A stretch of 46,757 bases of DNA, from the NCBI GenBank assembly GCA_013298775.1, contig JAAFIV010000036.1, positions 1 to 46,757 on the forward strand, read 5' to 3'. A program made the translations under genes and the position numbers. The notes under the pieces were generated by a model, which was given only the letters and a program-made list of their open reading frames with translations, did no database searches and was not told the DNA's origin. The first letter of the stretch is position 1. Every line of letters begins with the position of its first letter. This document shows, in pieces, positions 1 to 46,757 of the stretch. The stretch comes from Ignavibacteria bacterium (GTDB lineage: Bacteria > Bacteroidota > Ignavibacteria > Kapaibacteriales > UBA4661).

Positions 1-312
1 CCGTCTATATTGGGGGATTCTTCGGTGGAGCGAACAGCATCAATGGCAGCCTCACGCGGAATCGTCTTGCTGCGGTGGATGCCATGACGGGAGTCGCCAC
101 CGCGTGGAACCCGAATGCGAGTGGTCCTGTTTACGCCCTCGCCATATCCGGCAGCACCGTCTATATTGGGGGAGGCTTCAATGGAGCGAACAGCATCAAT
201 GGCAGCCTCACGCGGAATCGTCTTGCTGCGGTGGATGCGGCGACGGGAGTCGCCACCGCGTGGGACCCGAATGCGAGTAGTTTTACTACTTTCCCTAGCG
301 CCCTCGCGGTGA
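1..312 (+). repeat. 156-bp tandem coding repeat
   Basis: The sequence starting at base 1 recurs at base 157 with only a few differences over about 120 bp. The period is exactly 52 codons. The first copy is cut by the window edge, so more copies may lie upstream. Confidence 0.85.
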
Positions 313-3257
313 GTGGCAGCACTGTGTATGCAGGAAGCAACTTCACTACCATCGGCGGTCTGGCGCGTCTGCGCTTTGCGGCGTTTGGTCCGCCGCCCAC
401 TGCCGCCTACACCGGCACAACCTTCACCGAAGATGCCGCCAACAACGGCAGTATTACCATGACGCAGGACGTAACGCTGACGAATGATACGTGGGTACCA
501 GCAGGCGCGTTCACGGGCGGCGGCACACACTTCGACATGACCCCCCCGTTGCTGAACTTGACCATGGCGATTAACCGCATTTCGGCAACCGTTGCGCGTA
601 TTTCCTTCACTGGCACGGCAGCCGCCCACGCTGCCGCCAACAGCACCACCCGCACCCTCACCTTTCAAGATGCTGCCGTTGCAAGCAATAATGCGTTGGC
701 GGTGACGGGACTGAACCTTGGCGCAGGCGGTATTTCCTTTACCTTCAACGACCCTGTTGCCATGTCTGCCACCTACACCGGCACCACCTTCCCCGAAGAC
801 ACCCCCAATAATGGTGCTATTACTGTCACGCAGGATGTTATACTGACGAATGACACGTGGGTGCCGACGGGCGCGTTTACCGGCGGTAACGTACACTTTA
901 ATGCTACGGGCGTTCCAGGCGGTCTCACCCTTGCCATTAACCGCATCTCTCCGACCGTTGCGCGTATTTCCTTCACGGGAAGTGCGACTGCTCATGCGGC
1001 TGCCAATAGCGGCACAGTTACGCTCACTTTCCGCGATGCTGCTCTTGCAAGTGGAAATGCTGCTGCGGTCACTGGCTTGACTCCCACAGCCTTAGCCGTG
1101 AACTTCACCAACCCCGTCGCATTCTATTCAGGTTTAACCTTTCCTGAATCGCCAGCGAATAACGGAACGATTACTCAAACCCAAAGTGTGTACCTCTCTG
1201 GCAATAGCTGGCTTCCCGTCGGCGCGTTTACGAGTCCGACCCACTTCACCGTTTCTCCTAACCTTCCGCCGGGCTTGACGCTGACGGTAACGGGTATCAA
1301 TGGCATCCAAGCGGATATTGCCTTCACTGGTACGGCTGCCGCCCACGCTGCCGCCAACAGTGTGACCGTCACGCTGAATTTCACCAATGCTGCCCTTACA
1401 GGCGGTAATGCGATGCAAGTGAATGGCTTAACTCCCGCATCGCTTCAGGTTATATTCGACAACACGCCCCCACCAACACCACCCGTAGTAACGCCCCCGC
1501 CACCACCACCGCCAAGCGCACCAACGCTTTCAGGCGGCATGTTTGCTGGCACGGCTGGGTTTCCCTTTGCTGCCAATCTCGGTGTGAGCGGCAATCCCGC
1601 ACCAACGCTGAGTGTTGTATCGGGCGCACTGCCATCGGGAGTATCGTTTGATGGAAATGGACTTGTTGGTGTTCCGGGCGGTGCTGGTACATTCACTGCC
1701 AGCATCCGTGCGACGAATAGCCAAGGCAGTGCTACCGCAGATGTAACGATAACCGTCGCGCCACCTGTACCGCAAGTAACGGGCATTTCACCCGCAACAG
1801 GAACGTTTGGCTCCACCGTTACCATCACGGGCTTCAATCTCAGCGGAGCGACAGGCGTGAGCGTTGGCGGCGTTCCGGTGCAGAGTTTCACGATTGTTGG
1901 AGGAAATATCGTCGCTATTTTGGGCGCACCTGGCAATGGCAGTGGGGTGTCGGTTTCTACGCCGCTTGGCAGCGCGTCAAGTGGGAGCTTTGCGTATGAG
2001 CAACCGCCAGCACCCGTGATAGATTTGTCCGGCGGTTCAGGTGGAAGTGCTTCAGGTGGAAGCGGCGGCGGTTCTTCTTCTGGTGGTTCTTCCTCTGGTG
2101 GCGCACCAACAGTGCTGATTCCCAACATTCCCACCGGCGACAGCAATGCAGGGTTCTTCCTCCCCGGACAGAACATTCCCGCGTATGCGAACATCAGCAT
2201 CACACCTATTTCCGCGAATGGCACCGCAACGAGCTTCGCAACGCCCCTGCAGATTATCGGGGTCAGCTCCACAGGCGCGAATTTGCTCATTCCAGCCTAC
2301 GCACTTCTGCCTGGCACGCAACGCCTGACCGTGCAGGTGGGCACCTTCACCGTTTCGACGACCTTTGCCATTGTTCGTGCGCCCGCGCCCACCATTACGG
2401 GGCTTTCGGTGCGTTCGACCACTGCAAGTGGCGCAGGCTTTGCAACGATCGTGAGCGGCACAGGCTTCTTCCGCAATGGTTATGCACGGATTTTTGTCAA
2501 TGACATTGAAAGTCTGGTCGGCAGTGTGGTTCTCTCCTCAACGCAAGCACAGGTGGAGATTCCCGCCGCACTGAATGTGCGACGCGGTACAGCCAGCATT
2601 CGCATTCAAAACTTCGACGGACAAAGCACCAGCGCGAGCGTGGAGATTATCGGTCGCAATGCACCGCTTATCCTCAGCGCAACGCCAAAATGGACGAATG
2701 GACGATTGTCGTTTGTTGTGCGTGGCGTGGCGTTCAGCCCGCGCCTGACGGCAGTTTTGGGGCGCAGGAATGTGCAGGTGGTGAATGCGAGCGATGTGGA
2801 ATTTGAAGTGTTGGTGCCAAGCGATTTCGCTCTCGGCGGCTCGGCAACAGTGTCGCTCTTTATCACGAATCCTGACGGACAACGCTACGGATTCTTGATT
2901 TCAGGAGAGGCATTCCAAGTTCCTGGCACGGCGGTTATAGGCAATAGCACCAAAGGCGTAGAAAGCAGTACCGAAGCGGCATTCAGCGAGATGAGTGACG
3001 AAACAAGCGTGGAAACGACATCGCTTCTTCGCGCATATCCGAACCCAGCAACGGAGACGATTTCGGTGGAAGTGCCGCAGAGCCTAAAAGCGCGTCGGTA
3101 CTCGGTGGTCAATACGCTCGGCGAAGAAGTGCTGCACGGCACAGTATCAGGCAACGAAGCACTGACGCTAGATGTACGGCGTTTGGTGAAGGGCTTGTAC
3201 ACGGTGCGCGTCATGGGCGCGTCGCGGGTGCGGGCTGCGCAGGTGATTGTTCGCTAA
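3..3257 (+). CDS. T9SS-secreted repeat/adhesin-like protein, 5' truncated
   Basis: The frame is open from base 3, so the N-terminus lies outside the window; a GTG at 75 is only an internal codon. Residues are numbered from that GTG. Residues 1-108 are propeller-like repeats of about 52 residues (GGxFNGANSINGS, AAVDAATGVATAWDPNAS). Then come three tandem modules of about 117 residues (approx. 112-231, 231-347, 347-457), each starting like YTGTTFxED and containing FTGTAAAHAAANS. A proline-rich linker (about 470-487) follows, then an Ig/TIG-like region (about 565-640, ISPATGTFGSTVTITG), a Gly/Ser linker (about 650-685) and more TIG-like sequence. The last 75 residues match a type A T9SS sorting domain (AYPNPATETISVEV, LVKGLYTVRV), implying export across the outer membrane and surface attachment or release. 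The ligand is unknown. The family call is firm for secretion, weak for function. Confidence 0.85.
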   Translation, partial: VYIGGFFGGANSINGSLTRNRLAAVDAMTGVATAWNPNASGPVYALAISGSTVYIGGGFNGANSINGSLTRNRLAAVDAATGVATAWDPNASSFTTFPSALAVSGSTVYAGSNFTTIGGLARLRFAAFGPPPTAAYTGTTFTEDAANNGSITMTQDVTLTNDTWVPAGAFTGGGTHFDMTPPLLNLTMAINRISATVARISFTGTAAAHAAANSTTRTLTFQDAAVASNNALAVTGLNLGAGGISFTFNDPVAMSATYTGTTFPEDTPNNGAITVTQDVILTNDTWVPTGAFTGGNVHFNATGVPGGLTLAINRISPTVARISFTGSATAHAAANSGTVTLTFRDAALASGNAAAVTGLTPTALAVNFTNPVAFYSGLTFPESPANNGTITQTQSVYLSGNSWLPVGAFTSPTHFTVSPNLPPGLTLTVTGINGIQADIAFTGTAAAHAAANSVTVTLNFTNAALTGGNAMQVNGLTPASLQVIFDNTPPPTPPVVTPPPPPPPSAPTLSGGMFAGTAGFPFAANLGVSGNPAPTLSVVSGALPSGVSFDGNGLVGVPGGAGTFTASIRATNSQGSATADVTITVAPPVPQVTGISPATGTFGSTVTITGFNLSGATGVSVGGVPVQSFTIVGGNIVAILGAPGNGSGVSVSTPLGSASSGSFAYEQPPAPVIDLSGGSGGSASGGSGGGSSSGGSSSGGAPTVLIPNIPTGDSNAGFFLPGQNIPAYANISITPISANGTATSFATPLQIIGVSSTGANLLIPAYALLPGTQRLTVQVGTFTVSTTFAIVRAPAPTITGLSVRSTTASGAGFATIVSGTGFFRNGYARIFVNDIESLVGSVVLSSTQAQVEIPAALNVRRGTASIRIQNFDGQSTSASVEIIGRNAPLILSATPKWTNGRLSFVVRGVAFSPRLTAVLGRRNVQVVNASDVEFEVLVPSDFALGGSATVSLFITNPDGQRYGFLISGEAFQVPGTAVIGNSTKGVESSTEAAFSEMSDETSVETTSLLRAYPNPATETISVEVPQSLKARRYSVVNTLGEEVLHGTVSGNEALTLDVRRLVKGLYTVRVMGASRVRAAQVIVR

Positions 3258-3341
3258 ACAGCACGGTACATCTCAGAAATAATTGTGCGTAGAGGTATGC
3301 ACAACCGTACAGGGGAGTACGCTATAATCTTCATACAAACC

Positions 3342-3392
3342 AACCGCCTTGAGAGCCGCAACAATGCTTGCTTTCAAGGCGGTTTTATTTTT
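3342..3392 (+). terminator. Rho-independent terminator after the T9SS protein
   Basis: An 11-bp perfect stem (AACCGCCTTGA at 3342-3352 with TCAAGGCGGTT at 3374-3384) closes a 21-nt loop and is followed by TTATTTTTA. It sits 85 bp after the stop at 3257 and before alr. Confidence 0.8.
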
Positions 3393-3544
3393 AGAAAGAG
3401 GTGTTTGCTCAGGCAATCATGCACAGAGCAAGCACGAAGAAAAAATAGGACAAAAGCTCGTAAATGCGTAGTTTTGAGCGTGAAATCATTGCGATACTTC
3501 ACCCTTCAATCCCTCCATTATTTCTGACTTGTCTTGTCGCTGTC

Positions 3545-4756
3545 ATGCCCGCAAAACCTCTTCGTTCCACGCTTGCAAGCATTAACCTTACGCACTTACG
3601 TCAAAATTTTCGCACTCTCACCGAGCGTGCTTGGGAAGCACTGCCCAGCAATACACCACGCCCAGCGATGATGGCTGTTGTCAAAGCAGATGCCTACGGA
3701 CATGGCATTGTTCCTTGCGCGAAGGCATTATTAGAAGAAGGAAAAACGCTGGGAATTGAAACAATGCTAGGAGTAGCCTTTGCCGCAGAAGCCGCACCGC
3801 TCCGCGCAGCAGAGGATATGCCTGATACCCGTATTGCTGTTGTAACACCGCCTTTTGCGCACGGAGCGGCGGAGTATTGCCGATTAAATCTGGAGTTTTG
3901 CGCCGCTTCGCGCACAACCATGCAAGCCTTCTCTGCCGAAGCCGCAAAAACAGGACGTATGCTGAATGCGCACCTCACACTAGACACAGGAATGCGCCGT
4001 GATGGTATTCAGCCCCACGAAGCACTTGAATTTATGCGCTCGGTAAGCACATTGCCACATATCAACATTCACGGCATTTGTACGCATTTTGCTACTGCCG
4101 ATGAAGCAGATAAAAGATATTTCCAAAAACAAATACAAATATTCACCGAAACCCTGAACACCTTGCGCGATGCGGGATTTAGCTTTCGATACATTCATGC
4201 TGCGAATAGTGGTGCAATTGCAGAAGCAAACGTAACAACAAACCGAGAAGCACGTAATAATGCGCTCTTTACACTCTTGCGTCCAGGCATTGCGCTGTAT
4301 GGCTATAATCCATCGCACGAACTACATAGTCCGTTTGCTCTTCAGCCCGTGATGTCGCTTACAACGAGCATTATTTCTTTGCGCCGATTACCGAAGGGCG
4401 AAGCCGTGAGCTATGGCTGCCGTTACACTACGCCGCGAGAAACCACGATTGCAACTATCCCGATTGGCTACGCAGACGGCTTTCGGCGCGGCTTGACGGG
4501 CAAAGCGCGTGTGATTATTCAAGGGAAATTCTATCCCGTTGTGGGAACAATTTGCATGGACCAATGTATGATTGACATTGGCGATGAAGCATTCTGCGTT
4601 GGCGATGAGGTCATCCTGCTTGGTGCTGGGCAATCAGAAAACGGTGCGGAAGTGCGCATCACCGCTGATGATTGGGCAACTGCACTGGGAACAATTCCGT
4701 ATGAAATTTGTACAGGAATTACGGGGCGTGTTCCGCGTTTGTATGAAGAATGCTGA
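3545..4756 (+). CDS. alr: Alanine racemase
   Basis: PLP enzyme interconverting L- and D-alanine for peptidoglycan; cytoplasmic. From the ATG at 3545 it is 403 aa, near the family length. The PLP lysine lies in AVVKADAYGHG (K47). Later landmarks are LTLDTGMRRDG, the IHAANSGA region, the C-terminal IPIGYADGFRR segment and GTICMDQCMIDIGD. An upstream in-frame ATG at 3464 would add 27 residues that do not look like alanine racemase, so 3545 is preferred; no clear Shine-Dalgarno precedes either start. The gene stands alone on this strand, between the terminator at 3342 and the convergent YfhO-like gene. Confidence 0.95.
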   Translation: MPAKPLRSTLASINLTHLRQNFRTLTERAWEALPSNTPRPAMMAVVKADAYGHGIVPCAKALLEEGKTLGIETMLGVAFAAEAAPLRAAEDMPDTRIAVVTPPFAHGAAEYCRLNLEFCAASRTTMQAFSAEAAKTGRMLNAHLTLDTGMRRDGIQPHEALEFMRSVSTLPHINIHGICTHFATADEADKRYFQKQIQIFTETLNTLRDAGFSFRYIHAANSGAIAEANVTTNREARNNALFTLLRPGIALYGYNPSHELHSPFALQPVMSLTTSIISLRRLPKGEAVSYGCRYTTPRETTIATIPIGYADGFRRGLTGKARVIIQGKFYPVVGTICMDQCMIDIGDEAFCVGDEVILLGAGQSENGAEVRITADDWATALGTIPYEICTGITGRVPRLYEEC

Positions 4757-4908
4757 GTTTTCCAGAAAATAGTACACTGAACCCGTTCTACCATTAAGAA
4801 ACGGTAGGATGGGAAGAAAACAAGACCTGACTGCTTACGCACAACGATTAACTCGAAATGGTAGAATATGCTTCTTTGAAAAAGGAACATACTTTGCAAC
4901 GCACATCA

Positions 4909-7407
4909 TCATCTCCTGCGTCGTACCATATCTGCTCCAATAAGCACAAAACCCAGCAACATCCCGCCAATACTCAGCTTCCAGCCAAGTGCAAATAAGG
5001 GCGGTTCAAAACGAAATTCCACGATACTTGTTCCTGACGGCACAACCACTGCACGAAGCGCGTAGTTTGCACGCATAATTGGACGCTCTGTGCCGTTCAC
5101 ATACGCCCGCCAGCCGGCGTAATACGTATCGGCAAGGACGCAATAGCCTTTTTGCTCCGTTTCTACCTGCAAACGCACGCGGTTATTTTCCACATTCAAA
5201 AAGCGTACAGAATGGCGTATCTGCTCGCTGTCTGGGCGTTGAATTGCTTCGGATGGTTCGCGAAAAAGGAGAAGCGTTTTTTCTGTAAAACCAGATTCTT
5301 TGGTAAATGCCTTCAAGTACGCATCATCGCTGGGTTGTGCAAGAATTTTCCCACGCTCGTTCTCTGCAAGCACTGTGTAGGAATAGCGCATATATGCTCG
5401 GTTTTGCCAATACGCATTGCGATAAACGCGGCACTCGCTCGAATCTACCAGTTCCAACCCTGGATGCTCCAAACGATTATTCTTGCTCGCCACATAGTAT
5501 TTTACATTGATAAGACCCGCTCGCATCAGTGTTTCTGAGGCTATTGGCGGCTCAAGTGCGCCCGACAAGCGCGAAACATTCTGCGGAAAAACGCTTTCAT
5601 ACCCTTCCGAGCAAGAAATACCGTGCATGTCGTTCATGTTGGGCTGCATCACGCGCTGCGAAGCGGCATCGAACAATGGCACAATGCGGAATAGTGAAGA
5701 ATCACGCTGTAAGTAGCGTGTGGTCTGGGTTGCAGGATATAAGGGATAGTCTCTCGTGTCAATCATTGGCAACCAAGACTGAGCAAAATTCACCAGTTGA
5801 AACGCGGTTGCAAGAATCATTACCGAAATAACAATCATCGTTCGACGCTGTTCTGGTGCGCTTTGTACGTGTTTTCTCAAAGCAACAACGGTCAGAAACG
5901 GCACAATCACAGCAAACGCAAGTGCGGGATTTTTGAGCAAAGAAAAATGTGTAAGAAAAATCTCCGCTCGCCCCAGCATCCACGACCGAGAGCCGCCTGC
6001 AAGCTGGGATGTCGCCATATTCTTTTCCACATACAGGCGAAGTTTTTGAGCAATAAGTTCATATTTCCATTGCAACATTCCCGTTCCGAGAAGAAGTGCG
6101 AATCCGACACACACAAGCAGCACCAATGCAAGCTGCAATGCTTGTTTTAGGCTTTTTTCTGAAATGAGTTCACCTTTGCCAAAAAGAATTTCCTGCGCTG
6201 CAACCGCGCCCAGTACACACATTCCAAACACGTACACAATAAAGCTGCGGTGATATAAAAATTTGTACAATGGCGTAAAAAGCGGCATACACACCCCAAC
6301 CCCTACAAGCACGATAAATGCTCGCATCTCAGGCATTTTACGCCAAAAATGTATTACACCTAAAAGTGCAAAAAACATCGGCGCAAAGCCGATAAACGCA
6401 GTAAAGTCGTTCATGTCGGCGTGGGCAATTTTCGCAAGGTCGAAACCCCGCACCGTTCCTAGTAATTCTGGCATCGCAAAAGTAAAAAGTAAGGGAATAC
6501 TTTTTATCCCATCCACAAGTGAAAACGGCTTGCCACCCGCACGAACATTGAAGTTGTAGAGAAATAATTCCAGCGACGGCAGCCACATAAACGCCGTCAA
6601 AATGAAGGCAAAACAACCAATTGCCAGCATCACGCTACCAGAGCGTATAATGACGGCAACGCTAGATTCTATCCGCTCTCCAGAGGTGTTCTTGCTGTTA
6701 TTCGCCAATGCTGCAAATATTCCCACAATCACGAATAGCATCACTGCAATTGCATTCGTTTGTAAAGAGCCACCTAGAAAGCCAAGTGCGAGAAAAACAC
6801 CACTCCACACCGCAGCACTACGATGCTTTTCTGCAAAATATTTCAAGAGAAACAAGATAGCAAGCGGCATCCAGCAAAAAACGCCCAGTACCCACTGATG
6901 TTGCAATGTGGTGATAAACAAACTATTCAGCATATACGCCATCGCAAACAATACCCGCAATGCCGCATGAATCCTTACTCCTTGAACAGTAAAAAAGCCT
7001 AACAAGAACCACATTGCCACGCCCGCAATGAGCAGTTTCGCCAGCATTTGCCAGTGATACGCGCTCGGCATATCGCCCAAAAGTAGAATCACATTCGTCG
7101 CGTCAAAAGGCGTAAACGAGGTGGAAGCGTAGTGCGGATGCCCTCCGTAGAGGCTTGGATTCCACGAAGCAAATTCCCCGCGCAGCCACGCAGCACGCAA
7201 GCGCACCTTGTACGGATATACCTGCGCAATCGCATCAGTGAGAAAGTGATTATAGGCTCTCACCGAGTCGTGGTGCGCTGAGTAGGGCAAAAACATGGTG
7301 TTGAGCTGGTCCGTGGGTAGTAGTGTTTTCTCCTGAAAGAGAATCGGGAAAAATAATACAACCACAATAAGCGGAAGAATCAAGGAATAAAGCCATGTTT
7401 GGCGCAT
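4909..7407 (-). CDS. YfhO-like multi-pass membrane protein
   Basis: 832 aa. An N-terminal hydrophobic helix (LYSLILPLIVVVLFFPILF) precedes a conserved-looking loop with LLPTDQLNTMFLPY and WNPSLYGGHPHYAS, then about ten further hydrophobic segments up to about residue 540, and a soluble C-terminal part ending with one more helix and RRRR. This is the architecture of the bacterial YfhO family, integral membrane proteins in part linked to glycosylation of cell-wall polymers or lipoteichoic acid. The donor and acceptor here cannot be read from sequence. It lies 133 bp downstream of lnt on the same strand, but a palindromic repeat separates them. The YfhO assignment is good; the biochemical role is inference. 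Confidence 0.75.
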   Translation of the reverse strand: MRQTWLYSLILPLIVVVLFFPILFQEKTLLPTDQLNTMFLPYSAHHDSVRAYNHFLTDAIAQVYPYKVRLRAAWLRGEFASWNPSLYGGHPHYASTSFTPFDATNVILLLGDMPSAYHWQMLAKLLIAGVAMWFLLGFFTVQGVRIHAALRVLFAMAYMLNSLFITTLQHQWVLGVFCWMPLAILFLLKYFAEKHRSAAVWSGVFLALGFLGGSLQTNAIAVMLFVIVGIFAALANNSKNTSGERIESSVAVIIRSGSVMLAIGCFAFILTAFMWLPSLELFLYNFNVRAGGKPFSLVDGIKSIPLLFTFAMPELLGTVRGFDLAKIAHADMNDFTAFIGFAPMFFALLGVIHFWRKMPEMRAFIVLVGVGVCMPLFTPLYKFLYHRSFIVYVFGMCVLGAVAAQEILFGKGELISEKSLKQALQLALVLLVCVGFALLLGTGMLQWKYELIAQKLRLYVEKNMATSQLAGGSRSWMLGRAEIFLTHFSLLKNPALAFAVIVPFLTVVALRKHVQSAPEQRRTMIVISVMILATAFQLVNFAQSWLPMIDTRDYPLYPATQTTRYLQRDSSLFRIVPLFDAASQRVMQPNMNDMHGISCSEGYESVFPQNVSRLSGALEPPIASETLMRAGLINVKYYVASKNNRLEHPGLELVDSSECRVYRNAYWQNRAYMRYSYTVLAENERGKILAQPSDDAYLKAFTKESGFTEKTLLLFREPSEAIQRPDSEQIRHSVRFLNVENNRVRLQVETEQKGYCVLADTYYAGWRAYVNGTERPIMRANYALRAVVVPSGTSIVEFRFEPPLFALGWKLSIGGMLLGFVLIGADMVRRRR

Positions 7408-7440
7408 ACGTGCTTTGAGAATGTGTGTGAAATTGGAAAA

Positions 7441-7535
7441 AGGTGAGGCATTCGCTTCTTGGCGAGGGTCTCACTTCTAGTACATTGTGTGTGAAAGTGA
7501 GAGCCTCACTCGGAAGTGAGACCCTTACAGAAGCA
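7441..7535. repeat. Dispersed GTGAG-type palindromic repeat, copy 1
   Basis: Contains GAGGGTCTCACTT, then AAGTGAGAGCCTCAC and GGAAGTGAGACCC in a row. Related units recur at 29552-29653. It fills the gap between lnt and the YfhO-like gene. Confidence 0.6.
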
Positions 7536-7540
7536 AGTAT

Positions 7541-9403
7541 TTACATAGTTTTTTTGAAGCTCAAAAGCAACATCGCGATTACGATTGCAGCAGCAAGTTG
7601 TGGAAGCCAGTCTCCAAGCCGCGAGTAGAGTGTTTGCTCTGAAAGAAGCGGCAATTTCGCATAGATAGCGCGTTGCTGGTTAATTTCTGTGCGCTGAAGC
7701 GACGAGCCGGTGGGCGTGAGAAAGCCAGAAACACCAGTATTTCCGCACCGCGCAAGGTAGCGGCGGTTCTCCACAGCCCGCATTGCGCCTATCATGTAGT
7801 GCTGTTCTGGTCCAGGTGTGCCGTTGAACCAGCCGTCGTTGGTGATAATTGCAAGGAGATTCGCGCCTTTCAGGGGATATTCGCGCACAAAATTTGGATA
7901 AATAGATTCTAAACAAATTATCGTGCCAATACGCACAGCATAGGTTGCGGTGGTATTGCTTGGAGAGTTATTGTCTGGAGAGTTATTGTCTGGAGAGTTG
8001 TTGTCTGGAGAGGTCATAAAATCTAGCGTTTTCTGCTCTTTTCCCAATCCCCAACCAGAAATGCCCACGCCCCAAGTGAGAGCTTTCACCGCAAAAGAAA
8101 ATGCCTCCGCATACGGCACACGCTCGGCAAAGGGCGTAAGACGCATTTTGCGATGAATTTGTATGCCAGCAGGAAAAGCATTTGGCACGGAATCAGGTGT
8201 AATGCGGGTTGTGGGCGTTATCACCGTAGCGGAATTAAAACTTTCCATGTATAAGGTATCGAAGAGGCGCGGCACCACGCTTGCTGTTATCGGTGCTTCC
8301 TTGCGAGAATTATACAAAATATCCGACGGCAAGCCTGTCAGAATCGCGGTTTTCGTGCTGTCCGTCCACGCATGAAGCATTGCCAAGTACGGGTAATTTT
8401 GTGGTAATAAAATGCGATAGGGAATAGCGGTCTCGCTCCAAAGAACCGCATCAAGTCTTGTGATTGGTGGGTTTTGTTGTTGCAGAGCGAAACGAAGCGA
8501 GTCTTGCAAATGTACATGCAGCATCACTTGTTCATTCGGGCTACCACGCCATTTCCCCCAAGGATTGATGCTGGGTTGGACGATTCCCATGCGAACATTT
8601 TGCCCGCGTGCAAGGAGTTCCGTATGGTCAAAATCACGCATCCGCCATACGCCATAGCTGATTGTTACGAGGAATATCCATACAAAAAGAACCACGCTTG
8701 TACGGCGTAGATACAGGGCTTTCGTACAGCGCACCGCAAAAGATTCGCCCGCATTTCTTTCAACATTTCCTTCAGCATTTCCTTCACTATTTCCTTTACC
8801 ATTACCTTCAGCAAATGCAAAGTATATATGCGCTAGACAAGCATTCACCGAAACAATAACAAAAGTTAGCCCCCAAACACCAGCAATATCGGCACTTTGA
8901 AGCATTGGCACATTGTACACTTGTGTATAGCCAAGTGCTTGCCAAGGGTAGGAGAATTCGCCTAAACTATGCGCCCATTCAAACGCCGTCCAACACAGCG
9001 GCAAAAGTGCAAGTGCAAAACCGCTTCCAAGCCTCTTGCGAAGCCGCACGTAGGCGAGCATTGGTACAGCAAAGAAGAAGGGATGCCCAATCCAGAGCGT
9101 GATGCCAGCAATCATCAAGTACGGGTCTGCCTCGCGTTGCCACGAACTTACCCACCAGTTACTCACGCCATGAAAAACAAAAAACGTCCAGTACAACTGC
9201 CGTAGAATGCGCAGAAAACCTTGTTCTTGATGCACACTCCGTTCAAGAACGATAAGGAGTGGAAGAAAGCCGAAAAATGCTAAAAAACCAAGTGGTAAGG
9301 GCGCGAAACCAATACCGAGAAAAAGTCCAGAGAGAGTGAGAAGAAGAGCATTAGAGCGGGATTGCGAGGTATTCATGAGGTGGAATGATGGTAAAGAGTA
9401 CAT
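7541..9403 (-). CDS. lnt: Apolipoprotein N-acyltransferase
   Basis: Inner-membrane enzyme that transfers an acyl chain from phospholipid to the N-terminal cysteine of lipoproteins. 620 aa (593-611 from the later ATG at 9376, which is equally possible). The N-terminal half is membrane-embedded (residues about 18-250) and the C-terminal half is a nitrilase-type domain with the expected triad: E324 in LWSETAIPYR, K419 in HRKMRLTPFAERVP and C497 in TIICLESIYP. GWFNGTPGPEQHYM and RAVENRRYLARCGNTG follow, as in family members. Two low-complexity inserts are unusual: an EGN-rich stretch at about 199-219 and an SPDNN repeat at about 465-482, the latter encoded by a 15-bp tandem repeat. Lipoprotein substrates are likely present (DUF4920 protein and beta-lactamase-like lipoprotein in this window). 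Confidence 0.93.
   Translation of the reverse strand: MYSLPSFHLMNTSQSRSNALLLTLSGLFLGIGFAPLPLGFLAFFGFLPLLIVLERSVHQEQGFLRILRQLYWTFFVFHGVSNWWVSSWQREADPYLMIAGITLWIGHPFFFAVPMLAYVRLRKRLGSGFALALLPLCWTAFEWAHSLGEFSYPWQALGYTQVYNVPMLQSADIAGVWGLTFVIVSVNACLAHIYFAFAEGNGKGNSEGNAEGNVERNAGESFAVRCTKALYLRRTSVVLFVWIFLVTISYGVWRMRDFDHTELLARGQNVRMGIVQPSINPWGKWRGSPNEQVMLHVHLQDSLRFALQQQNPPITRLDAVLWSETAIPYRILLPQNYPYLAMLHAWTDSTKTAILTGLPSDILYNSRKEAPITASVVPRLFDTLYMESFNSATVITPTTRITPDSVPNAFPAGIQIHRKMRLTPFAERVPYAEAFSFAVKALTWGVGISGWGLGKEQKTLDFMTSPDNNSPDNNSPDNNSPSNTTATYAVRIGTIICLESIYPNFVREYPLKGANLLAIITNDGWFNGTPGPEQHYMIGAMRAVENRRYLARCGNTGVSGFLTPTGSSLQRTEINQQRAIYAKLPLLSEQTLYSRLGDWLPQLAAAIVIAMLLLSFKKTM
7955..8014. repeat. 15-bp tandem repeat x4 inside lnt
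   Basis: Four 15-bp units of the form ATTGTCTGGAGAGTT (7955, 7970, 7985, 8000), with small changes in the first and last. They keep the reading frame and encode the SPDNN repeat of Lnt. Confidence 0.9.
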
Positions 9404-9539
9404 CTGAGCAGTTCAAAAGTAAAACTTCTTCACCATTTGGCAAAAACATACTACGAAATGTTCTGTTTTGTCCGTTTCATTTCGAGCCATTTGTCCGCAC
9501 GCTTCCCAAAATGAAACATTTTTATTGAGATTTTTTTAT

Positions 9540-10014
9540 CAATATTTTTTAGCTCATTTTCCCTTCAATGCAAGTATTGATGAGCTTTCCAAAGGATAAA
9601 AAATCTTTTGGCATACGCTTTGAACAAGAAGAAAACAGGTATGCAGCATAAGACACTCACATACCAAAAAGAAAAGGATGAGATATGGATGATAACGTCT
9701 GAAAGCCGCGTAATACCGTGCGTTCAAGAACACATGTTATCGCTCATAAAAAACTGCTAGAGATACCTTTTCCCTGAACACTCGAGACGACAAGTACAAC
9801 AACATACACAGAACAACACAAGTATTGAAGCGGTTTGGTGCGCCCCTCCTCGCAAATTTCTTTCGTGTGGTCGGAATGTTAGGTAGGCATTCTGTTCTTC
9901 ATGAAAAAATTGATTCCAACCCGCAGAAACGCTTGGTGTTTTCCCAGCACCAACGAGAGCGGTTAATTAACCCCTGCATCAAACCCTTCCCGCTCTCGTC
10001 GGTGCTATTTTTTT
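9540..10014 (+). ncRNA. Candidate structured small RNA locus (unassigned)
   Basis: The 687-bp gap between lnt (start 9403) and the DUF429 gene (end 10091) holds no convincing ORF. Visible structure: AGCTCAT/ATGAGCT at 9551-9585 enclosing CAAT/ATTG; a GATAAC/GTTATC long-range pair near 9691-9742; GAATG/CATTC near 9874-9891; and a strong terminator at 9946-10014. A forward transcript must end there, yet no forward gene precedes it. It does not show the signatures of tmRNA, RNase P RNA or SRP RNA. A 6S-like RNA is conceivable but unproven. Start and extent are guesses. Confidence 0.25.
9946..10014 (+). terminator. Strong forward terminator without an obvious gene
   Basis: A 17-bp stem with one mismatch (AGCACCAACGAGAGCGG at 9946-9962 with CCGCTCTCGTCGGTGCT at 9990-10006) is followed by ATTTTTTT. 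The opposite strand has no T-run after the hairpin, so the direction is plus. The loop includes the palindrome GGTTAATTAACC. Confidence 0.8.
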
Positions 10015-10090
10015 GCCTCAATTCATCTTTCAACACAGCGTATTTCCTTGCTGAATCTGCGTTCTTCCTGACGGTGAATTTTCCCAGACT

Positions 10091-10756
10091 TTAAATAAAA
10101 ATCTGTCCTTCTTCTGCATCACCATAGGTTTCATGCTGTTTGCGAGCGAAGCGGAGGCTTGCGCACAAGCAAAGAAGAGCGTCCACGTGATGCCATGTTT
10201 GAATTTCCTCTTGTGGCGGCAAAGCGCAGGGAAATTCCTGTTGCAATTGCTCACAAACCCGACCAATACGAGCTTTTTCGCCTTTGTAATCCAGTTCTTT
10301 CAAGCCCAAGCGTCGTGCTTGCGCGGCAGGATAGGTTTCGAGAATGGTCAGGTTCGTTTGCGCATTTGATAAAATTTTATTTGTCTGCAAAAAGGCTGTA
10401 AGGCGCATGGCACGGGCAGTTAAGCCGCCAAGGAACATAGGAGACATTGCACTGAGTTCGCGGTCGGCGTGGCGGAAAAGGTAATCATCTTCATCGGGAT
10501 TATTTTTGGTAGCAGTCGTATAAACACGTGGCAAAGAAAGAGGCGCGTCAATACTGACAATGTGCAGTATTGACGCGCCTTCTGTGGTGATATTTTCTCG
10601 ATGAAAAACCTCGTGGAAGTATTGTTTTAGCAATGCGTCCGCGCTTTGTTTTTTGACCGAAGCGATAAGCGAAATGTGCTGCGATGCTTCAGAGAAGTGA
10701 GCAATGACAGTTGTTCCAGCCATTTGCGCACCAAAATCAATTCCAAAAAGCTCCAT
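10091..10756 (-). CDS. DUF429 family predicted nuclease (RNase H-like fold)
   Basis: 221 aa. It opens with ELFGIDFGAQMAGTTVIA, the first strand with an acidic residue typical of this fold, followed by SIDAPLSLP and the family signature RHADREL, GLTARAMRLT and ILETYPAAQARRLG. The C-terminal region has HHVDALLCLCASLRF, where an Asp near the end completes the likely acidic cluster. The family is predicted to be nuclease-like on structural grounds; no substrate is established. It is downstream of the DUF4920 gene on the same strand (66 bp gap) and ends facing the candidate RNA locus. Length is typical. Confidence 0.7.
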   Translation of the reverse strand: MELFGIDFGAQMAGTTVIAHFSEASQHISLIASVKKQSADALLKQYFHEVFHRENITTEGASILHIVSIDAPLSLPRVYTTATKNNPDEDDYLFRHADRELSAMSPMFLGGLTARAMRLTAFLQTNKILSNAQTNLTILETYPAAQARRLGLKELDYKGEKARIGRVCEQLQQEFPCALPPQEEIQTWHHVDALLCLCASLRFARKQHETYGDAEEGQIFI

Positions 10757-10815
10757 GAATTTTTTCAGGGAAAATGAATGAATCTTGAAGATTCGCTTAC
10801 AACGTATTCGTTAGT

Positions 10816-10833
10816 TTTCAAACTAGTTTGAAA
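10816..10833. repeat. 18-bp perfect palindrome across a stop codon
   Basis: TTTCAAACTAGTTTGAAA is self-complementary, and its central CTA is the TAG stop (reverse strand) of the DUF4920 gene. It could form a hairpin in the mRNA. No T-run follows on the minus strand, so it is not a standard terminator. Confidence 0.6.
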
Positions 10834-11344
10834 GTGGCAGGAATACTGATTGTGCAACCATCGAAACTGTTTTTTGGTCACCTTTAATTTTTTCAATTTC
10901 TTCTTTGGACTTTCCTGCATCTTCCGCATAGTGGCGTGCATCCTTCTCTGCAAGCACATCTTCGGCGACAATTCCCTCAGCAATAATCGTTTTTCCCGCA
11001 ATATCTTTTGGCATGAAGAAGCCGTAATCTTTGAAGGTTATGCGCATCATCACTGCGCCGTCGGAGAGCATCATCCAGCAGCCTTTTTTCTGGCACACTT
11101 CCACTACTTTCGCCTGCACACGCACTAATTTCTGCGGGTTTGGAGCTTTGAAGACTTCCGCAAGCTGCAAGGGCTGCGAGGTAGATTGCACGGAATCGCC
11201 AAACGCTTTGTACTGTGGGGCTTTCGCGGCGGTTTGTTCCGGAGCGGGTTTCGCGGTTTCGGCAGAAACATCTGCTTTTTTCGCACATGCCGACATTGTT
11301 ACACCGAAGGCAATGAGCAGACTTGGGATAAGTGAAATACGCAT
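10823..11344 (-). CDS. DUF4920 domain lipoprotein
   Basis: 173 aa from the ATG at 11344. The N-terminus MRISLIPSLLIAFGVTMSAC is a lipoprotein-type signal with C20 as the likely lipidated residue, followed by an Ala/Pro/Glu-rich linker. The folded part (about 55-173) has KVVEVCQKKGCWMML, DGAVMMRITFKDYGFFMP and GIVAEDVLAEKDARHYAED, the conserved blocks of DUF4920, a Bacteroidota-enriched periplasmic family. The CxxxxC pair suggests metal or redox binding, which is inference. A longer frame runs upstream to 11461, but those residues contain no sensible signal, so the later start is chosen. It is divergent from the enoyl-CoA hydratase gene. Confidence 0.8.
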   Translation of the reverse strand: MRISLIPSLLIAFGVTMSACAKKADVSAETAKPAPEQTAAKAPQYKAFGDSVQSTSQPLQLAEVFKAPNPQKLVRVQAKVVEVCQKKGCWMMLSDGAVMMRITFKDYGFFMPKDIAGKTIIAEGIVAEDVLAEKDARHYAEDAGKSKEEIEKIKGDQKTVSMVAQSVFLPLSN

Positions 11345-11496
11345 AAATACTGGGGAAAAGTGAATAATTGAACAGAAAGATTTTGTTAAGCGTGTGCAAA
11401 TTACGCAAGAAAAAAAGGGTGTGCAACTGGAATTCGGCAACATGGTTTTAACCCACAGCACAAGATTTCAACTGCGTACATTGCTCATCCGAGATA

Positions 11497-11540
11497 GTTG
11501 ATATGTCTTCTGTCGAGGTGTTTTTTGTTGATATATCAAC
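11497..11540. promoter_or_regulatory. Candidate operator: GTTGATATATCAAC palindrome
   Basis: A perfect 14-bp palindrome (11527-11540) with an extra half-site GTTGATAT at 11497-11504, 30 bp away. It lies in the divergent spacer between the DUF4920 gene and the enoyl-CoA hydratase gene. The binding protein is unknown. Confidence 0.4.
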
Positions 11541-11637
11541 TTTTTATTTGCTACACCCAGAATCTTTGCTATCTTGCGCCCCGTACAACCATTTAACCAT
11601 TTTATTCCTTTCCACTTTTCATCACCGAGTACAAAAA

Positions 11638-12414
11638 ATGGAATACGCAAATATCCTCGTAACGCGCCCTGCTGAAGGCGTTGGCGCAATTCAACTGAAT
11701 CGCCCGAAAGTATTGAACGCGCTTAATACCAAAACGATGAGCGAAATTCTTCACGCGCTTCGTGAACATGAACAAGACGATTCCGTGCGCTGCAACGTCA
11801 TCTATGGCGATGAACGTGCCTTCGCTGCTGGTGCGGATATTCGCGAACTTGCCGATTCCAGCACGGTTCAAATGATGATTCGGAATCAATTTTCCGCTTG
11901 GGAAGATATTCGTGGTATCAAAAAGCCCATTATCGCGGCTGTGAGCGGCTTCGCGCTTGGTGGCGGCTGCGAATTGGCGATGCTGTGCGATATGATTGTT
12001 GCCAGCGAAACGGCACAATTTGGACAACCTGAAATTAAAATCGGTATTATTCCTGGTGCGGGCGGCACGCAACGCCTCACCAAAGCTGCTGGCAAAGCTC
12101 GTGCAATGGATATTGTCCTCACCGGACGCAATCTGAGCGCACAAGAAGCCTTTGAAATGGGCTTGATTACGCGCCTAGTTCCGCAAGCAGAGTGGCTGAC
12201 TTCCGCAATAAAGCTCGCGACGGAAATTGCAGCGATGCCGCCGATTGCGGTACGTGAAGCAAAAGAAGCCGTTTTGAAATCTTTCGACCTAAGCATTGAA
12301 GCGGGTTTGGAGTTCGAGCGTAAAAATTTCTATCTCCTTCTTTCCACCGAAGATGCCCGCGAAGGTATGCGTGCCTTCATGGAAAAGCGTATGCCCGTTT
12401 GGAAAGGCTTGTAA
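11638..12414 (+). CDS. Enoyl-CoA hydratase (crotonase family)
   Basis: 258 aa from the ATG at 11638; an upstream in-frame ATG at 11503 adds residues with no family similarity. The oxyanion-hole segments are RAFAAGADIREL and GFALGGGCELAMLCDM. The two catalytic glutamates of the hydratase subgroup are both present: E112 (GGCELAM) and E132 (FGQPEIKIGIIPGAGG). This supports hydration of trans-2-enoyl-CoA in fatty-acid or amino-acid-derived acyl-CoA breakdown, rather than a non-hydratase crotonase. No other beta-oxidation gene is adjacent. A terminator follows at 12447. Confidence 0.93.
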   Translation: MEYANILVTRPAEGVGAIQLNRPKVLNALNTKTMSEILHALREHEQDDSVRCNVIYGDERAFAAGADIRELADSSTVQMMIRNQFSAWEDIRGIKKPIIAAVSGFALGGGCELAMLCDMIVASETAQFGQPEIKIGIIPGAGGTQRLTKAAGKARAMDIVLTGRNLSAQEAFEMGLITRLVPQAEWLTSAIKLATEIAAMPPIAVREAKEAVLKSFDLSIEAGLEFERKNFYLLLSTEDAREGMRAFMEKRMPVWKGL

Positions 12415-12446
12415 AAAGTCAAAAGTATACATTGTCAGGCATGATT

Positions 12447-12482
12447 CCGTCGGGCGGTTTTTTCACCGTCCGACGGGTTTTT
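12447..12482 (+). terminator. Terminator of the enoyl-CoA hydratase gene
   Basis: A 12-bp stem with one G-U pair (CCGTCGGGCGGT at 12447-12458 with ACCGTCCGACGG at 12465-12476) is followed by GTTTTT. Confidence 0.88.
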
Positions 12483-12507
12483 CTGAAAAAAAATATGCAA
12501 AAAATTC

Positions 12508-12538
12508 TTGCACATTCTTTTCCGACACCGTATATTTG
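12508..12538 (+). promoter_or_regulatory. Bacteroidota-type promoter of tRNA-Ser
   Basis: TTG at 12508-12510, a 20-nt spacer, then TATATTTG at 12531-12538 (matches TAnnTTTG). Expected transcription start is about 12545, some 65 nt before the tRNA. Confidence 0.65.
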
Positions 12539-12609
12539 AAGCTCTACAATTCAACACGCCATTTTTGCGCTGATGAATATGGAGAATAACTGCACCACGC
12601 AAGCCAAAT

Positions 12610-12691
12610 GGAAGGTTCGCATAATGGTATTGCAGCGGTCTTGAAAACCGCCGGGAGTGATCCCATGAGAGTTCGAGTCCCTCACCTTCCG
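12610..12691 (+). tRNA. tRNA-Ser (UGA anticodon)
   Basis: Acceptor GGAAGGT (12610-12616) pairs with ACCTTCC (12684-12690), with G at 12691 as discriminator. D arm at 12619-12633; anticodon stem GCGGT/ACCGC with loop CTTGAAA (12640-12646), giving TGA. A long variable arm (GGGA/TCCC) is typical of class II serine tRNAs. The T loop TTCGAGT is at 12672-12678. CCA is not encoded. Confidence 0.95.
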
Positions 12692-12710
12692 CATCCCAAA
12701 AAAAGATGTC

Positions 12711-12746
12711 AGCCGAAAGCAATAAACTTGCTTTCGGCTTTTTTGT
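12711..12746 (+). terminator. Terminator after tRNA-Ser
   Basis: A perfect 12-bp stem (AGCCGAAAGCAA at 12711-12722 with TTGCTTTCGGCT at 12728-12739) closes a 5-nt loop and is followed by TTTTTTGTTTT. Confidence 0.92.
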
Positions 12747-12830
12747 TTTCCGTACTCTTGTGTAATTTCGCCTTCTGCCGAAAAGCAGAGATATACGGCT
12801 TGAGGTATTGATTCAACCATTTCTCGACAA

Positions 12831-14231
12831 ATGAAGACACTTGGAGCAAATATCGGTGGCACGAATATGAGTGGCACGAATACTAGTGGCGCAAGTATTG
12901 GCATTATTGGCACCTCGCCACAGATGCTTGCGGCAATACAGCGTGTGCGCGAAGTTGCCCCGACCGACCTTACTGTGCTTATTCTGGGCGAATCTGGCAC
13001 GGGCAAGGAAGTATTTGCCCAAGCCCTGCACAGCCTCAGCAAACGCCGTTCGCGCCGCATGGTGAGCCTGAATTGTGGCGCAATTCCCGAACAGTTGTTG
13101 GAGTCCGAGCTGTTTGGTAGCGAGAAGGGCGCGTTTACGGGCGCGACCGAGCAACGTAAAGGCTTCTTTGAAGCCGCAGACCACAGCACCATTTTCCTTG
13201 ATGAATTAGGCGAAATGCCGCTTGGAACCCAAGTAAAACTCTTGCGTGTGCTGGAAAGTGGCGAATTTACTCGCTTGGGGTCGTCGGAAGTCTTACTCAC
13301 GGATGTTCGCGTGATTGCGGCAACAAACCGCAATTTGGCAAAAGAAGTTGGTGAGGGAAGATTCCGTCGCGATTTGTACTATCGCCTGAACACTGTGCAG
13401 ATAGAGCTTCCCGCGCTTCGCGAGCATCCCGACGATATTCCAGAACTTATCCAATTTTTTGCACATCGTACTGCCGCAAAAATTGGTGCAGATTTTCGAG
13501 GAATTGTGCCAGAAGCATTGGAAATTCTACAACGCCTTCCTTGGACAGGCAACATCCGCGAACTCCGCAACGTCGTGGAAACCCTTGTAACGCTCGCAAA
13601 AGGGCGTGTTATCAGCGTGGAGATGTTGCGTCCGTATTTGCCGAAGGCATTGAAACAAGCCAGCGACGATGTGGTCGTTGCACAATTCAGCAATGAAGCG
13701 TATAGTGGCGTACCTACACGTACTTTGAGAAGTCGTTCTGAGGACAGAGAATCAGACATTGGACATGAATTTATCCGCGAGCGACAACTTGTGCTGCCAG
13801 CTGGAAATACAGGTGTGGTGCGGGTTCCGCACAAAACGCCCGAGCAGGTTGAGCGAGAGCTGATGTACAAAGCATTGCTTGATTTGGTGCGCGAAGTGGC
13901 TTCTTTACGCGGGGAGATTGCCGATATTAAGGACGACATTAAAGAACTTGCCGAGCAGAAAGAGCAAGAAATGGAAAGAAATACCCTAGAGCGGAATACC
14001 CTAGAGCGGAATGCCGTGCAAGGCGCATTGCAGCAAGCTCCAGCACTTCCAAGCATTTCCACCGATGATTTTATGACGCTTCCCATGCAGGAAGTGGAGA
14101 AACGTCTGATTACGGCTGCCTTAGAGCGATACGACGGCAATCGTCGGCAAGCGGCGGATGCACTTGGAATTAGCGAGCGAACTCTCTACCGCAAGCTACA
14201 TGAATACGGGCTGTTGAAGCACGAAGAATGA
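12831..14231 (+). CDS. Sigma-54-dependent transcriptional activator (no receiver domain)
   Basis: 466 aa. A short Gly/Ser/Thr-rich N-terminus (residues 5-25, repeated GTNxSG) leads directly into the AAA+ domain: Walker A GESGTGKE (53-60), the sigma-54 contact loop GAFTGA (100-105), Walker B TIFLDELGEM (120-129) and RRDLYYRLN. A variable linker (about 280-415) contains a charged predicted coiled coil and an LERNT repeat encoded by a 15-bp tandem duplication. The C-terminus is a Fis-type helix-turn-helix (LERYDGNRRQAADALGISERTLYRKLHEYGLL, about 425-463). With no receiver, GAF or PAS domain in front, its control input is not visible. Targets are unknown. Confidence 0.92.
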   Translation: MKTLGANIGGTNMSGTNTSGASIGIIGTSPQMLAAIQRVREVAPTDLTVLILGESGTGKEVFAQALHSLSKRRSRRMVSLNCGAIPEQLLESELFGSEKGAFTGATEQRKGFFEAADHSTIFLDELGEMPLGTQVKLLRVLESGEFTRLGSSEVLLTDVRVIAATNRNLAKEVGEGRFRRDLYYRLNTVQIELPALREHPDDIPELIQFFAHRTAAKIGADFRGIVPEALEILQRLPWTGNIRELRNVVETLVTLAKGRVISVEMLRPYLPKALKQASDDVVVAQFSNEAYSGVPTRTLRSRSEDRESDIGHEFIRERQLVLPAGNTGVVRVPHKTPEQVERELMYKALLDLVREVASLRGEIADIKDDIKELAEQKEQEMERNTLERNTLERNAVQGALQQAPALPSISTDDFMTLPMQEVEKRLITAALERYDGNRRQAADALGISERTLYRKLHEYGLLKHEE

Positions 14232-14332
14232 TGCGAAGTGGTGGATGTTTTGGGTGTATGTATGACAAATGTATTACGAAAATTTTACATTCATTTCCAC
14301 AGTTTTCCTGCCTCTCCACCGCATAATTACTG

Positions 14333-14340
14333 TATTTTTG
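14333..14340 (+). promoter_or_regulatory. Possible -7 box of the phoB-like gene
   Basis: TATTTTTG matches TAnnTTTG and lies 55 nt before the ATG at 14396. No good TTG is seen at the expected -33 distance, so this is tentative. Confidence 0.3.
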
Positions 14341-14395
14341 CGAGATAGAGTGTGTAATAATCTCACACAACATCGTTCACCAATACTCCCCACCA

Positions 14396-15109
14396 ATGGC
14401 GCAAAAAACCATACTCATTGTCGATGATGAACCCGATATTGTGCATCTTCTCAGCTATAATTTAGAAAAAGAAGGATTTGCAGTGCTGAAAGCGAGCAAT
14501 GGTGCCGAAGGTGTGCGTTTGGCAACCCAGCATATTCCCGATGCAATTGTGCTGGATATTATGATGCCAGAAATGGACGGATTCGAGGCGTGTCGCGCTC
14601 TTCGGGCAAATCCTACAACGCAGACTATTCCAATTCTCTTTTTGACAGCAAAATCTGGCGAAATAGACGAAATACTAGGTCTGGAGCTAGGTGCAGATGA
14701 TTTTATTCAAAAACCTATTAGCCCACGATTGCTTGTCTCCCGCATAAAAGCTCGCATCCGCCGTCCGATAGAAGCCGTGCGTACTGAACTTATTTCCGCG
14801 CCAGAAATTCTTACGATTGACACTTTGGAGATTAATCGCCAAAACTATACCGTCCGTATCGACGGGGTAGAACATTTTTTTCCCAAGAAGGAGTTTGAGT
14901 TATTAGCGTTTCTGGCGGCGAATCCGGGGAAGGTGTTTGAGCGGGAGTTCCTCTTGCGGAGAATTTGGGGTGAAAGCGTGCAAGTCATTGAGCGCACCGT
15001 TGATGTGCATGTTTCTAAAGTTCGCGAAAAACTTGGCAAATATAGCGCGTACATTGAAACCGTCAAGGGCGTTGGATATCGCTTTTCGTTGGATATTGCG
15101 CAGGAGTAA
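14396..15109 (+). CDS. OmpR/PhoB-family response regulator
   Basis: 237 aa. Receiver domain at 1-120 with the acidic pair D10-D11, phospho-acceptor D54 (IVLDIMMPEMDG), T84 and K106 (DFIQKPISP). The winged-helix DNA-binding domain fills about 130-235 (FPKKEFELLAFLAANPGKVF, RTVDVHVSKVREKLG, VKGVGYRF). Domain order and length fit PhoB-like transcription factors. The likely partner is the histidine kinase at 15585, but 475 bp of repeat DNA lies between them, so co-transcription would need to cross a strong 30-bp stem. The phosphate-response role is inference from family only. Confidence 0.9.
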   Translation: MAQKTILIVDDEPDIVHLLSYNLEKEGFAVLKASNGAEGVRLATQHIPDAIVLDIMMPEMDGFEACRALRANPTTQTIPILFLTAKSGEIDEILGLELGADDFIQKPISPRLLVSRIKARIRRPIEAVRTELISAPEILTIDTLEINRQNYTVRIDGVEHFFPKKEFELLAFLAANPGKVFEREFLLRRIWGESVQVIERTVDVHVSKVREKLGKYSAYIETVKGVGYRFSLDIAQE

Positions 15110-15236
15110 ATGAGTTGAAAACGAGTTGAAAATACGGTATTTGGTATGTAACCCTTCGACAAGTTCATGCTGAAAAGCGCGTACAATCTCATACCGAGTT
15201 CTGAGTTTGCCGAAGAGGTTGAGGTATTATCAATGC

Positions 15237-15375
15237 AACTGGTCAGGTCTTCTCGTCGGGCGGCTGTTATCACAAGCACAGTAGCCGTCCGGCGGGTTAT
15301 CTCTCGCAGAGTACCCGCCAGACGGCAGCGTTTCTGAACTCCTCAGCCGCCCGACGAGGGAAGACCTGACCAGTT
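15237..15375. repeat. Nested palindromic element, copy A (CGTCGGGCGG family)
   Basis: The outer stem is two perfect 15-bp blocks: AACTGGTCAGGTCTT (15237-15251) with AAGACCTGACCAGTT (15361-15375), and CTCGTCGGGCGGCTG (15252-15266) with CAGCCGCCCGACGAG (15344-15358), with a 2-nt bulge. The inner hairpin is GCCGTC-C-GGCGGGT (15284-15297) with ACCCGCC-A-GACGGC (15313-15326). The second copy is at 36397-36542. Confidence 0.9.
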
Positions 15376-15405
15376 ACCAGATTTAGTTATTTTTGCTCTT
15401 TAGAT

Positions 15406-15495
15406 AGTGGCACAGACATTCTTGTCTGTGAGTGTTGGTGCGGGGTTTGGGCAACAAACACAGACAAGAAGTCTCAAGCCACTGAAGCCAGTATT
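15406..15495. repeat. Dispersed CACAGACA palindrome, copy 1
   Basis: The left arm GTGGCACAGACATTCTTG is intact; the right arm is eroded (CACAGACAAGAAGTC). It is followed by ACTGAAGCCAGTATT. Related to 38260-38337, 41296-41385 and 43913-43983. Confidence 0.8.
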
Positions 15496-15529
15496 TACGT
15501 CACTCCCAGCCCCTCAACGCTTAATTTGT

Positions 15530-15570
15530 ATATTCTCCAATAGATATTCTCCAATAGATATTCTCCAATA
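15530..15570. repeat. 14-bp tandem repeat x3 before the histidine kinase
   Basis: Three units of ATATTCTCCAATAG (15530, 15544, 15558; the last is cut by one base), ending 14 bp before the GTG start at 15585. They may alter spacing of the translation start region. Confidence 0.9.
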
Positions 15571-15584
15571 CAAGGACTGACGCG

Positions 15585-16679
15585 GTGTTACAACACGAAC
15601 AGCAATTTTTTCAGCGAATCCTTCTGCTCCTGTTTCTCGCAACGTTTTCGACGATTGTATGCGTGTTTACGGTCTTGCATTATGTTCATGCACCAATACT
15701 GCTCGCCTGTGCTATCGCCGCAATTATTGTAGGAATTGGATATTTCCTTGCATATTTGGCAGTACGAAAGGCGCGAGAGCGTCTTCAAGAAAACATCCGT
15801 GCTTCCGTTGATAAAATTGTCAATTTCACAGATGCCCTGAACGCAAGTAATGGTGCGCTTTCACCAAGTCTTGAGAGCGACAAGAACGATGTACCTTCTC
15901 TGCAACGCGCTCACGAAGCCGTACGAAAACTCGCCGCAAAACCGCATCAGGACTTGCAGGAGATGAAACGCTTGGAGCGAATGCGCTCCGAATTTTTGGG
16001 GAATGTGTCGCACGAACTTCGCACACCGATTTTTGCAATTCAAGGATTCTTGGAAACCCTGCTCGATGGCGCGTTGGAGGATGAATCCGTCCGTCGCAAC
16101 TTTGTGGAGCGTGCTTATTCCAACACCCTGCGCTTAAACGCTTTACTCACCGACCTCATCAACATATCCCGCATAGAATCAGGCGAGATGCGCCTTAGTT
16201 TCCGATACTTTCCGCTTCTGCCACTCGTAGAGGAAATCGTTGCGAATATGAGCGTAGCGCACGAACATTTGAATGTAACATTGCACATAGAATCAAGAAT
16301 TGATGCCGACTTGGAGGTATTTGGCGACCGCGACCGCTTGGCGCAAGTGCTGACAAATTTGCTTGACAATGGCATGAAATACAACGTTCAAAATGGCTCT
16401 GTTACGGTCATTATGGAAATTGTTCGTGATGGCAAGGGCGTGGAAGAAGTACGCGTGAGTGTGCGTGATACGGGGATTGGTATTCCGCAAGAGCATCACG
16501 GGCGGGTCTTTGAACGATTTTACCGTGTGGATAAAGCGCGTTCACGCTCGGTAGGCGGCACGGGGCTTGGCTTAGCGATAGTAAAGCATATTTTGGAAGC
16601 GCATAAATCCGCAATGTACATCGAAAGTAAGGGGGGAAGCGGCACAACGATGAGTTTTACGCTGAAGCGTGGGGAATAA
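15585..16679 (+). CDS. PhoR-like membrane sensor histidine kinase
   Basis: 364 aa from a GTG start; no good ATG lies nearby in frame. Two transmembrane helices span about 11-33 and 37-60 with almost no periplasmic loop, so a large external sensor is absent. A cytoplasmic linker (60-130) precedes HisKA with H143 (GNVSHELRTPIFAIQGF). The ATPase domain has NLLDNGMKYN (N box), DTGIGIPQEHHGRVFERFYRVD and GGTGLGLAIVKH. It probably phosphorylates the response regulator encoded upstream at 14396. No HAMP or PAS domain is obvious. Confidence 0.9.
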   Translation: MLQHEQQFFQRILLLLFLATFSTIVCVFTVLHYVHAPILLACAIAAIIVGIGYFLAYLAVRKARERLQENIRASVDKIVNFTDALNASNGALSPSLESDKNDVPSLQRAHEAVRKLAAKPHQDLQEMKRLERMRSEFLGNVSHELRTPIFAIQGFLETLLDGALEDESVRRNFVERAYSNTLRLNALLTDLINISRIESGEMRLSFRYFPLLPLVEEIVANMSVAHEHLNVTLHIESRIDADLEVFGDRDRLAQVLTNLLDNGMKYNVQNGSVTVIMEIVRDGKGVEEVRVSVRDTGIGIPQEHHGRVFERFYRVDKARSRSVGGTGLGLAIVKHILEAHKSAMYIESKGGSGTTMSFTLKRGE

Positions 16680-16941
16680 GAACACTTGGGTTCGAGACAA
16701 ATAAATAAAATGCCACGTGCCAGTGGCAAACCCGCATCTGCACTCGCTTTTCGAGATACAACTGCACCACGAAATACTTATTATGCCTTTTCTCATTACT
16801 ATTCCAACGGCAGGTTGTGAAATCATAATATATGCCGTAAAACGTAGATAATATGCGGTTCGTAGTTTTGTAGAGCTTGAAAATATATCTATCAAATCCC
16901 CTCGATAATTTTTCAAGCCTATCACCAAAATCTATATCCGT

Positions 16942-19365
16942 ATGTTATCACGAAAGAATTCCCCTCTTGCCTTTCAGACTGTACGGCATTTTTATGGCGC
17001 ACTCACCTTTACGCTACGACAAAAAATACTTGGACTGGCATTCCTGCTATTGTTCTTGAGTAGTGCGGTTATTATTTGTATGCGTCTTGAAGTTGTTGCC
17101 TACTCGGAGCGAGATTTCATGCGAAATATAAGCGTTGCGCTGCTCAATGCACATCGTTTTGAGCAAGACTTTCTGACAACCCGCAGTGCGAAAGAACAAG
17201 CGCAATTTCACGCCGCAATGCAGCGTATAGACTCGCTTCTTACAATGTCGAAGACTGGGCAAGTGCAGACCCTACACACAAGTATTGCTCAATACAAAGC
17301 AACATTCCATGAGCTTTCTCGGGTTGTTGAGCAGCGCGGAATTGATGAAAATTCAGGGGTGGAAGGGAGTTTTCGCAAAAGTGTTCATGCGATGGAGAAT
17401 CTTATTAATTCAAACAACGAATTGCATTTAATGAACCTTATGCTGCAAATACGTCGTTATGAAAAAGATTTTATCATGCGCCGCAAAAGTAAATACGTCG
17501 CGGAAGTCGAGCATAGCCTAGAGCTGCTTCGCACAGCAACGACGCGCACAGGTATTGCGCCGTCGCAGGCACAGCAAATTGTGGAATTGAGCAACGTGTA
17601 CCATCAAAACTTTCTCTCGCTTGTCACACTTTTTGTTCGCATTGATTCTCTGAATAATTGCCTCACGGCATCGTTTCTTGCGATGAATGCACAAGTGGAA
17701 TCGGTGGTTGTAGAGAAAGAGCGCATTGCGAGCGCGTATCGCAATGTTTCGTTGGGAGTAATTCTCCTTGCCCTGATGCTTGGGGTCAGGATTGCTCTGC
17801 GGATGTCGCAGAATATTTCCGCACCGATTGTGGTTTTGAGCGCGGCGGCAAAAAAGGTAGCAAAAGGAGATTTTTCCATCAAGGTAGAAACGCAAACCCG
17901 TGATGAAATCAGGCATCTAGCCAATGCGTTCAATCAAATGACCGACAGCATTCGGACTACAACTAGCGCATTGCACGAGGAAAAGCACAGCGTCGAACAA
18001 AAAGTTCGTGAAGCCACCGCAACGATTGAGCAAGAACGCAGCTCGCTGGCAGCAAATGTTGCGCACTTGGTGCAAGGAATTGAACATTTCGCACAGGGCG
18101 ATTTAACCACGCGCTTTGCAGCAAACGATGCGAGCGAAATTGCGCACGTTTATCGCAGTTTTAATCAAGCACTAACGAACATTCAAGAACTCTTGCTCAG
18201 TACAGATGAAGCTGTTGTAGAAGCTGCGCAAGCGGGGGTAATTATCGCAGAAAAATCCCAAACTTTTGCCGCAGGAGCGCACCAGCAAAGCCAGAGTGCG
18301 GCGGCGGCGGCGCGTTCGGTGGATGAAATGATGAATGGTATTGCCGCAACGCTTGATAACATCAATGCTGCAACGCTGTATTCCCAGCATGCCAGCCAGA
18401 ATGCACGGAAAGGCGTTGAAACGGTTGAGCATACCGCAAACGGCATCAATGCTATTGTTACAGCAACTCGCACGATGCAAGAGCAGATTGTACGCCTCAC
18501 CGAGCGTATTGATAAAATTGATGAAATCGCAGGTACCATTAAAGAAATTGCGGACCAAACGAATCTTCTCTCCTTAAATGCAAGCATTGAAGCGGCTCGC
18601 GCTGGAGAGCAGGGGCGCGGCTTCGCGGTCGTGGCGGATGAAGTAAAAAAGCTCGCCGACCGCACCTCAGCAGCAACAAAGGAAATTACACTCACGGTCA
18701 ATGGTATTCACCAAGAGACAAAAGATACCAATAAAGTGATGCAAGAGGCTCGTACCACGGTTGCCAAGGGAATTGAACTAACGCATTCGATTACCTATAT
18801 GTTTGAGGAAATTTTGAATGATGCCTTGCAGGTTTCGGGAGCAATGGCTGAAATTCAGGACAAAAGCCATGCACACCGCGCAATGAGTGAGCAAGTTAAT
18901 GCGGACGTTCAAAATATTGCGGCAGTAGTGGTGGATTCTGCAACCGACGTGCAACGATTAGCAGAAGTTGCGGAAGAACTTAAAAGCTCTATGTCCACCA
19001 TTTACGCGCTCTTGCAGAACTTTACGCTTTCTACCATGCAGCAAATTGATACCGAACTTCAATACACGAACAAAGAAGATTTTTCCGAGAAATCACAAAA
19101 GATGTTTTCCAAACATCATCGTGAGAATTATTTAGAATATGCTCCTGAAATGATAAAACAACACTCAAAAGTGCAAAGGAACGTTTTGCCGTCGCCGCAA
19201 CACGTTATGGGGCAAGGGCTTTCAAAGATGGCACATACAGCATCGGCAAAACTCCCACGTGCCACACTTGACCAATTTTCTATGAAAAATGCGTTCATTA
19301 CCAAGCAGCGCAGAAGTAGATATACAGTTATCTATGCCGAAGAGCATGATACTCTCTATGAATAA
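16942..19365 (+). CDS. Methyl-accepting chemotaxis protein
   Basis: 807 aa. First membrane helix at about 29-47, a helical sensor region of about 225 residues with several charged helices ([16 protein letters not shown]), a second membrane helix at about 270-287, then HAMP ([20 protein letters not shown]) and what looks like a second HAMP ([21 protein letters not shown]). The signalling hairpin tip is the classic [26 protein letters not shown] followed by [20 protein letters not shown]. About 110 extra residues follow the signalling domain. It should dock CheW/CheA, but no che or motility gene is in this window. The ligand is unknown. A terminator follows. Confidence 0.93.
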
Positions 19366-19413
19366 GGGTTTGAACAACACAAACTCCATGAAGAAGGGGA
19401 AACACACACAGAG

Positions 19414-19444
19414 CCTATTCGATAAGCGTCGAATAGGTTTTTTA
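19414..19444 (+). terminator. Terminator after the chemoreceptor gene
   Basis: A 9-bp stem (CCTATTCGA at 19414-19422 with TCGAATAGG at 19429-19437) is followed by TTTTTT. Confidence 0.85.
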
Positions 19445-19493
19445 TTGGAGGTATGTTTCGCACAGATGAATAAACGGATAAATCAGCCAACCT

Positions 19494-20327
19494 TTACGCG
19501 CCTTCCAGCCATGCCTTGCACTCTTTCACGCGTTCGCGGCTCACAATCACTTCGCCCGAAAAAGCTGGAAGCAGCTTCAATGCTAATCTTCCGTTGAAAT
19601 ACGGCTCCACGCTTGCGATGCTTTCTGCACGAAGCAAAAACTTCCGCGAAATACGGAAAAATTCCGATGGATTCAGCACCGACTCTATCTCTTCCAGCGC
19701 GTCCTCCGCAATGTATTTCCGCCCGTTTTCCAGCACGATGCTCACAATTTTCCCCTCTGCGTAAAAGTAGCGAATATCTTTCGTTGGAACAATCGTCATT
19801 GTTTCCCCAACGCTCAGAAGGAAGCGAGTTTTGAAGCGTTTTTGAGGCTGTTGTGTGGCAAAGTGTGCTTCTTGTAACGCCGCACGAAAGTCGTCCAATA
19901 CCGCATTATTCCTTGTGTTGTTATTTTCTTGAAAAAACTGCTTCTGCATGGCTAATTTCCTCAGTGCCGCCTGAATATCCGCATAACCAAAGGGTTTCAG
20001 CAAATACGCGATGCTGTGAACCTTGAAGGCGTGCAGCGCGTATTCGTTGTATGCCGTCGTAAAAATAACGGGAATATCTATCTGCACGTGGCGAAAAACC
20101 TCGAAACTTGAGCCATCAGCAAGGTGAATATCCACAAACAAAACATCGGGAATATCAGCATTTGTAACGTCTGTGGGCAGTTTTTGAAAGTAGGCAAGCG
20201 CATCCTGCACAGATTCAATCGTCCCCAGAAAGCGCATCGTTACTCCTTCCTCGCGACCATAGCGTTCGAGGAGTGTTGTGAGGCGGTGTGCGGCTTCTTG
20301 TTCGTCTTCGAGGATGAGGATATTCAT
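19494..20327 (-). CDS. LytTR-family response regulator
   Basis: 277 aa. Receiver domain at 1-125: acidic pair E7-D8, phospho-acceptor D66 (VLFVDIHLADGSSFEV), then FTTAYNEYALHAFKVHSIAYLLKPF with the conserved lysine. A linker of about 45 residues leads to a LytTR DNA-binding domain (about 165-275: YFYAEGKIVSIVLENGRKYI, FFRISRKFLL, VIVSRERVKECKAWL). This protein type binds direct repeats upstream of target genes. The gene starts 15 bp after the kinase gene ends, so the two form one operon with the kinase first. Confidence 0.93.
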   Translation of the reverse strand: MNILILEDEQEAAHRLTTLLERYGREEGVTMRFLGTIESVQDALAYFQKLPTDVTNADIPDVLFVDIHLADGSSFEVFRHVQIDIPVIFTTAYNEYALHAFKVHSIAYLLKPFGYADIQAALRKLAMQKQFFQENNNTRNNAVLDDFRAALQEAHFATQQPQKRFKTRFLLSVGETMTIVPTKDIRYFYAEGKIVSIVLENGRKYIAEDALEEIESVLNPSEFFRISRKFLLRAESIASVEPYFNGRLALKLLPAFSGEVIVSRERVKECKAWLEGA

Positions 20328-20342
20328 AAAGTTGTACTGAAA

Positions 20343-21413
20343 TTAACAATCCAGTAAAGGTACGCTAACGCAAAATTCCGTAATAGTTATCGAAACGCGA
20401 GGCTGTGAGCCGTCTCCACGTTTATTCAAAAATTCATACCGCGATTGCAAATTTGCCAAGCCCACCGACGACGACACATCTTTTTCCGAGCGTTCCTGAA
20501 GATTATTTTTCACAACCAAACACGCATCATCCATATCAGAAATTGAGCAATGAAGCGGTTTTTGGGTGGAAATGATATTATGTTTGACGGCGTTTTCAAC
20601 CAAAATTTGTAACGTCATCGGCGGCAAGCGCAAATCCAAGTATTCATCCCGAATTGTTACCGAAAGGTGGAGAGCAGATTTGAAGCGGGTTTTGAGCAAA
20701 TGTGCGTAGGATTCCAAAAATTCTAGTTCCATGCGAAGCGGCACAGTTTCTTGCTTTGCAGCATCCAGCACATAGCGATAGACCTTTGCCAGTTCCCGAA
20801 TAAATTCATCGGCTGCCTCCGCATCGCGATGAACGAGCGAGGACAAGGTGTTCAGGCTGTTGAACAAAAAATGCGGGTTGAGTTGGTGCTGAAGGGCTTG
20901 CATTCTGGCGGTAGCAGTTTCCTGTTTGTATCGTTCCAAATCCAACTCTGCTTGGTTGAAAAGCCTGATATAGTCTCGTCCACGAGTGCTTGCAAGGTAC
21001 ATTATTGTGAATCCAATAGCTGCCAAATTCTGCACATATGCGTCATTGAATGATAAACCGTCGTCGGTGAGCGCGGTATATGGTAGCCCTACGGCATTGG
21101 TGAGTGTAAGAAAAAATATTACTATCCACTTCGATTCTTCCAGCAAATACGCGCTTTGGAGCAGTGTCGCGGCATATTGTTCAAATATCCGACGACGAAC
21201 AATCATTGCGCCTTCAAAAAGCGCGTAGAACAGCAGAATTGTGGCAACAATGTCGCTAATGTAGTTATGAAGCGGTCTTTCGAGATTGATAAAGGTTTCA
21301 CTCCACGAGCCATCGGTCGTGAGGCGAACAAAGCCGTAGAACACCAGTGCTGATGCGGGTGGTAGCCATATTCTTTGCTGAAGAGCAGGAGGATGTGGGT
21401 AGAGGTTGTTCAT
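20343..21413 (-). CDS. LytS-type sensor histidine kinase (His_kinase family)
   Basis: 356 aa. About four membrane helices in the first 145 residues (for example 19-30, 54-72, 95-110, 130-141). The phosphotransfer motif LNPHFLFNSLNTL carries H181, as in the PF06580 family. The ATPase part has PPMTLQILVENAVKHNI (N box) and a glycine-containing VGLANLQSRYEFL; the G2 region is short, as usual for this family. It partners with the LytTR regulator immediately downstream. The signal is unknown. Confidence 0.9.
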   Translation of the reverse strand: MNNLYPHPPALQQRIWLPPASALVFYGFVRLTTDGSWSETFINLERPLHNYISDIVATILLFYALFEGAMIVRRRIFEQYAATLLQSAYLLEESKWIVIFFLTLTNAVGLPYTALTDDGLSFNDAYVQNLAAIGFTIMYLASTRGRDYIRLFNQAELDLERYKQETATARMQALQHQLNPHFLFNSLNTLSSLVHRDAEAADEFIRELAKVYRYVLDAAKQETVPLRMELEFLESYAHLLKTRFKSALHLSVTIRDEYLDLRLPPMTLQILVENAVKHNIISTQKPLHCSISDMDDACLVVKNNLQERSEKDVSSSVGLANLQSRYEFLNKRGDGSQPRVSITITEFCVSVPLLDC

Positions 21414-21545
21414 ACTTTGGTCGAGACGTTGTGCGGTTTCTCAAGGAAATACGCGGCATTCCGAAATTATAGTACAAAAAAATGGGTCATATTTTTTAAT
21501 TTAATTCTTTTTCGCACCGATTGTTGCACCATCATTGATAAAAAT

Positions 21546-22181
21546 ATGAAATCCTTTGAAATGTGGAACTACGAGGAAGTAGAAGATGCGTTCGGCATTT
21601 CCCCGCTCAGAACCAATCCTGCGTTTGAAGATTGGCTGAGAGCCGAAGGCTGCGAAGCCGATGAATCCGAGAAAAAGATGCTGGATTACTACCGCGATGT
21701 ATTGTTTGAAGAAGTCCACAACTGGAACGAAGACGAGCTAAAATTCTTTTTCATCGGACCCGTCTTAGGTTTGATTCATTTCAAAACAGCGAATTTCAAA
21801 CCCTACACACAACGCACACTCAGTATCACGCACGGCGAGATTTCTGCTTCCGGCAAGGTAGATTTTATGCTGGCAAAGGGGAAAGTTACGCCGAAAATTC
21901 CCTATTTCTGCCTGCACGAATACAACCAAGAAAATCGCCGCGAAAACGACCCATTGGGACAATTACTTATCGGTATGGTAGCAGCAAAAGCCAAAAACAA
22001 TGACGAATTGCCTATTTACGGCTGCTATGTGTCGGGGCGGAACTGGTTTTTTGTGTTGCTCGAAGGCGATAAATACTACGTGAGCAATGCTCATAATGCT
22101 TCCGACGATGATATTTACAAGATTTTCGCCATTATGAAAAAGTGCAAATTATTGGTGGATGTTCATGCTCGGAAAAAATAG
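21546..22181 (+). CDS. Hypothetical protein, possible PD-(D/E)XK-like fold
   Basis: 211 aa from the ATG at 21546; the open frame extends to 21375, but that upstream part overlaps the divergent kinase gene and looks non-coding. Not a family I can name. Visible pattern: helical N-terminus rich in acidic residues, then GKVDFMLA (D106) followed by a beta-strand-like PYFCLHEYNQE (E125), resembling the D...ExK layout of restriction-type nucleases but with no lysine in the expected place (E-Y-N-Q). Later segments YGCYVSGRNWFFVLLEGDKYYV are strand-rich. Bacteroidota genomes contain similar small proteins, but no role is established. It is convergent with the beta-lactamase-like gene. Confidence 0.6.
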   Translation: MKSFEMWNYEEVEDAFGISPLRTNPAFEDWLRAEGCEADESEKKMLDYYRDVLFEEVHNWNEDELKFFFIGPVLGLIHFKTANFKPYTQRTLSITHGEISASGKVDFMLAKGKVTPKIPYFCLHEYNQENRRENDPLGQLLIGMVAAKAKNNDELPIYGCYVSGRNWFFVLLEGDKYYVSNAHNASDDDIYKIFAIMKKCKLLVDVHARKK

Positions 22182-22214
22182 TTTGGGAGAGAACGTATCA
22201 CCTCGTCGCGCCTG

Positions 22215-23339
22215 TTACTGCGCGGCATTTAGGATTTTATCCACCCAACGCAGAGCCTCCGTATTCAAAAACTGAAAATCGTCTTGCGTATTGACTTCTG
22301 CTGTCATCACGATAACCATATTTTTCTTGGGTGCAACAAACACATATTGCCCGCCATGCCCGTCCATCGCCCAGAGCGAGCGCGATTTGTAGAGCCACCA
22401 ACAATAGCCAAATTGTGCGGAATAACCTGCAACATCACTTGTTTCTGTCGTCATTTCCTCAATCCACTGTTTGCTTACAAGCTGCTCACCGCGCCATTTT
22501 CCGCCGTTTAACACGAGTTGCCCGAATTTCGCAAGTTCGCGCGGTGTGCTGAGAATGCCGAAGCCGCCGAGTGTAACGCCGTCGCGGTATTCAGTCCAGT
22601 TCAGGCGTGAGATGGAAAGTTTAGAAAATAACACCTCCCTAGCCCAATCGCGTAAAGGCTTTCCAGTGGCGCGTTGCAGCATCGCAGAGACAAGATGCGG
22701 GCTGCCGTCGGTATAGCGAAACTTCTGTCCTGGCGCGGCTTCCAGAGGTCGGGCGAGAATAAATTCCACGCTATTGTCGGGGATTTGCCGCAATAATGCT
22801 TGTGTTTGCCCCGAAAGCCCGCCATTTTGAAAGTCAATACCAGAGCGCATCGTGAGTAAATGCCTTAGCGTGATTCCGCGTTTGTCCGCATGGTTGCTGG
22901 CTTCGGGCAAAAATTTGCTAATCGAATCTTGCAGTGTAATGAGCTTTTTGTCAATCGCAATACCTGTGAGTAAGCTCACCACTTGCTTCGTGCAACTCCA
23001 TACGGCGCGAGGCGTGGTCGCATCTGCGGGGTCTTTTGTGTAACTTTCCGCAACGAGATTACCATTACGAAAAACGAGCAAACTTCGCACTTGCCAAAGA
23101 GTTGCGTCGCTGTGAAATTGGCGGTAAATCTCGCTGAGAGTTGTGCTATCAATGGCTTCGGCACTTGGCGTTGAAATTGCCCAGCCATCATTCATTGCAG
23201 CAGGTCGGTAGCTTGCAAACGAGGTTTTAAGCGCATCTTCAGGTAAACATGATACAAGGAGGCTTGCCGATGCAATGAGAGCAACAATGAACTGAATGCA
23301 GTAAAAAGACCTCAAAGCCAGTATTCGTGAAGTGTTCAT
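22215..23339 (-). CDS. Beta-lactamase-family serine hydrolase lipoprotein
   Basis: 374 aa from the ATG at 23339, which begins a lipoprotein signal ending in ASLLVSC (C31 lipidated). The longer frame to 23429 overlaps the upstream gene and is less likely. The class C-type active site has SxxK as S115-C-T-K118 (AVWSCTKQ). A Y-containing motif RYTDGSPHLVSAML sits where YxN is expected but carries YTD. The third motif HGG is in DGHGGQYVFVAP. Such proteins include esterases and D,D-peptidases more often than true beta-lactamases. It is the last gene of a three-gene minus-strand cluster, 13 bp after the outer-membrane protein gene. Confidence 0.87.
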   Translation of the reverse strand: MNTSRILALRSFYCIQFIVALIASASLLVSCLPEDALKTSFASYRPAAMNDGWAISTPSAEAIDSTTLSEIYRQFHSDATLWQVRSLLVFRNGNLVAESYTKDPADATTPRAVWSCTKQVVSLLTGIAIDKKLITLQDSISKFLPEASNHADKRGITLRHLLTMRSGIDFQNGGLSGQTQALLRQIPDNSVEFILARPLEAAPGQKFRYTDGSPHLVSAMLQRATGKPLRDWAREVLFSKLSISRLNWTEYRDGVTLGGFGILSTPRELAKFGQLVLNGGKWRGEQLVSKQWIEEMTTETSDVAGYSAQFGYCWWLYKSRSLWAMDGHGGQYVFVAPKKNMVIVMTAEVNTQDDFQFLNTEALRWVDKILNAAQ

Positions 23340-23352
23340 GGTATTACTTATG

Positions 23353-24102
23353 TCAGAATGTAAGTACAATTCCGTGAGATAAAGCCGTCCACTGCGGTGT
23401 GTTGAAATATACATCAGCTTCGAGAACATAGGAAATCCTCAATGGCGCATCATTATTGGGCTTCCACATAATTTCAAGGCGTGTTCTTGTGAAGCGATTT
23501 ATACTGCCAAATTGAATATCGTGATGTACATAGCGCAGAGCTTCACCGAGACCCAAATCAAAAAAATACGGGTCGCGCACTGCTGGCGGGCGTGAGCTAC
23601 AACCCAGTAACGATGAGCTTCCGACGATACTCCAATCGCTCTCGAAAGCACGAAAGCGATATTCCGCCGCTATTCCCGCCGTCCACGACGAAAACCAATA
23701 GCTTGTGCCGCTCTGCAAATCGGGATAAAGCTGGTAGCGATAATCGGCAGCCAGAACGCTTCCGATGGTGAGTGAAGGCGCAACCTTCCAGAGATAGAGC
23801 CATTCTATCGGCATCAAATGAAGGTTTACGCCTACAATGCCTTTGCTGAATACCGCCGATGCTGTGACTGCGGTGGAGAGCCGCGACATTGAGTATTCAT
23901 GCTCCCACTGCCAGCGAGACGAGTACCCAAGAGCCGCGCCCGTGAACACTAGCCCAAAATTCTGAGATTCTTTGATTTGCTGTACGCCAAGCGTGATGCG
24001 GTGTGCATGAGAAACGCTGTCATTATTTTTGCTCCAAAGATTTGGCAGGAAAATACTGCCAAACACAAGGAATACCAAGGCTCGTAGAATTATTTTTTGC
24101 AT
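23353..24102 (-). CDS. Predicted outer-membrane beta-barrel protein, unknown function
   Basis: 249 aa with an N-terminal signal (MQKIILRALVFLVFGSIFLP). The rest alternates short polar and aromatic/hydrophobic stretches (RITLGVQQI, YSSRWQWEHEY, WTAGIAAEYRFRAF, RTRLEIMWK, RISYVLEADVYF), and the protein ends in IVLTF. This pattern, with a terminal phenylalanine, suits a small outer-membrane barrel inserted by BamA. No specific family is recognised. It lies between the acyltransferase gene (10 bp gap) and the beta-lactamase-like gene (13 bp gap), so the three are probably co-transcribed and may act together on the envelope. Confidence 0.6.
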   Translation of the reverse strand: MQKIILRALVFLVFGSIFLPNLWSKNNDSVSHAHRITLGVQQIKESQNFGLVFTGAALGYSSRWQWEHEYSMSRLSTAVTASAVFSKGIVGVNLHLMPIEWLYLWKVAPSLTIGSVLAADYRYQLYPDLQSGTSYWFSSWTAGIAAEYRFRAFESDWSIVGSSSLLGCSSRPPAVRDPYFFDLGLGEALRYVHHDIQFGSINRFTRTRLEIMWKPNNDAPLRISYVLEADVYFNTPQWTALSHGIVLTF

Positions 24103-24112
24103 AACCTTTTCT

Positions 24113-25360
24113 TTACTTCAACAATGGTAATTGTGCAGATTCTTCGACCATAGATTGAGGTTTTGTCTGCTTTTGCAATAATTTTAGTCCAAAAAGAAGG
24201 CGCAGAGCATTCACTCGCCGAATACCCTCGTACAACGCCCACGAAACAAGATACGTCAAAGCAGCAATGAGCGCGAACTTCGCCGCAATTCCCCACCCCT
24301 GAAGCAAAATGTAGTATCCCACAACCATCATCACGCTTTGATGCAGGATGTAGAACGGATACACTGCCTCATTTGCATAGCGCAAAAAGCGGTTTGAGAA
24401 ATTCAAATGCACCGCCGCATAGCCCACCAATACTACTATCCAGAGCAATCCGTTGAAACTGCGTACAGAGCGCATCGGAACATAAATATACCATTCAGGA
24501 TTGGTTGTGGGAAACCAAATATCGTACCACGTAAAATAGAACAAATACGCGCCAATGGTGATAATTCCTAACACCAGCGCATTCTTGCGAAGCCGCACAA
24601 ATGCTTGCATCCACGCCTCCGAGCGCGAGCCAATCGTGTAGCCCCAGAGAAACACCAAAAATGTTTGCGTAAGATTATTCCAATCGTTGATTAAATCATG
24701 CGTTGTGGGGAAAAGCGGTCCTAGCGTGTGCGTAAGAAAAAGAAACGGCAGAATTATCCAATACAAGCGATACGACTGCGTGAAATAATTGGTGAACTTA
24801 TCCAGAAGCCTTGTTCCATGCGGTGTTTGGAAATATTTGTGTAAGGGCAGCAGCCAGAGCGAATACACAAAAATATAGACCACAAACCACAGATGATGCC
24901 ACGAAAACGAGCCTTTCGGATAGGGCTGAAACTGAAACACCGTCGCCCAGAAATCCAGATATGATGCGTACTGGTGGGTATGATTGAACAAATGTTCGTA
25001 ATAAATTTGTGGCGGCACAACGACGAGCATTCCAAAAAGAATCGGGATAAAAAGCCGTTTGAAACGTTCTTTGGCAAATTCTTTTCTCGAATCTTTTTCT
25101 GAAGAGCGCATCAGAACTCGCGCAGCAGCAATTCCTGCAATCAAAAACAACAACGATAATCGCCAGCCATTGACAAAGAGCATGGGAAACTCAATGTAAT
25201 GCGAGGTTTCGGGGTTTTTGAAGTGGAAATCCCACGTTACGAAAAACATTCCCGTATGATACGGAACAAGCAATAAAAACGCCCCAACGCGCAGCCAGTC
25301 AAGCGCGAAGAGGCGTTCAGATTTTTGAGGCGATAGAATTGATGCGGTTTCCATGAGCAT
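24113..25360 (-). CDS. Membrane acyltransferase (acyltransferase_3 family)
   Basis: 415 aa, about ten membrane helices. The N-terminus has the family hallmark LDWLRVGAFLLLVPYHTGMFF with the histidine thought to be catalytic, then GWRLSLLFLIAGIAAA and a basic RFKRLFIPILFG segment. These enzymes move acyl groups (often acetyl or succinyl) onto exported carbohydrates such as glucans or O-antigens. The subgroup with FxxxWDFHF after the histidine resembles OpgC-like glucan modifiers, but this is weak. A second ATG two codons later is equally possible as start. First gene of the minus-strand cluster ending at 22215. Confidence 0.85.
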   Translation of the reverse strand: MLMETASILSPQKSERLFALDWLRVGAFLLLVPYHTGMFFVTWDFHFKNPETSHYIEFPMLFVNGWRLSLLFLIAGIAAARVLMRSSEKDSRKEFAKERFKRLFIPILFGMLVVVPPQIYYEHLFNHTHQYASYLDFWATVFQFQPYPKGSFSWHHLWFVVYIFVYSLWLLPLHKYFQTPHGTRLLDKFTNYFTQSYRLYWIILPFLFLTHTLGPLFPTTHDLINDWNNLTQTFLVFLWGYTIGSRSEAWMQAFVRLRKNALVLGIITIGAYLFYFTWYDIWFPTTNPEWYIYVPMRSVRSFNGLLWIVVLVGYAAVHLNFSNRFLRYANEAVYPFYILHQSVMMVVGYYILLQGWGIAAKFALIAALTYLVSWALYEGIRRVNALRLLFGLKLLQKQTKPQSMVEESAQLPLLK

Positions 25361-25526
25361 TCTCCAAAAAAATGAGCGTTCAAAACATGAGCGTTGTGAT
25401 GAATTATTGTTCGCTCAAAATTACGTGGACAAACGCATCGTTTTGGGAAAATGGGAATGAATTGTCGAAAATGGAGCGTGAATTGTACTGTTTCAATGCA
25501 AAGAGGAGAGTTTGTTTGTCATAATT

Positions 25527-25649
25527 AGGACTTTTGCAAAGGGCGCGTAACAAGAGTGTCCGCGCTACCATTAGAGATAGATTTCATGGGACTTCAGTAG
25601 GGCAAATACTCTTATCTGCCTTCATGAAATGAGCCGTTTGCGAAAGTCT
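25527..25649. mobile_element. MITE-like element with imperfect terminal inverted repeats
   Basis: The left end GGACTTTTGCAAAGGGC (25528-25544) is the near-complement of the right end GCCGTTTGCGAAAGTC (25633-25648). An inner pair ATTTCATG/CATGAAAT also exists. It is bounded by TTAG on the left and CTAA on the right, both YTAR-like as in IS5-type targets. There is no ORF inside its ~123 bp. It explains most of the 300-bp gap between the acyltransferase gene and mutL. Confidence 0.5.
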
Positions 25650-25660
25650 AAGCTGTTTTC

Positions 25661-27682
25661 CTAACTCGTTCTCCCAAAACGGCGGTCAAATTCCTCCAAT
25701 GGAATTTCAATAATGATGGGGCGACCGTGCGGACAAGCGTAGGGCATTTGCGTTGCGTACAAATCATCCACCAATGAGCGCATTTCCTGAAGCGTAAGAA
25801 TGTCGCCCGCGCGAATAGCGGAGCGGCATCCGAAGGATGCAGCGAGATTATCCCGTGCGCTTGTGTGGCGGAGTTCTGTGTATTCGCGGTATTGCTCCAA
25901 GAGTTCGCGGAGTGCGTCTTCTTCGCGTCCTGTGCGCACATCCGCCGGAACAGCGCGTATTTCCAGCTCTTGCGGGGAATTGACCGTTATCACAAATCCC
26001 ATATCTGCTAATTCTTTTTGCAATTCCTCCACCAACGCCGTTTCCGCGCCTGTACACCGCATCGTTACTGGGAAGAGCAACTCTTGACCGTATGCAAATC
26101 CTTCATTCATCGCTTTTAATGCTCGCTCGTACAAAATACGCTCATGTGCAGCGTGTTGGTCAATAATGGTCAAGCCCTGCTGCGACGGCGTTAGCACGTA
26201 CTTTTTGTGTAATTGCCAATAGAATTTTTGTGCTGGTGCGCCGTGAAATGCTGATGGCTGCTGGGTTTGCGCCGTAAAGATTTCGTTATTGCTTTGATTG
26301 CTTCCAAGCTCAGTATTTGTGCGGCTTTGTACGGGCAGGCTTTCATCTGCATCGCGTCCAAACAGTGCTTCCAATGCCGATTGTTCGCGGGGAAAAAGCC
26401 CTCGTGCGTTGGCATCTTTTGGATAGGGCGCATTGGGTCGAAGCTCAGTATTTGCGCCGCCTCCAAAGTTTCTTTCCGAGCTTTGCTCCATTATCTCGCC
26501 TGTTCGCGTATTCACGCGCTGATTATCCACAAACGTAAACTCGTTCGAGAAATTATATGAACGCTCATGTGGTGTGCGGTTCGACAAACTCATGCGCTCA
26601 TGCGCTTGCGGGAAAGCGGAATCTCGAAAACTCGCGCTCGGCGTGAGATTGAATTTCGCCAGCGTCCCAGCAACGGCGCGGCGAATCGCGCTATACATCG
26701 TGCGGTCGTCGTCGAATTTCACTTCATGCTTTTGCGGATGAATGTTAATATCAACGCGCTCTGGATTGATTTCCAAAAACAGCACAAAGGGCGGATAGCT
26801 GGATTGGTCAATGAGATGCTCATACGCATTCATCACGGCATGGCTCAGTTGGCGGCTTGCGATGGAGCGTCCATTGAGGTAGAAAAATTGTTCTGATTTG
26901 GTCTTCTTGGCAAATTGCGGCTGCCCGATGAAACCCCAGATATGAAGCGGTGTTCCGTTGATGTCGTCGTTCAAATCCACAGGCATCAGCGCGTCGGAGA
27001 AACGGCTACCGAGCGCGTCGAGAATGCGCTGTTTGAGCGTGGTTGCGGCGAGGTCGTAGATGAGCGTGTCGTCGTCGTAAAAGGTAAAGCGTACATTTGG
27101 ACGTGACAAGACAAAGCGCGTCATTGTTTCGGCGATGTGGCGAAATTCGGTCAGGTCGGAACGTAAGAATTTACGCCGTGCAGGAACGTTGTAGAACAAA
27201 TTTCGTACAAAGATTTGCGTACCAATTTCCATCGAACATGGCTCCAAAACTGGCTCTTGGAGGGGTTCGGAAACGAGTTTGTAGCCAATATTGCCATCAT
27301 TGTTATCGCTTGCGCGACGCGAACGAATTTCCATCTGCGCCACCGATGCGATAGATGCAAGTGCCTCGCCGCGAAAACCCAGCGTCATAATGCGTTCAAG
27401 GTCTTCGGAAGTCTTGATTTTACTGGTTGCGTGGCGTTTTGGTGCGAGCAGCAAGTCCGTCTTGCTCATGCCTTTACCATTGTCAATGATGTGCAAAAGC
27501 TGTTTTCCTGCGCCGCGCACAATCACAGTGATATGCGTCGCGCCAGCATCCATGCTGTTTTCCACCAATTCTTTCACTACCGATTCAGGTCGCTGCACAA
27601 CTTCGCCAGCAGCAATTTGATTGGCAATAAAGTCTGGTAAAATCTGGATTTCGGAGTCAGTCAGGGGCGTAGCTGTCATCAT
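25661..27682 (-). CDS. mutL: DNA mismatch repair protein MutL
   Basis: 673 aa. The N-terminal GHKL ATPase has the family motifs: IAAGEVVQRPESVVKELVENSMDAGA (E and N of the ATP site), IDNGKGM and GFRGEALASIASV; then RRKFLRSD, LNGRSIASR and VDINIHPQKHEVKF. A disordered linker (about 350-490) follows. The C-terminal dimerisation domain keeps the nicking-endonuclease motif DQHAAHERILYE and the late CPHGRPIIIE, so this is an endonuclease-type MutL as in organisms without MutH. The start is ATGATG; its first ATG overlaps the stop of the upstream gene (TAATG), indicating translational coupling. No mutS is in the window. Confidence 0.97.
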   Translation of the reverse strand: MMTATPLTDSEIQILPDFIANQIAAGEVVQRPESVVKELVENSMDAGATHITVIVRGAGKQLLHIIDNGKGMSKTDLLLAPKRHATSKIKTSEDLERIMTLGFRGEALASIASVAQMEIRSRRASDNNDGNIGYKLVSEPLQEPVLEPCSMEIGTQIFVRNLFYNVPARRKFLRSDLTEFRHIAETMTRFVLSRPNVRFTFYDDDTLIYDLAATTLKQRILDALGSRFSDALMPVDLNDDINGTPLHIWGFIGQPQFAKKTKSEQFFYLNGRSIASRQLSHAVMNAYEHLIDQSSYPPFVLFLEINPERVDINIHPQKHEVKFDDDRTMYSAIRRAVAGTLAKFNLTPSASFRDSAFPQAHERMSLSNRTPHERSYNFSNEFTFVDNQRVNTRTGEIMEQSSERNFGGGANTELRPNAPYPKDANARGLFPREQSALEALFGRDADESLPVQSRTNTELGSNQSNNEIFTAQTQQPSAFHGAPAQKFYWQLHKKYVLTPSQQGLTIIDQHAAHERILYERALKAMNEGFAYGQELLFPVTMRCTGAETALVEELQKELADMGFVITVNSPQELEIRAVPADVRTGREEDALRELLEQYREYTELRHTSARDNLAASFGCRSAIRAGDILTLQEMRSLVDDLYATQMPYACPHGRPIIIEIPLEEFDRRFGRTS

Positions 27683-28341
27683 TAGGCGCGAGTGGAAAAG
27701 GGAGTGAAAGAACGCGGTGGTTTGGGCATTTCAGCAACGTCGTCGTTCACCGTTACCAAGTAGAATCCTGCCTCGAAGACCGCATCGCGCTGTTTATCGG
27801 AAATAGCATCCACCGCAGCAATGATGCCGTAGAGCGTCATGCCTTTGTATTCGGGATGGAAGTCTCCGAACCGCTTTAATTCACGCTTTGTTTGCTTAAT
27901 CGCACGAGAATCCAAGTGGCTTTTTACTTCAATGATAAATCCGATATTCTTCTCTCCATTGACAAACCCAAAGCCGTCCAATTCCTGTGTTTCCTCGCCA
28001 ATGCGTGTTTTTAAGCGCATGTGAAAGCTCGTAATGCCAAATTTTCGACGCAAGATGTTCTCCACCGACGGCAACAACAAGCCTTCAGTAAATGAGCCGA
28101 ATTTATTGCCCAAGCCGCCCAATTGCTTGCCGAGTTCTTTGATTTGTTTGTCGAGTTCGGCGGCGCGTTTGTCGGCGGCGGCAGCGCGTTTGTCGGCTTC
28201 AGCAGCACGCTCTTTCTCGCGTTTATCGGCTTCAGCAGCACGCCTGTCAGCTAATTCCTGTGAAACGGCTAGTTGCCGCTTAAATGCTTGTGTATCCAGC
28301 ACAAGGCTTGCGATAGCATCTCGTAATTCTTGGTCAGTCAT
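27682..28341 (-). CDS. Coiled-coil plus PD-(D/E)XK nuclease-like protein
   Basis: 219 aa. Residues 25-75 form a strongly charged coiled coil with repeated ADKR units. The C-terminal domain has E86, D122 (QELDGFGFVNG) and E138-V-K140 (GFIIEVKSH), a complete PD-(D/E)XK site, followed by a helix with Q/K. It resembles the DUF3782-type family, whose members are often found as scattered small genes and have no proven role. Its TAA stop shares one base with the mutL ATG (TAATG), so it is translated together with mutL. A part in DNA repair is suggested by this coupling only. Confidence 0.7.
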   Translation of the reverse strand: MTDQELRDAIASLVLDTQAFKRQLAVSQELADRRAAEADKREKERAAEADKRAAAADKRAAELDKQIKELGKQLGGLGNKFGSFTEGLLLPSVENILRRKFGITSFHMRLKTRIGEETQELDGFGFVNGEKNIGFIIEVKSHLDSRAIKQTKRELKRFGDFHPEYKGMTLYGIIAAVDAISDKQRDAVFEAGFYLVTVNDDVAEMPKPPRSFTPFSTRA

Positions 28342-28385
28342 AGCGATAAAGAAAAAGGGAAAATAAAACTACCACCAGCAAAATA

Positions 28386-28428
28386 CGAAAAAAGGCGCGA
28401 ACCAAAGATATTCTCTTGTGTTCGCGCC
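28386..28428 (-). terminator. Terminator of the HPP gene (minus strand)
   Basis: A 9-bp stem (GGCGCGAAC at 28394-28402 with GTTCGCGCC at 28420-28428). On the minus strand it is followed by TTTTTTCG; it lies 27 bp after the HPP stop. Confidence 0.8.
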
Positions 28429-28455
28429 TGTTGTTTTTGTTGAATCAATCAACCA

Positions 28456-28974
28456 TTACCAATACTTCGGATATTTCGTCTCGCGCACGAGATTGTTGTA
28501 CAGCAGTGCAATCGCAATCAGCACAACCGCGCCCGTGAGTGTTGGAAAAAGGAGAAACGTCCATGACGGCTGCGTAAGCGAGATAATAAGCGGGTTGGAG
28601 GCGGCAGGTGGATGGACAATCCGAGCCGACATCATCACCACAACCGTAGCCGAAAGCGCGAAGGCAAGCGACCACCAGTGATTGCCCCAGACCGCGACGC
28701 ACAACAATCCGATAAACGAACCCGTACAATGCCCAGCAATGACGTTACGCGGCTGCGCAAAGGGCGCGTCGGGGAAGCCAAAGACCAGCAAACATGAGGC
28801 TCCGAAGGATGCCAGAAAGCCAGTCAGTGCCAGTGTTTCGTGGAGAACATTGCTTATGAACACAATCGCTGAAATGGCGAGAAAGCTCCCCAGTCCAGCA
28901 ATTATCAGGCTTTTCAAGGGAGGCGACGGTGGAAGTTGTGCGCTGTCGCCTTTGAGTTTTGTGAAAAAATTCAT
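28456..28974 (-). CDS. HPP family integral membrane protein
   Basis: 172 aa from the ATG at 28974 (MNFFTKLKGD); the frame extends to 29049, overlapping the preceding gene, without recognisable sequence. Four hydrophobic helices and the family signature ARIVHPPAASNP near residue 120, plus FGASCLLVFGFPDAPFAQPRN. HPP proteins are four-helix membrane proteins, in part linked to nitrite or other small-anion transport; the substrate here is not deducible. It follows the thioesterase gene on the same strand by about 70 bp and has its own terminator. Confidence 0.85.
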   Translation of the reverse strand: MNFFTKLKGDSAQLPPSPPLKSLIIAGLGSFLAISAIVFISNVLHETLALTGFLASFGASCLLVFGFPDAPFAQPRNVIAGHCTGSFIGLLCVAVWGNHWWSLAFALSATVVVMMSARIVHPPAASNPLIISLTQPSWTFLLFPTLTGAVVLIAIALLYNNLVRETKYPKYW

Positions 28975-29045
28975 CTGAGGCAATGCTGGAAATGGATGGC
29001 AAAAAACGCTCTGGAATGCCCGTAAAAAGGAAGAAGAGGCAAATA

Positions 29046-29501
29046 TCAACCAGTATGCGCCCTGATAGGCTCAATGTTGGTACGAAGAAGATTTGATGTG
29101 CCACGAGCAATAATGTTACCATCCTCAAAGCGCAACACACACTCAACATTCTTCATTTGCTTTCCAGCACGAACGACTTTTGCTTCCGCGATAACGAGCG
29201 AACCAAGCGGTGCGGGTCGCAGAAAATCTATATGCAAATTGGTATTGACATGGAAATTATCAACGCCCAACAGCCCAACAGCTATGCCTAATGCCTCATC
29301 CATAATTGTACATTGCAGCCCCCCATGAAGCACCATTGCTGGGTTGCACATATCGGGACGTACACGAGCAGATAAGACAATATGCCCAACATTGGCTTCC
29401 AAAATTTGTAAATTTAACCAACGAGCAACAATAGGTACACGGTCATCGGTGGTCTCTCCTATACCAATATACGAGCGAAAGAGTTCTACGACTGGGTTCA
29501 T
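29046..29501 (-). CDS. PaaI-type hotdog thioesterase
   Basis: 151 aa, the usual length for a single hotdog domain. The motif NPAMVLHGGLQCTIMDEALG has the HGG turn and the acidic residue (D or E after IM) used for thioester hydrolysis. The following strands VNTNLHIDFLRPAPLGSLVIAEAKVVRAGKQM match the PaaI/YbgC-like fold. It probably hydrolyses acyl- or aryl-CoA thioesters in the cytoplasm; the acyl group is not known. It is followed closely by the HPP gene. Confidence 0.85.
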   Translation of the reverse strand: MNPVVELFRSYIGIGETTDDRVPIVARWLNLQILEANVGHIVLSARVRPDMCNPAMVLHGGLQCTIMDEALGIAVGLLGVDNFHVNTNLHIDFLRPAPLGSLVIAEAKVVRAGKQMKNVECVLRFEDGNIIARGTSNLLRTNIEPIRAHTG

Positions 29502-29551
29502 AGAGTTAGTAAATAATTGAGATTATGCAGAGTAGTCAAATACTGGGTTCT

Positions 29552-29653
29552 GGCTGAGGGACTCGCTTCTTCAGCGTCGCTCTCACTTCGCTCCCTCAGC
29601 CATTTCCGAAAATTTCCGAAAGTGAGACCCTCACGAGGAAGTGAGAGCCTCAC
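29552..29653. repeat. GTGAG-type palindromic repeat, copy 2
   Basis: A perfect 10-bp inverted repeat (GGCTGAGGGA at 29552-29561 with TCCCTCAGCC at 29592-29601) is followed by AAGTGAGACCCTCAC and GGAAGTGAGAGCCTCAC. Shares units with 7441-7535. It lies between the thioesterase gene and the end of the pyrophosphorylase fusion gene. Confidence 0.65.
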
Positions 29654-29662
29654 ACAAGGCTA

Positions 29663-32170
29663 TTACTCCGCGTCGCGCCACTCTTCGACGAGTTTGATGT
29701 GCTTCTCTGCGGCGGCTTGTGCTTTTGCTTTGTCGGCAGATTCAGCAGTAGCATGGAAAATTCCGCGCTCTTTATCGGGCAAAAACAGCACCGATACATC
29801 GCCGTCGATGATTTTTACGCCGTCAATCAGTTCGCGCTTCATTCCTTCGCTGTATTCCATTGCGCGGCGCATAATCAAGCCCTTTTTCTCCCACGGACAC
29901 GCCGTCTGATGGTTGAATTGGTAGCGCGTTGGAATTTCCTTATCAATTTCCACAATGCGTTTGCCTGTTGCGGCGAGCATATCCAAAATTTTACCGATAG
30001 CAAACATCGCATCGCTGGCAAAGAAGAATTCAGTGAAAATTAAGCGTCCACGTGTGTCGCCCAAAAACAGAATTTCTTTGTCGCGCGTGGCTTCCATCAT
30101 TGCTGAGTGCGAGTTTGGAATGCGTACCACTGTTACGTTGTTGTAGCCTTTGGCAATTTCCTCAATCTCGCTCGATGCCACAACCGACACCGCGAGTTTG
30201 TACGGAGCGCGGTCTTTGTGGGTTTCCATGAAGAGCTTCGACACAATCGAAAGCTGGCGCATCGGGTCGCACCATTTGCCTGTGCTGTCGGCAATCGAAA
30301 TTTTCTCTACGCCTGGGTCGAGAATAAAGCCGATTTCGTAATTGAGTGCGCTCATCACCTGCGACATCTGTAAGCGTGCGGCTTCCGACTCTTTTTCGCC
30401 ACGAATGGAGCGGCGCGTATCCACGTAGCCGTTCAAACCGACCACTTGGCATTGCAATTCGCCCAAAATGCGCGGAAAAACTGCGGAAGTCATACCGTGC
30501 GCGTAATCCACCACCACGCCGTATTGCCGCTCGGCAATCGCTTTCACGTTGATAGCGTTCACGTAGGCGGTGGTGTATGCCTCCATTGTGCGCTCGGGGA
30601 AAATTAAGCCGCCGATGTCTTCTGGCGCGACCCGCTTAATATCTTCGCCGAAGAAGAGGCGTTCAATTTTTTTGAGCGAGTTTGTTTGCATATCGCGCCC
30701 GTCGGCATTGAACAAAATCACATCAATTTGGCGCGGATAATATGGCGACTGACGCACGTGCAAGCCAGCAACCGCCTTGCCGTCGCGCATTGCTTGGCGC
30801 GTGAGCGGAAGCGGGCTTGTTTGCAAATCCACTACATCAATTCCCACCGACATCAACCCTGCCGCCATTGCACGCTTGACCATGCGCGAAACCTCGTTTG
30901 CGTCGCGGCTCGCAATCACGGTCTTTCCTGCGCCGAGCGAGTTGCCAAGCGCGGCACCGAATTTCGCGCCAAACTCAGGATTCATCTCAATATTCGACTG
31001 TCCCGTTACGCGAGCATCGGTGAAGAGGTCGCGCATCCATTTTTCTTCTTGAACAAGGCTGCGCGTAAGAATGGCGCGGGATTCAACCTCTTTCTGGGGC
31101 CAGAGTTTGATGTTCGAGGCAAGTTTTGCATACGCGCCAATGTGGCAACCATCAGAAATGAAGACGTTTTCAGCAATGCTGACGTGTTCTTCAATCACGA
31201 CATCGTTGGTGATAACGTCGTGTGTGAGCTGCGCAAAATCGCCAATCGTGGTGCGTTCCCAAATAACGGTGTTGTCAATTTTTGCACCAAAGCCAACTTT
31301 TGAGCCGTTCCCAAGCGATGAATCCTTGATTTCCGCATTCGGACCAATAACGACATTTTCACCCAAAACGACCGTTCCAATCAATTTCGCGGATTCATGC
31401 ACCTGCGCGGAGGCTGCAACGTAGGAAGTACCACGCTTCTCGCCCTTAATATCCACTTTTACTTTCCCCGCAATCGCGTCTGCCTGTGCTTGCTGGTATT
31501 GGTCGAGATTACCTACGTCTTGCCAGTAGCCTGTTGCGGTGTAACCGTAGAGCGGAAGCCCTTTCTGGAGCATGAGCGGGAATAAATCTTTGCTGAAATC
31601 GAAGTCTTTTTGGTAGGGAATCAAATCTAAAACTTCTGGCTCAAGGATGTAAATGCCAGTATTGATGGTATCGGAGAAGACTTCGCCCCAGGATGGTTTC
31701 TCCAAAAAGCGCGTAATTTTTCCTTCGCTATCGGTCATGACAATCCCAAACGCTAGTGGATTTGAGGCTTGCGTGAGGATAATCGTGGCTTTCGCTTTTT
31801 TCTCTTCGTGAAATTTCACTGCCGCCGAAAGGTCGAAATCGGTCAAAACATCGCCAGAAATAACGATGAATCGCTCCGAGAGATGCTCCTGCGCATAGCG
31901 TACCGCGCCAGCCGTGCCGTAGTCCGCCATTGCTTGCATATACTTCATCGTTACGCCAAAATCGGAGCCATTCCCGAAGTACGAGGTAATTTTTTCAGGT
32001 TGGAAAAACAGCAACGACACCATATCGGTAATGCCGCCGCGCTTCAAAAGGTTTACGATATGCTCTACCATTGGCGCGTTCAGCATCGGAGCCATTGGTT
32101 TGGGAAGATTCATTGTTATCGGGCGCAAGCGTGTGCCGAAGCCGCCTGCCATAATCACAGCTTTTTTCAT
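29663..32170 (-). CDS. Mannose-1-phosphate guanylyltransferase / phosphomannomutase-like fusion
   Basis: 835 aa from the ATG at 32170. Domain 1 (1-235) is a nucleotidyltransferase: VIMAGGFGTRLRP, LPKPMAPMLNAPM, ISGDVLTDFD, FLEKPSWGE, GYWQDVGN; it should make GDP-mannose (or another NDP-sugar). Domain 2 (about 250-375) is a left-handed beta-helix of hexapeptide repeats. Domain 3 (about 385-835) has the phosphohexomutase fold, but all four active loops depart from consensus: S475 loop HVRQSPYY instead of TASHNP; metal loop DPGVEK (618-623) instead of DGDGDR; sugar loop LGDTRGRL (703-710) instead of GEESGH; phosphate loop LPDKERG (797-803) instead of RPSGTEP. So the mutase half is probably inactive or reprogrammed. 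Similar fusions are known in cyanobacteria and other phyla. Confidence 0.88.
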   Translation of the reverse strand: MKKAVIMAGGFGTRLRPITMNLPKPMAPMLNAPMVEHIVNLLKRGGITDMVSLLFFQPEKITSYFGNGSDFGVTMKYMQAMADYGTAGAVRYAQEHLSERFIVISGDVLTDFDLSAAVKFHEEKKAKATIILTQASNPLAFGIVMTDSEGKITRFLEKPSWGEVFSDTINTGIYILEPEVLDLIPYQKDFDFSKDLFPLMLQKGLPLYGYTATGYWQDVGNLDQYQQAQADAIAGKVKVDIKGEKRGTSYVAASAQVHESAKLIGTVVLGENVVIGPNAEIKDSSLGNGSKVGFGAKIDNTVIWERTTIGDFAQLTHDVITNDVVIEEHVSIAENVFISDGCHIGAYAKLASNIKLWPQKEVESRAILTRSLVQEEKWMRDLFTDARVTGQSNIEMNPEFGAKFGAALGNSLGAGKTVIASRDANEVSRMVKRAMAAGLMSVGIDVVDLQTSPLPLTRQAMRDGKAVAGLHVRQSPYYPRQIDVILFNADGRDMQTNSLKKIERLFFGEDIKRVAPEDIGGLIFPERTMEAYTTAYVNAINVKAIAERQYGVVVDYAHGMTSAVFPRILGELQCQVVGLNGYVDTRRSIRGEKESEAARLQMSQVMSALNYEIGFILDPGVEKISIADSTGKWCDPMRQLSIVSKLFMETHKDRAPYKLAVSVVASSEIEEIAKGYNNVTVVRIPNSHSAMMEATRDKEILFLGDTRGRLIFTEFFFASDAMFAIGKILDMLAATGKRIVEIDKEIPTRYQFNHQTACPWEKKGLIMRRAMEYSEGMKRELIDGVKIIDGDVSVLFLPDKERGIFHATAESADKAKAQAAAEKHIKLVEEWRDAE

Positions 32171-32369
32171 AGAACACACAAAAAGATTAAAGTGAAAGAA
32201 GGTTAGTAGAAAATTTCAATGGAAGAAGATACGAAAAGGAATACACTAGGGGTCTATTTGATTACCCTGAACGACGCAGAAATACGTGGCTGCACGGTAT
32301 TTCGAGCGGACAAAACACAACAGCACACAAAATAAGAATTTTTTTGAATGCTCAAATATAAAATTCATA

Positions 32370-32880
32370 CAGGAGCGAATTTTTGTTGCTTGAGGAACGA
32401 GAATTCCCATTGTGCGGCTTTTTCTTGGGTTGTACCGAAACCGATTCCTTGATGTCAAAGCCTTGAAACCCCGTATCTTTGAGCAATCGTGTGGTCTCTG
32501 ACAGCGAGAGTTCCATCTCCTCGGCGAAGCGTTTATCGTGTGTTGTGCGCCTTCGACTGCGGGCTGAGAAAAAGAATCTCGCGCTCTGGAGATGCTAGAA
32601 TCAGATGCTTTTCGGTGTGGTGTTTTTTTACCCGAAGAATGCTTTGGTTGTGTCTGGGCATCCATGCTCTGCTGAATCGGACGTTCAGTGGCATCAAGAA
32701 GAATAGCGTGACAGTCCTTGAGACGTAGTTATAATTCTTCATTTGCGCATCATGTGTTTGGAGCTGGCTTGGGATTAGTTTGGTACAGGTGTTCCAGTTC
32801 CTAGCGTGGTAATTCGTTACGAATAGGAGTGTTTACTCGTGTGATATCAACAAGATACAGCTCTTTATTTTGATAAAATA
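32370..32880 (-). pseudogene. Decayed IS5-type (DDE_Tnp_4-like) transposase
   Basis: On the minus strand the pieces NELPR-stop-ELEHLYQTNPKP, then LDATERPIQQSMDAQ and QPKHSSGKK, KHHTEKHLILASPERE, HDKRFAEEMELSLSE and LLKDTGFQGFDI, VQPKKKP follow in the right order but in three frames and with an in-frame stop. This is the catalytic region of a transposase family whose intact members read like DATERPI...SGKKKRHT...HDK...GFQG...PKKKP. At least two frameshifts and loss of the C-terminal third mark it as dead. Terminal inverted repeats were not found. It occupies most of the 960-bp gap at 32180-33141; the rest (32881-33141) shows nothing else recognisable. Confidence 0.8.
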
Positions 32881-33141
32881 CACTTAATATAAACTAAATA
32901 TTGCAACGTACTTAAACTCTATTGTTATTGTCTGAAGAGTTCATAATATCTTGCGTTGAAGGTATTATCCCAAAAGTGTGTTCAAAAATGTAGCTGCGAA
33001 AAATAGGCAAAAATCAAATGCCGTGTTGCAACTTTTTCCTCTTCTCATGCGTACAGCATTGAACACGAGCCTCAAACACGAGCCTTCAACACTACGTTAG
33101 CAAATATTCCCACAACATTCTTACAACATTTATTCAATACC

Positions 33142-33837
33142 ATGAAAACCTTGATTCAATCTCGCTTGGAGCGTATTTCACGCTTACTTTTACCGATGCT
33201 TTTTTTCGGTGCGAGTGCGCTTCCCGCATTTGCTCAATTTTGGGGCGGAGGCACACGCGGCTCTGGTAAAATTTTATCCGATACCCGCACCGTTCCTGCT
33301 TTTACGAAAATTGTTGTTGCCGGAAGCGGCGATGTCATTTTCAAAAAAGGCGACAAACGCGAAGTTATTATTGAGGCGGATGATAATATTTGGGAAAGCG
33401 TTGAGACGAATGTAAACAACGAAGGCGAGCTTGTACTCGGCATGAAATCTGGCTCGTGGAATAATATGCACTTGAAGTTTATTATCACAAATCCTACGCT
33501 CGAAGGCGTACAGATTCGTGGGAGCGGCTCGGTAGAGGTAGAAAATAATTTTGAAGGACAAAAACTCCTCTCCAACATTAGCGGGAGCGGTTCTGTTCGG
33601 TACAAGGGCGGTAAGGTGCAGCAGCACGAAGTTTCCATCAATGGAAGTGGGAGTGTGCTTGCCGAAAAGCTGGACGCAAACGACGTAGAGGTAAGCATTT
33701 CAGGCTCTGGTAGTGCAAAAATTATGGCACAAAAAACCTTGAACGCACGTATTAGCGGTAGTGGGAGCGTTATGTATTCTGGTGCTGCCAACGTGAATAA
33801 ATCTATCTTTGGAAGCGGCAGTGTTGTCAAGCGTTGA
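33142..33837 (+). CDS. DUF2807 (head GIN domain) putative adhesin/autotransporter-like protein
   Basis: 231 aa. A signal peptide (LLLPMLFFGASALPAFAQ, cleavage about residue 31) is followed by a right-handed beta-solenoid-like domain: VPAFTKIVVAGSGDVIF, VEIxxDDNIWESVET and then repeated GSGSV units (IRGSGSVEV, NISGSGSVRY, INGSGSVLA, ISGSGSAKI, RISGSGSVMY, IFGSGSVVKR). DUF2807 proteins are common in Bacteroidota and predicted to be exported; function unproven. No T9SS tail is present. A terminator follows the stop. Confidence 0.9.
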   Translation: MKTLIQSRLERISRLLLPMLFFGASALPAFAQFWGGGTRGSGKILSDTRTVPAFTKIVVAGSGDVIFKKGDKREVIIEADDNIWESVETNVNNEGELVLGMKSGSWNNMHLKFIITNPTLEGVQIRGSGSVEVENNFEGQKLLSNISGSGSVRYKGGKVQQHEVSINGSGSVLAEKLDANDVEVSISGSGSAKIMAQKTLNARISGSGSVMYSGAANVNKSIFGSGSVVKR

Positions 33838-33859
33838 GAATTTTTATTGCGAAATGTCT

Positions 33860-33902
33860 ATCCGATAGTATGCGTTTACAGCCGACTATCGGATTTTTTT
33901 TG
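33860..33902 (+). terminator. Terminator after the DUF2807 gene
   Basis: A perfect 10-bp stem (ATCCGATAGT at 33860-33869 with ACTATCGGAT at 33885-33894) is followed by TTTTTTTG. Confidence 0.9.
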
Positions 33903-33980
33903 TGTATTCTTAGGCAAATTCATAGGCAATGATACCAGATTTTACCTTGCAGGACGGTGTTTTTTTTGCCATTTTACGAG

Positions 33981-36305
33981 ATGAGAATAACTCTGTGTTT
34001 TTTTGCCGACGCTGAATTACAAATGGTGATGCACATGCTTTCTTTTCTTTCGTGGTACCTCCACATGCCGCTTGCAGTATGGCGTTGCTGCCTTCGTGTC
34101 CCTTTATTGAACGGTATTTCTTCTTTTCTTTCTGCATGTTTACTTTCTTTCTTTGTTGGATACTGCTACGCTCAAGCCCAGACTTCATCAGCATTGCAGG
34201 ATGTTTTCCCACCTCTGCACCTTCAGCAAATACAACAACAGCAAAATATCACCCAAAACTCCTCTGTTGGTATTTCCTTAGGCAAACAATGTTTTGTATT
34301 CATAGATTCCTCCAAAACCTTGACCATTACTGATGTTTGTCGTCCTACCACGCTTAGTCGTTTTCGCCCTTCTGCTCAAGAAATTCCAAATTTTGGTTTT
34401 GCAAAACCCACATACTGGTTTGCATTTTCGCTTCGCAAGAGCGCGTCAATACTGAATGATTGGGTGTTGGAAATTGCCTATCCGCCGCTTGATTCTATCG
34501 AAATTTTTGAATTTACTTCTCAAAGTCCAGAAGCCGCATCACAACAAGGCTCGCGGCTTATTCGTCGCGCTCTTTTGGGGGACATGCTGCCTTACGCGCA
34601 TCGCTTCATGGATACGCGTACCTACGCCATTCCACTTGATTTGCGCGACACATTGCCGCATACGTTTTTTGTCCGTGTGAATACGCAAAGCTCCGTGCAA
34701 GTGCCGTTGTATCTGCATCATCACACGGGATTTAGCGAGCAGCTTTCGCGCTCGGAGCTTGCCTACGGAATCTTTTTTGGCGTTATGGCTGCGCTTATTT
34801 GCTACAATGTATTTTTATTTGTGAGTTTGCGCTCGCGGTATTACGTGTATTATATCGTGTATTTGCTGGGTGCGAGCTTGTATATTGCGGTGGTGAATGG
34901 CTTTGCCGCGCAATATCTTTGGGGGAATTTCCCTTGGTGGGCAAATTACATGAATAGTGCCGCGATTGGCGTGATGATATCTGGCGTTTCGGTCTTTGCA
35001 CGCGAATTCTTGCAAGTACGGCGATACGCACCCGTTATGGCGAAAGCCCTGATAATTTCTATGTTGGCAGGTGTTTTTGTTATTCTGAGCGGCTTTATTT
35101 TGCCCTACCGCGTGTGTGTGCAGATGAGTGTGGTGGTGAATATCCTCACGATTATTCTTCTTGTTGTGAGCGGTGCAATCGTCTGGGCGCGAGGAAATAC
35201 CAGCGTCCGCTTCTTCTTTTTGGCAGCAGCACTTTTCCTGACGGGAAATATCTTATTTGTGATGAAAACTGTCGGCATACTGCCCACAAACCCAATAACG
35301 ACGCACATTGCAGAGCTTGGCGTGATGACCGAAGGACTTCTCTTTGCCTTCGCACTCGCCGACCGCTACCGTTTAATGCGGGTTCAGAGGGAAGAGGCGC
35401 AGCAGGAAGCCTTGCGTATTGAACATGCGGCAAAGGTACAGCTTGAGGGAAAAGTCCGCGAGCGCACGGCGGAACTTGAGGCGATGAACGACGAAATGCA
35501 GCGTCAGATGGTGATTTTGAACGAACAAGCAATTGAAATTGAAATGACGAATGTCGCATTGCAGGAGAAGAATTTGCTGCTGGAGAATCTCAATCACGAA
35601 AAAAATGAGTTCATGGGAATTGCGGTGCATGACTTGAAAAATCCACTTCAAACTATCATCATGAATACATCCATGATGCGCCGCTACCGCGATAAAATGG
35701 ACAATGAGCAGCGTGATTACCTCTTCGAGCGCATCGAAGAAACGACGCGCCGTATGCACAATATCATCACCAATTTGCTTGATGCAAATGCGATTGAAAT
35801 GGGAAAAGTAGAGTTTTCACAAGAAAAGTTTCCAATATATGAGGAAATACGCGCTTTGGTAGATGATTACATTGAGAAAGCATCGGCAAAGCGCATCACT
35901 ATGAGCTTCGAGCCAGAAAACAAGGAAATATGCGTCTTTGCGGATAAGCATCGCACAATGGAAGTCATTGAAAATTTACTTTCCAATGCGGTAAAATTTT
36001 CACCCAAAGATAAGCGCATTGTCATTCGCATAGCTCCGCACTCAAGCAATGACAAGCCTTCTGGGCAAATGGTACGTATAGAAGTACAAGACGAAGGACC
36101 TGGTTTATCGGCAGAAGATAAAGCAAAACTCTTTGGCAAATTCGCTCGCCTCTCCGCACAACCAACAGGCGGCGAACACTCGACGGGACTTGGACTTTCA
36201 ATCGTCAAACGCTTTGTCGAGGCAATGAATGGCGAGATTTGGTGCGAATCCGAAGAAGGAAAAGGAGCAACGTTTGTGCTGCTGCTGCCAATGGATCGTA
36301 CTTGA
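33981..36305 (+). CDS. 7TMR-DISM sensor histidine kinase
   Basis: 774 aa from the ATG at 33981; a GTG at 33957 and ATGs at 34023-34035 are alternatives, all before the signal sequence SFLSACLLSFFVGYCYAQA. The periplasmic part (about 65-265) fits a 7TMR-DISMED2 sensor domain (KPTYWFAFSLRKS, WVLEIAYPPLDSIEIF, HTFFVRVNTQSSVQVPLYL). Seven membrane helices follow (about 270-460, starting YGIFFGVMAALICYNVFLF). A coiled-coil linker leads to HisKA (GIAVHDLKNPLQTI) and the ATPase domain (NLLSNAVKFSP, DEGPGLS, STGLGLSIVKRF). The ligand is probably a carbohydrate or other small molecule, from family knowledge only. No response regulator is adjacent. Confidence 0.93.
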   Translation: MRITLCFFADAELQMVMHMLSFLSWYLHMPLAVWRCCLRVPLLNGISSFLSACLLSFFVGYCYAQAQTSSALQDVFPPLHLQQIQQQQNITQNSSVGISLGKQCFVFIDSSKTLTITDVCRPTTLSRFRPSAQEIPNFGFAKPTYWFAFSLRKSASILNDWVLEIAYPPLDSIEIFEFTSQSPEAASQQGSRLIRRALLGDMLPYAHRFMDTRTYAIPLDLRDTLPHTFFVRVNTQSSVQVPLYLHHHTGFSEQLSRSELAYGIFFGVMAALICYNVFLFVSLRSRYYVYYIVYLLGASLYIAVVNGFAAQYLWGNFPWWANYMNSAAIGVMISGVSVFAREFLQVRRYAPVMAKALIISMLAGVFVILSGFILPYRVCVQMSVVVNILTIILLVVSGAIVWARGNTSVRFFFLAAALFLTGNILFVMKTVGILPTNPITTHIAELGVMTEGLLFAFALADRYRLMRVQREEAQQEALRIEHAAKVQLEGKVRERTAELEAMNDEMQRQMVILNEQAIEIEMTNVALQEKNLLLENLNHEKNEFMGIAVHDLKNPLQTIIMNTSMMRRYRDKMDNEQRDYLFERIEETTRRMHNIITNLLDANAIEMGKVEFSQEKFPIYEEIRALVDDYIEKASAKRITMSFEPENKEICVFADKHRTMEVIENLLSNAVKFSPKDKRIVIRIAPHSSNDKPSGQMVRIEVQDEGPGLSAEDKAKLFGKFARLSAQPTGGEHSTGLGLSIVKRFVEAMNGEIWCESEEGKGATFVLLLPMDRT

Positions 36306-36313
36306 CTCGCCAT

Positions 36314-36374
36314 ACATACACTACCCTCACACTGCTCGCGCAGCGTAGGGGCGAGCAATGTGAGGGTATGTGTA
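36314..36374. repeat. Palindromic element between convergent genes
   Basis: Imperfect inverted repeat: ACATACA, ACCCTCACA and GCTCGC on the left match GCGAGC, TGTGAGGGT and TGTGT on the right. It sits just after the 7TMR kinase stop at 36305 and could end transcription structurally, but it lacks a T-run. Confidence 0.7.
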
Positions 36375-36396
36375 CGAAGCGCAATGGCTTACAAAA

Positions 36397-36542
36397 GTAA
36401 CTCGTCAGGTGTATCCCCGTCGGGCAGCTGAAGAATACGTAAACGCTGCCTTACGGCGGGTGCGTCGCTTGTACACCACTCGCCGTAAGGCTACTGCACT
36501 TGTGATAACAGCCGCCCGACGAGATAGTACCGGACCAGTTAC
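36397..36542. repeat. Nested palindromic element, copy B (CGTCGGGCGG family)
   Basis: In reverse orientation it aligns along its whole length with copy A (15237-15375). The inner stem is a perfect 11-bp pair GCCTTACGGCG (36448-36458) with CGCCGTAAGGC (36481-36491), different in sequence from copy A's inner stem but equally paired. Outer arms are GTAACT...CCGTCGGGCAGCTG and CAGCCGCCCGACG...AGTTAC. It abuts the hslU stop codon at 36543. Confidence 0.9.
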
Positions 36543-37976
36543 TTACAAAATATATTTACTCAAATCCTGATTGCGTGCAATGCCTGTAAGCCGCTCTGTA
36601 ACAAGGTTTGCTGTGATTGTTACCGTTTTGTCGGCAACATTATCGGGCGTATTGTAGAGGATTTCTTCGAGAAGCGTTGTGAGAATGGTATGCAAGCGGC
36701 GTGCGCCGATATTGACCACTTCTTGGTTCACATACGCCGCCGTTGCTGCGATTTCTCGGATAGCAGCTTCCTCGAAGACGAGCGTCAAATCTTCCGACCC
36801 CATCAAGGCTTGATATTGTTTGATAAGCGCGTTTTCAGGAATGGTGAGAATTTTGTAGAAATCTTCTTCTTGCAAGCTCTCAAGCTCTACGCGAATCGGG
36901 AAACGACCTTGCAATTCAGGAATGAGGTCGGACGGCTTTGCCACGTGGAACGCGCCCGAAGCAATAAATAGAACGTGGTCGGTGCGGAGTGCGCCGTATT
37001 TGGTGGAAACGGTCGAACCTTCCACAATGGGCAGCAAATCACGCTGAACACCAGAACGCGACACGTCGGGACCGCCCGTACCGCCATTGGCAACAGCAAC
37101 TTTATCAATTTCATCAATAAATACAATCCCCGTATTTTCGGCACGCGTGATGGCATCGCGTGTAACAGCTTCCATATCAATCAATTTTTCTGCTTCTTCC
37201 TGCTCCAAAAGTTGGCGAGCCTCGCCGACAGTTACTTTGCGCTTTTTCGTGCGTTTCGGCATCATTCCGCCTAACATATCTTGTAAATTCATCGACATTT
37301 CATCCATGCCGATTGGTCCCAGTACCTGCATTTGCGGAGCATTGTCTTGTATTTCAATTTCAATAATGCGGTCTTCCAAATCACCGTTTTGCAGTTGAGC
37401 CAAGAATTTATCCCGTGTTCCAGCATTTTCAATTACTTCTTCGGCTTCTTCTCCATTTTCAAAACCAAAACTTCCTGCTCGGCGAACAACCGGCGGAATA
37501 AGAACGTCCAGAATGCGCATCTCTACTGCTTTGTGGGCTGCAAGGCGCACCTCTTCTTGCTTTTCAGCGCGAACAATATTCACCGCAATTTCCGCAAGGT
37601 CGCGTATCATGGATTCCACGTCGCGCCCAACATAGCCCACTTCCGTAAATTTCGTTGCTTCTACCTTCACAAACGGCGCACCAGCGAGCTTTGCCAAGCG
37701 ACGAGCAATTTCCGTTTTCCCAACGCCCGTTGGTCCAATCATAATAATGTTGTTCGGCATGATTTCATCGCGCATGGAGCCTTGTACTTGCTGCCTACGC
37801 CAGCGATTTCGGAGCGCAATCGCCACTGATTTTTTCGCATTCCCCTGACCAATAATGTATTTGTCTAATTCGGCAACAATTTCGCGCGGTGTGAGCGATT
37901 GGAGTTTCTGCTGTTGGGTGAGAGCGTCTTTGGAGAGAGTCGTTGCAAGCATCGGTGAACCTTGTGTTGTGGACAT
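36543..37976 (-). CDS. hslU: ATP-dependent protease ATPase subunit HslU
   Basis: 477 aa. AAA+ unfoldase of the HslUV protease. Residues 28-60 [33 protein letters not shown] are the standard N-terminus; Walker [10 protein letters not shown] (81-89); pore loop GYVGRDVES (114-122); an I domain rich in charged residues (about 125-270); Walker [12 protein letters not shown]; sensor and arginine-finger region [15 protein letters not shown]; and C-terminal DLSKYIL, which inserts into HslV. The peptidase gene hslV usually sits directly upstream, but here the upstream 490 bp contain repeats and no hslV is in the window. A TTG-N21-TATCTTTG promoter precedes it. Confidence 0.97.
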
Positions 37977-38039
37977 ACGGTTATATCACAAAAAATGAAA
38001 AGGAATATCACTATCTCAGAAAAACATCGTGAGAAGGCA

Positions 38040-38072
38040 CAAAGATACGAGAGAGTTGTTATTTCAAACAAT
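38040..38072 (-). promoter_or_regulatory. Bacteroidota-type promoter of hslU
   Basis: Minus strand: TTG (38071-38069), 21-nt spacer, TATCTTTG (38047-38040). Predicted start of transcription about 38033, some 57 nt before the ATG. Confidence 0.6.
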
Positions 38073-38164
38073 GAATTTTCAAATGATTGTTTTCGAGGAA
38101 TACGCCATCAGTCTATTTGTACAGCCCCGAATATCGTTCGTACCTTAGGACATGATTCTTAAAT

Positions 38165-38195
38165 TATGCAGTGATAATGCTCAATGTGAGCAAAG
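38165..38195. repeat. Short dispersed repeat TATGCAGTGATA, copy 1
   Basis: TATGCAGTGATA followed by ATGTGAGCAA, shared with 46554-46584. It contains the hairpin TGCTCA/TGAGCA. Confidence 0.5.
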
Positions 38196-38259
38196 AACGC
38201 GGACATGAGGACTTGAGAGGATGTTAAGGAATGGTAAAAAATTAAGTGTTAAAGTCAAT

Positions 38260-38337
38260 AGTGGCACAGACATTCTTGTCTGTGTTTGTCGCTTGAAGTC
38301 CGCGCTAACACTCACAGACAAGAATGTCTGTGCCACT
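38260..38337. repeat. Dispersed CACAGACA palindrome, copy 2 (perfect)
   Basis: Perfect 25-bp inverted repeat: arms 38260-38284 and 38313-38337, with a 28-bp centre. Each arm is itself a hairpin (CACAGACA/TGTCTGTG). The remaining part of the 490-bp gap before hslU holds no recognised gene apart from the possible remnant at 38361-38466. Confidence 0.9.
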
Positions 38338-38360
38338 AAATATTTCTGAAGTTCATTCAT

Positions 38361-38466
38361 TTAATTTTTGAGCCTTCCTAAGGACGGAAAAAAGTCCTCA
38401 AAATCCTGAGAGTCTGGGACCTCGTCCGCGTGCCAATAATCGTTGCTTATTGGAAGAATCGTGTAC
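38361..38466 (-). other. Possible gene remnant downstream of the histidine phosphatase gene
   Basis: Minus-strand frame continuing past the phosphatase stop in another phase reads RYTILPISNDYWHADEVP then DSQDFEDFFPSLGRLKN before a stop. The composition is protein-like (aromatic and acidic, no rare-codon runs), but there is no start. It may be the tail of a lost gene or chance. Confidence 0.2.
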
Positions 38467-39087
38467 CTAGCGATTGACAAAAAGCAGCGAGATATGCCGC
38501 CCTTGAGCGCGAATTCCCGTAATACTGCCATAGTCAATTTCCAACGAAAAAGCCTTTTGAAGCGGCATTTCGAGCAATCGCGCAAGAATACCACGAATAA
38601 CGCCAGAATGACAGACCAGTAGCAATGGCTCGCCATTCGTTGCCTCTTGTTCGCTATATTCGTAGAAGGCAGTTGTGGTGCGGTCTGCAAGCTCGCGGAA
38701 GTTTTCGCCGCCTTCGGGACGAATGTTTACGTAATCGCGCATCCACGCGTTCAGGACAAATTCTTCAATCTCGCTCCATTGCTGCATTTCCCACACGCCA
38801 AAATTCATTTCTTTCAGGCGGTCATCAGTCTGAATGCGTGATATTTGCTTGCCTTGCAGCCCTTGTTCAAGTTCTTGAGCAAGCAGAAAGCAGCGTTGGA
38901 GCGGGCTGGAGACAATGCGTGCAGAGGCAAGATTTTCTGCGCTCTCAAGAGCGGTTAGTTTCGCCAGTGTTTGCGCGGCTTCCGCTTGAAACGATGCTGC
39001 TACGCCAATGTCCGACTGCCCGTAGCAAACGCCTTTCGGAATGTCGGGCTTAGTATGGCGAATAAGGTATATGGTGCGAGATTTCAT
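38467..39087 (-). CDS. Histidine phosphatase family protein (alpha-ribazole phosphatase-like)
   Basis: 206 aa. The phosphohistidine motif is LIRHTKPDIPKGVCYGQSD (R10, H11), the C-Y-G-Q-S/T-D extension being typical of alpha-ribazole-phosphate phosphatases (CobC/PhpB type). SSPLQRCFLLAQEL supplies the second arginine, LKEMNFGVWE the catalytic acid region and LLVCHSGVIRGILARLLE the second histidine. CobC-type enzymes act in the last steps of cobalamin assembly, but no other cobalamin gene is present here, so the substrate is open. The gene ends in the repeat-rich region upstream of hslU. Confidence 0.8.
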   Translation of the reverse strand: MKSRTIYLIRHTKPDIPKGVCYGQSDIGVAASFQAEAAQTLAKLTALESAENLASARIVSSPLQRCFLLAQELEQGLQGKQISRIQTDDRLKEMNFGVWEMQQWSEIEEFVLNAWMRDYVNIRPEGGENFRELADRTTTAFYEYSEQEATNGEPLLLVCHSGVIRGILARLLEMPLQKAFSLEIDYGSITGIRAQGRHISLLFVNR

Positions 39088-39131
39088 GCGGTGTTTGGTG
39101 ATTATTTGTCAAGAATAGAGATTCGTAATTT

Positions 39132-39176
39132 CGTAAAAAAAAACGCGCACCGTCGGTGTTTCGACGATGCGCGTTT
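39132..39176 (-). terminator. Hairpin terminator (minus strand) after the ECF sigma gene
   Basis: A 15-bp stem with one mismatch (39141-39155 with 39162-39176, AAACGCGCACCGTCG/CGACGATGCGCGTTT). On the minus strand it is followed by a run of T. It lies in the 297-bp gap after the sigma factor gene and before the phosphatase gene. Confidence 0.8.
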
Positions 39177-39384
39177 ACTCTTTTCGTTGTGGTTTCGTAC
39201 CCTAGTGGTGTGGTAAATCGTGCCGAAGATGTATTTCAAACCTAGGTTGAAATAAAGACATTTCGTGCTAAGGAAAGGTGAGAGAATTCGCAAGAATCGT
39301 ATCGGAGGAATTGTTTGGTTCTTGGAATATGTTCTGGGAATAGGATTCTGGGAATAAAATTCTGGGAAGATGGTCGAAGAAAAC

Positions 39385-39933
39385 TTATCGTGCGAAATCG
39401 TAATGTTCTTGCAAACTTTTGCGTAAGTGCAAGACGGCATAGCGTTTCCGCGCAAGCAGCGTATTGATATTTACGCCTGTTTCGTCGGCGATTTGTCGAA
39501 AGGAAATGCCTTCGAGTTCATTCTTGACGAAAATTTCACGCTGTTCGGCGGGGAGTTCGTCGAGAGCTTTCAAGATAGCATCCCAAATAGTTTCCCGCAT
39601 CAGAAGTGCGTCCGGACCTGCGGTGTAGTCCATGATTAAACTTTCAAAGTTATCGCTTCCTTCGTCGGATTGCGGAAATTGCATATCCGTAAAAGATTCA
39701 GTGCGCTTTTTGCGGTAGGAATCAATGATGCGATTACGCACCGAAGTAAATACCCAAGAAGCAAGATTTTCAATCGGCTTCGAGACATTCTGCGAAGCTG
39801 CCAATACGTTTGCAAACACATCTTGTAAAATATCTTCCGCTTCCTCTGCCGAACGAACGCGCTGACGGATAAATCCTAAAAACTTCTTACGGTCCGTTCT
39901 GAACAGATGCTCAATCTGCATGGCTAAATCCAT
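39385..39933 (-). CDS. RNA polymerase sigma factor, ECF subfamily
   Basis: 182 aa. Region 2: FLGFIRQRVRSAEEAEDILQDVFANVLAA and WVFTSVRNRIIDSYRKKR (core-binding and -10 recognition). Region 4: LDELPAEQREIFVKNELEGISFRQIADETGVNINTLLARKRYAVLHLR (helix-turn-helix for -35). No anti-sigma gene lies next to it; the membrane protein at 42433 is a weak candidate but is 2.5 kb away on the other strand. The stimulus is unknown. Confidence 0.93.
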   Translation of the reverse strand: MDLAMQIEHLFRTDRKKFLGFIRQRVRSAEEAEDILQDVFANVLAASQNVSKPIENLASWVFTSVRNRIIDSYRKKRTESFTDMQFPQSDEGSDNFESLIMDYTAGPDALLMRETIWDAILKALDELPAEQREIFVKNELEGISFRQIADETGVNINTLLARKRYAVLHLRKSLQEHYDFAR

Positions 39934-39965
39934 TGCTATCTCCGAAAAGAAATTGTATAAATGCC

Positions 39966-39994
39966 GAACTATCTTGTGAACGAAGAACTATCTT
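39966..39994. promoter_or_regulatory. Direct repeat GAACTATCTT upstream of the ECF gene
   Basis: GAACTATCTT at 39966-39975 and again at 39985-39994, 19 bp apart, just upstream of the sigma factor gene. GAAC cores are common in ECF -35 elements, so autoregulation is possible but unproven. The rest of the 327-bp divergent gap (39934-40260) is AT-rich with nothing else recognised. Confidence 0.3.
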
Positions 39995-40260
39995 CATATA
40001 CGCCTAAACATGTCGGATTTGCCTAAAGTTCCAAATAAAATGAAAAAAAATGTAAATGGTCAAAATTTGTGTAGGGCGGAAATTTTGCCTTGCTTTTATA
40101 GGTTAAACGCTTTTCATATCCTAAAAGTTCCAAGTTACATTAGAATTTTTGATTTCTTTCACTTTCTTTTTCCCAACTGCATATTATTTTCACAAAAAAT
40201 GGTTAAGTTACGCTCGCCGTCAAAAATACATCCTTTTTATGTTCTTGTTTTGTAGATTTC

Positions 40261-41106
40261 ATGCGCTTTTGGAGTAAGTATTCTCGAATCATGCAGCAAA
40301 AAAATATGCCACTGTGTGTTGGCTTAGATACTGCGGTGGAAATGCTCCCCACAATGCTGAAAGAACGCGCCACAACTGATGCTGCGATTACCGATGCACT
40401 ACTGGAATTTAATCGCGCTATCATTGAAGCAACCCACGATGTGACGGCAGCATACAAGCTCAATCTCGCATTCTACGAGCAATATGGCGCGGCAGGATGG
40501 CTGGCATTCGAGAAAACACTCGCCTATGTTCCCGATGATTGCTTGATAATTGCCGATGCCAAACGTGGCGATATTGGCAATACCTCTAAAGCATACGCCA
40601 AAGCCTTCTTTGAACGCTACGCGTGCGACGCGCTCACGGTCGCGCCGTACATGGGCAAAGATTCGGTTTTGCCTTTTTTAGAGTACACCGATAACATGAC
40701 CTTCGTTCTCGCGCTCACGTCCAATGCGGGTTCTGCGGATTTTCAGCGTTTACATGCGTCGGACTTTTCTGGTGAATCATCAAAGGAAAAATCTGCTCAA
40801 GAATTGTACAAACACGTGATTCAATCAAGCCTTTCGTGGCTTCCCGAACCGAGTGCGCGAAATTGTGGTTTTGTCGTTGGCGCGACGCACCCCGCAGAAC
40901 TTGCAGCAATTCGCACCATGATTCCAAACGAAATGTTGCTGATTCCAGGCATTGGCGCACAAGGCGGCGACCTCGCCTCTACGCTTCGCGCGAATAACGG
41001 CGCACCGTGTCTCATCAATTCCTCACGGGCAATTATTTATGCTTCTGCGGGTAAGGATTTCGCCGAAGCCGCCCGTAAAGCCGCCGAGAACTTTTTGAAT
41101 GGATAA
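40261..41106 (+). CDS. pyrF: Orotidine 5'-phosphate decarboxylase (type 2)
   Basis: 281 aa. Converts OMP to UMP in pyrimidine synthesis. CVGLDT at 19-24, AAYKLNLAFYEQYG, and the catalytic signature IADAKRGDIGNTS with D99, K101 and D104; then DALTVAPYMGKDSV, FVVGATHPAEL and LLIPGIGAQGGD, with R in SSRAIIYAS binding phosphate. Length and motif spacing fit the longer type 2 enzymes of Bacteroidota and Actinobacteria rather than the 230-aa type 1. A single gene with no other pyr gene nearby; it is followed by palindromic repeats. Confidence 0.96.
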   Translation: MRFWSKYSRIMQQKNMPLCVGLDTAVEMLPTMLKERATTDAAITDALLEFNRAIIEATHDVTAAYKLNLAFYEQYGAAGWLAFEKTLAYVPDDCLIIADAKRGDIGNTSKAYAKAFFERYACDALTVAPYMGKDSVLPFLEYTDNMTFVLALTSNAGSADFQRLHASDFSGESSKEKSAQELYKHVIQSSLSWLPEPSARNCGFVVGATHPAELAAIRTMIPNEMLLIPGIGAQGGDLASTLRANNGAPCLINSSRAIIYASAGKDFAEAARKAAENFLNG

Positions 41107-41133
41107 TCAGTTTGTACACGATAATATTCTTTA

Positions 41134-41275
41134 CTCACCTTACGCACAAGCCCCTCACCCAACCCTCTCCCAGAGGGAGAGGGCTTCAGATCTGGTCTCC
41201 ATCAACCCTCGCCCTCTGGGAGAGGGTCTCGCGCAGCGAGGGGTGAGGGCAGCGCGAGGGTGTGCGTAAGGTGAG
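41134..41275. repeat. Long palindromic element with CCCTCTCCC core
   Basis: The outer 15-bp arms CTCACCTTACGCACA (41134-41148) and TGTGCGTAAGGTGAG (41261-41275) are perfect complements. Inside are ACCCTCTCCCAGAGGGAGAGG and CCCTCTGGGAGAGGGT. With the next element it fills the 368-bp gap after pyrF. Confidence 0.88.
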
Positions 41276-41295
41276 TTCTTTAATATTCTTTCAAT

Positions 41296-41385
41296 AGTGG
41301 CACAGACATTCTTGTCTGTGAGTGGTGGTGCGGTGTTCAAGCGCAAAACACAGACAAGAATGTCTGTGCCACCGAAGCCTGATAT
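41296..41385. repeat. Dispersed CACAGACA palindrome, copy 3
   Basis: The left arm 41296-41320 and right arm 41349-41372 pair perfectly over 24 bp and match copy 2. It is followed by CGAAGCCTGATATT, a tail also seen (with changes) in copy 1 and in the TonB receptor gene. Confidence 0.9.
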
Positions 41386-41474
41386 TATCTGCCATTGAGA
41401 GATTTTATCGTGTATCAAATGGATAACGTTTGAATTAACACTGCTTTTTATTTTTTCACTAGCCGCTTCCACCC

Positions 41475-42398
41475 ATGTCGCAATTAGCTACTTTCCTTGA
41501 AAATCTGCGCGGAGATTCCCGCATTGCAGCTTACTCGCCGCTTCAACTCAAGCAAGCAGTTATTATGAAGATTTTGCATTTGCTTGGTTGGGATGCCTTC
41601 GACCTCAATAAAGTGCAGGCAGACCATCTCGTTGGCGGCGTAACGATTGACTACGCCTTACAAACACCAAGTAATGGCATGGTTTTTCTTCATTTAGTGA
41701 TGCCCTTAGAAGAAAGCACCCACGACACGCAGGATAAAATCCTCAAGCTCGCGGCTGCCGAAAATGCCCGCATCGCTGTATTGACAGATGGTGTACGGTG
41801 GTCGTTCTTCTCCCCGCACCAACGCGGCACGTTTAACGATAAAGAATTTGCTCATGTCAATCTCTTAGAGCAAGCTCCTGAAGACGTAGAACAAGTATTG
41901 AAGCACTTCCTGACCTATCGTATTGCCGTTTCGGGAACAGCCTTTACTCGTGCGGAGAAAATCTGCGCCGACCGCGTGAAAAAGAAAAGTAGCAATATTT
42001 CAACGGCTCAATGGCAAGCATGGACGAGCATTTTGCAGCAATTTGGCGACGCATTCACCGAGCTGACCGCCGTAGAAGCGACACGTAAAGGCACACCCAT
42101 TTCGGTTGAAGAAGCACAAAAGTTTTTTGCGAAATTCACCTCGCTCACCAGCAGCGAAGGCGCACAGGCAAAGAAAATGAAGTACGAAGGCTTCAACATC
42201 GCAGCAGCACAGGCGTGGACAGAACTTATGCGCCAACTAGAAGCATTGTTTGTGGAGTTAATGATTATGGAAATTGAGAAAGCGCACGACTTCAAGCCCG
42301 AAAAAGAAACCGTTCTTCAATTCCTCCATAATGCCGATACGCTTCACACGCAAGCAACCGCGCAAGCCAGCTCCAAACGAGCAAAAGCGGAAGCATAA
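41475..42398 (+). CDS. HsdR N-terminal-like protein with degenerate nuclease site
   Basis: 307 aa. The first 170 residues follow the layout of the type I restriction R-subunit N-terminal domain: FDLNKVQADHLVGGVTIDYAL (D59), a strand, and IAVLTDGVRWSFF. The expected E-x-K strand reads VFLHLVMP, with H73 and V75 in place of E and K, so nuclease activity is probably lost. The C-terminal half is helical and charged (for example KICADRVKKKSSNIS, EIEKAHDFKPEKETVLQF). No hsdM or hsdS gene is nearby. The fold assignment is moderate; the present role is unknown. Confidence 0.6.
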   Translation: MSQLATFLENLRGDSRIAAYSPLQLKQAVIMKILHLLGWDAFDLNKVQADHLVGGVTIDYALQTPSNGMVFLHLVMPLEESTHDTQDKILKLAAAENARIAVLTDGVRWSFFSPHQRGTFNDKEFAHVNLLEQAPEDVEQVLKHFLTYRIAVSGTAFTRAEKICADRVKKKSSNISTAQWQAWTSILQQFGDAFTELTAVEATRKGTPISVEEAQKFFAKFTSLTSSEGAQAKKMKYEGFNIAAAQAWTELMRQLEALFVELMIMEIEKAHDFKPEKETVLQFLHNADTLHTQATAQASSKRAKAEA

Positions 42399-42432
42399 AC
42401 CTGAACAATATTGAATAGTATTGAACAATATT

Positions 42433-43533
42433 ATGCCACAGAACCCTGATAACAACAAGGCTTCAAGCGACTTGTACAGCATAAAGGAACAACACCTTTT
42501 GCTGGACGCGTTGTATGGCACGTTATCCGAAACGGAAACAACCTTGTGGCACAATATTCAACGAGAAAAGCCCGCAATCACTGATGAATACAGACGTTTG
42601 CAAGCAACAATGCAACAGGTTTCTGCGGCGCAATTTTCGGTACAATCTGCTACACAAGTACCATTCACAGAGCAATCCGTATTTCATCAAAACTTTTTCG
42701 AGCAGCAATGGCAATACCTCCAAAAGCTGATGAAATCTGAACGCGAGGCAGTTCTTGCGCCTGTTTTCCCGCATGTCCCCACTTTCCCGAATCTTCCAAC
42801 GCAACGCACATTTCATTCCCTGCAACACGTCCTGCAACACGTCTCCACATCTCGCTGGTACGCACTTGCAGCAATGGTACTTGTTGCAATTGGCATTGGA
42901 ACGAGCCTCTGGCAATGGCAAAACAGCACCCCACAAAGCCAGCAAACAAGCACTCTTCAGGGCATGAGTGAAAAAGCAGCCGACGACAAAAAGGATATTG
43001 CTCAAAACCCCACCAATACTACTCCTTCAGCAGAACAGCAGAATGAGTCCGACGTAAAAAAATCTCTTCGCTCACGGGATGATAAAAAAGAAAACGCAAA
43101 TGAGAGTACGAATAACAGTACGAATAACAATGCGCTCTTGAAAACAAGCCCCGAAGCGGAGCGCACACCCGCCAATACGCAGCCAAACAAGCCTTTCTCG
43201 GATGACGGAACGAACATAAATAAAAAAAGTACGACAACACAAGACGTTCTCCCCAGTGCTATCCCTTCTGCCGAGCCACTCCGCGAAGAAGCCGTGCCAG
43301 AAACTAAGCCGCAAGCCGCGCCCCTCACGGCTCCAATACTGCGCGATAACGAGCAAATGCGCACGACAGAGCAAATGCGCAATAGCTTTATGCCTTCTGG
43401 CTCAAGCACAAAAAGCCTTCCATCAATGAATGCGAAACGCGCCCTTTCTACATCGGCAACACAAAAAGCTGATACTGCATCAGGCACAAAATCACCTCAG
43501 AAGCCGCTTACCGACACGCTTCGTCGTCGGTAA
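42433..43533 (+). CDS. Single-pass membrane protein, anti-sigma-like layout
   Basis: 366 aa from the ATG at 42433 (a TTG at 42421 would add four residues). An N-terminal cytoplasmic part of about 145 residues with LLLDALYGTLSETETTLWHNIQ, one membrane helix (YALAAMVLVAIGIGTSLWQW, about 160-180), and a long low-complexity Ser/Thr/Asn/Pro-rich tail (about 185-366). A short cytoplasmic head followed by one helix and a periplasmic tail is what many anti-sigma factors look like, but no zinc-binding HxxxCxxC is visible. No family is recognised. It is 34 bp after the HsdR-like gene, so the two may be co-transcribed, and is followed by a TPP-riboswitch transcription unit. Confidence 0.6.
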   Translation: MPQNPDNNKASSDLYSIKEQHLLLDALYGTLSETETTLWHNIQREKPAITDEYRRLQATMQQVSAAQFSVQSATQVPFTEQSVFHQNFFEQQWQYLQKLMKSEREAVLAPVFPHVPTFPNLPTQRTFHSLQHVLQHVSTSRWYALAAMVLVAIGIGTSLWQWQNSTPQSQQTSTLQGMSEKAADDKKDIAQNPTNTTPSAEQQNESDVKKSLRSRDDKKENANESTNNSTNNNALLKTSPEAERTPANTQPNKPFSDDGTNINKKSTTTQDVLPSAIPSAEPLREEAVPETKPQAAPLTAPILRDNEQMRTTEQMRNSFMPSGSSTKSLPSMNAKRALSTSATQKADTASGTKSPQKPLTDTLRRR

Positions 43534-43567
43534 TTTCTCGCTCTGCATTTATTCTGCAAAAAACAAC

Positions 43568-43599
43568 TTGCATCCAATACAAAAAAAGCACTAGCTTTG
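43568..43599 (+). promoter_or_regulatory. Bacteroidota-type promoter of the thiamine receptor unit
   Basis: TTG at 43568-43570, 21-nt spacer, TAGCTTTG at 43592-43599. The predicted start of transcription is at about 43606, right at the first base of the riboswitch P1 stem. Confidence 0.7.
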
Positions 43600-43605
43600 T
43601 AATGA

Positions 43606-43698
43606 CCGTTAGAGGTGCTGCATTCACGACGATTGGTTGAATGTGGCTGAGAAATACTCTTGGAACCTGAACCGGATAATACCGGCGGAGGGAAACGG
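43606..43698 (+). promoter_or_regulatory. TPP riboswitch (thi box)
   Basis: P1 is closed by CCGTT (43606-43610) with AACGG (43694-43698). Conserved thi-box blocks are present: AGAGGTGC, GGCTGAGAAATAC, ACCTGAACCGGATAATACC and GGCGGAGGGAAAC. It senses thiamine pyrophosphate and should shut down the downstream receptor when thiamine is plentiful. No clear intrinsic terminator follows; a GCTTT/AAAGC hairpin is nearby. Confidence 0.93.
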
Positions 43699-43855
43699 AC
43701 AAGCACTTTTTGCTTTGCTATAAAGCTCTGCATCCCTCATGTTTCCTTGTGTTTGTTTTTTTTCTGCGCTTCCTTCCTGTGTTCTCTTCTTCTCTTTCGG
43801 TGAAATAATACGAGCTTGAATTCCAAAAGCTCTCTTTTTCACGAGTATTCACCGA

Positions 43856-46471
43856 ATGTCTATGCGTTTTCGCTTCCTTTTTTCCCAACAACGTATTGCT
43901 GCAAAATACAATGAACAGACAAAAGTGTCTGTTCTACCGAAGCCCGTATTTGCTAGTAGTGCAGACACGTTTGTCTGTGCCATTGCGTATGTTCTGGCAA
44001 TGGTTTTGCTTCTCTGCAATGATTGTACACTCTTGGCGCAAGAAAAACAACCATCTGCCAAGCCAGATTCTATCAGCATTTCCGGGCAATCGCGCTCGAA
44101 AATTTATCGCGTTCCCGCGCTCACCATTTCAGGCGCGAAGGCTGATAAAACCTCGTCTCCCGTGCCATTTATCGAAATCACGAAAGCCGATATTGAGAAG
44201 CAATACACCTACCAAGACATTCCAACCATGCTTGCGGACTTGCCTTCCACCATTATCACCTCCGATAATGGCAACAACGTCGGCTACACGAACCTATCCA
44301 TCAGGGGTTTCGACCAACGGCGTATTTCCGTTAGTCTGAATGGTATTCCGCAAAACGACCCCGAAGACCACAACATGTACTGGATAAATCTGCCAGACTT
44401 GGCTTCCAGTCTGGGCGGGATTCAGATACAGCGTGGCGCAGGGCATATTGCCTCAGGACAAGGTGCGATTGGTGGCAGCGTCCAGCTTACCACAAGTAAT
44501 TTTGTGAATAATCGTGGAATCCTGATTACAAGCGGGCTTGGGGTGCAGGAATTTGGTGGAAATACTGGTAATTCTCGAAATGCGCCACGTTTTTCGCCAA
44601 ATATCCAAAAGCTCTCCTTCGAGATTTCATCAGGTCTGGTAGGCGAAAATTTTCTTGCTACTTCGAGCGAACAGCCTACAACACAAGCAACAAAGACCTC
44701 TTCACCCCAATATGCGTTCTACGGACGCGCGTCGCATATCAACTCGGAAGGCTACCGAAACCAGTCGTGGACGCAAGTAACGAGCTTTTTTCTCTCGGGC
44801 GTGCGCTTCGATGAACACCTCACAACGCAAATCAACATTTTCGGTGGACCCGTCGCCGATGGGCTTGCGTACACGGGTCTGCCGAAAGCCTACACACAAG
44901 ATTTGACGCTGCGTCGGCGGAATTATTCTGCGTGGGAGTATGATTCAACAGGACGAAATTTGGCATACACAAGCACACGCCGCGCTCAGGAAATAGAAAA
45001 CTACTCACAGCCGCACTACGAGCTGCTTCTGGACTATACAGGCATACCAAATGTTATCATAAAGTACGCCGCTTTTTACTATCAAGGCGATGGTTTTTTT
45101 GATTACGATGCTTCGTGGGCAGATGCAGCCACATTGCGCCTCACGCCTGAATACGGCTTCCCACGCGGTGTTCAGCCGAGCAATGCTCTTATTCGCGCCT
45201 TCGTTGGCAATCGTCAAGGCGGCATCATTCCTCGCGTGGAGTGGAAGCACACCATTGATTGGCTTGGCACAAATTCGATTGCGGGAGAACTCAGTATTGG
45301 TGCGGAAGCTCGTCTGCATGGTTCGGAAAGCTGGGGAAAAATCCGCTATGCAGAGGGCTTGCCTACGGGCTTCGACCCTGATTACAAAATGTATTCGTAC
45401 AATGGTTATCGTTTCATAAATTCTTTCTTCGCACGAGAAAACATGCGTCTTTCGGACGAATGGGCGGTAAACATGGAAGCGCAAGTTGTACAGCATGACT
45501 ATTCAATTAGGAATGAACGAGCTGGCGGGCGATTTACGCAATACACAACGAGCGAAGGCGCAATAATTGATAGCGGAGCAACTATCTTTACCGTCCAGTA
45601 TATGTTTGTAAACCCTAGAATCGGTGCTTTTTTCACGCCTCGCATGGAAAGCGCGTCGGAACGCGTTCAATTTACCACATCTCTTGCCTACACCTCGCGC
45701 GAACCCCGCATGCGTAATTTCTATGCGGCTTCCGACGCTCTTTTCGGTGCAACGCCGCTCTTTGAGCGCGATACAACATCAGGGCAAAACGCCGCGCCGC
45801 GCTATAATTTCAATCGCCCACAAGTGCGCCCTGAGCGGCTATTGGATGCGGAATTTGGAGCGCGAATTGCCAGCGCAGAAGGCGCGTGGATGCTAGGTAT
45901 GAATGGATATTGGATGGAATTTTTTGATGAATTAGTCCGAAGCGGGCAACGCGATATTTTTGGCAATCCGATTGACGGAAACGCGCCGCGCACACGGCAC
46001 TACGGCATAGAATTCGACGGTGCGGCGACACTCTTTCAAACAAGCGCGGGCAAGCTCAAACTCAGTTTTAACGCCACCTTTAGCGTGAATCGCATTGTGG
46101 AATATCGTTTCCAAGATGTTGCGAGCGAGCGCGATTTGGCAGGAAATCCGATTGCAAATTTCCCCGACGCGCTCGGAAATACGCGCCTTTCCTACGAAGC
46201 AGATAACTTTTTTTGCTCTCTTTCAGGGCGATACGTCGGCGCATTTTATACCGATAATTTCAAGAATGAAGCGAATAAAAACGACGCTTTTATGGTCGTG
46301 AACGCTGATGCCGCCTACACGTTTCGCAATGTTTTTGGTGTACAATCGCTCCGCCTCCGAGCGCAGGTCAATAATGTGCTGAATGCCCTGTATTCAAGCG
46401 GTGGCAACGGTCGAGAATTTTTCCCAGCAGCAGAGCGGAATTACTATCTTTCAGTGGAACTTGGTTTGTGA
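43856..46471 (+). CDS. TonB-dependent outer-membrane receptor, probably for thiamine
   Basis: 871 aa. The plug domain has ITKADIEKQYTYQDIPTMLADLP, TSDNGNNVGYTNLSIRGFDQRRISVSLNGIPQNDPEDH and RGAGHIASGQGAIGGSVQLTT; the rest is a 22-strand-type barrel ending in RNYYLSVELGL. It uses the TonB complex to import a scarce ligand. The upstream TPP riboswitch indicates thiamine or a precursor. The N-terminus is odd: about 43 polar residues precede the signal core AIAYVLAMVLLLC, and residues 20-43 are encoded by a copy of the dispersed CACAGACA palindrome (43913-43983). Start at ATG 43856; no later usable start remains before the hydrophobic core. Confidence 0.92.
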   Translation: MSMRFRFLFSQQRIAAKYNEQTKVSVLPKPVFASSADTFVCAIAYVLAMVLLLCNDCTLLAQEKQPSAKPDSISISGQSRSKIYRVPALTISGAKADKTSSPVPFIEITKADIEKQYTYQDIPTMLADLPSTIITSDNGNNVGYTNLSIRGFDQRRISVSLNGIPQNDPEDHNMYWINLPDLASSLGGIQIQRGAGHIASGQGAIGGSVQLTTSNFVNNRGILITSGLGVQEFGGNTGNSRNAPRFSPNIQKLSFEISSGLVGENFLATSSEQPTTQATKTSSPQYAFYGRASHINSEGYRNQSWTQVTSFFLSGVRFDEHLTTQINIFGGPVADGLAYTGLPKAYTQDLTLRRRNYSAWEYDSTGRNLAYTSTRRAQEIENYSQPHYELLLDYTGIPNVIIKYAAFYYQGDGFFDYDASWADAATLRLTPEYGFPRGVQPSNALIRAFVGNRQGGIIPRVEWKHTIDWLGTNSIAGELSIGAEARLHGSESWGKIRYAEGLPTGFDPDYKMYSYNGYRFINSFFARENMRLSDEWAVNMEAQVVQHDYSIRNERAGGRFTQYTTSEGAIIDSGATIFTVQYMFVNPRIGAFFTPRMESASERVQFTTSLAYTSREPRMRNFYAASDALFGATPLFERDTTSGQNAAPRYNFNRPQVRPERLLDAEFGARIASAEGAWMLGMNGYWMEFFDELVRSGQRDIFGNPIDGNAPRTRHYGIEFDGAATLFQTSAGKLKLSFNATFSVNRIVEYRFQDVASERDLAGNPIANFPDALGNTRLSYEADNFFCSLSGRYVGAFYTDNFKNEANKNDAFMVVNADAAYTFRNVFGVQSLRLRAQVNNVLNALYSSGGNGREFFPAAERNYYLSVELGL
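43913..43983. repeat. CACAGACA palindrome copy 4, inside the receptor gene
   Basis: ACAGACAAAAGTGTCTGT, then TACCGAAGCCCGTATT, then GCAGACACGTTTGTCTGTGCC. The arms and the GAAGCC..TATT tail match the intergenic copies at 15406, 38260 and 41296. It is in frame. Confidence 0.7.
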
Positions 46472-46492
46472 TTTGGAAAAATATTCGGCATT

Positions 46493-46548
46493 GAGTACAT
46501 GCCCTAGAGTACATGCTTTAGAGTACATGCTTTAGAGTACATGCTTCC
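46493..46548. repeat. 14-bp tandem repeat x4
   Basis: Four units of GAGTACATGCTTTA (46493, 46507, 46521, 46535; first and last slightly changed), 22 bp after the receptor stop. Confidence 0.9.
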
Positions 46549-46553
46549 TAGAA

Positions 46554-46584
46554 TATGCAGTGATAGTGAGCGATGTGAGCAAGG
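46554..46584. repeat. Short dispersed repeat TATGCAGTGATA, copy 2
   Basis: TATGCAGTGATA then GCGATGTGAGCAAGG; matches 38165-38195. Confidence 0.5.
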
Positions 46585-46641
46585 TTAGTTATTGTCATTC
46601 AGTTTCAACAACGGAGCATACTATCGTGTTTGAGATTGTCC

Positions 46642-46716
46642 ATTTTCTAGTTGAAATTCGTTGAAATAGCCTCTAAAAACAGAGGATAAAACAAGCTATT
46701 TTCTAGTTGAAATTCG
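46642..46716. repeat. 19-bp direct repeat, period 56
   Basis: ATTTTCTAGTTGAAATTCG occurs at 46642-46660 and 46698-46716. Only two copies are in the window, which ends at 46757. Nothing else is recognised in the terminal 286 bp. Confidence 0.7.
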
Positions 46717-46757
46717 GATTGGAAATTGCTGATGAAAGAGCATTTTTTAAGATGCCG

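Follow-up and report, generated by a model that had tools for sequence, protein, structure and literature searches.

The window, that is, the whole stretch of 46,757 nucleotides analysed here, is one of the 95 contigs of a 5.19-Mb draft Kapaibacterium genome. It holds two copies of a nested palindrome, which align as the preliminary description had reported, except that the first extends two bases further on each side. Copy A (15235-15377, + strand) lies between a response regulator gene (Response_reg and Trans_reg_C domains; 14396-15109, + strand) and a downstream histidine kinase gene (HisKA and HATPase_c; 15585-16679, + strand), the pair called phoB/phoR-like in the preliminary description. 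Its left terminal inverted repeat is GCAACTGGTCAGG (15235-15247, + strand) and its right one reads GTAACTGGTCAGG on the - strand (15365-15377). The inner hairpin of this copy (15284-15326, + strand) pairs GCCGTC (15284-15289) with GACGGC (15321-15326). Copy B (36397-36542) is on the - strand, and its inner hairpin (36448-36491, - strand) reads GCCTTA (36448-36453) and TAAGGC (36486-36491) on the + strand. Outer arms and inner stems are as first described, bar one mismatch in an outer arm of copy B (CAGCTGCCCG), and each half of the core can be seen in the sequence to be itself a hairpin.

Copy B adjoins an AAA+ ATPase gene (36543-37976, - strand; AAA_2 above the Pfam cut-off), called hslU in the preliminary description, whose stop codon (36543-36545) comes immediately after the last base of the palindrome at 36542. 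This exact junction is explained by an 8-bp target duplication, TTACAAAA, found on both sides of copy B (36389-36396 and 36543-36550, without strand), because its right-hand instance contains the stop codon (TTA on the + strand). Around copy A, none of the eight flanking bases agree, which leaves it without a target duplication; it may be a recombinant, or the duplication may have been lost. A model search of the whole window matched just these two places, with no third copy at E<=1. Rfam at its gathering scores has no match at the palindromes and gives only TPP and tRNA in the window.

A MITE family in one genus

The two palindromes represent a MITE, some 145 bp in length, with roughly a hundred or more insertions in this genome; all copy counts given here are lower bounds. 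When the own genome was searched by BLAST with copy A and the best 40 of 242 candidates were scored, at least 94 rows reached E<=10, many of them one place counted on both strands, the element being palindromic; chance cannot account for matches of this quality, the best non-self one having E 2.4e-55. With a sequence model made from 22 copies, there were at least 150 rows (best 150 of 1530 candidates scored). After the flanks were fetched, these resolved into at least 112 distinct instances, four of them fragments shorter than 90 nt, and the further copies anticipated in the preliminary description are thus present. Both terminal repeats (at most 4 mismatches to GTAACTGGTCAGG) are found in 69 of the instances. 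These full copies are 129-167 bp long, 59 of them 142-148 bp, and contain no transposase gene. The 43 further instances lack one or both terminal repeats, eight of them because another element interrupts the copy. For analyses of partial copies, we left out six with an IS110-like interruption, two with another MITE and the four short fragments, and used the remaining 31.

The core was matched in 6 of 149 genomes, own genome included and all of one genus (at most five best candidates scored per genome), and the other five mostly match part of the core only. Within the named genome collection, a 20-base core pattern is matched exactly by a single stretch, from the MAG Candidatus Kapaibacterium sp. 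PH2015_12D_48_15, in a scan from which records of the own genome may be absent. Among the papers listed for IS66 with MITEs and for mobile elements of Kapabacteria, none deals with this element, judging by titles and abstract openings.

Ends, target sites and the IS66 family

The elements run from GTAACTGGTCAGG to CCTGACCAGTTAC. The 8-mers flanking the full copies match perfectly in 36 of the 69 and at seven or more of the eight positions in 49, against 0.04% and 0.64%, respectively, when the left flank of one copy is paired with the right flank of another. Among duplication lengths from 2 to 13, only 8 bp gives a signal of this size (7 bp is perfect in 2/69 and 9 bp in 0/69). The perfect duplications are 76% A+T, versus 58% for flanks 20-60 nt away. 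At the 3' end of hslU, the congener G005 has TTACAAAA once and no element, and the DNA on the far side differs there. Nine insertion sites could be compared between the own genome and G005. At that of copy L091, G005 has one 8-bp target and nothing inserted, a clean empty site; five more are free of such an element there with borders that are not clean (L065, L092, L109, L120 and L121, the last with another repeat nearby). Terminal inverted repeats, a constant 8-bp duplication, many short copies and empty sites in relatives are the features of a MITE, and the preliminary suggestion of a mobile element is borne out by the multiple copies, their ends and duplications, and the clean empty site in a congener.

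IS66 elements are known for ends that begin GTAA. Among the 149 relatives, the IS66 transposase domain (PF03050) is present in 15, of which two, G001 and G007, are congeners. In G001, a remnant of the IS66 gene tnpC (PF03050, 5.6e-11) ends in GTAACTAGTCAGGTCATCC, with the stop codon of the frame inside the repeat, and this end shares 19 nt without a difference with the start of the MITE copy L003. DNA searches with this remnant gave matches in 5 of 7 congeners (at most three best candidates per genome scored); in G009, of the same family, the matches are limited to pieces some 30 bases long that lie well away from the end. The remnant end GTAACTGGTCAGG occurs in G004 with no mismatch, at two places, and in G005 with one; it is degenerate in G007 and lies off the contig in G002. 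The remnants in G004 and G005 are not reached by PF03050 and are assigned by DNA similarity to that of G001. Each of the remnants in G001, G004 and G005 has the MITE end at one of its ends; the genus yielded no IS66 element that was complete and had both. The family thus shares its terminal repeat with IS66 remnants of its congeners, and an IS66-family transposase most likely moved it. The element is a non-autonomous MITE with GTAACTGGTCAGG inverted repeats that inserts at A/T-rich sites and duplicates 8 bp, most likely mobilised in trans by an IS66-family transposase acting on ISBst12-like ends.

Published members of the family compare well with this element. ISDge4 of Deinococcus geothermalis, an IS66-family element of the ISBst12 group, is reported to have the end GTAACTGCTCAGCA and an 8-bp repeat, one end reading GTAAC and the other GTGAC (PMC12898284); 8-bp repeats are likewise reported for ISPpa5a and ISPpa7 of the same family (PMC3281130). 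The element of the window resembles ISDge4, as reported, in its GTAACTGCTCAG.. ends and 8-bp target duplication (PMC12898284), and differs from it in being about 145 bp long and gene-less.

A mover from another transposase family, likewise one that duplicates 8 bp, would fit the lack of an IS66 gene in the own genome, where neither PF03050 at E<=0.001 nor a DNA match to the G001 remnant (best 3 of 80 candidates scored) was found. This absence is weak evidence either way, as multi-copy insertion sequences can collapse in a draft of 95 contigs. MITEs can outlive their parent element, and hence derivation from IS66 is compatible with the missing gene. The remnants of the congeners end in the MITE repeat, contiguous with the end of the gene, and the published end of ISDge4 is near identical (PMC12898284), which makes another family of transposase highly improbable. 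We consider it slightly less probable still that the palindromes are REPs or REPINs, with CGTCGGGCGG hairpins moved by the Y1 tyrosine transposase RAYT. Their head-to-head hairpins, the copies without terminal repeats, the single half-hairpins of a congener and two Y1_Tnp matches in the own genome would suit such an origin. However, both Y1 genes sit among palindromes of a different family, of the GTGAGRSYCTCAC type, and neither adjoins a MITE palindrome, so that the REP-type transposase proposed for checking in the preliminary description is present in the genome away from these repeats, and RAYT was rejected as the mover. Full copies also have 8-bp target duplications and terminal repeats, features not known from REPINs.

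Inner-stem changes: compensation or shared blocks

Copies A and B differ on both sides of the inner stem, a change in which the preliminary description had seen the sign of selection for RNA or cruciform structure, or of a mobile element dependent on folding. Across all 69 full copies, the three-base block reads GTC/GAC in 44, GTC/TAA in nine, TTA/TAA in eight (including copy B) and TTA/GAC in three; rarer versions are GTC/GAT (two), ATC/GAC (two) and CTA/TAA (one). Copies with the block on one side only are therefore more numerous (12) than those with TTA/TAA on both (8), and make up 12 of the 20 in these three classes. The states of the two arms are not independent (Fisher p 0.0006, four main classes), which common descent alone could explain.

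Mutations private to single copies were counted, along with per-pair changes, on the consensus fold in 56 copies, after 13 of the 69 with more than six gaps were left out. None of the 65 private stem mutations is accompanied by a private change of its partner and none restores a Watson-Crick pair: 13 lead to G-U and 52 break the pair. In 11 nearest-neighbour pairs of copies compared in the same way, 77 stem pairs differ one-sidedly, 22 of them standard in both copies, and six differ two-sidedly, two of them standard in both. Private mutations are least frequent in the outer stem (rate 0.0072) and the spacers (0.0079), more frequent in the inner stem (0.0097) and the loop (0.0114), and most frequent in the terminal repeats (0.0141). 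In a larger set of 100 cores, none of 36 private stem mutations is compensated, and the rates in paired and unpaired columns (0.0041/0.0030, 0.0053/0.0035 and 0.0038/0.0034 in three classes) are not lower where bases pair.

A formal count of covariation, made on the fold of copy L031 with 51 of the 56 copies (five left out), gave 49 two-sided cells, compared with 27.2 in shuffles that keep the relatedness and shared ancestry in the data (none of 500 reached 49) and no more than 34 when the structure was slid. The paired fraction is 85.4%, versus 84.0% in the control. Two pairs of the TTA/TAA block contribute 17 of the 49 cells and one junction pair contributes 12; the two block pairs are unpaired in 13 and 10 of the 51 copies. 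Statistically, then, the covariation exists, but most of it comes from a small number of shared blocks. RNAalifold found no sensible consensus for all 69 copies, a failure that we think comes from mixed subfamilies.

These counts bear on whether the palindrome is kept as an RNA or cruciform structure, for example, as a bidirectional terminator, with compensatory changes in its arms. The predicted folds are very stable (-93.5 kcal/mol for a 150-base stretch with copy A and -79.9 kcal/mol for a 160-base stretch with copy B), two-sided changes exceed both the shuffled and the slid controls, and by a crude ORF rule, 29 of 33 copies with long flanks lie between ORFs. Stem rates in the 56 copies are also slightly under the loop rate, and cores stay near the consensus in copies that have lost their terminal repeats. 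Against this, compensation is absent from the private stem mutations of both data sets, most of which break pairs in the smaller one, and the rates of the larger set are not lower in paired columns. The TTA or TAA block stands on one side only in most copies that carry it, and between the orthologous copies L030 and L203, a block of several bases is changed in one outer arm and a single base in the other. We regard selection on structure as very unlikely, and the early reading of the matched stems is not supported; further copies with uncompensated arm changes, which the preliminary description itself had set against that reading, do occur in the genome.

An IS66-driven MITE whose inner-stem block spread by descent and copying, and not by base-by-base compensation for folding, is in our judgement the very probable explanation of the whole. 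The interior consists of two hairpin modules placed head to head, giving the nested palindrome, and the inner-stem change is a subfamily block, present on one arm, the other or both, that would have spread by descent together with copying between arms or copies. The family is a worked case of correlated stem changes in a multi-copy palindrome that mimic RNA covariation but are inherited or copied as blocks. When repeats are tested for covariation, the private mutations of each copy should be examined as well.

Possible exchange of interiors and likeness to other repeats

Of the 31 partial copies, 19 have no recognisable terminal repeat at either end and 12 have one at a single end only. In a comparison of 102 rows, core identity to the consensus is 0.887 for the 15 whose repeats average less than 0.65 identity, versus 0.874 for the 55 at or above 0.85. 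The median terminal branch of the core is 0.098 in the 31 repeat-poor copies versus 0.057 in copies with target duplications. Cores are well kept in copies of which at least one repeat can no longer be recognised; hence simple decay does not explain these copies, and we rejected age as the whole story. Nor do they all have another fixed end, an exact match being found at only three ends among the 31. A second end, ACGCTCTTCCCGTC, has 15 exact occurrences, several of which lead into related hairpins; at up to two mismatches it is found at 95 places, versus 55 for the reversed control.

Among the sites shared with G005, that of L106 holds one insertion common to both genomes, its right end worn alike in each, with a different interior. 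The core of L030 is present in both genomes and differs by a block in one outer arm. At the site of L123, G005 has a hairpin of another type, which is suggestive of a further interior exchange. G005 also contains single half-hairpins, and at two of its places the match extends over most of the core, weakly so at one (best 150 of 1074 candidates scored). From L106 as the one clear case and from these supporting patterns, we infer that interiors may be exchanged in place, with recombination or conversion between copies as the most likely route; if so, core-based ages of MITEs would be wrong.

A broader reading, which we offer tentatively and hold to be somewhat less probable than its opposite, is that the interior is an exchangeable hairpin module, swapped at existing sites, and that its symmetry is kept by copying between arms and copies, not by selection. 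Related hairpins would then be carried by MITEs with IS66 ends or by elements that end differently (ACGCTCTTCCCGTC; TATACTCAACAAGGGTA), or stand alone, and old insertions with worn ends would carry fresh cores. Such copying would also be a route to false covariation signals.

The closest parallels are found among known bacterial repeats. QMITE2 of Coxiella is reported to have direct repeats of 7-9 bp, terminal inverted repeats of 23-29 bp and a core of 113-145 bp (PMC10969869). The element of the window is like QMITE2, as reported there, in its size, direct and inverted repeats, A/T-rich sites and stable fold (PMC10969869). Unlike MITEs of the QMITE2 type, it has a G+C-rich nested palindrome as its core and an apparently IS66-like parent, and the term "IS66" does not occur in the main text of that review of bacterial MITEs (PMC10969869). 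With REP, BIME and REPIN sequences it shares many-copy, head-to-head hairpins and its use as a fixed IS110 target, as reported for REPs (PMC1525189). It differs from them in its 8-bp target duplications, its IS66-type ends and the distance of the Y1 genes, which do not adjoin it.

No IS110 gene was found in the own genome at E<=0.001, and a 26-aa peptide from the IS110 end has no match in plasmids. An IS110-like element uses the outer arm of the MITE as a fixed insertion point, as seen at 14 contig ends. The MITE family accounts for the repeat at which the draft assembly breaks at these 14 contig ends.

An IS110-like element in the outer arm of the palindrome

The ends of an IS110-like element, of two types, lie at one and the same point in the outer arm of the palindrome (CCCG-TC-GGGCGG) at 14 contig ends. 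One end type is found at ten of these loci (L061, L062, L064, L104, L131, L132, L258, L262, L264, and L265) and the other at four (L063, L065, L080, and L136), and the element must therefore have inserted at least 10 times. We infer that a single element is the source of both end types at this point. A copy in a congener that has one end in common (locus L261:1531-2802:-) encodes PF01548 and PF02371, the domains of the IS110 family. The other end contains TTCCCGTC, which is identical to the left half of the target and may be a target guide of a bridge RNA.

Related elements and Y1 transposase genes

Two copies of the MITE (L012 and L117) hold a nested second MITE-like element with ends CAGGGCTGTTAAGTTC. 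Two further elements (L066 and L067) have the same terminal repeats as the MITE and different interiors: one, of 352 bp, has a nested hairpin repeat, and the other, of 113 bp, encloses a palindrome of the RAYT type. Another element, with ends like TATACTCAACAAGGGTA, carries a related hairpin module (L309, L311, L316, L318, L320, and L323). The genome has two Y1 (RAYT-like) transposase genes (L201 on contig C1 and L202 on contig C8), one of them with an in-frame stop, and both are surrounded by GTGAGRSYCTCAC-like palindromes. Palindromes resembling this type lie near 7443-7476 and 29620-29653 of the window.

Other features of the window

A separate family of hairpin repeats, GTGGCACAGACATTCTTGTCTGTG, occurs at 15405-15470, 38251-38338, 41287-41372, and 43915-43979, and similar repeated stretches are present in DNA of a congener genome (G005). 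The window also contains a TPP riboswitch at 43601-43710 (72.2 bits).
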